From Symbiodinium sp. CCMP2592 (Eukaryota > Sar > Dinophyceae > Suessiales > Symbiodiniaceae), in contig CAJNDT010003380.1 of the NCBI GenBank assembly GCA_905221615.1, positions 186,001-250,000 on the forward strand: DNA of 64,000 bases. The letters are read 5' to 3'. The translations under genes were made by a program, and so were the position numbers. The notes beneath the pieces are model-generated. The model did no database searches, was not told where the DNA came from, and saw only the letters and a list, made by a program, of their open reading frames with translations. Shown one piece after another: positions 1 to 64,000 of this stretch (positions within the stretch are counted from its first letter, which is position 1; each line of letters starts with the position of its first letter).

Positions 1-110
1 GGTTTCAGGTGTAGGGTGTTTCGATGTTAGGTTCAGGGTTTAGGCCTTCAGGGTTCGGGATGCGAGGGTTTAGGATTGGTGGTGCAGTGTTTTGGGTTGT
101 AGTACATGCA

Positions 111-146
<36 letters not shown>

Positions 147-1485
147 GATGTGTGAGAGTAAACATGCATTTGGGTACATATACATGTGTATACATATATA
201 TATATATACATATGTATACATGTGCATATGTATATCCGCTGCGGGCTTAGGCTTTGGGCTGCAGGGCTTGCGAGTTCAGAAGGCATGGTTCAACCAAGTT
301 GCAGGCTTCTGTGACAAGGAACCGAAAGGGCTCAAAGGGTCGACTCTTGAGCCTTCCACCGAATTTAAACGAGGTTCTCAACCAGATTTCAAAACGGAGT
401 TGGGGATGACGACCTAGTTCCGCAGGCCCTCCACAGGTCCAACCTGGGGGCTCTGCTTTGATTCAAGGTTTAGGGTTTAGGGTTTGAGGCCTACGTATCC
501 TGTACGTGGATCCTGACATTCAGAGCTTGTAAATTGTTAGTGCATAGCACCCTCCATCCAAAAAGAACCCAAGCTTCACGCTCTATAACCTGAGCCAGCA
601 GCCAACACAAAGGACCCCGAAAAACTCAATATGGGAGCTTTAAATACACAGATTAGGGTGTGGGGCAATATGATAAGGAACCGTGAGGAAAAATATTGGC
701 AATCTTTCAAGCTTCTAAATTAAACCCATCCATTTCCGACAAGCAACCATGGGGTCGCCCCTGGCAACCGCACGGCGCCCGAGCGTGACAGTTGGCTTGT
801 GCAGGTGGCTCGTGTCGCCAAACCTGGGAGTGAGATGAACCAACTAAGTTACCACCAGCACTATGAACCGTAAAACGACGTAGATTTTGCTGGTCATGAT
901 GACGATGATTACGATGAAGTCGACGATAATGGTGATGTGGACTTTGATTCTCCTGGTTACTGCACAGCCGCCGACACCACCACTGCTGGCAGATTTCGTC
1001 GTGGGTGCTGCGAAACACAGGGTGCAAGCATGTTCAAACAAGGATGCTGCAGGAAATCAGCCGGTAACAGCATAGTATACTACATTTCCTCCGCAAGCAT
1101 GCGGCTTGCAGGAACCTCGGAGCACAAAAGGGTATTGCTGGCTGGCTACATGACAGGCCTTCACCCAATCTCACACATCCAATATCGAGCCAAGAATTCT
1201 GCACTTCAAAGGCGGCTTTCCTAAATCCAGAATTTGCCCCAGGACGTTTGTGGTACCCAGGATTTCTCTTATCTGGGAGCTGGCTTTTCAGTTTGCCCAA
1301 AGTCCTCAACTCTACCGAAATTTGTGCCATTATGAGCCTCATGGTTAAAAGGGCCCTACCGGAACATCGAGCACTACGAAGACATGAGAAGTGCATGACT
1401 GGGAAGTGTTGCGTTGAGTTTTGGGCTCTGGGTGGCTTGGATTTTGTGGGGTTTGGGATTCGGCATTTCAATGCTTCCCTAACTT
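1..1485. other. Left edge: telomere-like tracts, AT microsatellite, no confident gene
   Basis: TTTAGGG-like motifs occur at 1-90 and 460-490. Position 840-1060 has a mixed-composition stretch open on both strands. Nothing here could be assigned to a family. Confidence 0.4.
113..225. repeat. (TA)n and TATG-type microsatellite
   Basis: Pure TA at about 113-142, followed by TACATATG variants to about 225. Confidence 0.9.
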
Positions 1486-1489
1486 CCCT

Positions 1490-1594
1490 AAGGGCCCAAA
1501 GGACCCAAGAATTAGGTACTCGGGTTTGGGATAGTAGCTATGTAGGCTACCAGTTTTGAAAGTAAATGATAATTAGGTACTTGGACCCTTAGGC
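1490..1594. mobile_element. TIR-L element, copy 1
   Basis: Ends read AAGGGCCCAAAGGACCC and GGACCCTTAGG. Internal direct and inverted ATTAGGTACT motifs are shared with copies at 3411, 21891 and 24535. It is one of the less perfectly palindromic families. Confidence 0.55.
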
Positions 1595-1739
1595 CCTGGG
1601 GTCATGGTTTAATGCCGCTGTGGCACTGTCCCGAGGGAGAAGATCCACTGCGGTCAATCCCCGGCCTGAAGGCCAAGCCAATAGATCGCAGGCCAGAGCG
1701 GCTATGTGGAAGAGGGCTATTGTCAGTTATTCAACTTAT

Positions 1740-2051
1740 TCATATGTATATATATATATATATGTATATATACACACATATACACAGGGAGACCTATGTA
1801 TGTATGTATGTATATATATATATATGTATACATATATGTACATATATAGCTATGTATCTATCTAGTTCTATATATATATATATATATGTGTGTGTGTATG
1901 TGTCCATCATGAGGTTTGTTCCGGAGCTTCCCCCAAAAAAGTTGCAAGCTTTTGTCGCGCCGGCTCTGGTTCAAACCCTTGTCGCGAAGGATACACATGT
2001 ACATACATACATACATACATACATACATACATACATACATACATACATACA
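1740..2051. repeat. Compound TA/GTAT/CATA microsatellite
   Basis: TA-rich stretch at 1740-1900 and a pure CATA tract at about 1998-2051. A unique ~90-bp stretch separates them. Confidence 0.9.
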
Positions 2052-3410
2052 TTTAATTACGGCAACAAAGTAGCAGTGGTGCAGTTGCAGTGTTGTTGCA
2101 TTTGCTCAAAAGCTGCAATGTTATTCTCGGCAGGCACTTGAGATGACCCACACACAAGGTCTTGGATGCCGACGGTTAATCGGCGAGAGTTTCGGAATTT
2201 GCCGGTTTAGAGGAAAGCCGACATTTTGGGTTTTCTGAGGCAAATTGTCACAGAAATGGTCAAGAGCGCCTCTGCTGAATCTTTAGTAGTTACGATATCT
2301 CAGTATAGTCCCTGTCGAAGTGAAAATTAAGTAACAAATCCCTGGACTGCGTGTTCTAATTATCCGAAACCCCCATGCTGAATGATAGCAAACCTTGTAG
2401 AACCCCCCTTCATGGTGGCCTTCAAGAGGAATATTCTTTGACGGAACCCCATTCCAACTATTCAGGCCTACTTTTTCTTCCTAAACCCTGGCCCCTAAAA
2501 CAAGATGTACCTGGCCGGAGAAGAGGTCTGGCCGCTGCCTCGACCAGAAGGTTCGCGGGCTTCAGGGTGTAGGGTTTTAGGGTTTTGGGTTTTAGGCTTT
2601 TAGGTCGAGTAGAGGTCTCAGGGTCTATTGAGCTTGCTGTACAAGGCTCGTGCTGTACAAGGCTCGTGTTTGCGAAATCCCTTGCAGTTTTGAGCTTTGA
2701 GTATTACCCGGGAATCTCAATACCTTGTACGCTGTGAACCCGGCACTCTGGCTCTGGGTACCTGGTTCTCGGAGAGGTACTTTCTAGCTTGGGGTCAGGT
2801 TTGGGGTGCATGCTTCCGCCCGTTAGCTTGCGGAACCCGAAGGAACGTCCTAAATCGTTTTCCCGAAGTACTGTTGCGATTCTAGGTTTTCGAAACGCGT
2901 CCTTTACAATGCATGTCGCCTGCGTGGCATCCGTAGCACACAGAATCCTCTGTAAATGTAGGGCGTCAGCAAAGACTCTGCACCGCACCACAGATGGAGA
3001 CGCGCGCCCCGAGCATCCTGTGTAAAAAAAAATTGAGGCCCAAGAGCCATAAAGCAAGACATTCAGTGTACAGTAGACCCTTCAACCCTACCTTGGCAAA
3101 CCTTATATAGGTAGTTTTCTACATTGGGCCCCCCTTGTGAGTCCTTTTTATGAAGGTGCCGCACTAAATTGGGGACCTAATAAGGGACCCTAGTTTTCAG
3201 AACTACCCATACAAATTCTAACCCCGAAACCCCGAACCTTGAAGCTCAAAGACCTCCAGCACAAAACAACCGTCAACCTAAAAAACCTGAATTCTCCTCT
3301 CCACGGCTTAGGGTTTAGGGCTAGGGTTTGGGGTTTAGGGTTTAGGGCTCTGAAACTCCATCTCCCTGTATCAGATTTACATGCTGAGGCCTTGAAGTAG
3401 TTACCGTAAG

Positions 3411-3513
3411 AGTCCAACTACCCAAGTATCATGTACTCTCAAAAATAGTACCTATACATAGCTACTATCCCAAGCCCGAGTACCTAGTTATTGGGTCCTT
3501 TGGACCCTTAGGG
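3411..3513. mobile_element. TIR-L element, copy 2 (opposite orientation)
   Basis: Reverse-complement orientation relative to copy 1. It ends directly against a TIR-F element (3522). Confidence 0.55.
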
Positions 3514-3521
3514 TTAGGCCC

Positions 3522-3650
3522 TATATGGGTGGTGGTCCAAATTATGGTCCCTTTTTGGGTAGCCTAAATATTAGGTGCCGTATTATAATAAGGACCCTAA
3601 ACCCTAAACCCTGAACTCTAAACCATAATTTTGACAACCACCCATATGGA
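3522..3650. mobile_element. TIR-F element, copy 1, with telomere-like insert
   Basis: Arms ATATGGGTGGTGGTCCAAAT and ATTTTGACAACCACCCATAT. About 25 bp of CCCTAAA repeats interrupt the right half, so telomere-like DNA arrived after the element. Confidence 0.65.
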
Positions 3651-3775
3651 CCTTTGGGAATCGCGAAGCCCTCATATGCAGACGACCAGTCTGAAGGACC
3701 TTACGCCGAAACCTGCTAAGGTTTTGGGGTTTAGGGTTTTTGGGGCTTGGGGCTTAGGGTTTAGGGTTAGGGTTT

Positions 3776-3910
3776 GAGTTACGGGCTTATCCCATACCTC
3801 ACGGTTTGCATCAAAAAGACCCGAGCAATGCAAATCCACCCACGAAGCCCGAAACTGGGATCGGATGGCTCGTTGCCTTGTTTTCGATACCTGGTAGGAC
3901 CAAGAAGAAT
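3776..3910 (-). CDS. Candidate exon followed by telomere-like repeats
   Basis: Minus strand reads SYQVSKTRQRAIRSQFRASW then VDLHCSGLFDANREVWDKP and runs into CCCTAAACC repeats. Basic then mixed composition. Not recognised. Confidence 0.25.
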
Positions 3911-4338
3911 CCGGGAGTTGGGATCTAGGATTGTGTATGGGGTGTTTAGCCTCTGGGGCTTCCAAAATTTCGGGGTTCCAGTCTGGGTAGGGAAATGGTA
4001 CCCGTAACGCACCCCTGTATGCCCTAAGCCTTTCAGCAACACCTACACCATAAATACCTAAACCCTAAACCAAAAAAATAGGACACGGTTTCACTTCGTG
4101 AAACAGCCTGACTGAGCCTTTGGGGAGTTTTTCTGGGCTCTGATCTAGAGCGGTAAAGGTCTTCGAGGTAAAGATGACGACTCGCTACTGAGGGGTATTA
4201 GGGGTTTTAGGGTTTAGGGTTTTATGGGTTTAGGACTTAGGGTTTTAGGATTCACGATTAGGGTGTTCTGGTTTAGGGTTTAGGGTAGATTTCAAAACCT
4301 GGCCGACAATAGCCTGCTGCAAAAAGTACAGCCAGCAG

Positions 4339-4438
4339 TGTCAAGACTACCACGCACGGACACTACAACATGAACAGCGACCTGCTGCTACCACTGCTTA
4401 CTGAATGCGACAAGGACTGCGGTAGTGTTGTGCTGCCT
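4339..4438 (+). CDS. Candidate exon upstream of an S4-like exon
   Basis: After CAGCAG the frame reads VKTTTHGHYNMNSDLLLPLL then TECDKDCGSVVLP and ends phase 0 at CCT|GTAAGG. A TIR-H element (4500-4596) lies in the putative intron before the next exon. No family is recognised. Confidence 0.3.
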
Positions 4439-4499
4439 GTAAGGCTCTAAGCAAAACGAACTAGCACCGCCAGATCGAGTGGACCTGCTGCAGTCGACA

Positions 4500-4596
4500 G
4501 AAAAAGGAGGGACCCTATAATACGGACCCCTAGGAATATACCCTTAATATAGCCATTATATACCCATTATATAGCCCATTATAGGATAGGGGTCTA
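4500..4596. mobile_element. TIR-H element, copy 1 (right arm truncated)
   Basis: Begins AAAAAGGAGGGACCCT and contains the TATAGCCATTATATACCCAT core seen in the full copies at 21731 and 36011. Confidence 0.55.
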
Positions 4597-4640
4597 GAGA
4601 GTCTAGAACCACAGTCATTGATATCACATGTTGCCGACAG

Positions 4641-4733
4641 GCATTCCTGGTGCTGCGACTGATACGTCTTTTCAAACTACTCGCCAGTATGTACACTCCT
4701 GCTGATCAGACAAGTTCTACTTTGACACTGCTA
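4641..4733 (+). CDS. Candidate exon with S4-like arginine periodicity
   Basis: Phase-0 exon of 31 codons between GCCGACAG and CTA|GTTTGTG, reading AFLVLRLIRLFKLLASMYTP then ADQTSSTLTLL. Positive residues every third position in a hydrophobic helix (R-x-x-R-x-x-K) resemble the voltage sensor of cation channels. It joins the upstream exon in phase. One helix is too little to prove a channel. Confidence 0.3.
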
Positions 4734-5052
4734 GTTTGTGAATTCTAATCAAAACCTAGAGCACGAAGCCCAATACCCTTGTACCTTGTATCCTCATCAC
4801 TATATGCGCCCCAAGCCCTGAACAGCCGGAATACGCACAAGAATCGGAGGGCACCTCCCGAAACTCGCAACCGGAACTCCGAAACTTAATCCGTACGCTA
4901 CGTCCTATGTAATGCATCACGCTGTAGTCTCTCTGCTTCAGTGGTCAAGTCAAGCAGCAAATCTTGAAAAGTCCTCCAAAACCCCATGTGGCAGACAAAA
5001 CCAAAGCCCCAGAATTAATCTGCATCGATATGTTTTGCTATTCATCCCCAAA

Positions 5053-5162
5053 ATATGGGTGGTTGTCAAAATTATGGTCCCGTTTTGGGTCCCTACGAGA
5101 ATACGGCACCTAATATTTAGGGTACCCAAAAAGGGACCCCAACTTTGACAACCACCCGTATG
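5053..5162. mobile_element. TIR-F element, copy 2
   Basis: Arms ATATGGGTGGTTGTCAAAAT and TTTGACAACCACCCGTATGT pair along most of their length. The loop contains ACGGCACCTAATATTTAGGG. Confidence 0.75.
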
Positions 5163-5442
5163 TCAAAGGTAGAAAAGAAGCCGAGGAACGAGGTGGTCCT
5201 GGGACCCATTGGCTGCGAAGCCCCACCTCGGAAGAGACAATGCGTGCTCCGATACTTTGAGAGTTTAGGGTTTAGGGCTTTTTTTTTGAGGGCACCAAAA
5301 AGGGGCTTTAAGGTTTAGGGTTTGGGTTTAAGGTTTTTTAGGCTGATGGTTTAAGGCTTTAAGGGGTAGGGTTTGGGGTCTAGGGCTAAGGTTCCAGGTT
5401 TAGGCTGAAAGCCCGAAAAGTAAGAACAAAAACATGGCCCAG

Positions 5443-5473
<31 letters not shown>

Positions 5474-6130
5474 GGCTGTTATTCTGCATACTTTTTGGTG
5501 TTCAACTAACGCTGGTTTTGTTTGCCGGGGGGGGGAAGGCGAGGTTTTTAGATTTATGCTGCAAGGTGTAACGGTTTTAGGGTTCATGAACTTGTTTGTT
5601 CGTTGGGTGCGTGATTGCAATGTTGGTGCACTGATGTGCCGCAAAAGCAGACTCAACCCCGACTCGCTCAAAATGAGCTGTCGGGTTGCAGCTACAACTC
5701 TTCGCCTCCTCACGCTTCACACACTCAACCTATTTTTCAACTCTTCACGCTACTCATCCTCAACCTTAGAAGCCAAAAAACATAAGCCTTCAAAATGTCC
5801 TAAAGCACTAAACCCCAGAACCCTAGAAACGGTTTAAGGTCTTTTAAAGTCACTACACAATCGATGGAACTCGGAAAAACTGACGGAAACAGTGTCAAGT
5901 CTTCCACGCTGCACAAAACCCTGCACCCTAAACCCCTCAAGCCCATAAACCCTAACGCCCTAAACTCCTGAACCATATACAGCAAAACCCTTTAACCCTA
6001 AACCCTAAACTGCTCTTAACCCTAAACCCTAAACCCAACACTCCAAAACCCCTAAACCTTATCAACGAAGCCCGGAGCCCCAGAAGTCCGAAACCCTAAG
6101 CCCAAACCCCTAAAGCCTTAAACCGGTGAA

Positions 6131-6223
6131 GTGCTAAAGCAGCCAAAGAAGCCCACTGCGGCTGGCGCAGGACTGCTCGCCGAGGCCATCTGTGCCACAT
6201 TGAGCTGCATCCTCGCGGCTTAT
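6131..6223 (+). CDS. Candidate exon ending in a hydrophobic helix
   Basis: Reads LKQPKKPTAAGAGLLAEAIC then ATLSCILAAY and stops at a GT donor (TAT|GTATAA). Telomere-like CCCTAAA repeats run up to its 5' side. Possibly a membrane segment; no family is recognised. Confidence 0.3.
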
Positions 6224-6792
6224 GTATAACAATAGGATTCAGGCTTCTGTAGTGTATTTGCTTGAGGGCTTTTGGGTTTAGAGATTCAAGGTTTAAGTGT
6301 TGTTGTTGAGCTCCTTTGTACCCCCGCCCATCCAGTTGTGCAACAGCAAGGCCATGAGGGCCAGGAGTGTATCGGGTTCAGCGTTGAAGGTTTATGGTAG
6401 AAGTTGGATCATGGTTATCCTCATGCCCTCCAGTAAGGTATAAGGAATCCTCGAACTAGTCATCCTTGGCCCATGCTCCAACTTAAGGGGGATCGGTGTA
6501 GTTGCTTGTCATGCAGGATTACTCTTTGGTCAAGGGCTAAGGAAGAAATAGCATGCTTTACGTATGCAGGGACTGGAGTTTCTTGCAATAGCTGTAGGGT
6601 TTAGTTTTAGGGTTTTGGGTTTACTGTACCTGAAACCGGAAGCCCCAAAAACCCAAAGCCCTCCACCATTTTTGAAGCTTCCACTGTCGAACCTGAAGCC
6701 CTGCTTGGAGGTTCATGGGTAGTTATAAGGGTTCCTTTAAGGGTCCCTTTAGAGGGATGTATGGGGATTCTACAAGGGCATAGGCTTAGGGT

Positions 6793-6922
6793 CTACTTAG
6801 AGGTTCATGGGTACTGGTAAGTAGTGTTATAACCAGGATGACGATACCAACTAATAACCGATGATCGGGCCTGTTAGGAGATTCCTAACGTCACTTATAA
6901 CTACCGACGAACCTCCAAGTAA
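6793..6922. mobile_element. TIR-A element, degenerate copy
   Basis: Arms TACTTAGAGGTTCATGGGTA and CTACCGACGAACCTCCAAGT. A further half arm lies at 6704-6730. Confidence 0.5.
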
Positions 6923-7490
6923 ACTTCCCCCCCAGGATCTAAGCCCGGTTCCAAACCTGTACCTTGAAGCTCGACACAACCCAGAAGCCTTGCAGAAATC
7001 TTAGGGCCCAAAAGCCCTGAAATGTGGTGTCTTGAGAGCAAAACTGATGATGTGTATTTCTTACAAGGCCAACGCACTGATGTAGGGCTGGGGGATAGAG
7101 TTTAGGGTCTCGGGATTTGGGGCTTAAGGCTTAGGGTCTGCAGGTTAGATGCTTGTGGGGGGTGTTCAGCATAAACTGCGAGCACCAATTCTCGCAATAC
7201 CAGCACACGATAATTAAACCGCACGATCGTATCACTGAAAACCACTGATCTGAAACCGTTCTACACAATACATTTGTGTGTATGTATGTGCGTAAGTATC
7301 TGTGCATATATGTACGTTTGCGACTGCAAGTACGCCCATATGCACGTGTGTATGCCTGCATGTAGGTATGAATGCACATATGCATGCATGTACTCTTTTT
7401 CCTGTGCCGTCATGATTTTAAAACTCGTTTTACTATGTGTTTAAACAGATATTGCCTACGTGGCCGTCGTCCCTGGGCCGCCACGTCTTT

Positions 7491-7953
7491 TGCAATGGCG
7501 AGGCTGTGGTTTGTAATGTAAAACATGCCGAATACTAAAACCTAACTTTTGTGCTAATTACCTCCGTGGCCTTAACGTTCTGGCCGCCCTCCACGCATTA
7601 CTCAAAAAAGTGTCTGCGTACGTGCGTACGCAGGTGTGTTGCGTGTCTATATATATATAGACATATCTTTGTGTGTGTGTGTGTATGTATGTATGTACGT
7701 ATGTAGCTCGGTATATACTAACGTCGTTACGTATGCATGCAGGTGCGACACAGTTATCTTAGGTTGTAACGTGTACCGTACATGAGCACACATGCACACA
7801 GATATGCGTATACACATAAATAGGTATAGGTATTATAGGTTTATCTGCTTGCATAATCGCATACATACCTACATGCATACAGACATAAACACATGGTGCA
7901 TGCCTACGTTGTGGCACCTGTACATACCGTGCCATGAACACATGCATTTTCAT
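7491..7953 (+). repeat. Long direct repeat, left copy
   Basis: Matches 9160-9640 from CAATGGnGAG through AACATGCCGAA, CTAACTTTTGTGCTA, CCTCCGTGGCCTT and TCATGAGCACACATGCACAC-like sequence to ATGCATTTTCATGC. It includes a variable GTAT/TATA microsatellite. The two copies differ by scattered substitutions and microsatellite length. Together they enclose about 1.2 kb containing the secreted-protein-like gene. Confidence 0.75.
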
Positions 7954-8690
7954 GCGCTCCATTTCTAATCTGCGGCCCTGGCCCTTGTCCTTGTCACAAT
8001 CCGCTGACCTGCACCTATTGTCCTCGTCCGGTATTGGCCACTCTGGATAGAAAGTAGGTTGCCTTTCGTCGCAGAAATTGTCTGGCTCATCTCCGCGAGG
8101 CAGAATCTTGTGAAGGCTAGAGCAATTCACTTCTACATACTCGATCAGCATGTCGCAATGGTCAGTGCGGCCACGAAGGCCGGTGACATCGTTTGGCGTC
8201 AAGCGCCTCAATTTGACCCTGGCTTTTTCTGGAGCCAATCCAAAACCTCCTGCGTCAAACTTTGCTGCGCACATCAGCGACCGGTTTCTCGTCCATGATT
8301 TCACAATCTATTGGGCTTCCAACCATGCAAAAGCCCTCGTCTGACTTGCCTCGAGCGAACCAAAAGCCGTCAATGATAACAGCAACAGAAATGAAAGTCG
8401 AAAAAGCGCAGTCCACCTTTCGTTGCCCCCACCACCCATTTCCAAACGCAGGGAGCCTCTGGCAGGCACAACCATTTGCTGACTCGGCGTGTTCGCGCAA
8501 AGCTGCCCGCAGAACTCATTCAGCGGCGTCGTCACGTTCGATACCGATTGCCGATTGCCACCGTGCTGACCCTCTTTCAACAGCCTGGGAATAGTCTTGG
8601 ATGGTCCCACCAAGTGACAAATCGAGCACGGCTCTGCTCTCGCCAATCTCGCCAGATGAAATGCAATCACGAGCAACAACCATGTCCCCT
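7940..8690 (-). pseudogene. Coding-like region downstream of the signal-peptide exon, frame interrupted
   Basis: Two minus-strand frames look protein-like. One reads GEIGESRAVLDLSLGGTIQD and later REHAESANGCACQRLPAFGN with a TGA between (8516-8518). The other carries AEPCSICHLVGPSKTIPRLL, a hydrophobic RLSFLLLLSLTAFGSLEA, a TAG at 8308, then VKLRRLTPNDVTGLRGRTDH. Either introns separate real exons or the gene is decayed; I cannot choose. The region lies between the two direct repeats at 7491-7953 and 9160-9640. Confidence 0.35.
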
Positions 8691-8750
8691 TGCGGTTTTT
8701 TCAAAACAAGTCAGGCCGAGTGGAACCTCTCGGCGAAACCACTCGCTTAC

Positions 8751-8879
8751 ACCGGTCCTGTATACGATGGGGGATTGCCATTCACAGGCTTGGATGGACA
8801 AGCTGGCACTTTGGCCGGAAGCCACAGCTGCAGCCAGGAGCACAGCCAGGCTAGCTAGGCCAGCAACGAAGTACTGCAT
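8751..8879 (-). CDS. Signal-peptide exon of an unrecognised secreted protein
   Basis: Starts with ATG: MQYFVAGLASLAVLLAAAVA then SGQSASL, a typical cleavable signal peptide with a likely site after ASG or SGQ. The frame continues SIQACEWQSPIVYRTG and ends phase 0 at a GT donor (GGT|GTAAGC). The mature protein cannot be identified. The following 0.8 kb is described separately. Confidence 0.45.
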
Positions 8880-9159
8880 GTTGCTAAAGGCTTTCTGGAG
8901 CCTTCCTCAATCTAGACTCTCGAGTCACCCAAGCTATTTTGAGCCGTTCAGACCGGAAGTGCAATATAACAGCATGGAGCGCATGCAATACAAAGTTAAC
9001 AATTAGGATGGCCCTGCTGCGGCACACGCCTCGGTCAACACCTGGCCAACTTAACATGCCGGAGACTTGCAATCTCAACACCTCCAGCGAGTGCTCCGTG
9101 TCTCAAGAAAGTGCAAACCATACCGCTGCAAAAGCAGGCATTATTTTGTCAAAGCATTT

Positions 9160-9640
9160 TACAATGGTGAGTCTGTGTTTTGTAAAGTATAACATGCCGA
9201 AGACTAGAACCTAACTTTTGTGCTACCTCCGTGGCCTTGGCGGTCTGGCCGCCCTCCCCGCATTACTAAAAAGTGTTTGCGTGCGTACGTACGTAAGTAT
9301 GTTGCGTGTCTATATATACATATATACACATATACATACCCTTGTGTATGTATATGTATGTATGTATGTATGTAATTATGTAGTTCGGTATACTAACGCA
9401 GTTACGTACGCATGCAGGTACGACATGGTACGACACAATTATCTTAGGTCGTAACGTGTATCGTACATGAGCACACATGCACACAGATATGCGTATACAC
9501 ATAGATAGGTATAGGCATTATAGGTTTATCTGCTTACATATGCGCATACATGCCTACACGCATACTGACATAAACACATGGTGCATGCCTGCGTTGTGGT
9601 ACCTGTACATACCGTGCCATGAACATATGCATTTTCATGC
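9160..9640 (+). repeat. Long direct repeat, right copy
   Basis: Same orientation as the copy at 7491-7953. I see no TG..CA ends, primer-binding site or polypurine tract, so an LTR interpretation is not supported. An old tandem duplication or a recombination footprint fits as well. Confidence 0.75.
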
Positions 9641-9764
9641 ACACAGACAATATAGATACACATATACATATTCATATACTGATACAAACATCCATAATAC
9701 ATCCTGACATCCACACACCTGGGCATACCTACATGCATGCATGCACACACATACCTTCAACCGT

Positions 9765-10036
9765 ACCATACATACATACATACATACATACATACACACA
9801 TACATACATACATACATGTATGCATACATCCATGCATACATCCATGCACATATGCATGCATAGGATACCGGCATACATACAGTCTACACTAACTCCATTG
9901 AAACCTGCTTGCACACATACATGCACAAGTACATACAACTATTACATGACATACACATCCATCCTTTTATCCATCCATCCATCCATCCCTCCATCCATCC
10001 ATCCATCCGGCCAACCATCCAGCCAGCCAGCCAGAA

Positions 10037-10074
<38 letters not shown>

Positions 10075-10125
10075 AAAGCCAGAAAGCCAGCCAGCCAGCC
10101 AGCCAAGCCAGCCAGCCAGCCACCC
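9765..10125. repeat. CATA, CATC and CAGC tetranucleotide arrays in series
   Basis: CATA at about 9765-9860, CATC at 9957-10005, CAGC/CCAG with GAAA interruptions at 10018-10120. Apparent open frames here on both strands are by-products of the tetranucleotides. Confidence 0.9.
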
Positions 10126-10437
10126 GTCCACACATTTATCCACAGGTTCAGCATTGTGTCACCTTCATAGCCCTCGTACCAGCAGTAATTAAGAGCCTCA
10201 GCAGCAGCAAGACACAGAAACATGCAATATAGCTCTTACAGCACGAGGTGAAGGAAAAGACAACCATCCAGGGACTTATGCAAGTGTCTTACCCTAAACC
10301 CTGAACCGGAAACCCTAAGCCCTGATCGCTTCGCGGGATGAGCATAATTGCGCTAACAGACCATATAAAGCCTTGTACAAACACAGCAACAGAGAACATC
10401 AACACGCGCTGTTGTCTGGTAAACAAGATACGCTTAG

Positions 10438-10519
10438 GCTCTAAGGTCTCATATATTAAGGCTTTTGGGCCCAAAGAGCATACTATACAAGGCTTTGAAG
10501 CCGTTTTGAGCCTCAGGGA
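10438..10519. mobile_element. TIR-Q element, copy 1
   Basis: Shares TATATTAAGGCTTTTGGGCC and TTTTGAGCCTCAGGG with copies at 16495 and 47975. The left end lies on CTCTAAGG. Confidence 0.5.
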
Positions 10520-10869
10520 TAGAGTACTCTGTAACGTCTGGAACGTAGTGGTCTGAATTACACAAAAGCGTGAAAGCCCACATGCTAAATCTTGCACCCT
10601 ACACCGTAAGTCGTCACTCCTAGACCGTAGTAAACTTTTGAACCATCAGCCCACGATCCCAAAACCCGAAATCCCGAAAAGAAACACATCCTGACTCTGA
10701 AAGGCTTTTTTTGGAACCCTTCTCAAACTCCCATAAATGCCCCATGCACTGCTTGCGACCCCTTAGCCCTAAACTCCAAACCGAGCCGAGGGTCATGAAG
10801 CTTAAAACCTATCCCCTAGAACTTATAAACTCCAAACCCTCAGCCCTTTCCCCCCCACACCCCCCAAAC

Positions 10870-10970
10870 AAGCAACCCTAAACCCTAAACACCAAACCCC
10901 AAACCCTAAACCCCTAAACCCTAACCACAAAAGCTAAACCCTGAATGCTCTAAACCCTAAACCCGCAGCG
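10870..10970. repeat. CCCTAAA-type telomere-like tract
   Basis: Imperfect CCCTAAA/CCCCAAA units on the plus strand. Confidence 0.8.
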
Positions 10971-11060
10971 AATGCTCCTCAACTCAGCTGGCGACATGTC
11001 ACTCTCTCCTCAGCCCGCGATCGGTTAGGGCTGAGGCGAGGGTTTCGGGTTTGGGCTTTC

Positions 11061-11168
11061 CCAGAGAGCCCAGTACCCCTTAACTCAGGAATATACCTTA
11101 AATCATAATATGAAGCCCTATACAAATTTAACCATATTCCTTAATGAAGGGGTATTGGGCTCTCTGGG
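11061..11168. mobile_element. TIR-G element, copy 1
   Basis: Outer arms CCAGAGAGCCCAGTACCCCT and GGGGTATTGGGCTCTCTGG. Inner stem AGGAATATACCTTAAAT pairs with AAATTTAACCATATTCCTT. Confidence 0.7.
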
Positions 11169-11666
11169 TTAGGGTTTGAAGTTGAGGGTTTGGGGTTGGG
11201 GACCCATATGATGCTATTTCTTTCAAACCGAACACCGAATGCTAAACCCTTAAATAGGCCCTAAAACTTAAATTTTAAACCCTTATGGTAGTGGGATTAT
11301 TAAAGCTTTCGTGCTCTGGGCCCTGGATTTGGGAAAGTGCTGGGATTGGAAAGCCGCTGAGATCCGCTGAAGCAGCTCATGAACGGAAACACCATAAGCC
11401 GGGTTTAGGGTTCTCATAAATCTTGAAGACTTACACAAACGTAGATCATGAAGCCTGAAGCCGCAAACCATGAGGAGTGAGTCTGCAACAGAGCAAAGGC
11501 CTGTAACTTCTGGGGGTGAAAGCCCCGCCCAGCAGAATCCAAAACTCCTGTCCCTGGAACCTTCTTTATGATGGTTTAGGGTTTGAGGTTAAGACTATGA
11601 GCAGTCGTTGGTTAGCTGTGGCAAGACTTTTTGAAGCATACAGTATAAGCAGTACCAGTAGCGAAA

Positions 11667-11755
11667 CTAGTAGCAGAAGTAGTCGTAGTAGTAGTAGTAG
11701 TAGTAGTCATAGTGAAGGCAGTAGTCGTGGTGGTGGTGGTGGTGGTGGTGGCAGT
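11667..11755. repeat. AGT/GGT trinucleotide array
   Basis: About 90 bp of AGT units grading into GGT. Confidence 0.9.
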
Positions 11756-11954
11756 GTAGAAGAACTTTAACAACGAACTACTCGAAGCAGAGAAGCAACG
11801 GCTGCAAGAATGAGTGCCGCCCCAAACCCTAAACCAGAGTTTAGGCTTTAGCATAGGCCCTGCACAACCCCAAGCCCTAAACCGAGTAAGGCTTTCAAAG
11901 CAAATGGCCCCCGCCTCCGATTTCTACAGATTGAGGCTGCTTGCATCATTACCC

Positions 11955-12055
11955 TGAGGCTCCATGTACACCCTAAACCGTTTAGGCCTTAAAGTACCTA
12001 TATAGGGACCCCCTTAAGGCTTAAGTATCTACTGTCAAGGTGTATGGAGCCTTTG
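11955..12055. mobile_element. TIR-E element, copy 1 (GGCTCC subtype)
   Basis: Arms AGGCTCCATGTACACC and GGTGTATGGAGCCTT. The core TAGGCCTTAAAG pairs with CTTAAGGCTTA. TIR-E copies are nearly full-length palindromes of about 100 bp and occur in GGCTCC and GGGTCC subtypes. Confidence 0.7.
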
Positions 12056-12195
12056 GGTTAGGCAGGCTCGAGAGTTGGAGCTGGCAGAGTCCCAACATAC
12101 ATCGATACCCTGCAAGGGTTCAAGTAGGGTTCCTTCAAGGGGTACCTTTTTCGGGCTCTATAAGGCTTCCTTAAGGGCTTTAGGGTTTAGTGCTT

Positions 12196-12295
12196 AAGGG
12201 TCCATGTGCCCAAATAGTATATAATCGTCCCTTAAAGCAGTCCCTATATAGATACCTTGGCCAAAGTATATACTATGTGGGTACATGGAACCTTA
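12196..12295. mobile_element. TIR-E element, copy 2 (mixed subtype)
   Basis: Left end AAGGGTCCATGTGCCCAAAT, right end GTGGGTACATGGAACCTTA. One arm is of the GGGTCC type and the other nearer GGTTCC. Confidence 0.65.
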
Positions 12296-12362
12296 TTGAT
12301 AGGGTTTCGGGTTTAGGGTTGAATTTGCTTTAGAGTTTCAAGGCCTATGGGCTCACAGACAG

Positions 12363-12481
12363 GACGATACGCAAGATGCTGCTCCTGTTGGGGATTCTAC
12401 TTCTGATGCGAATGTTGAGAACGCCGATGACGATAGAAAAAAGGATGAGGCTTACCATTGTGTCGATGCTCATGGCAATCG
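12363..12481 (+). CDS. Candidate acidic exon
   Basis: Between ACAGACAG and a GT donor (ATCG|GTACAT) the plus strand reads DDTQDAAPVGDSTSDANVEN, ADDDRKKDEAYHCVDAHGN. Acidic linker followed by a more ordered segment. Function unknown. Confidence 0.35.
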
Positions 12482-13093
12482 GTACATATCAACGGATGTG
12501 CATACGCTTATGTATCTGTATGTATATAACAGTGTATATATGTACTATAGTAGATGTGTATGCGTATATACACATTAAGAGGTACGAGCGCTGCGTTCTT
12601 TCTACGCACCGCCGCCGTTCAGGTCACCTCCTGTGAGCCCGGAGCAGGCAGCTATCGCCAGGAATCTGAGATACGATTTAAGGGTTTAGGGGTTTAGGTT
12701 TAAGGCTTAGGATCTAGGGGTGTAGGGAATAGGGCTTAGGGTTTAAGGTTTAGGGTTTAGGGGGCCTTCGTCCCTAGGGTTGAGGGTTTAGTCATTAGTG
12801 CTTCGGGATAGGGTTTTGGGCTACTATGACGTACTATACTTCCATAGGAACTGTGGGCAGATACTGCTACTCCTTTTTCCGACCCCGACATCGTTTCTCA
12901 GGGTGCCAATATACTCAAGTCCTTCTTTAGAGCCACGAGCCACTTCTTGGGTGTGGAAGGTTCAAGGAGGCTCCTTCCGGGGGTCGGGGCGTGCCTGAAA
13001 GGGTAAACCCATAAGGGTTCTTGGGGTTCTTTTAAGGGTTGTCGGGGTTCCTTTATGGGGGTATACCACAGTATAGCTGTGGGACTTTATCAG

Positions 13094-13230
13094 AGGTACT
13101 AACCATTCGGACCTCCATAGCAGCGCTACCTTCACAGATCCTGGCGGAGTCCGCAAAAATTGACTTGTGGCCGGACGAGCCAGCTGGTACACCTCATCGG
13201 GTCCAGGAATCAATGTTTATCATCATGTAA
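13094..13230 (+). CDS. Candidate 3'-terminal exon
   Basis: After TTTATCAG the plus strand reads TIRTSIAALPSQILAESAKI, DLWPDEPAGTPHRVQESMFI, IM and a TAA stop. Balanced composition; family not recognised. The opposite strand is also open, so the strand is uncertain. Confidence 0.25.
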
Positions 13231-13601
13231 ACATGTTGACTGGAACGGGATGCTTTAGTACATCTTTATCGGCACTTTAAGAGAACATCATACATTGGCA
13301 CATGTTCGCACTATATGGGGATTGCACGGGGAGACATGTGAAGTATACGTTTACGGGAAATCTAAGCGGGCATTATAGTACATGTCTGTAACTTCTATTA
13401 TGTGAAGCAGGAATCTTAGTCAGAAGGCCGTGGTTGGGATTTCCACATGGTGCCACGTCGGAACCCAGACCAAACATACTCGAACAGGGCTTTGAGGTAG
13501 ATGATACTGATAAAACCACTGTAGTGGAACTGTGAAGGGATATACGAGTACTACAGAACTCTACCAGGCGCTTCTTGGATGTCCTATGATATACTGACCC
13601 T

Positions 13602-13705
13602 AAGGCTCCATGTACCCTTATAGTATATACTTAGGCCTCAAAGTACCTGTATAGGGACCCCTTTCAGGCTTAAGTATCTACTATAAAGGTACATGGAACC
13701 TTTGG
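13602..13705. mobile_element. TIR-E element, copy 3 (GGCTCC subtype)
   Basis: AAGGCTCCATGTACCCTTAT pairs with ATAAAGGTACATGGAACCTT. The CCCTT/AAGG pair differs from the GCCAT/ATGAC pair of copy 4, in register on both arms. Confidence 0.8.
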
Positions 13706-13744
13706 GTGAATAACTGTTGAATGCTTGCCAGGGTACTATCAGCT

Positions 13745-13825
13745 TTACTCCGGCCGGCGGCGCCGGCGTTGCGCGGGTTCCTCGTCCACGGCGTCCGTGG
13801 GCTCGGCAACGGGCCCAGTTGCTTC
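13745..13825 (-). CDS. Terminal partial Arg-rich exon unit
   Basis: Minus strand reads EATGPVAEPTDAVDEEPAQR with RRRRPE and then meets a stop. It is a fourth copy of the Arg-rich core. It could be the 3' terminal exon of the repeated gene or a decayed unit. Confidence 0.4.
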   Translation of the reverse strand, partial: EATGPVAEPTDAVDEEPAQRRRRRPE

Positions 13826-13989
13826 TAGCATGTCATGTAGCCTTCCCCATCTGTATACATGCTAACCACAGAACCCCTTAAGGCTAGAACTTAAGCTCCT
13901 TCTGCTGATGCTGGAACAGATCCAAGTTCCAGGCCGCAAGCCCACAAGAAGAGATAAAAACTCAATTAAACCCGAGACCCCTAAACCCA

Positions 13990-15130
13990 AAACCCTAAAC
14001 TGCATGCCGCGGTGCTTCGGGCTCTGAGGGCCGGCGGCGGCGATGCACGCGTTCCTCGTCCACGGCATGCGTGGGCTCGGGGTCGGGCCGACGGCGCCGG
14101 CGATCGGCGTCATGGTGCCTGCCCCCAAGGCTCCACGTAGCCACATAGTATATGCTTAGGCCTTAAAGGGGTTCCTATGTAGGTACTTGAAGGCCTAAGT
14201 GTATACTATATGACTACATGGGGCCTTAGGCTGCTTGCCGAGTCTGGAAAGCTAGGAGGTGCTTTGTCGGGGCTTTCTTTTTTTTGTGCAAGCGCTTCCC
14301 GCACGGTTCGGGGTGTTTCTCAGTTTAAGCCCTCTCGTGATCGACCTCACGCAAAATACCCTGAATTTCCGGGCTTTACCCTATGCCTCCAGGGACCTTA
14401 TTATGGGGTCCTTAAGGGGTCTAGGGCCCTAACTATGAGGTCCTTGGAGGGATAAGGTTAAGGCTTACAAGCTCGAGAAGAGATCTGAAGACAACCCTGA
14501 GTCGTCATGCCCCAGAAACCCCTAGTCTGCTCCGCAACACCCTATGGGTCCATGTACTCATATAGTATATACATTGGCCTTAAAGCTATATGGGCACATG
14601 GACCCCTAGGGACACCTCCTTCGTAAGATAATCGTCTCGGACATCAGTGATGCTCAGAAACGTGCTAATAGTCTACGATCGAAGCACCAGTCTGGTTGTG
14701 AGACCTGAAAGGTAAAATCTATACGCAAAGGAGTAGACCTACCTGGGATCTGGAAGCAGAGAGTGGTCAATCAAAACCTTCAAATCGGAGTCTGGGGTTT
14801 TGAACTCACGGCCTCTAGAGGTTCAAACTTTCATAGGGTGTATATTACAAGAAGCGTTGACCCATAAGTCCCCTTGCCTTCGTGCAAGTACAGCCTTAAT
14901 GAAAGCTGCTCATAATGACCATGTGGGAATGCAGTCGACTGCCGAGCTTAAGGTAGGGCTTGGTTAAACCCCTATAAACCCTACATGCATTTCCGAGTTC
15001 GGCATCAAGTGCTGGACAGCTGCGAATGCCGAGTCGTCGTCGTCGTAGTTGGCGCCTGCATGTTTCCGGACTTTACGGTTGAGCTTGGGCCACCTTCTGT
15101 GTTCGGTTTTTCGGGTTCTGTCTGTGCTTT
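13990..15130 (-). CDS. Asp/Arg-rich exon unit, copy 1
   Basis: Minus-strand cores: AGANYDDDDSAFAAVQHLMP with NSE (14986-15060), ITDVRDDYLTKEV (about 14612-14655, broken by a TIR-E element at 14542-14611 and missing part of the following codons), and HHDADRRRRRPDPEPTHAVD with EERVHRRRR (14030-14122). A TIR-E (14127-14229) sits directly beside the last exon. This copy looks partly degenerate. Confidence 0.45.
14127..14229. mobile_element. TIR-E element, copy 4, beside an Arg-rich exon
   Basis: AAGGCTCCACGTAGCCACAT pairs with ATATGACTACATGGGGCCTT. Left flank CCTGC and right flank GCTGC. Copies 2 and 3 of the exon unit lack it at the matching site. Confidence 0.8.
14542..14611. mobile_element. 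TIR-E element, copy 5 (GGGTCC subtype), inserted in an exon-like unit
   Basis: Short copy of about 70 bp with arms ATGGGTCCATGTACTCATAT and ATATGGGCACATGGACCCCT. It is flanked on both sides by ACACC (14537-14541 and 14612-14616). In unit 2 the same place reads TTAACACCTCATT without an element. Confidence 0.8.
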
Positions 15131-15969
15131 CATGTACGTATGTGGCAGTGTCTGCGTGATTCAAGTTTTATGGGTATCATTGGCCAAAGTATTTACTATT
15201 TGGGTGCATGGACCCCCAGGGTTGGACTCAAGGCTACCGTAGGGGTTGAAGCATTGAGATGCCAAGGCACCAGCACATGCCGTGTCATGATAGGGTTTGG
15301 TCTCCAACGGATTTCACCCCCCACCTCCCCCTCACCCCTCCTCTGCCCTGCTGCCCTGCCCTGCCCTAAACCAATACCCTAAACCGTTTGAGTCGTTCGT
15401 GTGTATTTCTTTCGATTCTTGTTGTTTGCTCTCCACTTGACTTCCTTCGTTCCTTGGGGGATAAGTACATTGCGAACTTCTTGGGACAAACATCACATGC
15501 CGCCAATGCTTGCAACACCTACACATATTTGAGTCTCCGAATACAGCAGGGGATTTTCATATAGCACCCTTACTTGTTGCGGCCTGCCCCTCGGGCTGCG
15601 ATACAAAGGCAGTTTCAAACCTGAACTCTTAACCCTACACCCTAACCTAAACCTAGGCCTGATAAAACCTCAAAGCCCGGACAACACATGGACCAGAAAG
15701 GACGAAATAAAAGCCTCAAGAACCCGAAGGCCGGGCCGAGGCGGACGACGCGAAGCGTTTAAATTATGTACTACAACAATAGAAATGGTGTAGGTAATTA
15801 TTTCGGCCCCTGTAGTAGTCCTTTAACCTTAAACCCCCTCAGAGCTGAAGCTTCTTCTTTCGATGCTGCGACAAACCAGAAGCACCATTAGCCCAGGCAG
15901 CCCATAGACGTTGTTGGCAAGCCCAAAAGAAGAGCTCAAGCTCGATTCAAGTGAGCACTTGAAAACAGG
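15131..15969. other. Spacer between exon units 1 and 2
   Basis: Contains a half TIR-E (15170-15222), two short CCCTG tracts near 15330-15365 and CCTAAACC motifs at 15365-15385 and 15630-15655. No exon was recognised. Confidence 0.4.
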
Positions 15970-17290
15970 AGCTTGGTTTGGTACAATCAATGCATGCCGG
16001 ATCGGCAGGGGGCGTAGGCTCGGCATCGGGTCGACGGCGCCGGCGGTGCACTCGTTCCTCGTCCACGGCGTCATGGTGCCTGCTTTCTGATGCGAATTAT
16101 CTAGGGTTTCCTGTCTTTGCTTCATGCAGTGTTTTGGTTTCGAGGTTTCTAGTTTTTGGACCTTTTGTGGTCGACCTTAAGCAAATGGCCCTGAAATTCT
16201 GGTCTTGAGGCTTACGAGGTCGATCACGGATCTGACTACCGAATCGCCGACATCGGGCAATGCAATATCAACCCTGAGTCGTCATGGCCAGAAATCCCTA
16301 CCCAGTCGAAATCCTTAGCCATCGTTCGAGGCCACGATGCTTAACACCTCATTCGTAAGACGATCGTCTCGTACATCAGCGATGTTCAGAAATCAAAAAC
16401 GTGCTAGTAGCCTGCGCTTAGCAGACTACGCCTAGAAGGCAAACTCTATACACTATAGATCAAGTCAAGGAGTGAACTTGTTTAGGCCCTTACCCTAAGG
16501 CTAAGGACCCACATATTGGGCCCAAAGATCATACTATAGAAGGATTTTGGGCCATCTTGAGCCTCAGGGTTATAGTACCTTGATCCGGAACCGGCGATCC
16601 GTCAAGCAAACTGTTTCTCTCCAACTGCGTCTCTTGAAATCGGGGTCTGCCTCTAAGCCCTAAACCCTAAAATCCTATAATAACCCTACACCCCGAAACC
16701 CTACACCCCAAAGTCCGTAACCCTTAATCCATAAACCCCTAAACCCTAAACCCTAAAATCCTATAACCCTAAACACCTAAACCCTTACACCCTGATGCCC
16801 GTCAAACTCTTTGGCTTATAGGCATGCAGTAGCCGTTGACACTGACACACTAGGCCCCATGCTTTCGCCAGAAAGTACACTGCGGTACTTTATGGTAGGG
16901 CTCGGAGAAAATATGTATTTGTGAGTTCGGCATCAATCGCTGGACAGCTGCGAACGACGAGCCGTCGTCGTCGTCGTCGTAGTCGGTGCCTGCAAGTTTC
17001 CGGATTTAACGGTTGAGCTTAGGCCGGAGTTTCCTTCGGGACAGGGTTTAAGGCAAGGGTCCATCACCAAAATAGTAGATAGACTTACGTAGGCCTTGCA
17101 TCGTGCCTACACGGGAGCCCCGTGCAGCCCCTACGGTTGGTGGTATAAATCCTGCATTACCTTAATGGCCCTAGACTATGGGAATTATGGTATATTCCTT
17201 GTTCTGTGTAATTCAGGATTTATATCATCAGCCGTAGTATCTAGGCTTGGGCCACCTTGTGCATTCGGGTGTTTCGGCGTTCGTGGGTTC
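15970..17290 (-). CDS. Asp/Arg-rich exon unit, copy 2
   Basis: Minus-strand exon cores in order: AGTDYDDDDDGSSFAAVQRL with MPNSQ (16923-16998), NIADVRDDRLTNEVLSIVAS with NDG (16318-16388), and HHDAVDEERVHRRRRRPDAE (16006-16086). Relative to copy 1 it carries an extra ~220 bp (about 17025-17245) with a half TIR-E and a full TIR-D, bounded by GCTTAGGCC and GCTTGGGCC. Confidence 0.5.
16495..16582. mobile_element. TIR-Q element, copy 2
   Basis: Contains CATATTGGGCCCAAAGATCA and TTTTGAGCCTCAGGG as in copy 1, between a GA/CT-rich stretch and a telomere-like tract (16655-16800). Confidence 0.5.
16655..16800. repeat. CCCTAAA-type telomere-like tract
   Basis: Imperfect CCCTAAA and CCCTACA units. Confidence 0.8.
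17131..17237. mobile_element. TIR-D element, copy 1
   Basis: Arms CTACGGTTGGTGGTATAAAT and ATTTATATCATCAGCCGTAG. The inner stem GGGAATTATGGTATATTCC is shared by all D copies. It lies in an insertion that unit 1 lacks. Confidence 0.8.
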
Positions 17291-17315
17291 AGACACAAGG
17301 TCACCAGAAGGTTGA

Positions 17316-17406
17316 GATATGGGACCCTAGTATAGTACCCCAAATAGTAGGATCCTTATTAAGGGACCCGAAATAAGGTACCCCTTAATTTTCGGAAACT
17401 CCCATA
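17316..17406. mobile_element. TIR-C element, copy 1 (left arm truncated)
   Basis: Right arm TTTTCGGAAACTCCCATAT. The core ATAGTACCCCAAATAGTAGG matches other C copies. Confidence 0.6.
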
Positions 17407-17589
17407 TTGAGATGCAAAAGTGCTGGCACATCTCATCCCAGAGCGATATGATTAGCTTCTAGCATCGATCCGCAAATCCTTAGGCCTTAAGCCCCTGAGA
17501 TCTTAAGCTCGCTTCGCACAGCAGAAGCGAACATGAGCCTCATGTGACATACACACACACACACATGCGCTTGAAAACATGAGCTTCGC

Positions 17590-18010
17590 TACAATCAATC
17601 AAAGGCATGCCGGGCGAAGCGCATGTTCCTCGTCAGTGGGCTCGGCATCGGGTCGACGGCGCCGGCGCTGCACGCGGTCCTCGTCCACGGCGTCATGGTG
17701 CCTGATTTCTGATTCTAAGGTTTGGTTGCTGCAAAATTGGCTTCATACAGCGTGTTCTTCTCCATGCTTTCGCGGTGGTTATCTTCAGAAAGCGAAACCC
17801 TGAAATTCAGAGCTTGAGGCTTTCCAGGTCGATCACAGATCTGAATACCGAATCGCCGACATCAGGCAATTCAACCTGTAAACTAAATCGTCATGCCCAG
17901 AAACCCCAACCCAGCTGAATCTTACTTTGCCTTCGTTCGAGGCCATGATTCGGAGCACCTCCGCTTCATACATCCTGGCCTCCTACATGGGCGATGTTTG
18001 AAATCATCTT
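17590..18010 (-). CDS. Asp/Arg-rich exon unit, copy 3
   Basis: Contains two exon cores on the minus strand: EARMYEAEVLRIMASNEGK (about 17925-17985) and HHDAVDEDRVQRRRRRPDAE (about 17604-17704). The intron between them is clearly related to that of copies 1 and 2, so this copy can serve as an empty-site reference for element insertions. Confidence 0.5.
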
Positions 18011-18029
18011 AGGTAAGGCACGCGAAGCT

Positions 18030-18178
18030 GAAGATTGGGCCTGCGCACCCACCAGCCACTCCTTAAAGCCTCGCGTGTTTGCCACCGAGCAACTTCCTCC
18101 CATGCTTTCGCTTTTCCAGCTCCTGTCCGGATCCCGCGCTTCTGCTGCTTGGGCTCATCGTCTTCGGCTGTGGGGCAT
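18030..18178 (-). CDS. Basic helical exon (AEDDEPKQQKRG type)
   Basis: Minus strand reads ACPTAEDDEPKQQKRGIRTG, AGKAKAWEEVARWQTREALR, SGW. Highly charged and probably helical. It lies between the coiled-coil array and the downstream Asp/Arg-rich units on the same strand, so all may be one gene. No family is recognised. Confidence 0.45.
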
Positions 18179-18502
18179 GCGGTGAATATGTGTCGGAGCC
18201 TTAAGGTTGAGGTCTTTCAGAATCGCGCCCCAGGAGATTTCGTTACATGATCCGGAAGGCTCTAGTAACTCTAGTGACATCAAACATCACCATCAAACGT
18301 GGATGGATGCCTCACCCATCTTGGGATAGTAGGTCAGAATGCCAGGCCTAGGATGGATTGCGACTATGAGTTGTTTGAGCTGTTATACCTGTTGTTTTGG
18401 GTATGAACCGGATATACCAGGTCACCAGCATAATATGGGTGTCTTGATGACTAGAACCACTCTGCCAATGATTTGAAAGCACAAAATTGGAATCTATTTA
18501 GG

Positions 18503-21500
18503 CCCGCCATGGCTTCTTCCCGCTGGTGCAGAGCCTCGGGTTGGCTTGCATACCATGACTCAGTTGTGATTGATTTCTTTGCTGCTTTGGGCAGAAATCG
18601 AATGCACCCCCATCACATGCTATCCATCCCAAACAAATAAGGACCCGGATCAAGACAGGAACATCCATCCGCGGCCTCCTTTGCAGCCGCCACGGCTTCT
18701 TCGAGACGTTGCTGCGCCTCCGCATTGGCTTGCATACCATGACTCGGTTGTAACTGATTTCTTTGCTGCTTTGGGCAGAAACCGGACGTATCCCAACACA
18801 TGCTATCCTTCACAGGCAAATAAGGCCCCGGATCAAGACAGCAACATCCATCCGCGGCCTCCTTTGCAGCCGCCGCGGCTTCTTCGCGCTGTCGCTGGGC
18901 CTCCGGGTGGCGTGCACAACACGACTCGGCTGGGACCGATTCAAATGAAATCTTGGGTAAAGAGCAGTCAATTTCGGACCTGATGCATCCCACAACATGC
19001 TATCCTTCAAAAAGAAAGGCCCGGCATCAAGACAAGAACCTCAAAACCGTGGCCTCCTTGGTAGCCGCCACCTCTTGTTCGTGCTGTCTCTGGGCCTCGG
19101 GGTGGCTTGGGTGCCATGACCGTGCTTTGACCGATTTCCTTGCTGTGTGGGGTACCTATGGTCGGGGTGAGCCCTATCGCTCACATATACCCTTCGAATA
19201 CACAGGACGAGACAAGAACCCCAAATTCCGTGGCCTCCTTCGCAGCCGCCACCCATGATTCGTGCGCGACCTGGTCCTCAGGGGTACCACGACTCTGCTT
19301 TGACCGATCTCTCTGCTGTTATTGGTACTTATGATCGGGATGCATCCAATCATTCACATGATATGCTTCCAATACAAAGGCCCCGAATCGTGACAAGAAC
19401 CCCGAAACGTGGCCTGCTTTACAATGGCCAGCAAGTTCTCGTGCTGGCGCTGGGCCTCAGGGTGTCTTGGGTGCCATGACTGTGGTTTAACCGATTTCTT
19501 TGCTGTGTGGGGTACTTATGGTCGGGATGCGCCCCATCACTCGCACGCTAGCCTTCAAACGCACACTGCCTGCGTTCGTTTCTGTTTTGAGTCCCATATA
19601 GAGGCCTCGGATCAAGAAGCGAAATCAACAATCCGTGGCCTCCTTTGCAGCCGCCACAAATTGTTCTTGCTGGCGCTTGGCCTCAAGGTGGCTTGCGTAC
19701 TATGACGCGGTTGGGACCGATTTCTGTGCTGTTTTGGGCAGGTTATGGCAACTAATGAACCGGAAGTACTATAGGGGCCTTAATGATTAGAATAGAGTCT
19801 TTGGGCCCAGTATGCTATGATTATATGGGAAGCTCCAATCTAGTATAGGCATTTCTTACGGCCCCTATATTACCCCATCACAGTTCATTTTTGCACATGC
19901 AGAGGCACGGGGACAAGACCAGAACCCCAAGTAGCCTCGTTTGCAGCTGCCACAGCTTCTTCGCGCTGTCGCTGGGCCTCCGGGTGGCGTGCATAACACG
20001 ACTCGGTTGGGACCGATTCAAATGAAATCTTGGGTAAAGAGCAGTCAATTTCGGACCTGATGCATCCCACAACATGCTATCCTTCAAAAAGAAAGGCCCG
20101 GCATCAAGACAAGAACCTCAAAACCGTGGCCTCCTTGGTAGCCGCCACCTCTTGTTCGTGCTGGCTCTGGGCCTCGGGGTGGCTTGGGTGCCATGACCGT
20201 GCTTGGACCGATTTCCTTGCTGCGTGGGGTACCTATGGTCGGGGTGAGCCCTATCGCTCACATATACCCTTCGAATACACAGGACGAGACAAGAACCCCA
20301 AATTCCGTGGCCTCCTTCGCAGCCGCCGCCCATGATTCGTGCGCGACCTGGTCCTCAGGGGTACCACGACTCTGCTTTGACCATTTCTTTGCTGCTTTTG
20401 GTACTTATGATCGGGATGCATCCCATCATTCACATGATATGCTTCCAATACAAAGGCCCCGAATCATGACAAGAACCCCAAACCGTGGCCTGCTTTAGAG
20501 TCGCCTGCCATTGTTCGTGCTGGCGCTGGGCCTCAGGGTGTCTTGGGTGCCATGACTGTCCTTTAACCGATTGCTTTGTTATCTTGGGTGGTCATGATCA
20601 CGATGCACTCTATCGCTCCATGCTATGTTCCAAACGCAAGGGTCCCGGAGAAAAACAAGAACCCCAAATCTGTGGCCTCCTTCGCAGCCGCCCTGGCCTT
20701 GTTTGTAGCCGCCACCCATTGTTCGTGCTGGCGCTGGGCCTTCGGGTGGCTTTGTGTACCACGACTCTTTTTCGACTGATATCGTTGCTGTTTTGAGTAT
20801 TCATGACACGGATGTACCCCATTACTTGCCATCCTTCCCACATAGAGGCCTCGGACCAGGAAACAAATTCCACATCCGTGGCCTCGTTTGCAGCCGCCAC
20901 ACTATGACGCGTTTGTCACCACTTCTTTGCTGTCTTGAGTCAACTAAGGGTAGATAATGAAACGGTTGTACTCCATCGCAGTTCATGCTTCACCCTAAAC
21001 ACTAAACCGTGGCTATGCAGAGGACCGCGATCAAGACAAGAACTTGAAATCCGTGGCCTCCGCAGCAGCCGCCACTGCTTCGTCGCGCTGGCGCCGGGCC
21101 TTAGTGTGGCTTGCATACTTGGAGGATCATGGGTCTTAGTAACTGGGTTTTTTTTGATAGGGTAACTACACTTATAATTACTTATAACCCAAATTAAGGC
21201 ACTTATAACCATACTTACTAAGTCCCATGATCCTCCTTTAAGTACCATGACTCGATTGTGAGCGCTTGGAGGTTCATGGGTAGTTGGAAGTGGGGTTATA
21301 AGTCCCCTAATATGGGTTCTAACTGTAGTTATCCTAAACATAACCCTATATACTTGGTTACTTATAACTACCCATGAACCTTCAAGTCTGACCGATAATT
21401 TCTTTGCCGTCTTGGGTATTTAGTGATGAGCCGGTTGCATTGCACTCCATCACTCGCATGCTCTTCTTCAACAACGAGTCGCATAGTATGGCATAGTTCT

Positions 21501-21715
21501 TTTTGAAAACTTATTTCAAAAAACCTACAAAAGCCTATGTTGCATTTTGAAACCTATTTCAAAAACATACAAAAGCCTATGTTACGTTGCATTTTTGAAA
21601 CCTATTTCAAAAACATACAAAAGCCTGAGTTGCAAGACAAGAACCCCCAAAAAACCGTGGCCTCCTTAGCAGCCGCCACGTCTTGATCGCGCTGGTGTTG
21701 GGCCTTGATTGCATA
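18503..21715 (-). CDS. Tandem array of ~15 short coiled-coil exons
   Basis: On the minus strand, units centred near 21685, 21080, 20890 (truncated), 20705, 20515, 20335, 20160, 19965, 19670, 19445, 19260, 19080, 18890, 18710 and 18530 each encode a version of HPEAQRQHEEAVAAAKEATD. Examples are HPEAQRQREEAAAAAKEAAD, HPEAQSQHEQEVAATKEATV, TPEDQVAHESWAAAAKEATE and AIKAQHQRDQDVAAAKEATV. The unit near 20705 is longer, with an extra NKARAAAKEA. The period is about 180 bp: roughly 65 bp of exon plus about 115 bp of related intron. Larger gaps at 19.67-19.97 kb and 21.08-21.69 kb are explained by inserted palindromic elements. The intervening DNA breaks the frame, and the exon core is a multiple of three, so unit number can vary without a frameshift. 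The product would be an Ala/Glu/Gln-rich helical rod; the protein family is unknown. Confidence 0.65.
18880..20577. repeat. Recent segmental duplication inside the coiled-coil array (offset 1,077 bp)
   Basis: 18880-19500 and 19957-20577 are nearly identical over their first ~370 bp, including intron sequence, and then more diverged. Three to four exon units were copied together. The offset equals six 180-bp units once the inserted TIR-U element at 19762-19872 is subtracted. Confidence 0.75.
19762..19872. mobile_element. TIR-U element inside a coiled-coil intron
   Basis: Stem ACTATAGGGGCC pairs with GGCCCCTATATT; the core TCTTTGGGCCCAGTATGCTA is typical of U copies. It accounts for the longer spacing of the exon units at 19.67-19.97 kb. 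Confidence 0.65.
21118..21243. mobile_element. TIR-B element, copy 1
   Basis: Arms CTTGGAGGATCATGGGTCTT and AGTCCCATGATCCTCCTTTA. The interior is AT-rich with CTTATAACC motifs. It lies in the long intron between coiled-coil units, followed within 25 bp by a TIR-A. Confidence 0.8.
21265..21387. mobile_element. TIR-A element, copy 1
   Basis: Arms CTTGGAGGTTCATGGGTAGT and ACTACCCATGAACCTTCAAG. Full A copies have about 28 bp of near-perfect terminal pairing and often TAC..GTA outermost, which would fit a TA target. Confidence 0.8.
21499..21635. repeat. Three tandem ~52-bp units
   Basis: Each unit contains TTTTGAAA..CTATTTCAAAAA and ACAAAAGCCTATGTT. Each unit can itself form a small hairpin. Confidence 0.8.
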
Positions 21716-21730
21716 GCCCCCACGGTTTCT

Positions 21731-21857
21731 GAAAGGGGAAAAGGAGGGACCCTTAATGGGGACCCCTACCCTATAATGGGCTATATAATGGGTATATAAT
21801 AGCTATATGAAGGGTATATACCTGGGGGTCCTTATTAAGGGTCCCTCTTTTTACCCT
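21731..21857. mobile_element. TIR-H element, copy 2
   Basis: Arms GAAAAGGAGGGACCCTTAAT and TTAAGGGTCCCTCTTTTTAC. The loop has TATAATGGGCTATATAATGG. Confidence 0.8.
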
Positions 21858-21890
21858 TGCAGTTTAGGATTTACAGGGCTTAGGGTTCCC

Positions 21891-21993
21891 CAAGGGTCCA
21901 AAGCACCCGATAATTAGGTACTCGGTTTTAGGATAGGAGTTATGTACGTTAGGATTTTGGAGAGTGCATGATTATTAGGTAGTTGGGCCCTTG
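21891..21993. mobile_element. TIR-L element, copy 3
   Basis: CAAGGGTCCAAAGCACCC..TTGGGCCCTTGG ends with ATTAGGTACTCGGTTTTAGG inside. Confidence 0.6.
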
Positions 21994-22229
21994 GAGGTTT
22001 GGGGTTTAGGGATTTACGGGTTTAGGGGTTCAGGGCTCAGTGTTTTGGGGTTTAAGGGTTGAGGATCTGTTTTGACAGATTTCTTCGCTGTCCTGGCTAT
22101 GAACCGGATGTAGACCAATCGCATGCTGAGCTCCAACAACAGATGGTACAGGCTGTCGACCCTGAACCCCAAACCCTACAAGCACTACATACCCTAAGCC
22201 GTGGCTGCCGACAAGAACGTCCTTTAAGG

Positions 22230-22250
22230 TACCCCCCCCCCCCCCCCCCC
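22230..22250. repeat. Poly-C tract
   Basis: About 20 consecutive C. Confidence 0.9.
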
Positions 22251-22339
22251 TAACAAAAAAAGGGGCCTAGAGTGGAGACTTATAGGTACCCCGGAACCGG
22301 AGCGCCCTTAAGAATGCGAATATGGTTTTGTCCCTTGTG

Positions 22340-22445
22340 CAATTCTCTAAATTAAGCTCCATTTCGGGGTCGTTTCCTTGAGGCAGCCGTCCTTTTAGGG
22401 GCCCGGGGCCTAAAAGCTGACCCCTCATTTAGAGAACTACCCATA
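22340..22445. mobile_element. TIR-S element, copy 1
   Basis: AATTCTCTAAATTAAGCTCC pairs with the CATTTAGAGAACTACC end. Related to 27223-27315. Confidence 0.5.
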
Positions 22446-22450
22446 TTCAT

Positions 22451-22611
22451 AATAAGGAACCCCAAAATAATGTCTAGGATGCCCAGTAACCTAGGAATAA
22501 AAATGCCTCTCTTTTTTGGTATTGGGTAACTTTATAAGGAACCTAGGACTACAAAAAGGGAATAAGGGTACTACTGGGCATCCTAGTAATAAGGAGCCCC
22601 AAAATAATGTT
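22451..22611. mobile_element. TIR-K element, copy 1, with 22-bp flanking direct repeats
   Basis: The element proper is 22474-22587, ends CTAGGATGCCCAG and CTGGGCATCCTAG. ATAAGGAACCCCAAAATAAT lies on the left and ATAAGGAGCCCCAAAATAAT on the right. The flanking sequence resembles part of a TIR-U. Confidence 0.7.
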
Positions 22612-22734
22612 GGTAACTATTTAGGCTCCTGTCGCCATACCCCGGATGAAGGTCCAGGCCCTAATCCCAAGCCGGGCCCAACCCCCACTTCAAAAGTCGG
22701 GGGACTTAGTAAGTAGTTATTATATGGACTTATA

Positions 22735-22835
22735 AGTACCGTAAGAGGGAACCTAATTGGGGTTATGGTACGTATAACTCTATAAACTAAACCCATTTAA
22801 TTTAAGCCATATTCCTTAGTTCCCTTTTGGAACTC
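22735..22835. mobile_element. Possible degenerate TIR-G element
   Basis: The ATTTAATTTAAGCCATATTC core and adjoining GTATAACTCTATA resemble G copies. The arms are poor. Confidence 0.35.
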
Positions 22836-22850
22836 TATACCTCCAAGTGC

Positions 22851-23004
22851 GCTCTCTGGGAAGCCTAGCAACCCCTGGGATATCCCATATAAACCCCCTT
22901 TTTTGAAGCCCAATAAGGTAGGGATATCCCCATAAAATGCTGATGCTTATGTGCTGTTTGGGTCCCTAAAGTGGGCTCTCTGGGAAGCCTATAGCAACCC
23001 CTGG
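22851..23004. mobile_element. TIR-I element, copy 1, with 28-bp flanking direct repeats
   Basis: Core GGGATATCCCATATAAACCC..GGTAGGGATATCCCCATAAA. GCTCTCTGGGAAGCCTAGCA plus ACCCCTGG occurs at both ends (22851-22878 and 22975-23004). The right repeat runs to the edge of a coiled-coil exon. Confidence 0.7.
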
Positions 23005-23055
23005 CCTGCTTCGCAGCGGCCTCGGCTTCGGCGCGCTCGCGCTGCGCTTTCCTGG
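22996..23055 (-). CDS. Coiled-coil exon upstream of the array
   Basis: Minus strand reads AQRKAQRERAEAEAAAKQA, the same heptad-like composition as the array units. Immediately downstream in the intron is a 28-bp direct repeat flanking a TIR-I element, and just upstream is a TIR-E element (23069-23172). Confidence 0.5.
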
Positions 23056-23068
23056 GCTCTGATTACCG

Positions 23069-23172
23069 AAAGGCTCCATGTACCTTTATAGTAGATACAT
23101 AAGCCTTAAAGAGGTCCCTATATAGGCACTTTAGGGCCTAATTACTTACTATATGGGTACATGGAGCCTTAG
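23069..23172. mobile_element. TIR-E element, copy 6 (GGCTCC subtype)
   Basis: AAGGCTCCATGTACCTTTAT pairs with ATATGGGTACATGGAGCCTT. It lies in a coiled-coil gene intron. Confidence 0.8.
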
Positions 23173-23365
23173 GATCAAGGAACTTTGGTTGAGTTACCAC
23201 AATAGTTCGGGTGCAGGGTTTAGGGTTGGTTCAAGTTACCACAATAGGGGTCTTACCTTGCATAGTATGGTTTCCACATTGGTAGACTTGAAGTATATAA
23301 ACTCAGTCTAAATCATCATGATAAAGGAAACCTTCTTGTTTACTACAGATCTCTACAATATAGAG

Positions 23366-23476
23366 ATATGGGAGTTTCCGAAAATTAGGGGTACCTTATT
23401 TGGCGGTCCTTAGAATAAGGATCCTACTATTTAGGGTACTACATTAGGGTCCCCTATTTTCGGAAACTCCCATATG
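23366..23476. mobile_element. TIR-C element, copy 2
   Basis: ATATGGGAGTTTCCGAAAAT pairs with ATTTTCGGAAACTCCCATAT perfectly over 20 bp. Inner stem AAGGATCCTACTATTTAGGG. Confidence 0.85.
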
Positions 23477-23581
23477 GCAATGTGAACTGACCAAATCCTA
23501 AAGCTTCAGTTACCAAGTGGGATGCTAACCATAGATTATGTAACTCAGTAGGTAACTGGAATCCTGGGGAAAGTTCCTTAC

Positions 23582-23638
23582 CAAGAGCCGAGTTTCTCCA
23601 ACTGCTCCGCGGCTCGCTCCTGCCTCAAATTCTGCCGC
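23582..23638 (-). CDS. Coiled-coil exon with consensus GT donor
   Basis: Reads RQNLRQERAAEQLEKLGS and ends at TTG|GTAAGG (donor at 23581-23580). The acceptor side is a CCCTAAACCGAG sequence, so telomere-like DNA directly precedes the exon. The intron that follows carries TIR-C (23366-23476) and TIR-E (23069-23172). Confidence 0.5.
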
Positions 23639-23674
23639 CTCGGTTTAGGGTTTGGGTTTTTTTGGGGTGTCTTC

Positions 23675-23905
23675 CAGGACGCATCTGGTCCGTACTGGTA
23701 GGTATTGAAGGTCTCATCGACGGTAGAAGGAGGGTCTAGGAACACGGAATCAAACTCCCGGACGAACGCAGCAAAAAAGAGTCTGAACCTTCTAGGCGAA
23801 CACTTGGGGCCCCACTTGCATATTGCATCTAGCACCTCTCCCGAAACCCAAATCGAAAACCCATAATATTGGCGCCTTCGCAAATAGAGTAGGCTTTCGG
23901 GATAC
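23675..23905 (-). CDS. N-terminal exon of the coiled-coil gene (unrecognised domain)
   Basis: Open minus-strand segment including GFSIWVSGEVLDAICKWGPK, then CSPRRFRLFFAAFVREFDSV and FLDPPSTVDETFNTYQYGPD. Aromatic-rich, balanced composition looks like a folded domain. It precedes the first coiled-coil exon by about 35 bp of telomere-like sequence that encodes only low-complexity residues and is probably intronic. Exact ends are not fixed. Confidence 0.45.
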
Positions 23906-24534
23906 ATCATCGCGTATTTGCATATTGCGGAACCCTCAGCAAATTCTTGTGGTAATTATCAAACAAGCTTCTATGTTAAGATTCACGACATATATCTTGT
24001 GGTGTGTGCTGAATCCTTCAGAGCACCGGGAAGACTCGCCCCCTCGCTTCAGGTCATAAGAATGAAACATGAGAAATTAGGACACTATAGGGGGCCTCAC
24101 TAACTGCAAATATTCCTAGGGAATGAATATACGCAGTATTCCTTGGGTTTCCTGTTAGTACAGGTCTCGGACAATACGCCCCCAAAACCCTAGTCTAACC
24201 AGTGGTTTTGGGGTTTCCTTAGCTCTTTAGCTCTTTACTTAATAGGGATGAAGAACTTCGGAATAATTGTGGGTGCTGCTGTTGTGAAACAGCCTCCCAG
24301 TGCCAGAAGCACCACAAGGGCGAAAACATCAAAAAGAGAACCCAATTGAGTTCACGCATTGGGGCTACAACGCCTGTGGAAGTAGCACGAACAAAGAACG
24401 AACGGCGCTACAACGCATGTGGAAGTAGCAGAAACAAAGGTATAGTAGTGTGCTCGGGTGCCGCCAGCTGCTCTCGCAGCAGCAATAGGGATGATCATCA
24501 TCCCTGGCTCCTCAGCTCCTCCAATATCAAACCC

Positions 24535-24630
24535 CAAGGGTCCAAAGGACCCAAAAATTAGGTATTCGGTTTTAGGATAGTAGTTATGGAGCTTAGGATT
24601 TCGGAGAGTATATGATTATTAGGTACTTGG
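24535..24630. mobile_element. TIR-L element, copy 4
   Basis: CAAGGGTCCAAAGGACCC to TTGGACCCTTGG, with ATTAGGTATTCGGTTTTAGG inside. Confidence 0.6.
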
Positions 24631-25319
24631 ACCCTTGGGGAAAGGTTAGTAGTTCAATTTAGTCCGAGCGAAAGGCGTGGAACCGTAACCCTGCACCAGG
24701 CCCGATCGAGTCCCGGCCTTGAAGTGCCTTTTGTAGGTAGAGCTTGAAATAGCAAATAACAGTAGCAACAATAGTAGCAGTCATAACAATACTGCCAAGA
24801 ACAACAAGACTACTAGTACTAGCACCAGATATACTAACTAATGAAACTCAGCATACTAAGTTAATTCAATGAACCTAATAGAGCATTGTGCGCTGAAAGG
24901 ACGCAGAGGTTTCTACTTTAACTGCCCTGGAAGACAAGCCACAGCACAACAACACACACACACATACACACTCACACATCCAGGAGGTGCAGATGTCTGC
25001 CGAACTATCAGCATCAATATATCAGACTTGGTCAAGCGAGTGGCCAATACACCGTGGTCGTCGTCGTGGTCTTGATCTCTTCGTGCCCCGGGATATATAT
25101 GGGACGACCGCCAGGAGGTGGATGGGGAGCTAGGTTGATCTCCTCGCGAAACAAAATCAACCCCGGACAAACTCAGCAAGTAATTATCACCCCACGACGA
25201 GAGAATGTTCTTATCCCCCCGACTAAACCCCAATGTTCATTTCAAAATCTGATAGTGGGACCTAGCTTCTTAGAGCTTCGAAACGAGTAGCTTCTCTGCT
25301 TCTTGCCATCCGAATGCAA

Positions 25320-25730
25320 CATGTTTTGAGAAAACCCTAAACCCTAAACCCTAAACCCTGAAGTGTGCGGTTTGGGACTCTGCCCCCACAAACCCTAACC
25401 CGGAGTATGCGACAACATCACAAACATGTAGGAGTTGGAGATGTTTATGACTGAACTTCAGTAGCGCTAAACTCTAAACCCTAAAACCCCAAACCCTTCA
25501 AACCTTAAAACCCAAACCCCTAACCGACAAATCCTATAAACCCTCCGACGAATCCTACTGAACTTAGACCCCTAGCAAGAATTGTAGTCTTGGCTGTTTC
25601 TTAGGGAGGAAAGGAACCAGAAGTAAAACAACTGAAAAAGAAACCCGAAGAACCGAAACCTTAAACTCTAAACGCCCCAAACCCTAAACCCCAAACCCCT
25701 AAACCCTACACCCTAATCCTTTTCGGGCCC
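25320..25730. repeat. Cluster of CCCTAAA-type tracts
   Basis: Three runs separated by short unique DNA. A ~60-bp segment at 25574 (TAGCAAGAATTGTAGTCTTG, then GGCTGTTTCTTAGGG) recurs in diverged form at 35096. Confidence 0.75.
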
Positions 25731-25739
25731 CGAAGTTGA

Positions 25740-25815
25740 AGCTCATTATACTACAGTTATAATAAGGAAGCCCCCAAACCTGTCTAGGTAATTATTAACG
25801 CCCCTCTAGTAAACC
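25740..25815. mobile_element. TIR-U fragment
   Basis: TATACTACAGTTATAATAAG and GGTAATTATTAACGCCCCTC are shared with U copies at 44020 and 47580. Confidence 0.45.
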
Positions 25816-25978
25816 CGAAGCCCTCCTATCAGTCTTGTTGAAGTTCGAAACCCAATCATAATAGTAATTCCTAGTATAGAAACCCTACATTCTACTATAC
25901 AGGTACTTTGGACCCTCTGGGTATCAATCTTCTTGAAGCTCGAGACGATGTTGGGGTCCTTTTATGAGCCCTAAACCC

Positions 25979-26067
25979 TGAATTAAGGAATATACCTTAA
26001 ATCATAGTAGGATCCCTAATATGATTTAAGGTATATTCCTTAATTGAGGGGTTTTGGAAGGTCTGGG
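25979..26067. mobile_element. TIR-G element, copy 2 (outer left arm replaced)
   Basis: Inner arms TTAAGGAATATACCTTAAAT and ATTTAAGGTATATTCCTTAA pair. The outer right arm GGGGTTTTGGAAGGTCTGGG has no left partner, where CCCTAAACCC is found instead. Confidence 0.7.
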
Positions 26068-26509
26068 TTTATGAACCCTAAACCCCAAACCTTAAACCGT
26101 AAGTTGAAGCTCGAGGAGGTAATGGCGGTCGTCTCCTTAGAAACCTATAGATCCCCTTAAAGGAAAGCCTATATAGCTCCCGTTAAAGGGACCCCGCACC
26201 TTCTTCAAGCTCAAACCCCAAACCCTAACCCCTAAACCATAACCCCCGAACCCGAACCCCTAAACCCGAAAACCCTGGTGCTTAAACCCTAACCCCTAAA
26301 CCCTCCTATCTTCTTGAAGCTCGAGACGGTAGGGTGGTCGTCTCCTTCTTGTTCAAGCAGGTCGGGGTCGCCACGCTGGCATGTCGCTCGGCGGGAGACC
26401 ACTTGACCATCCCCACCTAGGGTTTTCGGAGTTTAGGGTTTTAGGGATTCTGGGATTTTTGGGAATTTTAAGGTTTTGGATCATCTCCAACCTGGGTTTT
26501 CGGGTTTAA

Positions 26510-26613
26510 TGTAGGAACCTGATCAAGAAACCCAGCGTCTTTATGCGGGTTCTTTATGTGAGTCCTATTATAATGGGGTTATAGGGCCAGGGGTTCTTAA
26601 TCAGGTTCCTACA
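26510..26613. mobile_element. TIR-P element, copy 1
   Basis: TAGGAACCTGATCAAGAACC-like left end pairs with GGTTCTTAATCAGGTTCCTA. Copy 2 lies at 37707. Confidence 0.65.
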
Positions 26614-26705
26614 TTAGGGTTGTAGGGCTTGGGGTTTTGGGGCCTAGGGTTTAGGCCTGGGTTTCGGGGGTTGATTACTCGGGTTTAAGTGGCTAGGGTT
26701 CCATC

Positions 26706-26813
26706 TGGGAGTTTCCGAAGATAGAGGTACCTTATTCTGGGGGACCTTATAGAAAGGGATCCTACTATTTAGGGTACTGTACTAGGGTCCCCTATTTTCG
26801 GAAACTCCCATAT
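26706..26813. mobile_element. TIR-C element, copy 3
   Basis: TGGGAGTTTCCGAAGATAGA pairs with CTATTTTCGGAAACTCCCAT. Confidence 0.8.
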
Positions 26814-26886
26814 TTCCCAGTTCCACATGTCAACTCACCTACAGAATCATCCGGTTTTCTCGAGTCTGAAGGTTTAGACCATCATA

Positions 26887-27015
26887 GGGCCCAAGAAAAG
26901 CACATAAGCAAAAATAAGGATAGGGATATCCCATATAAATCCCCTTATACTGAAGCCCAATAAGGTAGGGATATCCCCATAAAATGCTTATGCTTATGTG
27001 CTTTTGGGGGTCCCT
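26887..27015. mobile_element. TIR-I element, copy 2
   Basis: Full-length: AAAAGCACATAAGCA on the left pairs with TGCTTATGTGCTTTTGGGGG on the right. Core GGGATATCCC is present twice. Confidence 0.8.
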
Positions 27016-27222
27016 ACATCAATTCGCCTTTGTTGGCGGAGCGAAGCGGACGAATGCTCTTCTTTCGTCAGCGGGTTTTCTAAACTTTAGGCCACTTGCA
27101 GGTGGCTTAGGGTTTAGGGTTTAGGGTGGCTTCGCAGATTATGGGGGCTCCTTACATTGTAGGAGCCAAAGTATAAGACGGGTTAAGCCAACAAGCTGAA
27201 CTATGATGGAGACTATAGCTAA

Positions 27223-27315
27223 CTGGGCAGTTCTCTAAATTAGGATCCTGGTTTGGGCTCCAGATGCTGTACTATTTAGGGAGACCCTAAAGGGGATCAA
27301 CTTCGAGAACTACCC
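27223..27315. mobile_element. TIR-S element, copy 2
   Basis: GGGCAGTTCTCTAAATTAGG pairs with TTCGAGAACTACCC. Confidence 0.5.
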
Positions 27316-27561
27316 AAAGTTATCATGCACTATGTGTAGCCCCGGTCGCAGGTTTGCTGTGCCAGAGCCTCGATAAAACAAAACTTTGATCGATAGGTTG
27401 GCTGTGGATCCCGTATGCTAGCATACTAGCATATTAGACCTACTAGCGTGCCCACTATTACTGATGGTGTAGGGTTTGGGACCGCAAACATGGTTGCCAT
27501 GATGTGTCCGGTTTGAGCTCAGCGTTTGATCTCTCGGTGCACATGTCAGGTTTCAAAGCAT

Positions 27562-27655
27562 AAAGCTATAAGTACCTTAATTGGGGTTATAAGTAGTTAT
27601 AAGTATGGTTACCTTAATTATAACCCTAGTTACTGAGTCCCAAGATCTAAAGCCA
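27562..27655. mobile_element. TIR-B element, half copy
   Basis: AGTATGGTTACCTTAATTAT and TTACTGAGTCCCAAGATCT resemble the B right arm. The left arm is missing. Confidence 0.45.
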
Positions 27656-28387
27656 GCTCACTGCAACCGAGAAGCCGCTTGAGTATCGACTGGAGTATGA
27701 CGATATACCAGCTCCTTTCATAGCCGAGTGGGGTTTAGGGTTTAGGGTTTAGGGCTTTGGAGTTGAAGCCTGTCGGCGACGTTGACAACTCATCTGAAAG
27801 TCAAGTCATTGGCCGTCACTGCTCATACGCCACGAAAACCGAGAATCTGGTTTTTTCTTGGGTCTTGAACGCGTGAACGAACAAAACCCCAAAATCACAA
27901 TGGTAGCCCTAACAAAAGTGGTACGATACTGTGGTCATAGCAGGAACCCTAGCAAGTATCGTGCGAATTAGCTCTTCAAGCGTATATGACTATGATACAC
28001 AGAGGCTTCAGGTCGTGGCCCGGGGGCAGTCTCCCTTGTGTTTGCGGTCTTGTCACTTTGCGGGTTCAGGGTTTAGGGCTCAGGGCTTTAGTTTCAAGGT
28101 TTAGGGTTCACGGTTTAGGATCCTGCATACACGAGTCTAGCCTCCCCTGAATCAAACAGCGAATAGTCTACGACGGCCTCTGCTTAAGTTCCAAGTTAAC
28201 TGCACTAGCCTTTTGAGAGCCCAAGAGAAACCACATCCTGCAGTTCGGGTCTTAGGACCTGGGTTTATAATAGAAGAATGTTGAAAAATCGTCATCCTGA
28301 GATCCTCAAAGTAAAGTATAGGGAATGCCAGCATGAATCATCCTACATCAATGTTCCAACTTTCTGAGTTTCACTATCGGATTGCAG

Positions 28388-28470
28388 GACCTAAGACCCT
28401 TAACTCAAGAGAAACGCGAGGTGTTGCATGTGACCGAAGGATTGCCGGGCGATGAGTTTTGGAATCCCTG
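28388..28470 (+). CDS. Candidate exon abutting a TIR-R element
   Basis: After ATTGCAG the plus strand reads DLRPLTQEKREVLHVTEGLP then GDEFWNP, and a palindromic element begins at once (28470-28574). This is a clear exon/element junction of the kind seen in the kinase gene. Confidence 0.35.
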
Positions 28471-28574
28471 TAGGCTCATACCCTACCCCTTCTTTCGGGC
28501 ATCTGCTTTCTATGCAACAGATCCCAACCACAACGCTACGTATCCTCAAAAAGGGGTAGGGTATGAGCCTCTAG
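28470..28574. mobile_element. TIR-R element
   Basis: TAGGCTCATACCCTACCCCT pairs with AGGGGTAGGGTATGAGCCTC. Single copy in the window, directly against a candidate exon. Confidence 0.75.
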
Positions 28575-28608
28575 GTGTATATAGCCTGGAAACAATCCCT
28601 AACCATAA

Positions 28609-28710
28609 ATGGGAGTTTCCGACAATAGGGGACCCTACTATACTACCCTAACTAGTAGGATCCTTCTGAGAAGGTCCTCAAAATAAGGTAACCCCAATTT
28701 TCGGAAACTC
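28609..28710. mobile_element. TIR-C element, copy 4
   Basis: ATGGGAGTTTCCGACAATAG pairs with CAATTTTCGGAAACTC; the outermost right bases are replaced by CCCTAAA repeats. Confidence 0.75.
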
Positions 28711-28904
28711 TAAACCCTAAACCCTTTATAGAACCCTTCTATGGAACCCTAAAAAAAAGCTAGGTTCTGTAGGGTCCTCTTTATAGAACCCTTATGGAAC
28801 CCTAAAAGAAAGGTAGGTCCAGGTTAATGGAAGCAAAGCTGCGGACACTTTGGTGCGGATTTGTCGAAGACTGGGCCGCTTCTTCCAATCCTTATGCCTT
28901 GGTC

Positions 28905-29160
28905 CGTGGGTTTAGGGTCTAAGGGCTTTGGGTTTAGGGTTTAAGGGTTTAGGGTTTAGGGTTTAGGCTTTAAGTGTTTAAGGGTTTTGGGTTTAAGGGT
29001 TTTAGGGTTTTAAGGGTTTTGGGTTTAGGGTTTAAAGGTTTAGGGTTTAGGCTTTCAGTGTTTAAGGGTTTTGGGTTTAAGGGTTTAGGGTTTAAGGGTT
29101 TTGGGTTTAGGGTTTGGGGTTTAAGGGTTTTGGGTTTAGGGTTTAGGGTTTTGTTTTGTT
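28905..29160. repeat. TTTAGGG-type array (plus orientation)
   Basis: TTTAGGG, TTTAAGGG and TTTTGGG units in an irregular ~36-bp higher order. Confidence 0.85.
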
Positions 29161-29271
29161 GGGTTTTTTTTTGAGGGCTCTAGAGGTCTGAAACTGAGGG
29201 TTGTATCAGAGTTTAGGGCGTAGGGCCCGCACATCAGAACTAAGGGTTTCAAAAGTTTAGGCTCAGGATTC

Positions 29272-29440
29272 ATGGAGTTTGAGCAGTCGGCGGGGCGCTT
29301 GGGCATTCGTGCTCCAGAGCTCTTGGACCATAATGAAAACGATGTCTTTGAAAACCACTTGCTGTTGAAGTACTGCTTCGAAACAAACCAAAATGTTTCG
29401 CAAGCGCACTATCGTTTGGGGCGTGGGATTGGAGTGCAGA
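29272..29440 (+). CDS. Candidate exon abutting a TIR-G element
   Basis: Plus strand reads MEFEQSAGRLGIRAPELLDH, NENDVFENHLLLKYCFETNQ, NVSQAHYRLGRGIG. A TIR-G element starts at 29442. The minus strand is also open here, so the strand is not certain. Family unknown. Confidence 0.25.
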
Positions 29441-29441
29441 G

Positions 29442-29550
29442 CCCAGACCTTCCAAAATCCCTTAATTAAGTAATATACCTTAAATCATATTAGGGACCCT
29501 ACTATAATTCAAGGTATATTCCTTAATTAAGCGGTTTTGGAAGGTCTGGG
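29442..29550. mobile_element. TIR-G element, copy 3
   Basis: CCCAGACCTTCCAAAATCCC pairs with GCGGTTTTGGAAGGTCTGGG; the inner stem TATACCTTAAAT pairs as well. Best-preserved G copy. Confidence 0.85.
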
Positions 29551-29589
29551 AGGTTTAGGGCTTCCGGACCGAGGGCTCGAAGGCTCGCC

Positions 29590-29696
29590 ATGGGAGTTTC
29601 CGAAAACAGGGGACCCTAATATAGTACCCTAAATAGTAGGATCCTTATTATAAGGACCCCAACAAAGGTACCCCCTATTTTCGGAAACCCCCACAT
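29590..29696. mobile_element. TIR-C element, copy 5
   Basis: ATGGGAGTTTCCGAAAACAG pairs with CTATTTTCGGAAACCCCCAC. It sits 40 bp from TIR-G copy 3. Confidence 0.8.
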
Positions 29697-29829
29697 GAGT
29701 ACAGTAATAGTACTGTAGCAGTGCGGTAGCAGTGCGGTAGTAATACAACAGTAGCGAGCACAGCAGCAGCACAATAGAAGTGCAGCAGTAGGCAGTAAGG
29801 GTAGGGTAGAGGAGTAGTAGCAGCAGTAG

Positions 29830-30435
<606 letters not shown>

Positions 30436-31637
30436 GTAGTCGTACAGTAGTCGTACAGTAGTAGAACAGCTCTGATACTGTAATCGACGAAGCCGGAGGC
30501 CTGCTAAAACAAGATGTTTTTCCCGACCTCTTGGTACTATTCAACCAAGATTGACCATGAGTCGAAAGGATTGCGGCATTAAGAGGACTGCACAACAAAT
30601 GCAAAATCCTGAAGAACAAGCGCATATTAGACGGTCGCGTAGTTAAAGCCTGTGCCACGTTAAGCTAAAGAAGCCCTCCATCTGGAAACCTTATTCATCC
30701 TAAACCACTACAGCAATGTATCGCAAGGACTGCTTTACACCTTAGAGACTAGAAAACAACAACCTACACAAGAACAAGAAGTGCCCTACCCACACTTATT
30801 CACTAGCCACGCCCAAATCCCAAATCTCAAAGCCGTGGAGCCATAGAACGCCAACGCCTTAGAGACTCGGAAACCTTAGGTTGAACCCAACGCCACCCCC
30901 GACATCACGGCGGGCAGCAGCATTTCTCTGACCAAGCTGTCGACATTCCTTGGGGTTCGCAAACAGTGGAGACCGAACTGCGGTCACCGGTTTAGAGGCC
31001 ATTTGCTTCGTGGGCTCGGGGCCTATAGGGTTCAGGACTGTATATACTTGCTGTGCTTCTGTTCTCGGTGCATTGAAGTTCACAGCGCAGGAGTACAAAG
31101 CCTGCGATATGGCAGTTTTTCAGCAAAAGCTCAACTGAAGCTTAGCACCTTTCTTCACCAAAAAAACTACCTGAACCCTGAACATATCGCTAAGGGTCCA
31201 TCTGCCCATATTTGTAATCATATATACTTTGACCTCAAAGGGTTTCTTCATAAAGGTACTTTAAGGTGGAGACGCCCAATGCTTGCCAGACCTGCCGAGA
31301 CTCTGCGTACGTGGGACGTTCGCGTCCTTCTCGACGTCGTAGTCGAGAATCTGGAGACGTTAGACTTTCTCGTCCACTTAGTTGCTGAGTTCATAAGCCC
31401 CCAAAAGTGCACATTTTCAGTTTTATAGTGTGTAAAATTATTTCAAAAAGTGTAAAGTGGAAAGTGTATCCACTCAGCTACTAAGTCCAGTTTCCAAGGA
31501 TATGCTTCATCTTTGGGATACATGCCCTAAACCCTAAACCCAAAACCCTAAACCCTAAACCCTAAGCGACAGAATAGGCTTCAGGTCATCATCCCCGGAG
31601 CCTCTACAGCCTCAAGGTGCAACTTCACAGGCCTTAC

Positions 31638-31729
31638 ACAGACCTTCCAAAACCCCTTAATTAAGGAATATACTTTAAATTATAATAGAGTCCCTAATAC
31701 GATTTAAGGTATATTCCTTACTTAAAGGA
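31638..31729. mobile_element. TIR-G element, copy 4
   Basis: CAGACCTTCCAAAACCCCTT on the left; the inner stem ATTTAAGGTATATTCCTTAC is on the right. The outer right arm is replaced by (AC)n. Confidence 0.7.
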
Positions 31730-31986
31730 CACACACACACACACGAAGGAACTAAATCCGAAGCCTGAAGCTCAGAATCCTGTACCGTTCAATAAGCGGG
31801 GGGTTAGGGTATAGGGTTTAGGGTAGGGTTTCAATAGCATCGAGCTCTTATTGCCTAATGCCACTAAACCCTAAACCCCAAACTTTAAACCCGAAACAAT
31901 AGAAACCTGAACCCTAAAATCTGAACCCTACACCACAGTGACCCAGCTGGTACCAGACCCGTCGAACTATGTCCAGAAGAGCCCTT

Positions 31987-32170
31987 CTTGGAGGATCATG
32001 GGACTTGGCAACTAAAGTTCCGTAAAGGGGTCCTTAAGGGGATCTGTAAGGGTTCTATAGGAGCCTAGCGTTTTCAGGATATAAATGGGACTTAGTATAA
32101 ACAAAGTCACCACAGTTAAAGCTACTTAAACCCCAGCTAAGGTACTTATAACCATACTTATTAAATCCCA
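31987..32170. mobile_element. TIR-B element, copy 2 (enlarged)
   Basis: CTTGGAGGATCATGGGACTT at the left and CCATACTTATTAAATCCCA at the right. About 60 extra bases in the left half contain GGGTTCCT-type motifs. Confidence 0.65.
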
Positions 32171-32283
32171 ACATGCTGTGAATAAGCTGTATAAACCCTA
32201 CCTTAACACCAGATAACCTACCGCTTTAAAAAATCACAATAGGGAACCCTAAAAAGTCAGGTTTTATACATTAGAAGCCCCAA

Positions 32284-32372
32284 AGATGGAAACCCAATAA
32301 CCTCAATCCTGGAAAGATGCTGGGATTCCCAACAATATTTGACCTTAATCCGGTTTCCAAATTTTTGGGGTG
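32284..32372. mobile_element. TIR-M element, copy 1
   Basis: AGATGGAAACCCAATAACCT pairs imperfectly with TTAATCCGGTTTCCAAATTT. Related to 46190-46284. Confidence 0.55.
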
Positions 32373-32720
32373 TACTATAGGGCCCAGGTAATCCTTCCAT
32401 ACCCTTTGAGCACAAACCCGATCAAACCCCCCTCAGCCCTGTTAATTAAGGTGCCGGTCTTTAGAAGATGCAATCCCTGACCGCCAAGAGCAAAAACCCA
32501 AGCGAGGTGTCCAGCAGCTTAGAGGCCGGCTCCATAACGGGGTTCCGGGAAATGTCGCAAACTGTCGCAAACCCCAAAGCCCCAAACCCTAAACCCCACA
32601 GCGTCCAAAAAGTCAACAGAGCAACGGCGGCGGCCTGCTGTTCTATCGTCTTGCTTGATCGGTAGAACCATGGGGGATAGTGGATGTACAGGAGCTCGTA
32701 CCTCGGGCGGTTTAGGGGTA

Positions 32721-32830
32721 CCTACGGTTGATGATATAAATCCTGCATTACCTTTAATGGCCCTAGACTCTGGGAATTATGGTATGTTCCTTATTATGGG
32801 TAGTGCAGGATGTATATCATCAACCGTAGG
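32721..32830. mobile_element. TIR-D element, copy 2
   Basis: CCTACGGTTGATGATATAAA pairs with TGTATATCATCAACCGTAGG. Confidence 0.85.
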
Positions 32831-32939
32831 GTCTGGATCGCTGCTGTGAATACTGCTTTAGTACTGGGGATCACAGCCAGCGTTCCGATGGCTCTCCACT
32901 TAGGGTCTAGGGTAGAATGGAAACATTTGGAGCAGGAAG

Positions 32940-33040
32940 TGAAGCCCTAAACCCAAATCCCTAAACCCTAAACCCTGAACCCTGAACCCTAAACCCTAAA
33001 CCCCTAAACCCCTAAACCCTAAACCCTAACCCCAAATCGA
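32940..33040. repeat. CCCTAAA-type array
   Basis: About 100 bp of CCCTAAA, CCCTGAA and CCCCTAAA units. Confidence 0.85.
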
Positions 33041-33670
33041 GAGCCCCAAACCCATCAGGGTCCAAGGTGGTCAAAAGGTAGCGACATGTAGGGGTTGGGC
33101 TTACTGCAACGATAAAGGTTAAGCGGTTGCCATAAGGCCGGGGTGAGTTTTCCCAGTCCCGATTTCAGATGCTGGAAATCCAATACTCTGCAGTAGCTTC
33201 GCAGCTTCCTTCGAAGACTTGTAGCCTGGAACGTACCATATTCTGTAACAGTGTCCGTGTTCCTAAGGGTCCGCGTACCCAAATAGTATATACTTTGGGC
33301 CCAATGGGAGTGCTTTAAAGCCCAGAGTAATGTGGGTGTCGGTTTAATAGTGGGGTACCCCCCCCCCCCCTCCGACCAAAAAAAATTCACTTTAGTATGG
33401 CGCCGGTGACGTCGGACAGGGTCAGGGGTCCGAGTGGCAGGGAATTGGGAGGTGCCGGGGTTTGGGGGGTTGGCTTGGGTGCAGGGTCTGCGGTTCTGCG
33501 CGAATGCGCGGTCGGGGGTTGGGGGGGTCTGGGGATCACCAAATGCTGGAAACCAAGCCCCGATCACTCCAAGACTACTACCAAGACTAAAAACCCTTCA
33601 TTTTGAACACTTTTGCCTCCGTAACCTACACTCACACACTCCCACCCACAATCGACCACGTCTGAAGCTT
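33041..33670. other. Non-coding or unassigned segment with half TIR-E
   Basis: Half TIR-E at 33262-33320 and poly-C at 33358-33371. Frames on both strands have biased composition; nothing recognised. Confidence 0.4.
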
Positions 33671-33674
33671 GGTG

Positions 33675-34275
33675 CGGTACAATAATAGTACAGTAGTACA
33701 ATAGTAGTACAGTAGAAATAATACAGTAATAGTACAATAGCAGTACAATAATAGTGCAGTAGTACAATAGTAATACAACAGTAGTACAGTGGTAGTACAA
33801 TAGTAGTACAGTAGTAGTACAATAATAGTACAGTAGTACAATAGTAGCACAATAGTAGTACAGTAGTAGTACAGTAGTAGTACGATAATAGTACCGTAAT
33901 ACAATAGTAGTACAGTAGTAGTACAGTAGTAGTACAATAATAGTGCAGTACTACAATAGTAACACAACAGTAGTACAGTGGTAGTACAATAGTAGTACAG
34001 TAGTAGTACAGTAATAGTACAGTAGAACAATAGTAGCACAATAGTAGTACAGTAGTAGCACAGTAGTAGTAATATTATAGTACCGTAGTACAATAGTAGT
34101 ACAGTGTAGTACACTAGTAGTGCAGTAGTACAATAGCACAGTGGTAGTACAATAGTAGTACAGTAGTAATACGATAGTAGTACAGTAGTACAATAGTAGT
34201 ACAGTAATAGTACAGTGGTAGTACAATAGTAGTACAACAGTAGTACAGTAGTAATACAGTAATAGTACAGAAATA
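33675..34275. repeat. AGTAGTACA array, ~0.6 kb
   Basis: Irregular mix of AGTAGTACA, GTACAATAGT and GTACAGTAGT units. A short related tract lies at 34601-34645 and another at 40280-40365. The ATAAGCAAAGCATAAAGCCA 20-mer is present twice just after it (34281 and 34318). Confidence 0.95.
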
Positions 34276-34344
34276 ATACCAATAAGCAAAGCATAAAGCC
34301 AGTGAGCACATTCCCCCAATAAGCAAAGCATAAAGCCAGCGCTT

Positions 34345-34465
34345 GAAACTCTAAACCCTAAACACTGAACCCTAAACCCTAAACCCTAACAAACCCTAAA
34401 CCCTAACGAATCCTAAACTCCTAAACCCTAACAAACCCTAAATCCTAAGCCCTAAACCCTTCCCA
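34345..34465. repeat. CCCTAAA-type array
   Basis: Units CCCTAAA and CCCTAACAAA. Confidence 0.85.
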
Positions 34466-34645
34466 AAGGGGGGTCGGTCCAGATTGGACCCAAAATTGAT
34501 TTTTTATACAAACTTTAGTACTGGAGAGGCCTCTTTTGAGCTAGGGTCCAATCCCCGATTCGGCGGTTCACCCTAGCAGCCCCCCCCCAATAAGCAAGGC
34601 ATACAGTAGCAGTACAATAGTACAATAGTAGTACAGTAGTAGTAC

Positions 34646-36010
34646 AGAGTCCCTTCCTGACGCCCCAATAAGCGAAACAATTCTGCAAGAGATTTTCGGG
34701 CTTCAGGGCCAGGGTTTTAGGGTTGGGTGGGGGTTTGGGTGGGGGTTTAGGTCGTGGCTGCCTTAAGATTGACCATCAGCAAATAGCACAGCCCCGCCGC
34801 CAAAAAATCACCCCAGCCAAAAAAAAAACGCATTAATTAGAACACCCAAATTTTTGGTAAGATTCGGAATTAGCCCCGGAGCCGACGCATTAAAGGGGCC
34901 TATATTCCAAAACCGACACCCACATTATAGACTGTTTGGGGACATGGACCCTGAGGGTGTACGCAACATTAGACCGCACCCAAAATATAGGAGTTTCAGG
35001 AAATTTGTAAGCCCAAAACCCTTTATAGAATTCTTACAGATCCTGTTAAAGGAACCCTTATAGTACTCTTATAGTAACCTATACTGAAAATAGAACCCTA
35101 GCAAAAATTATAATCTTAGCTGTTTCTTAGGGATTACAATAACCAAAAAGTAAAAAATGTTTCTAAGTACCCCTATTTCTGATCCCAGCAACAGGATGAG
35201 GCCAAGCGCCCAGACATCCCGCGCAGCACTCTCCAAGCCTTGTGATGAGCAGGCGGTTTAGGGTTCAGGTTTTAGGGGGGTAGGGTTCAGGGTTTAGGGG
35301 TGCAGGGTTTATGGGTGTAGGGTTTAGGGTTTAGGGCCGGCAGATTCAGTCACTCTTGGTTACTCCAGGCGTCACGATGACGTTACGGGGTCAACTCGCA
35401 AGGCTACTGTACTCTGTAAGGGGTTACTCGACAGGTTCCAATGCGGGTGACTACAACAAGGATTACTTGCGGTTGGAGGCTGTGGGGTTGAACTCTGGGT
35501 TCATTTCAATAATAAGAGGACTTGGGGATTTTAGCGTTTCTCACCCAGCAGACCAAAAGTCTACACTCAACTACCCTAATTATGGGATCTACCCACACAC
35601 CAGTGTGGACTTTGCCGTTTCAATGCCCATGTCAATGCAGGGACTACTTTACGGACGAAGTATATACCATTTGGGCACGTAAACCCTCAATCCTGAAGCT
35701 CTTCAGAACCCTATTGCTAACCCGCATCAGCCCTTAAAGGCTACCAGAGGGCTCCCCCAAAAAAGTGCCCGCTGGAGGCTACTATATAGGGCTCTGCAAT
35801 AGGATCCCCTTCAAAGCACCCCTCATGGCTACATGGACCTTTAGGGGATTCAAGGGTCAACACTCGGGAACCATGGAGCCAAGACCTTCAAACACCTGCG
35901 GTAAAGCAGGCCAAATTGGAGGTTCATGGGTAGTCACAAATCGGTTTTCAGAGCACGCTAACTATATAGTCATGGTCTATACAAGGGGACGTATGAGCTC
36001 AATCTATCAA
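34646..36010. other. Repeat-rich segment with a possible exon
   Basis: Half TIR-E elements at 34942-34970 and 35645-35690; TTTAGGG-type tract at 35253-35335. The plus strand is open at 35390-35520 (LARLLYSVRGYSTGSNAGDY), a weak exon candidate. A half TIR-A lies at 35928-35945. Confidence 0.4.
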
Positions 36011-36131
36011 AGGAGAAAAGGAGGGACCCTTAATGGGGACCCCTGCCCTATAATGGGCTATATAGTGGGTATATTATAGCTTTGTCAGGGTATATACCTG
36101 GGGGTCCTTGTTAAGGGTCCCTCCTTTTCCC
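36011..36131. mobile_element. TIR-H element, copy 3
   Basis: AGGAGAAAAGGAGGGACCCT pairs with AGGGTCCCTCCTTTTCCCCC. The loop TATAATGGGCTATATAGTGG is shared with copy 2. Confidence 0.85.
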
Positions 36132-36218
36132 CCTGAAGCCCTAAGAAGACTTCGCCTTTTGCAGCTAAGGCGCCATCCCGCTCGTAAAGGTAGACCTGCG
36201 GTCGCCACTCCATTCCCC

Positions 36219-36323
36219 AAGGCTCCATGTAGCCATATAGTATATACTTAGGCCTCAAAAGGGTTCCTATGTAGGCACTTTAAGGCCTAATTGTATATAC
36301 TATGTCACTACATGGAGCCTTAG
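36219..36323. mobile_element. TIR-E element, copy 7 (GGCTCC subtype)
   Basis: AAGGCTCCATGTAGCCATAT and CACTACATGGAGCCTTAGG pair; GTATATACTTAGGCCT pairs with AGGCCTAATTGTATATAC. Confidence 0.85.
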
Positions 36324-36333
36324 GGATTTAGAG

Positions 36334-36442
36334 TTGGGTGGTTGCCAAAATTAGGGTCCCTGCAAGGGTCCTTATTATAATACGGCACCTAATACTTAGG
36401 GTAATTACCCAAAAAGGGACCATAATTTTGACAACTACCCAG
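36334..36442. mobile_element. TIR-F element, copy 3
   Basis: TTGGGTGGTTGCCAAAATTA pairs with CATAATTTTGACAACTACCC. Starts about 11 bp after TIR-E copy 7. Confidence 0.8.
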
Positions 36443-37339
36443 TTGAGGTGTTGGGGTATATGCACTATGTGACTACAACATGACACTGGCCGAGAGGGGT
36501 CGCAAACCATTCTACCCGCAACTGCAGCATGGAAACAACAGTTTGTAATACCCGTACACATATCCCCCATGCCTCAACCAACAGCAGCCACAAACCAACA
36601 CCACCAAATCCTATGCTGCCTCTCTGGGCAGGTACAAAGGCGTTCCAGACGCTCCACAATCGCGAGGTTTCCTTCAGGGTGGTGCATGGTCCATGGTTCA
36701 GGATATCCGTAAACCTCAAATGACCAACGCCTGAAACTAAACTCCATGCAAACTTTACGCCCTAAACCCTCAATGCTGAGCGCTAGTTCTTTATTTAAGC
36801 CCTTACACATGAAGGCTTTCAGGGATTCCGGTAAAGCATGGGGCCCAACGCCTTAGAGTTTTTCAGAACTTGAGGTTCTGAACTTTGGGACGAACTCTAA
36901 CGACTTCAGTGCCGAATATAGGGTTTTAGGCAGAGAAAGAACCGACCTCTCCACAGTACGATGCGTAACAGCTTTACAGCTGGATTCATTGATCGTAAGA
37001 CGAACGGTCCTGTCGCCGTGGCTGCTGCGGATTCAGCAAGTGCCACCACAACCGGAACGGAGCACAAGCAATGCCCACAGCAACAACCGTTTCCCCACAG
37101 CAACAACCGTTTCGATAGCAATACAAATGATGATTCCCGTTCGCCGTGGCCTATTCTGATAATTGTCGAATGCTCCTTGCTTCCGTCCAACCCCTTCATC
37201 TAGTTCATGGTTGGGGTAGTATAAAACATCTAAATGTTTATTCCTTCTTGGGTTTAACTATCAATTTTGATATGTCAAGGTCATCTTGCCAGGTACCTAC
37301 CATAGCCCACAAACCCGACAACTCTCAACCCTCGCCCCG
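36443..37339. other. Unassigned segment before the candidate exon at 37340
   Basis: Low-complexity Gln/Ser-type frames at 36960-37200 (CAACAACCGTTTCCCCACAG duplicated in part). No element or conserved exon was recognised. Confidence 0.35.
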
Positions 37340-37416
37340 AAACCGCCTCTGCTGGCTTCTCCATACATGGTCTGAGCGAGTCTTCTCTGTAATTCCGCAG
37401 CCTCAAACTTCCTGGT
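37340..37416 (-). CDS. Candidate exon downstream of the kinase
   Basis: After an AG (GATTGAG) the frame reads TRKFEAAELQRRLAQTMYGE then ASRGGFGA, an amphipathic helix-like stretch. Telomere-like TTTAGGG repeats sit directly upstream of the acceptor. It is on the kinase strand, about 2.6 kb past the catalytic loop, so it could belong to the same gene. No family is recognised. Confidence 0.3.
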
Positions 37417-37560
37417 CTCAATCCAGAAACCCTAAACCCTAATCCAGAACCCTGAAGCACATAACGAAATTTTCCTCCACTCCCCAAAGACTTCTTGTCT
37501 CCTTCATCATACTTCCTATAGACTAAGACTCCCTACTTGGAGCTTCATGGTCTTTTTTAA

Positions 37561-37684
37561 GTAGGCTTTAGGGTTCATGGGTAGTTCTAAGTAGGGTAAA
37601 TCAATAAGTAGGAGAGCTGTATTATTGGCCCATCTTGACGGACTTATGAACCCTACTTCCAACTACACATGAACCTCCAAGTAA
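37561..37684. mobile_element. TIR-A element, copy 2 (diverged)
   Basis: GGGTTCATGGGTAGTTCTAA pairs with TTCCAACTACACATGAACCT. Confidence 0.6.
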
Positions 37685-37706
37685 ACTCCAAGCCCAAACT
37701 CAAAGA

Positions 37707-37800
37707 AGTAGGAACCTGACTAAGAAACCTTGGGCCTTTACTACGGTCCTTATATGAACCCTATTATTTTGGGGTTATAAGAACCACTGTTAAGGAGACC
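37707..37800. mobile_element. TIR-P element, copy 2
   Basis: GTAGGAACCTGACTAAGAAA left end; the right end AAGAACCACTGTTAAGGAGA is eroded. Confidence 0.55.
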
Positions 37801-37852
37801 GGCTGTCTTTGGATCACAGGCGAGTCCGAGGTCGATAATGGCCGCAAAGCAC

Positions 37853-37960
37853 CTTACGGTTGATGATATAAATCCTGCATTACCTTAAGGACCCTAAACT
37901 ATGGGAATTATGGTATATTCCTTATTATGGGTCATGCAGGATTTATATCATCAACCGTAG
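37853..37960. mobile_element. TIR-D element, copy 3
   Basis: CTTACGGTTGATGATATAAA pairs with TTTATATCATCAACCGTAG; the inner stem GGGAATTATGGTATATTCC is intact. Confidence 0.85.
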
Positions 37961-38451
37961 CAGAGTGGAAGACACACTTGCGGTTTAGGGTCGAAGGCCT
38001 TTCCTTAAGCCGTATAGCCTAAGCCGTGGTCGGGCTTTGCGTCTTGGGGTGTACCCTGCAATCATCATGTCATGCAGATCCCTTTTTGGGCCTGAAAACT
38101 TGAAGAAGGCCCCCCATATGGTTCGACGATCACAACGGCTGAGAGGAGACATCCATTGTCTAGAGAGCTGGAGCGTAGGCATTTATTTATTTCTAGTCTA
38201 GCCAAGACATCTCTAAACCCAAGTCGAACATCTTCAGCTCAAAGGCAATATGCAATCCCTGAACCCTTCAACGAACAAAAACCAAATCCATCTTCCACAA
38301 CCGAAGGCTTGGTTTGTTTATCCCCAAACCTCTAAACCTCTCGGGTTTAGGGTATAGGACCCTCAACCCTAAACAAATTCTTAGGGGCTAGGCAGAGCGA
38401 AGCCGCGACAACTATGATATACCCCCGCAGCCCTACTCTAGAACCCTCCCT

Positions 38452-38547
38452 TTGGGTCCATGTACCCATATAGAGATGGCCCCAACGTACCTATATAGGG
38501 ACTACATTAAGGCCAATGTACATACTATAAGAGTACATGGACCCTTA
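38452..38547. mobile_element. TIR-E element, copy 8 (GGGTCC subtype)
   Basis: TTGGGTCCATGTACCCATAT pairs with ATAAGAGTACATGGACCCTT. Confidence 0.8.
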
Positions 38548-38560
38548 GGGCCTACTATTA

Positions 38561-38689
38561 GGACCCCAAAAAAGCACATAAGCAAACATTAAGGTAGGGA
38601 TATCCCATATAAATCCCCTTATAATGAAGCCCAATAAGGTAGTGATATCCCCATAAAATGCTTATGCTTATGTGCTTTTTGGGTCCCTA
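38561..38689. mobile_element. TIR-I element, copy 3
   Basis: GGACCCCAAAAAAGCACATA pairs with TATGTGCTTTTTGGGTCC. Nearly identical to copy 2. Confidence 0.85.
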
Positions 38690-39169
38690 AACTATAGAAC
38701 CCCTTTAAGGCTCCCTTTAAAGAGACCCTATGAATCAGCCCACTAGGGCCCCTCTGATACTCGGGCTCACAGCAAAAACGCAAGTCCACCCATTCCAACC
38801 CGCTCAACAGGTAACACAGGGGCGGGTATGTTATACTATAATTGCAACTAGCACTACAGTAACCGAAATCATATTGGTAGTTATTCAAGCCCCTACATAA
38901 AGCAAACAATGCAAAAGTCCCGAAATCAGGACCTGAATCATCAAGAACAGGTCCTGGGAATAAGCTATACCGGGGCCCCTTGGTGCTTGACTCAGAGCGT
39001 GGATCCAGAATTCTACCTATAAGCCCCATTGCAGTTCGGTTCCTTCTCTTGTGTTACCTTGCAGGATCCCAATTATACTTATAAGACTGGTTAAACCCGA
39101 AAAGGAAACTACAATGGAGACTGTAGCCCAAAGCATCCTAGGTATTGTTGCGGGAGACACTTCCCCCGT

Positions 39170-39330
39170 CATGATAGTAGTTCCTATCATAGAAACCGTA
39201 CATTCTACTATATGTACTATAGACTATAGAGCTCTTACTAATTAGAATAGGGCTTTGGGGTCCAAATATACTATACTTAGTAAACTAAGGACCCCCAAAC
39301 AAAAACTAGTATTGGTATTTATTTTTCTTA
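39170..39330. mobile_element. TIR-U element, larger copy
   Basis: Contains ATAGGGCTTTGGGGTCCAAA and TACTATACTTAGTAAACTAA next to GTTCCTATCATAGAAACCGT, the latter also at 25862. The ends are not certain. Confidence 0.4.
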
Positions 39331-39453
39331 CGAAACCCCATGAGTCTTAAACTTAAACCCATACAGGTTACATATGGTTACTTTGGATAGATACACCTAC
39401 TCTAGGTCTCTAAGGATTCATATCTTAAGGCTTTTTGGGCCCATGTTGAGCCT

Positions 39454-39568
39454 TACTTGGAGGTTCATGGCTAGTTATAAGTGGAGTCATAAGTCCCCTA
39501 ACAAAGGCTATAAAGTGCAGCTATCCTCCGTATAGCCCTACTTATAACTACCCCTGAACCTCCAAGTA
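39454..39568. mobile_element. TIR-A element, copy 3
   Basis: TACTTGGAGGTTCATGGCTA pairs with CTACCCCTGAACCTCCAAGT. Confidence 0.8.
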
Positions 39569-39699
39569 GGGCTAGAGAACTGAAGCCTCAACTTTCCGGG
39601 CTCGGGGCTTGGGAGGCACAGGAAGCTCTCGGGGCTCGCTCGGTTTGGGGTTCGGGGTTTGGGTTCAGGGTTTCGGGTTTGGGGTTAGGATTTGGGGAT

Positions 39700-39818
39700 G
39701 TAGGGCTTGCGACAAAGAGCTCTTGATCTCAAAGCTTCGGGAAGCAAGAGCTATGGTAGAGGGGGATCCAAAAGCTAGTTCCCATCTCCGGTCAATGCTC
39801 AACTTCGGGCCATATTCC
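39700..39818. other. Exon candidate of uncertain strand next to a TIR-E element
   Basis: Plus strand reads KELLISKLREARAMVEGDPK then ASSHLRSML. Minus strand reads YGPKLSIDRRWELAFGSPST, which faintly recalls a kinase activation segment (GSP). Both frames are open and the element at 39821 abuts it. Position and strand would suit the kinase continuation, but no DFG is present, so the assignment is not made. Confidence 0.2.
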
Positions 39819-39820
39819 CT

Positions 39821-39923
39821 AAGGGTCTATGTACCCATATAGCATATACTTTGGGCCCAATGTACATATATAGGGAATACTTTAAGGCCAATGTATATAC
39901 TTTATGAGTACATGGACCCTCAG
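39821..39923. mobile_element. TIR-E element, copy 9 (GGGTCC subtype)
   Basis: AAGGGTCTATGTACCCATAT pairs with TATGAGTACATGGACCCTCA. It lies about 55 bp downstream of the kinase catalytic-loop exon. Confidence 0.8.
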
Positions 39924-39978
39924 GGATTGTGGCTGGATGATGTTTGGTTCGTAGCAATGCTGCGAGGGTGCGCGCTTC

Positions 39979-40117
39979 CTTGACAGTTCAGCATGGCATT
40001 GGCCGGCTTGAGGTCGAGATGGAGCAGTCCAGCTTTGTCGTGAAGAGCCTGGGGGAGTCGAGGCACAGTTCCAAAGCCATCTACGCAAACTTCACATCTG
40101 ACTTTCGGAACGACACC
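39979..40117 (-). CDS. Protein kinase, catalytic-loop exon
   Basis: Starts after AACGCAG. It includes VDGFGTVPRLPQALHDKAGL and then LHLDLKPANAMLNCQ. HLDLKPANAML is the catalytic loop HxDLKPxNxxL, with the aspartate and asparagine intact. Leu replaces the usual Arg of HRD, making it a non-RD type. The preceding LPQALHDKAGL is helix alphaE. A GA donor (CAAG|GAAGCG) is possible. A TIR-E element (39821-39923) begins about 55 bp downstream. The DFG and APE exons were not identified with confidence. Confidence 0.65.
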
Positions 40118-40133
40118 CTGCGTTGCACACCAC

Positions 40134-40167
<34 letters not shown>

Positions 40168-40510
40168 TGTGGTAGTAGTAGTAGTAGTAGTAGTAGTGAT
40201 GTTGACTTGCTATTAGTAACCCCCCCCTTGATTGTTTGCGGCCCCGGGTGGGGGGGATTGACTAACTACTGAGGGGGGGTCGGTCGTCGTAGTACAGTAG
40301 TACAGTATCACAATAGTACAGTAGTCGTGCAATAGTACAGTAGTACAGCAGTACAGTAGCTGCAGCTCTCTGCATAAATGAAGCGGTCTTAGTAGCTGCC
40401 ATTTGTCTCTCGCTGCACACCTGAAGTGGTCCTAGTAGCTGCAGCGTCTCTGTCTGTGCACACCTGAAGCGGCCCTAGTAGCTGCAGTTTCTCGCTCTCT
40501 CTCCCCCTCT
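40134..40510. repeat. AGT array, AGTACA tract and ~56-bp tandem repeat
   Basis: (AGT)n at 40134-40198, AGTACA-type at 40280-40365, then about three copies of a ~56-bp unit with CCTAGTAGCTGCAG and TGCACACCTGAAG (40370-40510). All lie in the kinase intron. Confidence 0.8.
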
Positions 40511-40657
40511 CTGCCACAAGACAAACAACACAAGACAAGAAGTAGCTAACTTTTTTCGGTTGCCGGCTAGGGGGTTCGTAATTGAGGGGGGTTGATAATT
40601 GAGTTCCGGGGGCGGGGTTTTGTAATTGAGGGGGGGGGTTATAAATCTGAAGTCGAC

Positions 40658-41100
<443 letters not shown>

Positions 41101-41632
41101 TAGGGGTACCATCATCGTCATCATCATCACACTCATGCTGGACGTCTTGACCGTCATAACTGTGGTCACAGTCATCACCGTGATCATCATGGCCGGCAGC
41201 AGTGGATCATGTTGCATGGCAGCATGAGCAACTTCGACACGACAGTCGGCGCAAGCTGAGCGGGCATACAAAGAGGGTGAAGACGATACTGTTAGTGCTG
41301 ATGACACTTCGGGAAACAAAGCCTCCATGCCGACACTGAATCTGCCAAGCATTGTAACAGCACAGCACTTCGTAACAGCATGAGACAGCTCTGAACTCCG
41401 AGCCTGTACTCCTTGAACCATGTCGTGGAAGAGACCGAGGATGTACGGCCTGAGTTCAGAAGTTTGACCGTGTTCGGCATAGTTGGGCTGCTTCTGTCGC
41501 TTGGGGGGGGCTGCATTCTTATGACATGGAACCTACGAATGTAATGGTGGGTGACTCTACTGGCAGTCAGCAACTTCAGCCATGCTGCGTGCTGCCACTG
41601 CTGCCACTGCTGCCACAACTGCGACTCGTGCT
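41101..41632. other. Unique spacer between opposed trinucleotide arrays
   Basis: About 0.5 kb of non-repetitive DNA, open in part on the minus strand (SVSAWRLCFPKCHQH and similar), not recognised. It would be the loop if the two arrays paired. Confidence 0.4.
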
Positions 41633-41654
41633 GCTACTGCTACTACTACCACTA

Positions 41655-41709
<55 letters not shown>

Positions 41710-41737
41710 GACTACGACTACCACTACCACTACCACT

Positions 41738-41790
<53 letters not shown>

Positions 41791-41827
41791 CACCACCACC
41801 ACCACCACCACCACCACCACCACCACC

Positions 41828-41860
<33 letters not shown>

Positions 41861-42276
41861 GCCACCACGACCACGACCACGACCACGACCACTACCACTG
41901 CCACTGCCACTGCCACTGCCAATGCCACTGCCGCTGCCGCTGCCACTGCCACCCACTATACCACTATACGACTATACCACTATACAACTGTACCACTATA
42001 CCACTATACCACTATCACTACTACCACTGCTACTACTACTACTACTACTGCTGCTACTACTACTACTACCACTACCACTACCACTACCACTACCACTACT
42101 ACTGCCACGACTACGACTACTACTAGTACTACTAGTACTACTAGTACTACTAGTACTACTACTGCTGCTACTACTACTACTACTGCTACTACTGCTACTA
42201 CTACTGCTACTACTACTACTGCTACTGCTACTGCTACTGCTACTGCTAGTACTGCTAGTACTGCTAGTACTGCTAG

Positions 42277-42356
<80 letters not shown>

Positions 42357-42357
42357 G
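41633..42357. repeat. (ACT)n/(ACC)n array, opposite orientation
   Basis: ACT units, a CGACCA/CCA block (41735-41900), an ACTATACC tract (41945-42015) and pure ACT to 42352. Long poly-Leu/Thr/His frames are artefacts. Confidence 0.95.
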
Positions 42358-42490
42358 TGTCGCTGCTGCTGCTGCCATAATCACCTTCCTATTGCTGTGA
42401 GTAAGTACAAGTGGCATGCTGCAGACGCAATAACGTCGTGTGAGCCTGAAGCATCCGGAGCAACAGCAAATTAATATTGAGAACTCTAGT

Positions 42491-42601
42491 TGGGAGTTTC
42501 CGAAAATAGGGGACCCTGATATAGTACCCTAGACTCTAAATAGTAGGCTCCTCATTATAAAGACCCCAAAAACAGGTACCCCTAATTTTCGGAATCTCCT
42601 C
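42491..42601. mobile_element. TIR-C element, copy 6
   Basis: TGGGAGTTTCCGAAAATAGG pairs with CCTAATTTTCGGAATCTCCT. Confidence 0.8.
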
Positions 42602-42834
42602 AATCCTCTGGGCCGGACGGGGACAATCGACAAAATTGTCACGTGCTGGCGGTTTAGGCTTTAGGGTTTAGGTTCATCCAATCCGGAAAGCAGGGAGCAA
42701 TTGGTCGGAAAATGAGGCCGGGCAGCGTGGTCCAAGCAGGGTTCAGTTTGGTCCAGTCTTTTCGGCCTGCCAAGGAAGGCGGTGGCAGGGCTGTGGGTGG
42801 TGCAAACGGGGCCAAGGTATTCTAAGCCCTAACC

Positions 42835-42944
42835 TACTGGGAGGTTCATGGGTAGTTACAAGTATGTAAGTACGATAAATACACTTGTAACCCATATTAG
42901 GGGACTTATAACCCTTCTTATAACTACCCATGAACCTCCAAGTA
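42835..42944. mobile_element. TIR-A element, copy 4
   Basis: TACTGGGAGGTTCATGGGTA pairs with TACCCATGAACCTCCAAGTA. Confidence 0.8.
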
Positions 42945-43640
42945 AACCTTTAACCGCTGCACCTTCTTTTCATGGCCTTACGTCCGGGCGTTCGGTCCAC
43001 CAGTCATGACCCGACTCCCTCAACCCAATGGTGTAGGGTTTCGGATTTCGGTTGCAAATTTCGGGATTCGGTTCCCAAGCAGCCTTAATTAAACCTCTGA
43101 TCATAAATATCTCGGCAAAGAACATGCAGCGAGGTTTCGTCGTTCTTTATGTTGTCGTTATGGTTTTCGGATTTGCACTTAGTAACTTTAAGGAGCAAGC
43201 TTGCCTGCTGCTGCCGCAAGGATTCCACTGCTGATCCTCTTCCTTTGTTGGGTCTAAAAGTTGACTCTGTTTTCCTTATATTTCCGTAATACCACTTTCC
43301 TCCAAAATACCACAAAGCACTTTTCGAGTTCTACTGATGCGCTTATATCAAGCGGTCCGGGCAGTGCAGCCCTTGTCTCGGCAATGCAAAACAATTTTAA
43401 CGCGGACCTAGTCCTATCCTCTAAACCGTAAACCGACCTCAGGTAGTATAAGGGCCTGCGTCATTACCGATACTGTTTTGGTGTACTTATTTAAGTTCAG
43501 TATAATATAGACCCCACAACCCTATCCTACCTATTAATGGCCTGTATATGGTCTGACTCCTCACTGTGCTGATGGGGCTCGAGGACTGCACCACACTGCT
43601 CATAATATGGTATGACCCTTACGATCCCAAGTCAGCCCCC

Positions 43641-43754
43641 TACTTGGAGGTCCATGGGTAGTTGTAAGTGGGGTTATAAGTCCCCTACGATGGGTCATAA
43701 CCCTAGTTATCCTACTTATAACCCTACTTATAACTACCCATGAACCTCCAAGTA
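43641..43754. mobile_element. TIR-A element, copy 5
   Basis: TACTTGGAGGTCCATGGGTA pairs with TACCCATGAACCTCCAAGTA, with one mismatch in 20. Confidence 0.85.
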
Positions 43755-43869
43755 GACCCTAAACCCTAAACCCTTATAGAATCCCTATAGATCCTTAAAA
43801 GGGACCCTTAAAGGAACCCTTATAGAATCCCTATAGATACCTGTGAAGGGAAACCTAAACCCTTCCAGC

Positions 43870-43961
43870 CTTCGCGGCTTCCCCATGAGTTGCAGCCCCT
43901 GGTGTCGCTGTCGCATTTCTTGAGGAAGTCGGAAAGCTCCCCGCCGTTCATGTAAGGCATC
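43870..43961 (-). CDS. Protein kinase, hinge/alphaD exon
   Basis: Reads MPYMNGGELSDFLKKCDSDT then RGCNSWGSREGW. MxYMNGGELxDFL is a textbook kinase hinge and alphaD segment. An AG acceptor (TTCGAG) lies at about 43963-43962. The 3' end is not resolved. A TIR-A element (43641-43754) lies 115 bp downstream, in the next intron. Confidence 0.65.
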
Positions 43962-44019
43962 CTCGAACAGCATGTTACAGTAGGGTTCCTTCAAAGGGGT
44001 TCTTATAAGGGGCTAGTAT

Positions 44020-44160
44020 AAGGGCTACTATACGGGCTTTATATAGGGACCTTAACAATTAGATTTGGGGTTTGCGGCCCATTACGTATGCAATGATTAT
44101 AAGCAAGGAACGACCGAAACAGAATAGGTAATTACTAATGTCCCGATGATAGTTTCGGGC
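44020..44160. mobile_element. TIR-U element, copy 3
   Basis: GGGCTACTATACGGGCTTTA on the left; ATAGGTAATTACTAATGTCC with a CGATGATAG end on the right. Imperfect arms. Confidence 0.45.
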
Positions 44161-44351
44161 TTCTTCTAGGCAATGATGGGGCTGCCTAGCTAGGCATTAA
44201 GGGTTGTGAGGAAACCCGGCTTAAGCCCACTGGAAGTTGTGACTGTCCTCGAACTATGCTGTATCCCACCTATTTCCTATTCTCGAGACGCTTGCCGAGC
44301 GAATCCGGCATGCATTCGCCCCGTAGTCGATCGTAGGGCTAGCATCATCCC

Positions 44352-44586
44352 CTGAACCCTAAACCCTAAAACACCAAATCCCTCAAAATCCCTAAGGCCC
44401 TAAAACTCCAAATCCCTCAAAAACCCTAAGGCCCTAAAACTCCAAATCCCTAAAACCCTGAAGCTCTAAAACTCCAAATCCCTCAAAAACCCTGAGGCCC
44501 TAAAACTCCAAATCCCTCAAAAACCCTAAGGCCCTAAACCCCAAATCACTAAACCCCAAGTCCCTAAACCCCAAGTCCCTAAACCC
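44352..44586. repeat. Tandem ~37-bp units derived from CCCTAAA
   Basis: Unit built from CCAAATCCCTCAAAAACCCT followed by AAGGCCCTAAAACT, repeated about five times and then shorter CCCCAAGTCCCTAAA units. In the kinase gene intron. Confidence 0.85.
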
Positions 44587-45251
44587 TTTTATCCATATGA
44601 AGTGGAGGGACCCAAACCTTTCGGGGGTTCCGCAATCCGAATCCGAAGGAAAAGCCACTGAGGTCCCCAATGCTTTGTGCCCAAGCTGAACGGTTTATAG
44701 GCATTTTAGGCTTTGGGGGCCTAGAGGCACCCGAACCGTAGACTTGATTAGAGGATGGTTTCTTGACTAACCGACATACGCCAATCAGTTTTCAAGTGCG
44801 GGCTTGGCGGAACCATTGTTGGGACAGCCCGTCTTTCATGAAAAGCATGCAGACCACTAGAAACCCGGACGACAATGGAACTGCTAATAACCGACAAGCA
44901 CAAGGGGATGGAAGGGATTTCTCTCTAGATCTATGGGAGACTAACTCCCAAACCCTAGGCCCTGCAACCCTAAACCCCAGGCCCTAAAACTCGAAACCGT
45001 AAACCCCTAAAACTCTAAACCAAAACTAAAGCCGACACCCCTAACGCTCTGAACCCTAAGCCCACAATAGGCCGTAAACCCTAAACCCCAAATACGGAGT
45101 GAAAGGTTCAGTGTTCCAACATGCTTGCAAATCTCGGGCCGAGGATCCTTGTTAGTCTTGATAGAACTCTGTAACCGAAAATTCGTCAAACGAGTCCATG
45201 TCAGTTCTGAAGATGACAATAGGCTAGGCAGCGCGAGCCATCTAACTCCTG

Positions 45252-45370
45252 CCTGGAGGATCATGGGACTTAGTAACTGGGTTATTACTAGGGTGACTAC
45301 ACTTATGATTTCTTATAACCCCAATTAGGGCACTTAAAACCATACTTACTAAGTCCCCTGATCCTTTAAG
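45252..45370. mobile_element. TIR-B element, copy 3, at a kinase exon edge
   Basis: CCTGGAGGATCATGGGACTT pairs with AAGTCCCCTGATCCTTTAAG. Read on the gene strand it begins about 15 bp after the alphaC exon and ends in CTCCAG. Confidence 0.85.
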
Positions 45371-45385
45371 TGGCCAAAGCGGCAT

Positions 45386-45484
45386 AATCCAATATCCAGC
45401 TTCGTTGTCGATGAACGCCGGCTCGCCCACGGCAGAAATGCAGAACTCCGAGACACCGCGCATGTCCTCCAAAACCTTGATTTC
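45386..45484 (-). CDS. Protein kinase, alphaC-helix to hinge exon
   Basis: Starts phase 0 after CAG (position 45485). Reads EIKVLEDMRGVSEFCISAVG then EPAFIDNEAGYWI. This is the alphaC glutamate region followed by strands beta4-beta5 up to the hinge, and it joins in phase to the VxVK exon. The last codons are immediately followed by a TIR-B element (45252-45370), so that element lies at the start of the intron. A GA donor (TATTG|GATTAT) would join it to the next exon to give GYW-MPYMNGGEL. Confidence 0.6.
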
Positions 45485-45572
45485 CTGCCTGGCGATCAAC
45501 AGGGCTCCAACACCAGCCCATGCTCCGCAAGAGCTACTGTTCGAATCGGTATGTGTGTGTGTATATATATAT

Positions 45573-45635
<63 letters not shown>

Positions 45636-45800
45636 TGTATGTGTGTCGTGCATCTGTGTATATGTGTGTATATTATGCACATATATGTATGTATGTATAT
45701 ATATATATATATGTGTTATGTGTATGTATATCTATATATATATATATATATGTGTATGTGTTTTGTGTACATGTGTGTATGTGTGCAAATGTGTATGTAT
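45573..45800. repeat. (GATA)n then TA/GTAT microsatellite
   Basis: Pure GATA at about 45573-45632, then TA-rich to about 45800. Confidence 0.95.
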
Positions 45801-46189
45801 CCATGTATGTATGTATGTGTAAAGGGCAACTCTCCTTTCCGACCGCCTTTAGACAGCATGCTTCGGGTTTGGGGGCTCTTTATCGCTTTAAAACCCTGAC
45901 CCTACTGCCCCAAAAGTCGGATAGAAGAGCTGACAGCTAGAAAGCTGTAGATCCCCTGGCTGGGATGCAGGGTTTAGGGTTTAGGCCCTGAACATAAAGA
46001 AGGCCTGAACAGCTTGGTCGATGAGCTGCTCTTTTTTTGCACTTTTAGGGTTTAGGGTTCGGGGTTTAGGGCTGCAGCTCCAAAAGCGCTTCCTGGGCCG
46101 AGAAAACGGGCACAGGGCTCATGCTCAAGATCCGGTTTGCTTTGCCGGGCACCAGAAATATCGCCCCATTTGGCTCTACAGTCGAAGCC

Positions 46190-46284
46190 CAAAAGTTGGA
46201 AACCCCATAGCCTCGATCCTGAAGAGTAGTGTATGGGGAATCCCAGCACTATTTGGCCTTAATCCGGCTTCCGACTTTATGGGG
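46190..46284. mobile_element. TIR-M element, copy 2
   Basis: AAAAGTTGGAAACCCCATAG pairs with the GGCTTCCGACTTTATGGGG end. The DNA just before it (46080-46190) is open on both strands. Confidence 0.65.
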
Positions 46285-46326
46285 CTTACTCTAAACCCTA
46301 TATGAACCCTAAACCCTATACCTTAG

Positions 46327-46421
46327 AAGCTGCCCCCACCCTGTAATAGTGAATATAAGGATTAAATTAGGGCCCTATTATATTCCTATTATACCACTAT
46401 TACAAGGTGGGGGCCCCTTCT
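46327..46421. mobile_element. TIR-N element
   Basis: AGAAGCTGCCCCCACCCTGT pairs with TACAAGGTGGGGGCCCCTTC; inner AATAGTGAATATAAGG pairs with CCTATTATACCACTATT. Single copy. Confidence 0.8.
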
Positions 46422-46569
46422 AACCTATACCCTATAACCCCGCAAACCTTCTCCCGGCCACGAGGAGTCCTCCAGCTCGAGGATTGGGCCTTGAAGCCCT
46501 AGACCCCGAACCCAAAGCCGGACCTCAACACGCTGAGATCCGAAACCTGAAAACCCGAAAAACCCTGCA

Positions 46570-46690
46570 AGCCCTACGGGTTTAGGGTTTAGGGTTTAGG
46601 GGTTTAGGGTTTAGGGTTTAGGGACCCTAAACCCTAAAGCCTGAAACCCGAAACCCTTCAAGCCCTGAAGCCTTAAGATTGAGAACAAAC
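46570..46690. repeat. Head-to-head telomere-like tract
   Basis: TTTAGGG units (46577-46622) meet CCCTAAA units (46623-46640 and beyond) directly, a fold-back of telomere-like sequence. Confidence 0.8.
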
Positions 46691-46746
46691 TACTCAAAAA
46701 ACCCTGAAGCACTAAACCCTCAAAGCGAACCGTGAAGGCACCTCAC

Positions 46747-46835
46747 CATGGTGCTTTTCTTCACGATCAGCTTTACTGACACATAGACTTCCTCGCTCCG
46801 GGCCCAGAACTCTTTGACAAGGGTTACTTCAGGCG
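46747..46835 (-). CDS. Protein kinase, exon with VxVK lysine
   Basis: Reads TPEVTLVKEFWARSEEVYVS then VKLIVKKSTM. VSVKLIVKK fits strand beta3 with the ATP-anchoring lysine. It ends phase 0 at a GT donor (ATG|GTGAGG). The acceptor side is unclear: the nearest AG dinucleotides give a phase that does not match the P-loop exon, so a small exon may be missing between them. The intron from 48.3 to 46.8 kb holds TIR-K, -Q, -U, -A and -O elements. Confidence 0.6.
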
Positions 46836-47087
46836 TATGTGTAGGGTTGAAGGTTCAGGGCTTAGGGTCTAGGCTTTGGGGTTTAAGGGTGTAAGGTTCG
46901 GGGTTTCGGGGGTGTTTGGGTGTGGTGTTTGGGGTCATGCAGGAACTCTGCGCCAGCAGCTTTAAACACCCTAAACCCCAAACCCAAGACTGAACTCTAA
47001 ACCCTACATAAGCCCTAAACACTAAACCACTACACCCCTAAACCCCTACACCCTAAACCCCTACACATAAACCCTAAACCCCTACTG

Positions 47088-47182
47088 GGAACTCCAGAAA
47101 GTTGGAATATGGTTTCAGGGTAGGATACCTTATAATTTACCATAAAGGGCTGGCTTAGGATAATCATATTCCAACTTTCTGG
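47088..47182. mobile_element. TIR-O element
   Basis: CCAGAAAGTTGGAATATGGT pairs with ATCATATTCCAACTTTCTGG. Single copy, in a kinase intron. Confidence 0.8.
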
Positions 47183-47294
47183 CTTTACTTTAAACCCGAT
47201 ACCTACCTGAACACAAGCCCTCAAGCCCAGTCTTGAGAGCCATGAGGAGAGTAAACATTGTCATTCAATACGCACCCCTTAAAGAAACCACAAA

Positions 47295-47410
47295 TACTTG
47301 GAGGTTCATGGGTAGTTATAAAAGGGGTTATACGTCCCCCAAACTATGGGTTATAACTCTAGTTATTCTACTTATAACCCTCCTTATAACTACCCATGAA
47401 CCTCCAAGTA
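47295..47410. mobile_element. TIR-A element, copy 6
   Basis: TACTTGGAGGTTCATGGGTA pairs perfectly with TACCCATGAACCTCCAAGTA. Best-preserved A copy. Confidence 0.9.
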
Positions 47411-47579
47411 CCTTGATCGACCCGTCTTTATGCCATACTTTATTTGGCACACCCCTGCAAGCTCAGCCCTCAGTGGTCCTTGTATTTCTCGCACAGCACC
47501 TTGCATTGATACACCTGTGGGCTTCAGGGTGTAAAGCACGTCCCGACATAAGAGGTAATCCTAAATCCTAAGCCCTAAT

Positions 47580-47672
47580 ACAGGGGGCTTATTAATTACA
47601 ATGGGGCTTTGATGCCCAGTATATTATAGTTACGATAAGGAACCCAACATAGTGTAGCCAACATTAAACCCT
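47580..47672. mobile_element. TIR-U element, copy 4
   Basis: CAATGGGGCTTTGATGCCCA and TATAGTTACGATAAGGAACC are the conserved core. The arms are weak. Confidence 0.45.
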
Positions 47673-47832
47673 GAACCCTAAACCATCCTGTGAGACTGTC
47701 CTTCAGAGAAGCTTCCTACCCCAACCCTAAACCCTAAACCCCAAAACCCTAAACCCATCTCGTGACACCCGTGTATTTCGTGTCCAGCACTGCTCAACCC
47801 AGGAGAGCGCTGCCACTGCTCAACCCAAGGTT

Positions 47833-47950
47833 ACTAGACCTAAGAGGAACCTAGGAATAAAAAGGGTGCCCTTTTTGGTTTAAAGGGGTTTATAAGGGAA
47901 CCTAAACCCTAAAAGAGGGAATAAGGGCCTACTCTGGGTCCTAGGTTATC
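47833..47950. mobile_element. TIR-K element, copy 2
   Basis: CTAGACCTAAGAGGAACCTA pairs loosely with CTGGGTCCTAGGTTATC. The AACCTAGGAATAAAAA core is shared with copy 1. Confidence 0.55.
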
Positions 47951-47974
47951 AGATTTGTAACCCGAAGGCTATAA

Positions 47975-48050
47975 GGACTCATATCTTAAAGCTTCCGCGC
48001 CCAAAGACCATGCTATAGAAAGCTTTTGGGCTATTTTGAGCCTGAGGGTC
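47975..48050. mobile_element. TIR-Q element, copy 3
   Basis: CATATCTTAAAGCTTCCGCG..TTTTGAGCCTGAGGG, between TIR-K and the P-loop exon. Confidence 0.5.
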
Positions 48051-48305
48051 AGGCTTCTTTGCGATTGCACCGCCCGCAAACCGTGCAACGACCTAGAAGA
48101 CCCGCAGCTCGTAGGTTGAGAATTGAGCGGGTTTAGGGTTTAAGGGTTTGAGGTCTCGAGTTTAGGGCTTAAGTTCCGAACCTTAGTCAGGCCTTCACCG
48201 TCATACAACGAGAATTCTTGCAGCAAACACCAAAATGAAACCACGACTTTGAACCACCAATACAACAACACTCTGAGCCCTAAATAACCCAATCCCAATC
48301 CTTGC

Positions 48306-48397
48306 CTTCCCAAAGGCGCCCTGCCCCAGCTTCTTGACGACACTTAACTTCTCGCTCCACTCTTGCGGCAAGACAGGGTCTTCCTCGTCTTCCTTGG
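48306..48397 (-). CDS. Protein kinase, exon with glycine-rich loop
   Basis: Encodes SKEDEEDPVLPQEWSEKLSV followed by VKKLGQGAFGK. GQGAFG is the nucleotide-binding P-loop of Ser/Thr kinases, preceded by the usual strand beta1. The exon ends phase 0 at a consensus GC donor (AAG|GCAAGG). The 5' end is approximate: an AG lies at about 48398, and the frame is also open to about 48417. The acidic stretch before the P-loop would be the N-terminal extension. Four more kinase exons follow on the same strand over the next 8 kb in the order the fold demands. Confidence 0.7.
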
Positions 48398-48738
48398 ATT
48401 GTCGTGGGTTGGGGGGCTATAAGCGGTTTACACTGTGTTATGGTGTCTTGATAAGAGGTTGCCGAGTTCGGCAGAAGATTGAATTGGTGTTCGCAAGCAG
48501 TATCTGGCTTCTTGTGGAGTGCTTTGTCGGATGTACCCTAAACCCTAAACCTCTAAGAGCTGCGTGGGCGCTAGTGTCACTGTGGCTCGCAACGAGAACA
48601 ACCCTACTTCAGGGCCCTTCATAACTAGACTAAGGTTTTGGGGTGTGGTCTTCGTAGAATTACTTGCAACAAGGAACACAATCTAGGCAAATGGTATACG
48701 GTGTTGGCATAAATTAATTAGCCGATACTCGAAACCCT

Positions 48739-48869
48739 ATATTGGTGGTTGTCAAAATTATGGTCCCTTTTTGGGTCCCTAATTTTGAAGCGGCACCTAC
48801 TATTTAGGGTGTATATATATATATATACACACCCCCAAAACGATCCTAATGTTGACAACTTCCCATATG
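48739..48869. mobile_element. TIR-F element, copy 4, with TA microsatellite in the loop
   Basis: ATTGGTGGTTGTCAAAATTA pairs with TAATGTTGACAACTTCCCAT. (TA)n at 48811-48826 expands the loop. Confidence 0.75.
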
Positions 48870-49774
48870 ATAACCTTCCGCCCAGGAGACACTGAAGCTG
48901 GTCGCAATGAGGGACACGTTTTCACCTCTCCAAGTCTTCGGGCGTTGCTATAGGGGACTTCAAAAACAGAAAAGGGTCCTTAAGGGACTATAAGGGTTAC
49001 TATAAGGGATCTATACCGGTACTGTAATATAGGCGCCTTAAAGTAGTTAGAATGAGTGAGGTTTTGGAGACAGTGATACTATAAATACGCTAAAGAACCC
49101 TCCAAATCGTATTGTATAGTAATTACATGGTTGGGAGTCAGGACAAAACGTTTTCCGATTAGTCTACTGACGTTCAGACGACTAACTTGGTTTCAGGTCG
49201 GCACGCCAAACCCACCGTGTCAAGACTTAGTGTGTGGGGCTTAGTGGTCTGATAGATACTTCAGCACGCGAGGGTTGACCCTGTAGCCAGCAACCCTTAA
49301 CGCTCAACCAAGCCCTAAACCCTTGAACCCCAAAGCAACACAAATCATACCCACCCTCTAGAGGCCCTGCGAAAACCTAAAACCACAAAATCCATGTTTT
49401 GGGAGGACCGCAACCAAACATCAAACTCATAGCACAGGGGCCTTATCAAATGGAACAAGGATTTGAGTTTTAGTGTCGCTATCAGGAACACAAGGACCGT
49501 GAATTTTGGAGTAACTACAAATAGCTTTCATTGTATTAATATCGCCGCGAGTGTATCTAGGCTATAAAGGGTTATAATCCTGCATCCGGGAACTAAGCTT
49601 TAACCCTGCGTGGTGTCTGACAGGGGCACAGATCTAATTTAGGGTTCAAACTTTTTGGGGTTTCATGGCGGGTTTTCGGAATGAGGGTCTAGGGATGTGA
49701 GGTTTATGATTTTTCAGGGTTTAGGGACAACGGGTTTGGGGTTTTAGGAGCAGATTTACGAGCCCCTCGCGGCC

Positions 49775-50150
49775 TCATGACCCTAAACCCTAAACCTTAA
49801 ACCCCTAAACCCCTAAACTCTAAACCCCTAAACCCTAAACCCCTAAACCCTGAACCCCTGTAAACCTCCAAACCCTGAACCCCTAAACCCCTAAACCCCT
49901 AAATCCCTAAACCCTAAACTCTAAACCCTAAACCCCTAAACCCCCAAAACTCTAAACCCTAAACCCTGAACCGATTTCATCCCCCAGCCTGCCCGAAAAC
50001 GCTGGAACTCACTCTCGTCGAGGGCACGATACCTCGGATTCATGGTCGTTGGGCTCAGGGCTTAGGGGTCAACGGTTTAGGGTTTAGGCTTTAGGGTTTA
50101 GTTTAGGGGTTTAGTGCTTAGGGGTCAAGGGTTTAGGGTTTAGGGCATAG
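49775..50150. repeat. CCCTAAA array followed by TTTAGGG tract
   Basis: Minus-type units 49775-49975 and plus-type units 50060-50150, about 85 bp apart. Confidence 0.85.
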
Positions 50151-50594
50151 CAGCATTTTGGGGTAGACTTCATGCCTGTCTTTTTCGGAAGACAATTTGA
50201 AGTAAAGAATTATGGAGCCAAGTTGCCAAGGGTCCAGAGTCGAAGGTCCAGCTTACGGTCTTGCGGCTGCAGGGTTTAGGGGAAAAATGGTTTTGGGGTT
50301 TCCAAAACCCGGAACCCTAAGTCCTAAACTCTAAACCCCTTCACCGTAAACCCCAGACCCTAAATCCTAAACCCTATAAGCCCTATAAACCCTATAGATC
50401 CCTTTATGGAACCCTACAGAACCCTTAAGGTACCCTTTCAGGAACCCTCAATCCTAAACCCAGACTAGCCAAGAAACCAGAAGAGCCACTCAAACCTCAA
50501 GGCGGATTTGCGGATCGCCTGCTGCGACCAAAACTTATAGAAATATAGTTGATGGTTTAGGGTTTAGGAGAATTTAGGGTTTAGGGGTTTATAG

Positions 50595-50697
50595 GGATTG
50601 GAAAAAATCCTGCATTACCTTAATTTCTCTAGACGATGGGAGTTATGGCATATGTTCTTTATGATGGGTAATGCAGGTTTTATATCATCCACCATAC
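50595..50697. mobile_element. TIR-D element, copy 4
   Basis: Left arm eroded (GGGATTGGAAAAAATCCTGC); the right arm GTTTTATATCATCCACCATA and the inner stem are recognisable. Confidence 0.65.
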
Positions 50698-50934
50698 GTG
50701 TTATCGTGGCAGGCTGTTGTTTAGGGGTTTCGGGTTTAAGGCGGCCTTCATAATATAAAACAGGGTTTGGAAGGTATGTTACACATTCGTAGCAGTATAA
50801 GAGTACTCACGAACCCCGAGGAAAAGTGTTACTACATGTTGCTTCATAATCGGATTTCTAGATGAACTGGCTTATCTTTGTCGCCGAGCTCAGCTCAGCG
50901 GGACAATGATTGCACAACGGAGCTCCTTCGCCCT

Positions 50935-52025
50935 ATGCCCTAATCCTAAACCCTAAACCCCTAAACCCCAAACCCCTAAACTAAACCCTAAACCCCTAAA
51001 CCCCTAAACTAAACCCCAAACCCCTAAACTAAACCCCAAACCCCAAACCCCTAAACCCCAAACCCCTAAACTAAACCCTAAACCCCAAACCCCTAAACCC
51101 CAAACCCCAAACCCCTAAACTAAACCCTAAACCCCAAACCCCTAAACCCCAAACCCCAAACCCCTAAACTAAACCCCAAACCCCTAAACTAAACCCCAAA
51201 CCCCTAAACTAAACCCCAAACCCCTAAACTAAACCCTAAACCCCAAACCCCTAAACCCCAAACCCCAAACCCCTAAACTAAACCCTAAACCCCACACCCC
51301 TAAACCCCAAACCCCAAACCCCTAAACTAAACCCCAAACCCCTAAACTAAACCCCAAACCCCTAAACTAAACCCCAAACCCCTAAACTAAACCCTAAACC
51401 CCAAACCCCTAAACTAAACCCTAAACCCCAAACCCCTAAACTAAACCCCAAACCCCTAAACTAAACCCCAAACCCCTAAACTAAACCCCAAACCCCTAAA
51501 CCCTAAACCCCTAAACTAAACCCTAAACCCCAAACTAAACCCCCAAACCCCTAAAAACCCCAAACCCCTAAAAACCCCAAAAAAACCCTAAACCCCAAAC
51601 CCCTAAACTAAACCCCAAACCCCTAAACTAAACCCCAAACCCCTAAACCCCAAACCCCTAAACTAAACCCTAAACCCCAAACCCCTAAACCCCTAAACTA
51701 AACCCTAAACTAAACCCCAAACCCCTAAACTAAACCCCAAACCCCTAAACTAAACCCCAAACCCCTAAACTAAACCCCAAACCCCTAAACTAAACCCTAA
51801 ACCCCAAACCCCTAAACTAAACCCACTAAACTAAACCCCAAACCCCAAACCCCTAAACTAAACCCCAAACCCCTAAACTAAACCCCAAACCCCTAAACTA
51901 AACCCCAAACCCCTAAACTAAACCCTAAACCCCAAACCCCTAAACCCCAAACCCCAAACCCCTAAACTAAACCCCAAACCCCTAAACTAAACCCCCTAAA
52001 CTAAACCCTAAACCCTAAAGCCTAA
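50935..52025. repeat. ~1.1-kb satellite-like array of a 20-bp telomere-derived unit
   Basis: Dominant unit CCCCAAACCCCTAAACTAAA, tandem and interspersed with CCCTAAA, CCCCAAA and CCCCTAAA units. One strand throughout. The longest homogeneous telomere-like block in the window. Confidence 0.95.
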
Positions 52026-52756
52026 AGCCGAAACCCCCTGGAGCCGGTCAGTGGGACAAGGGCGGCTCGGGGGTTTTAGGGCGTGGCTTTTGGGGTTCCC
52101 TGGGCTCTTTAGCTCCTTATTCAATAGGGGTTTAGGGGTTTCGGGTTTAGACTTTAGGGTTTAGTTTAGGGTTTAGGGGTTTAGGGTTTAGGATTTAGTT
52201 AATCATCCCTGGCTCCTTAGCTCCTCCAATATCAAAGGTTAGGTAGGGTTTGCGGTGCAATGCTTTGCCACCAGGAGCTGCCCAGGTTTTGTCCGGAAGT
52301 GTCTAGGTGTTCTTGGGAATTCGTTGAGCTTCGTTGAGTTTTGTTCAGTTTTGGTGGTTTGTTCAAGTTTGTATCCATTGCTTTGATAGTGTTTCAGGCT
52401 TTCATGGTTCTGCACCCCATAGGCGACTATTACGAGGAAACCCTCTGTATCTTGCCCGCCCATATCCCCAATGGTCTGGGCGGTTAGTACAAACTATATA
52501 AAAACTGTTCCACTTCCACAAGCAAATCCTTCACAATCATACCTGGCACACCACTGCCATGATTTCGATGACAATCTGTGTTGGCGCAAGCCCTGATCCT
52601 CAAAACCTAAACCCTAAACTCGAAACCCTAAACCCCTAAACCCTGAAACCCTAAACCCTCAACCCAAACACAGCCTGAACTGCAAACCATGGCACCTGTG
52701 AACGTTTGCCAGGGCCTCGCCCCGCATCATCGATTCCGACCCGACAGCCTGACCAG

Positions 52757-52859
52757 ACGGTTGATGATAGAATTCCTGCATTACCTTAAGGACCCTAAAC
52801 TATGGGAATTATGGTATACTCCTTATTATGGGTATTGCAGGATTCATATCATCAACCGG
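52757..52859. mobile_element. TIR-D element, copy 5
   Basis: ACGGTTGATGATAGAATTCC pairs with GGATTCATATCATCAACCG. Confidence 0.8.
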
Positions 52860-52872
52860 AATACTGCAGGTT

Positions 52873-52979
52873 TACTTTGGAGGTTCATGGTAGGGATAAG
52901 TGGGGCTTTAAGTCCCCTAGTATAGGCTGAAACTAGAATCATCTTGCTTATCACCTAAGTGTCCATGAACCTCCAAGTA
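52873..52979. mobile_element. TIR-A element, copy 7
   Basis: TACTTTGGAGGTTCATGGTA pairs with the GTCCATGAACCTCCAAGTA end. Fourteen bp from TIR-D copy 5. Confidence 0.75.
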
Positions 52980-53254
52980 TGGTCTTTTTGTTCAAGCTCT
53001 GGCGCTTAGGGGTTAAAGAAGAAGGGAAGGGAACGTGGGGTTGTGTAATTGCGCTTTAGTGTTCGGGGCTTCGGGCTTGAGAGTTTCGGCTGCGGGTCAG
53101 AGTTGAGAGTTTTGGTGGTGCACGGGTTTATCCTGGGTAGGAACATTCCCACGACAAGTCATGAGCCATGAAGCTTGGTGTCTAAAGGGTGAGCTGCAAG
53201 CTCGATAGCCAGTTTCATTTCATTCTCTGCGGTAGTGTCGTCGACGACGCTCGC

Positions 53255-56200
53255 CTAGCACTTGAATTCGGGTGAGACTGAAAATGACGACCGAAGTCCC
53301 GACTTGCAAAATGTGAAGCCCGCCGAAACCAGCCAGTCTTTAGCTGGTCCCAGTCCGTGGGCTAGGCCATCACAGCGCACCTGGAAGTCGCATCTATCAT
53401 TGATGGCGAGCTCAAGGCCTTTGGCCAGAGTTGAGCAAGCCTGTTCCAGCCAGTCGCTGTACGCCAACCCAAGTCGAAGGCTGGTACTGGTAGGAACAAA
53501 GGGAGAGATGGTGACAGGCGGTGGAGGCTGCAAGTCGAAGCGAGGGCCGGCTGTGCAGGCCGGCAGGTGGAAGGATGGTAGCGGAGCCCAAGTAGGGCAA
53601 GAGTCGCTGGCAAAAGTCTGCTTGTCGACCTTTACCCTAGAAGCATGACTCGGCTCACCTATAAGCTCTGGGTCCAGGAGCAGTATCACATTTTCAGCTG
53701 CGCGCTGAATCCACTCGTCCTCGGCACGGTCGTTGGCCCAGCGACGTACAGTAGCTCTAAGAACCTGGAGAGGTTCGATGACTTCAATCACAGTGTCCCA
53801 GACCACTGATTCGTCACAGACCGGCAAGGCGTGAAGCTCGGAAAGAAGAACCGAGGAGAGGTCTTCACATGTGTCGGAAGGTGCGTGCTCCCCAAACGAA
53901 CCTGGAACCTGAAAGGGAGGCATCTGCGGATGATTGCAAGCAAGAAGATCACATGTACCTTCCGCAGGGGAAAAGGATCCCCAATTGGCAATGCAGCGGG
54001 CGCTGGCAAGCAAATGGCGACGAAGTCTTCCGACTGTGCCATACGCTCTTCCGCACGCAAAACACAAGGGGGAACGTCCTAGGAGGAAGGCTCTTGACCT
54101 GTATCCATGAACACGCGCAGCGTGGCCGGACCACGCAACTCTTGAGGGAAATAGTTTGGCGCATGGGATACAGGCTTCAGTCATGTCAGCACCGATGCTT
54201 GTGGCAGCCCCAACAGAGGGCGCTTGGTCCCTCAGAGCCCGATAAAGGCCATCGAGCGCTGCGATGACTCGGTGTCGACAGTTGGCAAGTGCTTGAGCTC
54301 GAAGGATCAGCCCTTTGTATCTTCCTGGTTGATCGCAGATGAAATCTCTCCACTTGGTCCAGTGCTCGAGTGGGTGCTGCAAACTACTGGTCTGGTGCGT
54401 CCAGGAGAAGAGCCAGTCCAGGGAGTTGCGTAGCGCAGTAAGGTAGGCTATGTCCGCTCGCACCGCAGCCCATAACTCATTCGGACCCTGCGTGACTAAT
54501 AGCCGAAGGTACAGCAGACGCTGCACATGCAGTAGGTCAACGGGACCAGGCAGCCCAGTCAGGGCGAGCACAGTGCTGGCATGAAAGTGCTGATCTCCGC
54601 TCGCAGGAATGCCGCATATGGCCCGGTACAGGGACCAGAGCGTCCCGCCAAAGGATTGGAGCTCCCGTTTCTGCAAAGGGGGCCAGGACCCACATCCATA
54701 GAGCAGTTTGGGAAGGACGGACGCCTTGAGTATGAAGGCACGCCGGTGGATTGGGACCCCTTTGGCCTTGTAGATCTTCCTCCGGCCCTCAGAGAAGGCA
54801 GCCCATGCCTGGGCAGTACGATAGCGGATCTCAGCTAGCATGCAGCCGCGAGTCGCCTGAAACACACCTAGATGTCGGTAGGTGGCGATCAGAGGCACTC
54901 CGACTGGCTGGGAGGATTCTCGCAAGGCCTGAATAACACCTTTGTGCCCGACCGGCCCAAACAGAGTGCGGCGGGCTGTGCGTGATCCGGGTCCTGATGC
55001 TTGTGCGAGGACAGCCGTCTTGTTCGGTCCGAAAGACATCCGGAATCCAAAATTGGCAAAAGCATCGCAAGTGCTTCCGACACAAGCGGCGATAGCGGCA
55101 TCAAGGCGAGAATTCGCCCTGCATAGCCGCATGGTTGCTGTGTCGTCTGCCCAAATGAGGTCTCCCAGTGGGATTGTTTCGCTCTGCTCGGAACACTCAG
55201 TGAGCACTTTTTGGCCATCCCAGGGAATCCGAGGGGCTTCAGCCGCAGAGTGGTCGTCTAGGCCCTCCAAGGCATCACGTTCGTCAAGGACTCTGCCCAT
55301 CAGCATGCCGAACATGATGTCTGCCCAAGAAGACCCAGGTCGGGTCCCTCTAGCTGTGAGTACAGCTGAGGAGTCGTCTTTAAGCATGAACCATGAGCGA
55401 TCTGAGAGTTGTTGCGACAGGGCTTCTAGCCAAGGGCTAGCACCTGCACGTTGGAGCCCGGTCTGTTCTTTTACGTGCTGCCTTAGAATTTCAAGTTCAT
55501 CTTCAGAGATGCCTAGCCCTTTACAAACCGATTCCGGTATGTCCTGGCTGGCTTCGCCTTCGAGACGAGGGGCAGCAACAAGCTGCCGCACCACTGCGTA
55601 GAAGGCAGATGCAATATCTGAGAACAGAACAAAACAGCTACGTTTCCGCCCCCAGTTGTAACGAAGGAAGGATCTGACCAGGTGCGCTCCAAAGCACACG
55701 GATTGTCCAGGCTTGCCTCCGAGCTGAAGAGAGGGGGAGCGTCGCACATACAGCTCACGAATAGCCGGCCGAACTGCTTGATGCAAGATTTTGGCAAAAC
55801 AGGGCAGCAGAATGATTTGGCGGAATGATTCACAAAGGTCCTTCGCGCCACGTCCCTTGTGAAACCACACTGCCATTCCACCCTTCAAGCCCATTGCCTC
55901 TTGACCTCTGAAGACTAGCTTCATCATGAGGGGAAAGAGAATTTCAGCACAGTTCGCGGCAAAACCTCGCAGGAGTTCATTGGGCAGGCCATCCATCCCT
56001 GGAGCCTTGCCGCACTTGGCTGAGAGCATGAGACGTACGAGATCTGGTTTGGTAGGTAAGTCACCTACATGTTGCGGGGCAGGCCAAAGGATGGAACCGA
56101 CATCAAGGCATGGGCCTAGCTCTGAGGGGGCCATGGTAGTGCCAGCCTCCATGGCCGCAAAATATTCCCGCCAGCGTTTAAGGGCTGAAGGGCACACGTG

Positions 56201-59200
56201 TCCTTGCGCGTCTTTGACCTGTGGTAAAGGCTCCGGAGCGTAGGTTTTCTTGCGCTTATGCCGGAGCAGCTTATGAAGGGCATCGTGCACCTCAGAAGTG
56301 GGGCCTGTTGCAAGTCGCTCGGCCAAAGCATTGGTATACATCGCTCTGTCCTGTTGGCAGGCTGTGCGGAGGGCTTTGCTGTCCACCCGGATTCGATACA
56401 TGTGCAGTATCATGCTGGTCAGGGCCCGCTCGGTCCATGCCCCGGACCATGGGGTACAGACTGTTGAAGCTCCGGTTCCAGCCCAAAGGTCAAAGCAGAA
56501 GGCCAATGCTGCAGTCCGTACGTGCTGCTGAAGCCGGCTGAGTCCCCTCTTGAGGCTAGAGACGCGTTTCTGCAGAGCCCAAGTGGCATCCTGTAGGTAG
56601 ACGTGGTGAGGCCTTGACTGCTTAATTGGTGCAACCTGAGCAAGCTCTTGCTGCAAGTGTTGCACAACAATGGCAGCATGCGCATGCACCGAGGTGTGCC
56701 ATGGTACCTGTGGAACAGATGCAAGGACTCGCTGGATGTCTGGCTTCAGGGCAGGATCAGTAAACATCTGCCGCGGCAGTCGGGCGCGCCCCTTGGAATT
56801 ACATTTACCAGGCATGCTCATGCTTACTTGGCTGCGAAGGAGGGTCGCAACGTGATCTATCCCGTTAGTAGCAACCTGAATACCATGGTCTACCCAGGAG
56901 CGACAGAACCCATGTTGCCAGGAGCTAGGGACGGAAATGAAGTCGGGGCGACAGGGCCTGCCATTCCTTTTCTGGAAGAAAGTGGCTGTAGGTCCGTCTT
57001 GACATGTTTCGAAGGTGCATGGTACCCAGCACTGGTTGGTGCGAAGGAGTTCGTGAAAGAACTCCCCTGGAGTGTCCTCCTCTTCCTGGCCGAAGTCGGA
57101 CACATGGGGTGAGGGAATGCTGCCAACAGAGCAGTTCATATCCCCAGCTATGACAACAGGGTCATTGCGTCGATGCCGGGATAGGATCTTCTGTGTGTCT
57201 TGCCACCAGGTCAATAGCAACTGCCTCTCCGTGGCTCTGTGCGGAGCATGTAGAGAGCAGAATACAAGAACAAACTTGCCCGCGCTGTATCTGGCTATGA
57301 TCCGTCGCGGGTCAGCATGTAAGATGCTGAAATGTCTCTCCGCAAAAATCGCATCTGAAAGGTTGCCGGAGCAGGTGCGTAGGACGCGGCTTCCCTCCCG
57401 AAACCAAAGTTCAGTGCCGTGATGGCCTTTGTCTGCTCCCCCCGAGTATCTAAGAAAGCCTCCTATCTTAGAGAACCCTTGTGGGCAGCGCGTCTCTTGC
57501 AGGGCGGCAACGTCTACCCCACAGTCTTGGAGCTGACGCGCCAAAAGAGCGGCTCGAGCTGGGATTTGATGAAGACCCTGACACCCGGAGCCGGCACCAG
57601 AGTCGGTTTCAAGGCCCGCTCCCAAACTGAGGGTATTGAATGAGGCAATACACAGGTCCATTGAAAAGAGGGATGGAGTGTCCATCTGGCCATCGGGTGC
57701 TTTCTCAACTTCAGCTGGCATGAAAGGGGCTAGCATTTGATGATAACTGAGCCCTTGGTGCCAAGTATCATCCCCCAAGTCTCGCGAACCTTGTGGGGGG
57801 AGGGAGGCATCGCCTTTCAATTGTCGAAGCACCGTAGCTGCCCAAGGCAGCAGGCCGGCTCCGCTCGATAACCAGAACTCCAACGTAGATTCGGGAAGGC
57901 ATAAAAGGGTGGCAACGCTGTCGGTGCGTGAACCTGCTTTAGCCAGAAGATCGGCGACCTCATTAAAGTAACAGCCTTGGTGGCCCGGAACGTAGATAAA
58001 GCGATCATCCTTATCACAAAGGCCACGACGGAGATCAAAGGAATGGCTCATAGCTTGGGCGCAGCCGCCAGGTCGACACACATAGCTGCCCTCAGCGCCT
58101 TTGAGAGCTGATACGCAGTCAGACAGAAAGGTGACAGGCCGGTCAGGAAAGACCAGCCATGATGCCAATGCTGCGATTGTAAGAGCGAAGCACTCAGCGG
58201 AATAGGCAGATAGGTATTCGCTCGGGCCTAGAATCCAGTCAGGCACTTTTCCGAAACTTGCACACTTGTGTCCCGAGAGGGTGTCAACGAAAATGCAAGC
58301 CCAGCCAGCATAAGCATCGACGTTGCCCGATGTCGGAGTAAAGGAGCCGTCCGTGTAGCAAAGAATGCCTGAGTGGCCATCTTGCACGGCCTGCTGTGTG
58401 GCTCGGACAGCTCGGGCGTCAAGGTCAGTCTCTTGCCAGAAATCAGGATGATGAATGACTTCATGCCATGATGTGAGAGCAACAGAAGTGTGTCGCAATT
58501 GGAAAAGCTGCTGCCACGTAAACCCAAGTGGAGTTTCTCCGAAGAAAACTCCTTGCCCGAGCACGGAACTGCTAGGCTGGGTGTGTTGAGGGATCTGCTC
58601 TTGCAGATTGAGCGTAAGTCTGAATGGAGGGTCGCCCTGGTTTTCGACAAGGGTTTCGAGCAAAGTGGCGGCAAGAAAGAACGCCTCAGACGCGGGGTCT
58701 GCCACACATTCCTCCAACAGAGTGCGGAGGTCCTCTTTATCGGGGATATCGCTGCTGCACGCTGGAGTGGGCTCACAAGGTAGAAAGTCTTGAGAGTGAC
58801 TATCATCCCCAAGGTGGGAGACCCAAGCACGTGCCGGTGTTGGAATCGGCCTGAAAATGGGAGGAGGTCTCCCAACAGACACACAATCTCCTCCTGCAAA
58901 GTAATGTGAGCCTCTCGAAGACTCTGGCAGAGGTGCACCTAGGTGCACTGCCTGAGCTGGCACAAGGAAGGTGCTCAGGAGTGTGGCAAGTATTAGGGTC
59001 TTACAACCTCCATTGCCTCCTCTACCAGTAGCAATAATGACAAAAGCTACCAAACGGGCAGCAGTGTTGAGTTGTACCGGCAGATGCAAGGAAGCGAAAA
59101 GTAAAATCGCCCACACAAGGGAGCTCCCGCTGAGGAGGACAGGGGTGGTACTAAGGCTGCCCGAGGGAGGGCTGTCGGAATTCAAACCTTCGTCCCACGT

Positions 59201-62200
59201 GACTACTCGACTCTGCGGCATTGATGCTGTAGCACAGACAACAGACTCTGTTGACTGTTCTCCGCTTGCTAAAGCCTCATTGGTTCCTGATCCCCCTGTG
59301 CCTGCATCGCCTGTCTGCCTGGTGTCCTGGGAGGCACTTTGCTGTATGGGCATAACATTAGGGAGGCTGGATGTGGCCCCGTCACCGGAGGAATCCGGAG
59401 GAGGCGCACTTGGTGGGGGCACCCAATGGTGAGGGTCCTGTGGCATTCCTTCAAAGAAGGACATTGGGAGGAATATGAGGAAAATGACTTCCCCATCCCA
59501 GACCCGAACATCCGAATGTAGAACTGATGGAAAGGTGTTGGGCCTATACCAACACAGAACCCATCCGCTAGGGCATCTTCGAATGAACTGGTCCCAGAGA
59601 CCCTCTGCACGAAGCCAACCGTCCTCAGAGGAGCGCCAAGAGACTCCTAGGAGCAATGGCCGGCAGTCCAAGAAGAAAGTAATCGGTCTAGCAGCTGAAG
59701 GTTGCTGGCGGGCGGATGGAAATGAGACCGCTATGACACCTTGGACTGTTTTGCCGAGGTGAGAGAAGTCAGAAATGGCCGGATCTGGAGCATGGATAGC
59801 CAGAGCGTTCAGGCTAACTCCAAAGTACCTTGCAATGTCTCTGCGAAGAGACAAGATTCGGCCCGGCTCAACGTGAAAAAGGAACGGCCGCTGATGAGAC
59901 AGAACCCAAGCAAAGTGCCTCTGATCGAGGTTTGGAGTCCAAGAGGGATTCCAGCCAGCAGCGGACTGTAGCATCTCCTCAAATGAGATCGTGGTGAAGT
60001 GGCCGCTGGCCGCAGCAAGGATGATGACAGCATCTCCGTGCGCAAAATCAACTAGCATACCATCTGGGAGGGCCCAAGGCAGGTCGTGGGCATATACCTG
60101 ATGGCCTTGGTCAACAGGAAGGCCTGCCAACATGAGCAGGGTTTGGCGAGTTGCACGGTTTGGAGCCTGAGCCGAAAATATGTCACCGGCGGCTCGAGTG
60201 CTATCAATCACAATGATGGCCCCATTGGGCTCCCAGATAGGCATGGCGAGTACGATTCCAACCCCGTCTTGAGATTGAGGAGAGACCGACAAAATGCGGG
60301 GAAGCTGGAAACAAGGAGTCGGTTCCCGAGCAGCATTCACCAGGTGCATGACCTCCCTCGGCGACACACCAGACCTAAACCTAACCCTTACAATTTCAGG
60401 AGAGAATGCAGGCCCAACCACGACGAAGATTCCGTCGATGAACTCAGGGATCTCATCGCTCGTTGCGGGTCTACCTTCAGAGGCAGAAACCTGTGGGGTG
60501 TTGAACCTTTCTTCTACAGGGGAATCTCCAGATTGCATCGCTTGATCATGTGGATGAGCTCCTTGGGTCTCGGAAGCATGCTGCTGAGCAGGAGGTGCAT
60601 CAGAGGAAGCGGGCACAGGGGAAGCACTGTCTGGTGAAGCCCTGGGAAGAAAATCGATATCAAGGTCGGCAAGGTCTAGTCGGCGCAAGACGATGGCAAT
60701 CACCTGTCCTGGTTGCACATGCAGGTACTCTGTGTCTTCAGGGATGCCCAGAAGCACGGGTTTCCAGCCTGACGGAACGTAGCTTGTATGGGTCGCGCAC
60801 AAGGCGGCATAGGTCACACGTGACTGAGTCACCCGCACAGCAGTCCAACCTGCATGTAAGGCCCTACCGTCGATCAGGATATCAAACCAATCACTGGGAA
60901 GAGGCCCAAAATCATCGACAGCCAAAACAGTACGACAAGTTAAACCCCTAAGTGCCACATTAGGGATGCGAGGTGCTGCAGGAAACAACCTGAGTCGCCT
61001 TCGATCTGTGCCTACACATGCAGCGATGTGGATCCTGTAATCAGTGGGTCGATGGGGGTCAGCGATAAAAAGGATGTGCTCATGGGCTGTGGCAAGGCAG
61101 TATGCAGGAGAGTCTTCAACCACTGGTACCGTGGAGTGGATGCTCCATGAGAACCTGGACATGAGCATCTGCGCCAAAGAGAAAGTAGGCTCCCTGACGG
61201 TGTGCTGTGGGGCAATGGTGACAGTAAGTCCGGTGTGGACATGGTGCTGTCCTTCACGCGAGAGAGGGAACTGAGAGTCCCCCAGGAAGACCTCAACCCC
61301 AAGATTAGGTCGTACATCAGCAAGATCAAGCAGGCTGTCAAGCGTCACATAGGCAGGGGATATTGCTGCAAAGACCCGGTGGTCCAGCTTGGAAGTGTCT
61401 ACACACAGAACACAACCATGTGTTGCCCAAAGTGGCAAAGCCAGGAAAAACCCTGAACCCGGACAGGGCTGGGGGTGTGCCGGCACCAAGAGAGGAAAGC
61501 GCACAGCGTCATCTTGTGCGCGGGCATTGCTTACAGCCGCCTCAGTCTCTTGAATGGTGGCAGGAAGCCGGACGGCAGTCAGGAGTCGCTCGAGTGTGTA
61601 GCCTGGTGCCGCAACTGCAAAATGGACCCGGCGCACTGAGTCATCATCCTCAGACGAGTCTGAGACAGACTCACCTTCACTGGCGATATGCTGCGCATCG
61701 TGAGCCGGCAGGTATCGCCATGGCATGCCTAGTCTGGGTGCCGCATAGCGCAATGCGGCCAAAGAAGCCCGGTCTGATTCGCTGTTAGTGGTTGGTTCTG
61801 CCAACCACTTGCAGTAACGGACGCCGAAAGAAGCTAGGGCCACAACGAGAGCGGCGGGCAAGATGTGCAGGTTATGCCTGTCGGATGAAAGGGGCGTGGC
61901 AGACGCGGCTGCAGCCAAAGGCAGGCCCAAAGTAAGGATCAAAATGCCCAAAACCTCTAGTGCGGGGTGGCCAAGTCGAGGGTGAAAAGGGCACATAGTG
62001 TTCTTCCTTCGGATGGGACTGGAAGTAGCACTGGACAGGCTAGCAACATGCTTCCAAACGCAGGAACTGGCTCCACATGGAGGTGGAGTGCGGCTTCGAG
62101 AGCGAGAACGCGCGTCAGCGGCAGGACTTCCTCTGATGCGGTTCCGAGGTCCAATGCGAGGGGGAGTGGGGGGAGACGAGGAAGAGGAGCTGGATTCTTC

Positions 62201-62299
62201 CTCTTCATCATCCTCCTCCCCGTCAGGGATATCTGCAGAATCAATGTCAGGAGTGACAGGGTCTGCCAGGGCATCGTGGTAATACTCAATTGTAATCAC
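53255..62299 (-). CDS. Giant non-LTR retrotransposon polyprotein (RNase H-APE endonuclease-RT-zinc finger), 3,014 codons
   Basis: One uninterrupted frame ending in TAG. Residues 1-100 are acidic/Ser/Pro-rich; hydrophobic segments lie at about 116-135, 1060-1095 and 1101-1118. Two related modules occupy about 225-540 and 624-945. Then come RNase H (about 1305-1460), an APE-type endonuclease (1547-1825), reverse transcriptase (about 2080-2480) and two C2HC/C2H2-like zinc fingers (2710-2769). All expected catalytic residues are visible, so it may still be competent for target-primed retrotransposition. Such proteins nick DNA with the APE domain and copy their own RNA with the RT. The first codon of the listed span is GTG. 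The frame is open up to a TAA at 62339-62341, but the first in-frame ATG is codon 102 (61994-61996), so the true start is unsettled: non-ATG, codon 102, or a spliced upstream exon. An intact 9-kb frame is striking in a window where everything else is decayed or fragmented. Confidence 0.93.
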   Translation of the reverse strand: MITIEYYHDALADPVTPDIDSADIPDGEEDDEEEESSSSSSSPPTPPRIGPRNRIRGSPAADARSRSRSRTPPPCGASSCVWKHVASLSSATSSPIRRKNTMCPFHPRLGHPALEVLGILILTLGLPLAAAASATPLSSDRHNLHILPAALVVALASFGVRYCKWLAEPTTNSESDRASLAALRYAAPRLGMPWRYLPAHDAQHIASEGESVSDSSEDDDSVRRVHFAVAAPGYTLERLLTAVRLPATIQETEAAVSNARAQDDAVRFPLLVPAHPQPCPGSGFFLALPLWATHGCVLCVDTSKLDHRVFAAISPAYVTLDSLLDLADVRPNLGVEVFLGDSQFPLSREGQHHVHTGLTVTIAPQHTVREPTFSLAQMLMSRFSWSIHSTVPVVEDSPAYCLATAHEHILFIADPHRPTDYRIHIAACVGTDRRRLRLFPAAPRIPNVALRGLTCRTVLAVDDFGPLPSDWFDILIDGRALHAGWTAVRVTQSRVTYAALCATHTSYVPSGWKPVLLGIPEDTEYLHVQPGQVIAIVLRRLDLADLDIDFLPRASPDSASPVPASSDAPPAQQHASETQGAHPHDQAMQSGDSPVEERFNTPQVSASEGRPATSDEIPEFIDGIFVVVGPAFSPEIVRVRFRSGVSPREVMHLVNAAREPTPCFQLPRILSVSPQSQDGVGIVLAMPIWEPNGAIIVIDSTRAAGDIFSAQAPNRATRQTLLMLAGLPVDQGHQVYAHDLPWALPDGMLVDFAHGDAVIILAAASGHFTTISFEEMLQSAAGWNPSWTPNLDQRHFAWVLSHQRPFLFHVEPGRILSLRRDIARYFGVSLNALAIHAPDPAISDFSHLGKTVQGVIAVSFPSARQQPSAARPITFFLDCRPLLLGVSWRSSEDGWLRAEGLWDQFIRRCPSGWVLCWYRPNTFPSVLHSDVRVWDGEVIFLIFLPMSFFEGMPQDPHHWVPPPSAPPPDSSGDGATSSLPNVMPIQQSASQDTRQTGDAGTGGSGTNEALASGEQSTESVVCATASMPQSRVVTWDEGLNSDSPPSGSLSTTPVLLSGSSLVWAILLFASLHLPVQLNTAARLVAFVIIATGRGGNGGCKTLILATLLSTFLVPAQAVHLGAPLPESSRGSHYFAGGDCVSVGRPPPIFRPIPTPARAWVSHLGDDSHSQDFLPCEPTPACSSDIPDKEDLRTLLEECVADPASEAFFLAATLLETLVENQGDPPFRLTLNLQEQIPQHTQPSSSVLGQGVFFGETPLGFTWQQLFQLRHTSVALTSWHEVIHHPDFWQETDLDARAVRATQQAVQDGHSGILCYTDGSFTPTSGNVDAYAGWACIFVDTLSGHKCASFGKVPDWILGPSEYLSAYSAECFALTIAALASWLVFPDRPVTFLSDCVSALKGAEGSYVCRPGGCAQAMSHSFDLRRGLCDKDDRFIYVPGHQGCYFNEVADLLAKAGSRTDSVATLLCLPESTLEFWLSSGAGLLPWAATVLRQLKGDASLPPQGSRDLGDDTWHQGLSYHQMLAPFMPAEVEKAPDGQMDTPSLFSMDLCIASFNTLSLGAGLETDSGAGSGCQGLHQIPARAALLARQLQDCGVDVAALQETRCPQGFSKIGGFLRYSGGADKGHHGTELWFREGSRVLRTCSGNLSDAIFAERHFSILHADPRRIIARYSAGKFVLVFCSLHAPHRATERQLLLTWWQDTQKILSRHRRNDPVVIAGDMNCSVGSIPSPHVSDFGQEEEDTPGEFFHELLRTNQCWVPCTFETCQDGPTATFFQKRNGRPCRPDFISVPSSWQHGFCRSWVDHGIQVATNGIDHVATLLRSQVSMSMPGKCNSKGRARLPRQMFTDPALKPDIQRVLASVPQVPWHTSVHAHAAIVVQHLQQELAQVAPIKQSRPHHVYLQDATWALQKRVSSLKRGLSRLQQHVRTAALAFCFDLWAGTGASTVCTPWSGAWTERALTSMILHMYRIRVDSKALRTACQQDRAMYTNALAERLATGPTSEVHDALHKLLRHKRKKTYAPEPLPQVKDAQGHVCPSALKRWREYFAAMEAGTTMAPSELGPCLDVGSILWPAPQHVGDLPTKPDLVRLMLSAKCGKAPGMDGLPNELLRGFAANCAEILFPLMMKLVFRGQEAMGLKGGMAVWFHKGRGAKDLCESFRQIILLPCFAKILHQAVRPAIRELYVRRSPSLQLGGKPGQSVCFGAHLVRSFLRYNWGRKRSCFVLFSDIASAFYAVVRQLVAAPRLEGEASQDIPESVCKGLGISEDELEILRQHVKEQTGLQRAGASPWLEALSQQLSDRSWFMLKDDSSAVLTARGTRPGSSWADIMFGMLMGRVLDERDALEGLDDHSAAEAPRIPWDGQKVLTECSEQSETIPLGDLIWADDTATMRLCRANSRLDAAIAACVGSTCDAFANFGFRMSFGPNKTAVLAQASGPGSRTARRTLFGPVGHKGVIQALRESSQPVGVPLIATYRHLGVFQATRGCMLAEIRYRTAQAWAAFSEGRRKIYKAKGVPIHRRAFILKASVLPKLLYGCGSWPPLQKRELQSFGGTLWSLYRAICGIPASGDQHFHASTVLALTGLPGPVDLLHVQRLLYLRLLVTQGPNELWAAVRADIAYLTALRNSLDWLFSWTHQTSSLQHPLEHWTKWRDFICDQPGRYKGLILRAQALANCRHRVIAALDGLYRALRDQAPSVGAATSIGADMTEACIPCAKLFPSRVAWSGHAARVHGYRSRAFLLGRSPLCFACGRAYGTVGRLRRHLLASARCIANWGSFSPAEGTCDLLACNHPQMPPFQVPGSFGEHAPSDTCEDLSSVLLSELHALPVCDESVVWDTVIEVIEPLQVLRATVRRWANDRAEDEWIQRAAENVILLLDPELIGEPSHASRVKVDKQTFASDSCPTWAPLPSFHLPACTAGPRFDLQPPPPVTISPFVPTSTSLRLGLAYSDWLEQACSTLAKGLELAINDRCDFQVRCDGLAHGLGPAKDWLVSAGFTFCKSGLRSSFSVSPEFKC
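53984..54187 (-). other. Two C-terminal zinc fingers of the retroelement (residues 2705-2772)
   Basis: Finger 1 is C2710-x2-C2713-x12-H2726-x4-H2731. Finger 2 is C2746-x2-C2749-x12-H2762-x6-C2769. Their position after the RT matches the C-terminal Cys/His regions many LINE proteins use for nucleic-acid binding. Confidence 0.75.
54860..56062 (-). other. Reverse transcriptase domain of the retroelement (residues ~2080-2480)
   Basis: GKAPGMDGLPNELL (2097-2110) is the LINE RT entry motif. LFSDIASAFY carries the motif A aspartate (D2228). GTRPGSSWADIMFG (2318-2331) stands for motif B. IWADDTATM (2382-2390) is motif C, with D2385/D2386. The usual F/Y before ADD is replaced by W. Confidence 0.92.
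56825..57661 (-). other. APE-type endonuclease domain of the retroelement (residues 1547-1825)
   Basis: Exonuclease/endonuclease/phosphatase fold. It has CIASFNT (N1555), LQETR (E1602), SLHAPH (1682-1687), IAGDMNC (D1720, N1722), RPDFISV (D1786) and the terminal GIDHVAT (D1815, H1816). These are the standard metal-binding and catalytic positions of LINE endonucleases. Confidence 0.92.
57920..58387 (-). other. RNase H domain of the retroelement (residues ~1305-1460)
   Basis: RNase HI fold signature: YTDGSF with D1317, AYSAEC with E1369, FLSDC with D1394, and VPGHQGCYFNEVADLLAKAG with H1440 and D1450. All four acidic positions are present. It lies upstream of the endonuclease, whereas LINEs that carry RNase H usually have it after the RT. 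Confidence 0.9.
59465..60430 (-). other. Retroelement N-terminal module, copy 2 (residues ~624-945)
   Basis: Counterparts of copy 1 are VGIVLAMPIWEPNGAIIVID (680-699), TRQTLLMLAGL (717-727), ITFFLDCRPLLLG (873-885), CPSGWVLCWYR (909-919) and LHSDVRVWDGEVIFLIFL (927-944). The offset is 398-401 residues throughout. The linker between copies (about 545-620) is Ser/Pro/Gln-rich, as is the stretch after copy 2 (950-1050). Confidence 0.7.
60680..61627 (-). other. Retroelement N-terminal module, copy 1 (residues ~225-540)
   Basis: Unrecognised globular-looking module. Anchor segments are SGFFLALPLWATHGCVLCVD (282-301), TLDSLLDLADV (319-329), FDILIDGRALHAG (472-484), VPSGWKPVLLG (508-518) and LHVQPGQVIAIVL (526-538). 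Each has a counterpart about 400 residues further on in copy 2, in the same order. No catalytic motif is apparent. It occupies the place of an ORF1-type region. Confidence 0.7.
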
Positions 62300-62861
62300 A
62301 CAGCCAGGATGAATCTGTATCCCTGTTCTGTGGTGTTGTTAACGGTCTGCCGGTCTGGTTGTTGTTGTGCTACTCGAAGATGATATGTTCATAAGTCGTC
62401 CGAGCTTTGGTGCGAGGTAGATTGAAGTACATGTTGTAGCATACGTCCATGACTCGATCTGTTTATCAGTTGCGCTTTGTTCCCGCGCACAGCCATAGAC
62501 TTTGATGCGAAGTATAATCAATAATCCGAAGTCTTCCCGCGCATAGCCCCCGCGCATAGTATAATCGATTCTTTTCTCACTTGCGCTGTGATCCCGCGCG
62601 CAGTCCCGCACCATTCCATTCGAGGATATGCCCAATCTCCTGAGGGAAAATTACATTTGGGAATTAATTTAAGCTCACCACTTAAAGACACTTAATAGAC
62701 TATCCCAGCCTCGATAATGCATGTCGAAACGGTAATCGGCCATGCATTTCCCAGGGCTGCTCCTTTCTGACTTTCAGAAAGAAATAGCCACTTGGTCCCA
62801 GTTGGCCAGCCTTGGCACCTAGCCAACTCCTTAGTTCGAATGATTAAATGACGAGAGAGAC

Positions 62862-62903
<42 letters not shown>

Positions 62904-63250
62904 TTCGCTCTTGATTCAGGCCTGGCCTTTGTCGAAAGAAACCTCGCTTTGGATGTAATCCAATAAGAACGACTCGCACCACGGGATCGCGTCATCGTCG
63001 GGAGCCTGGGTCGCTAAGTATACTAAGATAAAGTATTTGATAGCATTTAAGAAGCACAACTGAAACTTATTCAGACTAGCATCTTGTCAAGCACCGGCTT
63101 CAAGCGAAACTTTCGGCTGGTGCCCGTATCAATAACCCTGGGCCGGGAGTCAACGATATTAGGCAGCAGTGCTTCACATATGAAACCCTGGATTGAATAC
63201 TAGCGGACTTCGGAATTGAGCTCCACACCATGGCTCGGCATCGTCATGGC
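62300..63250. other. Spacer between methyltransferase exons and retroelement frame
   Basis: Contains a GA microsatellite at about 62864-62900, the CCCGCGC subrepeats at 62470-62605 and otherwise unique sequence. No exon, terminal inverted repeat or telomere-like tract was recognised. Both neighbours are on the minus strand, so a shared transcript cannot be excluded from sequence alone. Confidence 0.5.
62864..62900. repeat. (GA)n microsatellite
   Basis: About 18 GA units upstream of the retroelement. Confidence 0.95.
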
Positions 63251-63255
63251 CATAC

Positions 63256-63339
63256 TTCAGTAAATATTTCACACCAGCTTTCAAATTTCCTTTGGCTGTT
63301 TTCGTCGTCGGAATCTCCGGCTTGTGCCGGCAACATCTC
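63256..63339 (-). CDS. Probable downstream exon of the methyltransferase gene
   Basis: A phase-0, 28-codon open segment between an AG acceptor (ACAGTCAG) and a GT donor (GAA|GTATGG), reading EMLPAQAGDSDDENSQRKFE and then SWCEIFTE. It follows exon C on the same strand with compatible phase. The sequence itself is not diagnostic; it could be a linker in the target-recognition region. No motif IX or X exon was recognised before the retroelement begins near 62.3 kb. Confidence 0.35.
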
Positions 63340-63539
63340 CTGACTGTATGATATACAAGTGGTCAGACATGTTACAAATGCATAGCTCCACAGCAGAACC
63401 TCGACAGCACCGACGACAGAAGTGTCTTTGTAGCACATGGTTTCGGGAAGCGAAATTTCCCTTAGTCACCATCACACTTTCCACAGAACAAATCAGACTC
63501 ACAGCTGAAGCCTGTGGGTTTAGCCCACTCGGCTGCTAC

Positions 63540-63647
63540 CCCCAATAAAGTGTTGAGCGAGGCACTCGATGCCAAACGTGTTTTATAGCCCACCAACCAT
63601 AAGCGACGTCGTCGTTGAGGAAGATCAAAGTCCAGGGCATCCAGCAC
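63540..63647 (-). CDS. C5 cytosine DNA methyltransferase, exon C (motif VIII)
   Basis: 108-nt, phase-0 exon between TTTCTCAG and a GT donor (GGG|GTAGC). It encodes VLDALDFDLPQRRRRLWLVG and continues YKTRLASSASLNTLLG. PQRRRRLWLVG is the diagnostic motif VIII (QxRxR) of C5 methyltransferases. It joins exon B in phase. Read without splicing, the frame would carry an extra insert between YTVRFK and VLDALDF and a premature C-terminus. Confidence 0.65.
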
Positions 63648-63701
63648 CTGAGAAAGTGCTAGACTTGAATATCCATTGAGCAGCCTTGCTGAATCCCTGG
63701 C

Positions 63702-63738
63702 CTTGAACCTGACAGTATACAAGCCATTGCATTTCAAC
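63702..63738 (-). CDS. C5 cytosine DNA methyltransferase, exon B
   Basis: Short exon reading LKCNGLYTVRFK between an AG acceptor (CCAAG) and a GC donor (AAG|GCCAGG). YTVRFK followed by VLDALDF (exon C) reproduces the family pattern in which a Tyr-x-Val strand precedes the PQxRxR motif. On its own the exon would be unidentifiable; the call depends on exons A and C. Confidence 0.5.
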
Positions 63739-63803
63739 CTTGGCCAGTCAGGGTTGCCTACCATTGAAAATTGCCAAGTGGTGCCACTCTCTCAACTTTA
63801 AGC

Positions 63804-63944
63804 CCCATGCTGAGCACAACACTTCGCAAAAATTTGATTGAAGAAGCTGCGGTGTTTCTTCGAAAGGATCCGCGGCACTGTTTCAAGGATAAAGGCATCC
63901 GGTGTCATTGCTCGGATATTTCCACAAGCCTTGGATTGGAGAGC
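63804..63944 (-). CDS. C5 cytosine DNA methyltransferase, exon A (partial gene)
   Basis: An AG acceptor precedes position 63944. The 47-codon frame includes AMTPDAFILETVPRILSKKH and continues RSFFNQIFAKCCAQHG. This matches the segment of Dcm/HhaI-type enzymes around the ENV motif, here ETV, followed by the helix leading to the target-recognition side. The catalytic PCQ exon should lie further right, outside the window. The exact 3' end is uncertain, because the splice phase to exon B fits only with a non-consensus junction. The enzyme would methylate cytosine C5 in DNA using S-adenosylmethionine. Confidence 0.6.
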
Positions 63945-64000
63945 CTTATGTTATGTTTTAGGGTTTAGGATTTGTGGGCTGGGCACATAGACACGTGAAG

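Follow-up and report, generated by a model that had tools for sequence, protein, structure and literature searches.

Short foldback elements in Symbiodinium sp. CCMP2592 are probably MITEs of several transposition classes and coexist with an introner-type family of the same build

The short palindromic elements of a 64,000-nucleotide stretch of Symbiodinium sp. CCMP2592 DNA (hereafter the window) are best explained, with a probability of roughly 0.85, as foldback MITEs, short DNA transposons that are not autonomous and belong to three or more transposition classes. These classes are told apart by their target duplications, which measure 2 bp in families A, C/E, D and G, 3 bp in family B and about 8 bp in family P; because these lengths differ, several transposition classes are indicated rather than one system. 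Transposases encoded elsewhere would act on the arms and move the elements, and insertion would take place at any landing site, long introns included. Another family, alike in build but located in other parts of this genome, appears to be of introner type.

With tandem and telomere-like repeats masked, the window contained 45 palindromes (score of at least 32, span of at most 320), 43 of them located before 53 kb. For comparison, we used a 200-kb sample of the 1.098-Gb assembly, composed of 20 other 10-kb stretches at chosen, non-random positions on contigs matching a family G query, about 11 kb of which is N. This sample yielded 129 foldbacks at a score of at least 34, and the same search found 3 in simulated sequence (first-order Markov, built from the masked bases of the sample and somewhat shorter than it). 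When window and sample were combined, 57 window stretches, all before 53 kb, fell into groups with at least two members. The palindromes described in an initial annotation of this DNA are therefore real, and such elements make up about 8% of the sampled DNA. Grouping by blast gave 12 multi-copy groups in the window, and 26 groups for window and sample together, 19 of which had at least two members. Some families kept apart in the annotation are merged by this grouping, C falling together with E. Two of the element starts named earlier, 29442 (G) and 45252 (A), proved exact to the base; the element at 28470 (O) is a true palindrome with no second copy in window and sample. In family A, both ends could be recognised in ten window copies (one listed twice, at 37536 and 37566). 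For family G, 40 of 2755 first-look candidates were scored, and these best 40 places, query included, were 92–100% identical to the query. Short length, inverted terminal arms and high, dispersed copy number are all MITE features, and together with the fixed duplications described next they bear out the MITE-like nature first proposed for these foldbacks.

Short direct repeats, suggested earlier as a check, do flank the copies. Compared with the number expected after re-pairing of flanks, 2-bp duplications were found in 41/53 copies of family A (28.2 expected), 19/27 of C/E (7.2), 14/17 of D (4.9) and 17/19 of G (1.4), 3-bp duplications in 13/18 copies of B (0.6), and exact 8-bp duplications in 3/7 copies of P (0.0), or 5/7 when one mismatch was allowed; element ends and duplication lengths were partly picked on the same copies as were counted. 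For the A copies retrieved once the ends were fixed, a subset of the 53, the duplication was present in 24 of 27 rows (22 of 25 after counting two copies in overlapping loci once). A fixed-length target-site duplication, as in MITEs, is thus present in A, C/E, D, G and B, and at about 8 bp in the seven copies of P. No clear excess over re-pairing was seen for S3 (8/13, 5.5 expected) or F7 (9/18, 6.4 expected); H, I, L, N, O and further listed families have too few copies for this comparison, and an exact duplication was absent in 11 of 38 window rows. The P repeat at 46323..46423, CCTATACC, is weak taken alone because it lies in a telomere-like stretch. As a separate observation, palindromes ending in TA carried 4-bp repeats in 22 cases, against 3.26 expected.

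Table 1. Foldback elements and putative kinase exons, in window coordinates
Feature	Position	Strand
Family A element, TG/TG duplication, kinase intron 2	45252..45370	.
Family A element, TA/TA	6796..6919	.
Family A element, TA/TA	39456..39566	.
Family A element, TA/TA, kinase intron 3	42837..42942	.
Family A element, TA/TA, kinase intron 3	43643..43752	.
Family A element, TA/TA	47297..47408	.
Family C/E element, TA/TA	5056..5158	.
Family C/E element, TA/TA	23369..23472	.
Family C/E element, CA/CA	29591..29693	.
Family C/E element, GT/GT	36335..36441	.
Family C/E element, one end eroded, without matching duplication, kinase intron 3	42491..42601	.
Family F7 copy, by end motif, without matching duplication, kinase intron 2	44046..44144	.
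Family D element, TA/TA	17134..17234	.
Family D element, TA/TA	32725..32826	.
Family D element, TA/TA	37857..37957	.
Family D element, GA/GA	52758..52858	.
Family G element, second arm type, TT/TT	11060..11168	.
Family G element, AG/AG	29442..29550	.
Family B element, 3-bp duplication TTA	11952..12057	.
Family B element, TGA	13598..13706	.
Family B element, TGC	14123..14231	.
Family B element, ATT	36215..36325	.
Family B element, ATT	39817..39925	.
Family P element, 8-bp repeat	46323..46423	.
Family L element, edge adjoins putative kinase P-loop exon	46177..46293	.
Family O palindrome, after coding-like stretch	28470..28572	.
CT...AG foldback, 4-bp repeat TCCA, introner-type layout	31377..31485	.
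Putative kinase exon SCGAWAGV..YWIMP, ends by eye	45381..45533	-
Putative kinase exon, catalytic loop HLDLKPAN, ends by eye	39978..40048	-

Stowaway, Tourist and hAT-type MITEs are short, have palindromic arms, reach high copy number and leave family-specific duplications (TA, 3 bp, 8 bp). The window families resemble them in size, arms, copy number and family-specific duplication length. They differ in that the 2-bp duplications are often not TA, those of B are mostly not TWA (10/13) and P ends in TTAGAAG. The TA duplication of Tc1/mariner-type (Stowaway) MITEs is not kept to in either A (33 TA, 4 TG and 4 CA; n = 41) or G (TA in 2/17, other dinucleotides in 15/17). It is unlikely that a single transposase family with loose end recognition moved all of these elements. 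Length, layout and inner boxes are common to the families, as is the 2-bp duplication to A, C/E, D and G, but the 3 bp of B, the approximately 8 bp of P and the 4 bp of the CT...AG family described below point to different cut staggers.

This CT...AG family, CTGGGTTC...GAACCCAG, is flanked by a 4-bp duplication at 16 of its 21 examined copies (20 of the 39 listed places besides the query were fetched, and two of the loci, L051 and L056, have common flanking sequence). One copy (L013) splits the conserved QWTDDTA|MALCL motif of an ADP-ribosylglycohydrolase gene (PF03747, E 5.4e-28). Leaving out GCTA and the element restores the motif, and the alignment of the joined peptide with two solved ADP-ribosyl hydrolases runs through the junction. 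This is the one copy in which a coding exon was found to be split and to be restored on removal of the element with one duplication, and the only introner case seen. The predicted splice pair is GC-AG. The family carries a 4-bp duplication and its own acceptor, and a copy lying within an exon could be interpreted as an intron, since the duplication would give the donor and the element the acceptor. Judged from its sequence, the L013 element thus sits in its gene like an intron, and it represents an introner-type element built like the window families. For CT...AG ends with 4 bp, 54 of 256 duplications would allow a length-neutral GN-AG intron. Across the family, the joined flanks were open for 40 residues on both sides in 3 of 21 copies, no excess over the 23% at random points. 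We found no empty paralogue of the L013 exon; the sole other genomic match (93% over 68 bp) is uninformative, since other repeats precede it. In the window, the CT...AG foldback listed in Table 1 starts at the end of a coding-like stretch, for which no in-frame joining across the element with plausible splice sites was obtained.

As described by Gozashti et al. (2022, PMC9860276), introners of S. microadriaticum have inverted arms, a 4-bp duplication, a 3' splice site within the element and a 5' splice site derived from the duplication, the cited example being 115 bp long. By this description, the CT...AG family is alike in arms, duplication and origin of the splice sites. Families A, B, C/E, D, G and P are unlike it: their duplications measure 2, 3 or about 8 bp, such a splice pair is mostly lacking, and none of them was found as an intron. 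As in the dinoflagellate introners of Roy et al. 2023, in the form cited in PMC11453091, many small families coexist in one genome; those introners were counted as introns, whereas the elements here lie in spacer-like DNA and inside larger putative introns. The Amoebophrya introner elements, as outlined in PMC7789003, are similar in their inverted repeats, short direct repeats and hairpin-forming build. There, repeats of 3–5 nt overlap the exon-intron borders of non-canonical introns; here, duplications are tied to the element ends. A limited literature search found no description of the window families.

The initial annotation had proposed that the window families are concentrated in introns and form an introner system or a relative of one. 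For insertion of the listed families themselves to create introns, splice sites should lie at or beside the element ends; this now seems highly unlikely, although introners are published for Symbiodinium (PMC9860276), 3.2–6.3% of genes are given as introner-bearing in the Symbiodiniaceae isolates examined in PMC10522408, and the window elements share size, foldback build and duplications with known introners. The test gene is a putative kinase, recognised only through codon scoring and inspection by eye, which also placed its exon borders. A Pfam search of many but not all window frames gave no match above the curated cut-off, and PDB matches of three window frames were discarded as low-complexity noise (best E 0.00011, nearly all in a trinucleotide stretch). 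Its four putative introns (about 0.5–2.4 kb each, approximately 5.7 kb counted) hold four elements, or 0.7 per kb, and 0.9 per kb once an F7 copy found by motif is added; the density of family copies is 0.80 per kb in the unannotated sample and 1.08 per kb in the window from 1 to 53 kb. A concentration in introns is thus not borne out. Nor were both ends of an intron seen at element ends: with borders drawn by eye, none of the four putative introns consists of an element.

The ends themselves rarely permit it. A length-neutral GN-AG intron would be available for 0/16 duplications in D, 0/16 in G, 0/3 of those in use in A, 1/16 in C/E (GG) and 1/64 in B (AGG); for P the value of 19/256 is rough, as it was obtained through a 4-base stand-in. 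The listed families would therefore mostly be unable to make introns, P being a possible exception, because their ends and duplication lengths almost never supply such a pair. Open frames over the joined flanks of five other families (22/129) were no commoner than at random points (23%), and frame continuity was dropped as a means of telling families from random points.

Two elements do lie close to putative exons, which would speak for introners. The edge of element L adjoins the acceptor side of an exon at 46176/46177, the start of this exon not being fixed independently, and the A element at 45252, said to abut an exon, sits about 10–15 bp inside kinase intron 2, near the putative donor. 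At this site, removal of the element with one 2-bp repeat gives joined flanks reading YWIMPLWPGVRWLAL, the same as in an element-free relative, P0001, a peptide encoded on a contig of 517 bp; its match beyond the junction spans only seven residues. This is the one element-free paralogue or allele seen, at the peptide level, and it argues against an intron-making insertion; a protein search with the filled site returned P0001 again and nothing else. For A, B, C/E, D, G and P, introner status is thus mostly not supported by these tests, and the earlier proposal holds for a relative of the same build, the CT...AG family.

It is possible, although we would not favor it at present, that same-size, same-build foldbacks of several transposition classes coexist and that the combination of terminal bases and duplication length decides which of them make introns. 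If this were true, introners would be the splice-compatible fringe of a general burst of MITEs, and sequence alone would predict which MITEs turn into introners. Introners are a leading explanation of mass intron gain, but what lets some elements and not others turn into introns is an open question. Splice-compatible families would have built-in controls, since incompatible foldbacks of similar size share the same nucleus. Inverted-repeat searches in dinoflagellate introns may, as a caution, count ordinary MITEs as introners.

The weakest alternative is that the host retains the palindromes for a function of their RNA or DNA hairpins, in transcript processing, chromatin or replication, both arms changing together because the hairpin is kept. 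Complementary double changes did exceed shuffling in G (23 vs 5.9), B (22 vs 10.2), C/E (19 vs 11.8), A (11 vs 6.1) and S3 (7 vs 2.5), and arms matched each other better within a copy than across copies, with identities of 0.876/0.838 in G and 0.799/0.762 in B. Against this, there was little such excess in D (0.812/0.809), A (0.680/0.676), C/E (0.653/0.636) and S3 (0.786/0.773), D had 1 double change vs 0.5, and the window contained no Rfam family at its gathering score; we regard a hairpin role as very improbable. Arm covariation was set aside as a sign of function mainly because it follows subfamilies in G: six paired columns part its two subfamilies as a whole, and the remaining changes are mostly one-sided (84 cells).

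In the window, 45 palindromes were found (span of at most 320 bp, tandem and telomere-like repeats masked), 43 of them upstream of position 53 kb, and an all-against-all comparison placed most of them in families. The same search (score 34) of a non-random sample of twenty 10-kb stretches elsewhere in this genome, with about 189 kb readable, returned 129 foldbacks, as against 3 in first-order Markov sequence built from the masked bases. Together, window and sample gave 215 instances in 26 groups, 19 of which had at least two members. In the sample, the density of these multi-member groups is 0.80 per kb; in the window it is 0.89, with 57 such instances upstream of 53 kb and none downstream. 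If the sample, which is not random, were typical, its density would extrapolate to ~0.88 million copies, or 89 Mb.

Aligned copies have sharp ends, and the short direct repeats that the initial annotation proposed looking for at their flanks were found.

Ends and flanking repeats of the foldback families, and features in the window. Expected counts are from re-paired flanks; ends and duplication lengths were chosen partly on the data counted.
Feature	Position	Strand	Ends	Flanking repeat	Copies with duplication (expected)	Remark
Family A			CTTGG..CCAAG	2 bp	41/53 (28.2)	
Family C/E (merged)			TGGG..CCCA	2 bp	19/27 (7.2)	
Family D			CGGTTG..CAACCG	2 bp	14/17 (4.9)	
Family G			CCCAGA..TCTGGG	2 bp	17/19 (1.4)	
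Family B			CCCTAAGG..CCTTAGGG	3 bp	13/18 (0.6)	
Family P			TTAGAAG..CTTCTAA	~8 bp	3/7 (0.0)	
Family A element	45252-45370					~10-15 bp past exon part ending YWIMP
CAGGCTC repeat	~41401-41410 with 40045-40055	minus				putative kinase intron borders
ATGCC repeat	45381-45385 with 43956-43960	minus				putative kinase intron borders
CT...AG foldback	31377-31485			TCCA at both flanks		
CT...AG foldback	22474-22586			none		

Counts in two further families, S3 (8/13, 5.5 expected from re-paired flanks) and F7 (9/18, 6.4 expected), are not clearly above expectation. Among the A copies fetched once the ends had been fixed, a subset of the 53, 24 of 27 rows carry the duplication, or 22 of 25 when each distinct copy is counted once. 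In matching A copies the duplicated dinucleotide is always TA (33), TG (4) or CA (4); nine different dinucleotides are duplicated by G, and an exact duplication is kept in 27 of 38 window rows. Different duplication lengths point to different cut staggers, which would mean several transposition classes sharing one foldback build. Transposases, presumably supplied elsewhere, would bind the arms and insert copies with a class-specific stagger, spacer or long introns receiving most of them.

Subfamilies of G and C/E have a common core and arms that differ together (in G, AGACCTTCC/GGAAGGTCT versus AGAGAGCCC/GGGCTCTCT), which looks like an exchange of arm pairs. Complementary double changes number 23 in the arms of G (5.9 expected) and 22 in those of B (10.2 expected). 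The remaining changes in G are mostly one-sided, which fits source elements that differ in their arm pairs better than it fits selection acting on individual copies. At another locus of the genome (L006:1190-1344), a piece of a G arm is repeated in tandem, in 34-bp steps, next to an ordinary element.

The kinase gene lies on the minus strand, and four exons joined by eye match PF00069 (E 2.2e-8, above the curated cut-off) and, with E values of 1.9e-4 at best, solved kinases. P0001, a database peptide (75 residues, 517-bp contig) from an element-free relative, is identical to the window peptide at 38 of 41 residues up to LWP and then reads GVRWLAL. When the element and one of the two TG copies are taken out, the window reads YWIMPLWPGVRWLAL, beyond which the peptide diverges from P0001. 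Because the joined flanks give the P0001 peptide up to that point, the most likely reading is that the element was inserted, with a 2-bp duplication, within a putative pre-existing intron. The four predicted introns (~0.5, 1.4, 2.4 and 1.4 kb) carry elements at 45252, 43643, 42837 and 42491, as well as an F7 copy at 44046 recognized by its end motifs. The element density there is 0.7-0.9 per kb, about background. The families of the initial annotation are real, but their concentration in introns was not confirmed. Two of these introns are bounded by direct repeats, a pattern similar to the repeats described at intron borders in dinoflagellates. An element of family L (46177-46293) adjoins a putative P-loop exon, the start of which is not independently fixed.

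MITEs and introners are already known kinds of element, and Roy et al. reportedly described many introner families in dinoflagellates in 2023. No published description of the 2-, 3- and 8-bp families was found in literature mostly outside the subscription journals. That the window families tested are themselves introners, as initially proposed, is disfavored. None of the four predicted kinase introns coincides with an element, and the ends and duplications are rarely splice-compatible. We determined which duplications yield a length-neutral GT, GC or GA..AG intron, GA and GC donors being admitted because dinoflagellates use them (available text of PMC11453091). None of the three duplications in use in A, nor any of 16 in each of D, G, S3 and F7, permits such an intron; 1/16 does in C/E (GG), 1/64 in B (AGG) and, for P via a 4-base stand-in only, 19/256, so P may still permit one.

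The suggestion that a relative of introners is present fared better. An ADP-ribosylglycohydrolase gene lies at locus L013 (G000:C569:300001-310000), where two frames match PF03747 (E 5.4e-28 and 1.1e-17). Its conserved stretch is interrupted at 1635-1753 by a 119-bp palindrome, CTGGGTTCTTGTTAA...TTAACAAGAACCCAG, with GCTA at either side. Without GCTA and the element, the stretch is restored as QWTDDTAMALCLADSLL, which aligns across the junction with both solved proteins matched, 2cwc and 6dre. A GC-AG intron would result, its donor drawn from the duplication and its acceptor from the element itself, as published for introners of S. microadriaticum (available text of PMC9860276). Judged from its sequence, this element is a true introner-type relative in the same genome.

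A search of the genome (1,098,105,373 bases, 5383 contigs) for this family gave 628 first-look candidates; among the best 40 places scored, the others were 78-79% identical to the L013 copy. With 20 further copies fetched, an exact 4-bp duplication is present in 16 of 21, and three of the 16 start with GC or GA (GCAA, GAGA and GCTA). In a weak test, open frames across the joined flanks of these copies were no commoner than at random points. As a class, CT...AG palindromes show seven exact 4-bp repeats (0.38 expected), including L013 itself and one family A copy viewed from an outer position. TA-ended palindromes in the window and loci show 22 (3.26 expected), an excess perhaps due in part to AT-rich sequence. 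The CT...AG class, with its 4-bp stagger, would supply an acceptor, plus a donor for about one-fifth of possible duplications, and a splice-compatible copy hitting an exon could then be spliced. Splice-compatible and incompatible classes within one genome are a comparison worth following.

The window (48.5% G+C; 51.0% overall for the S. tridacnidorum CCMP2592 assembly in the available text of PMC8045281) carries at 53255-62338 a LINE whose open frame of 3027 residues shares 99% identity, over 501 residues, with a Symbiodinium sp. CCMP2592 protein. Family elements are absent from 53-64 kb, so this insertion may be young. Another locus, part of which reads N, is AT-rich (34% G+C) and has no family element; its open frame (L018:534-1262) may resemble a packaging ATPase of large DNA viruses. 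Interstitial telomere-like TTTAGGG stretches account for ~2.6% of the window, compared with 0-6.6% in the sample loci, with long degenerate arrays at 44350-44590 and 50940-52200 of the window, and a strong base skew is seen at 50-52 kb.
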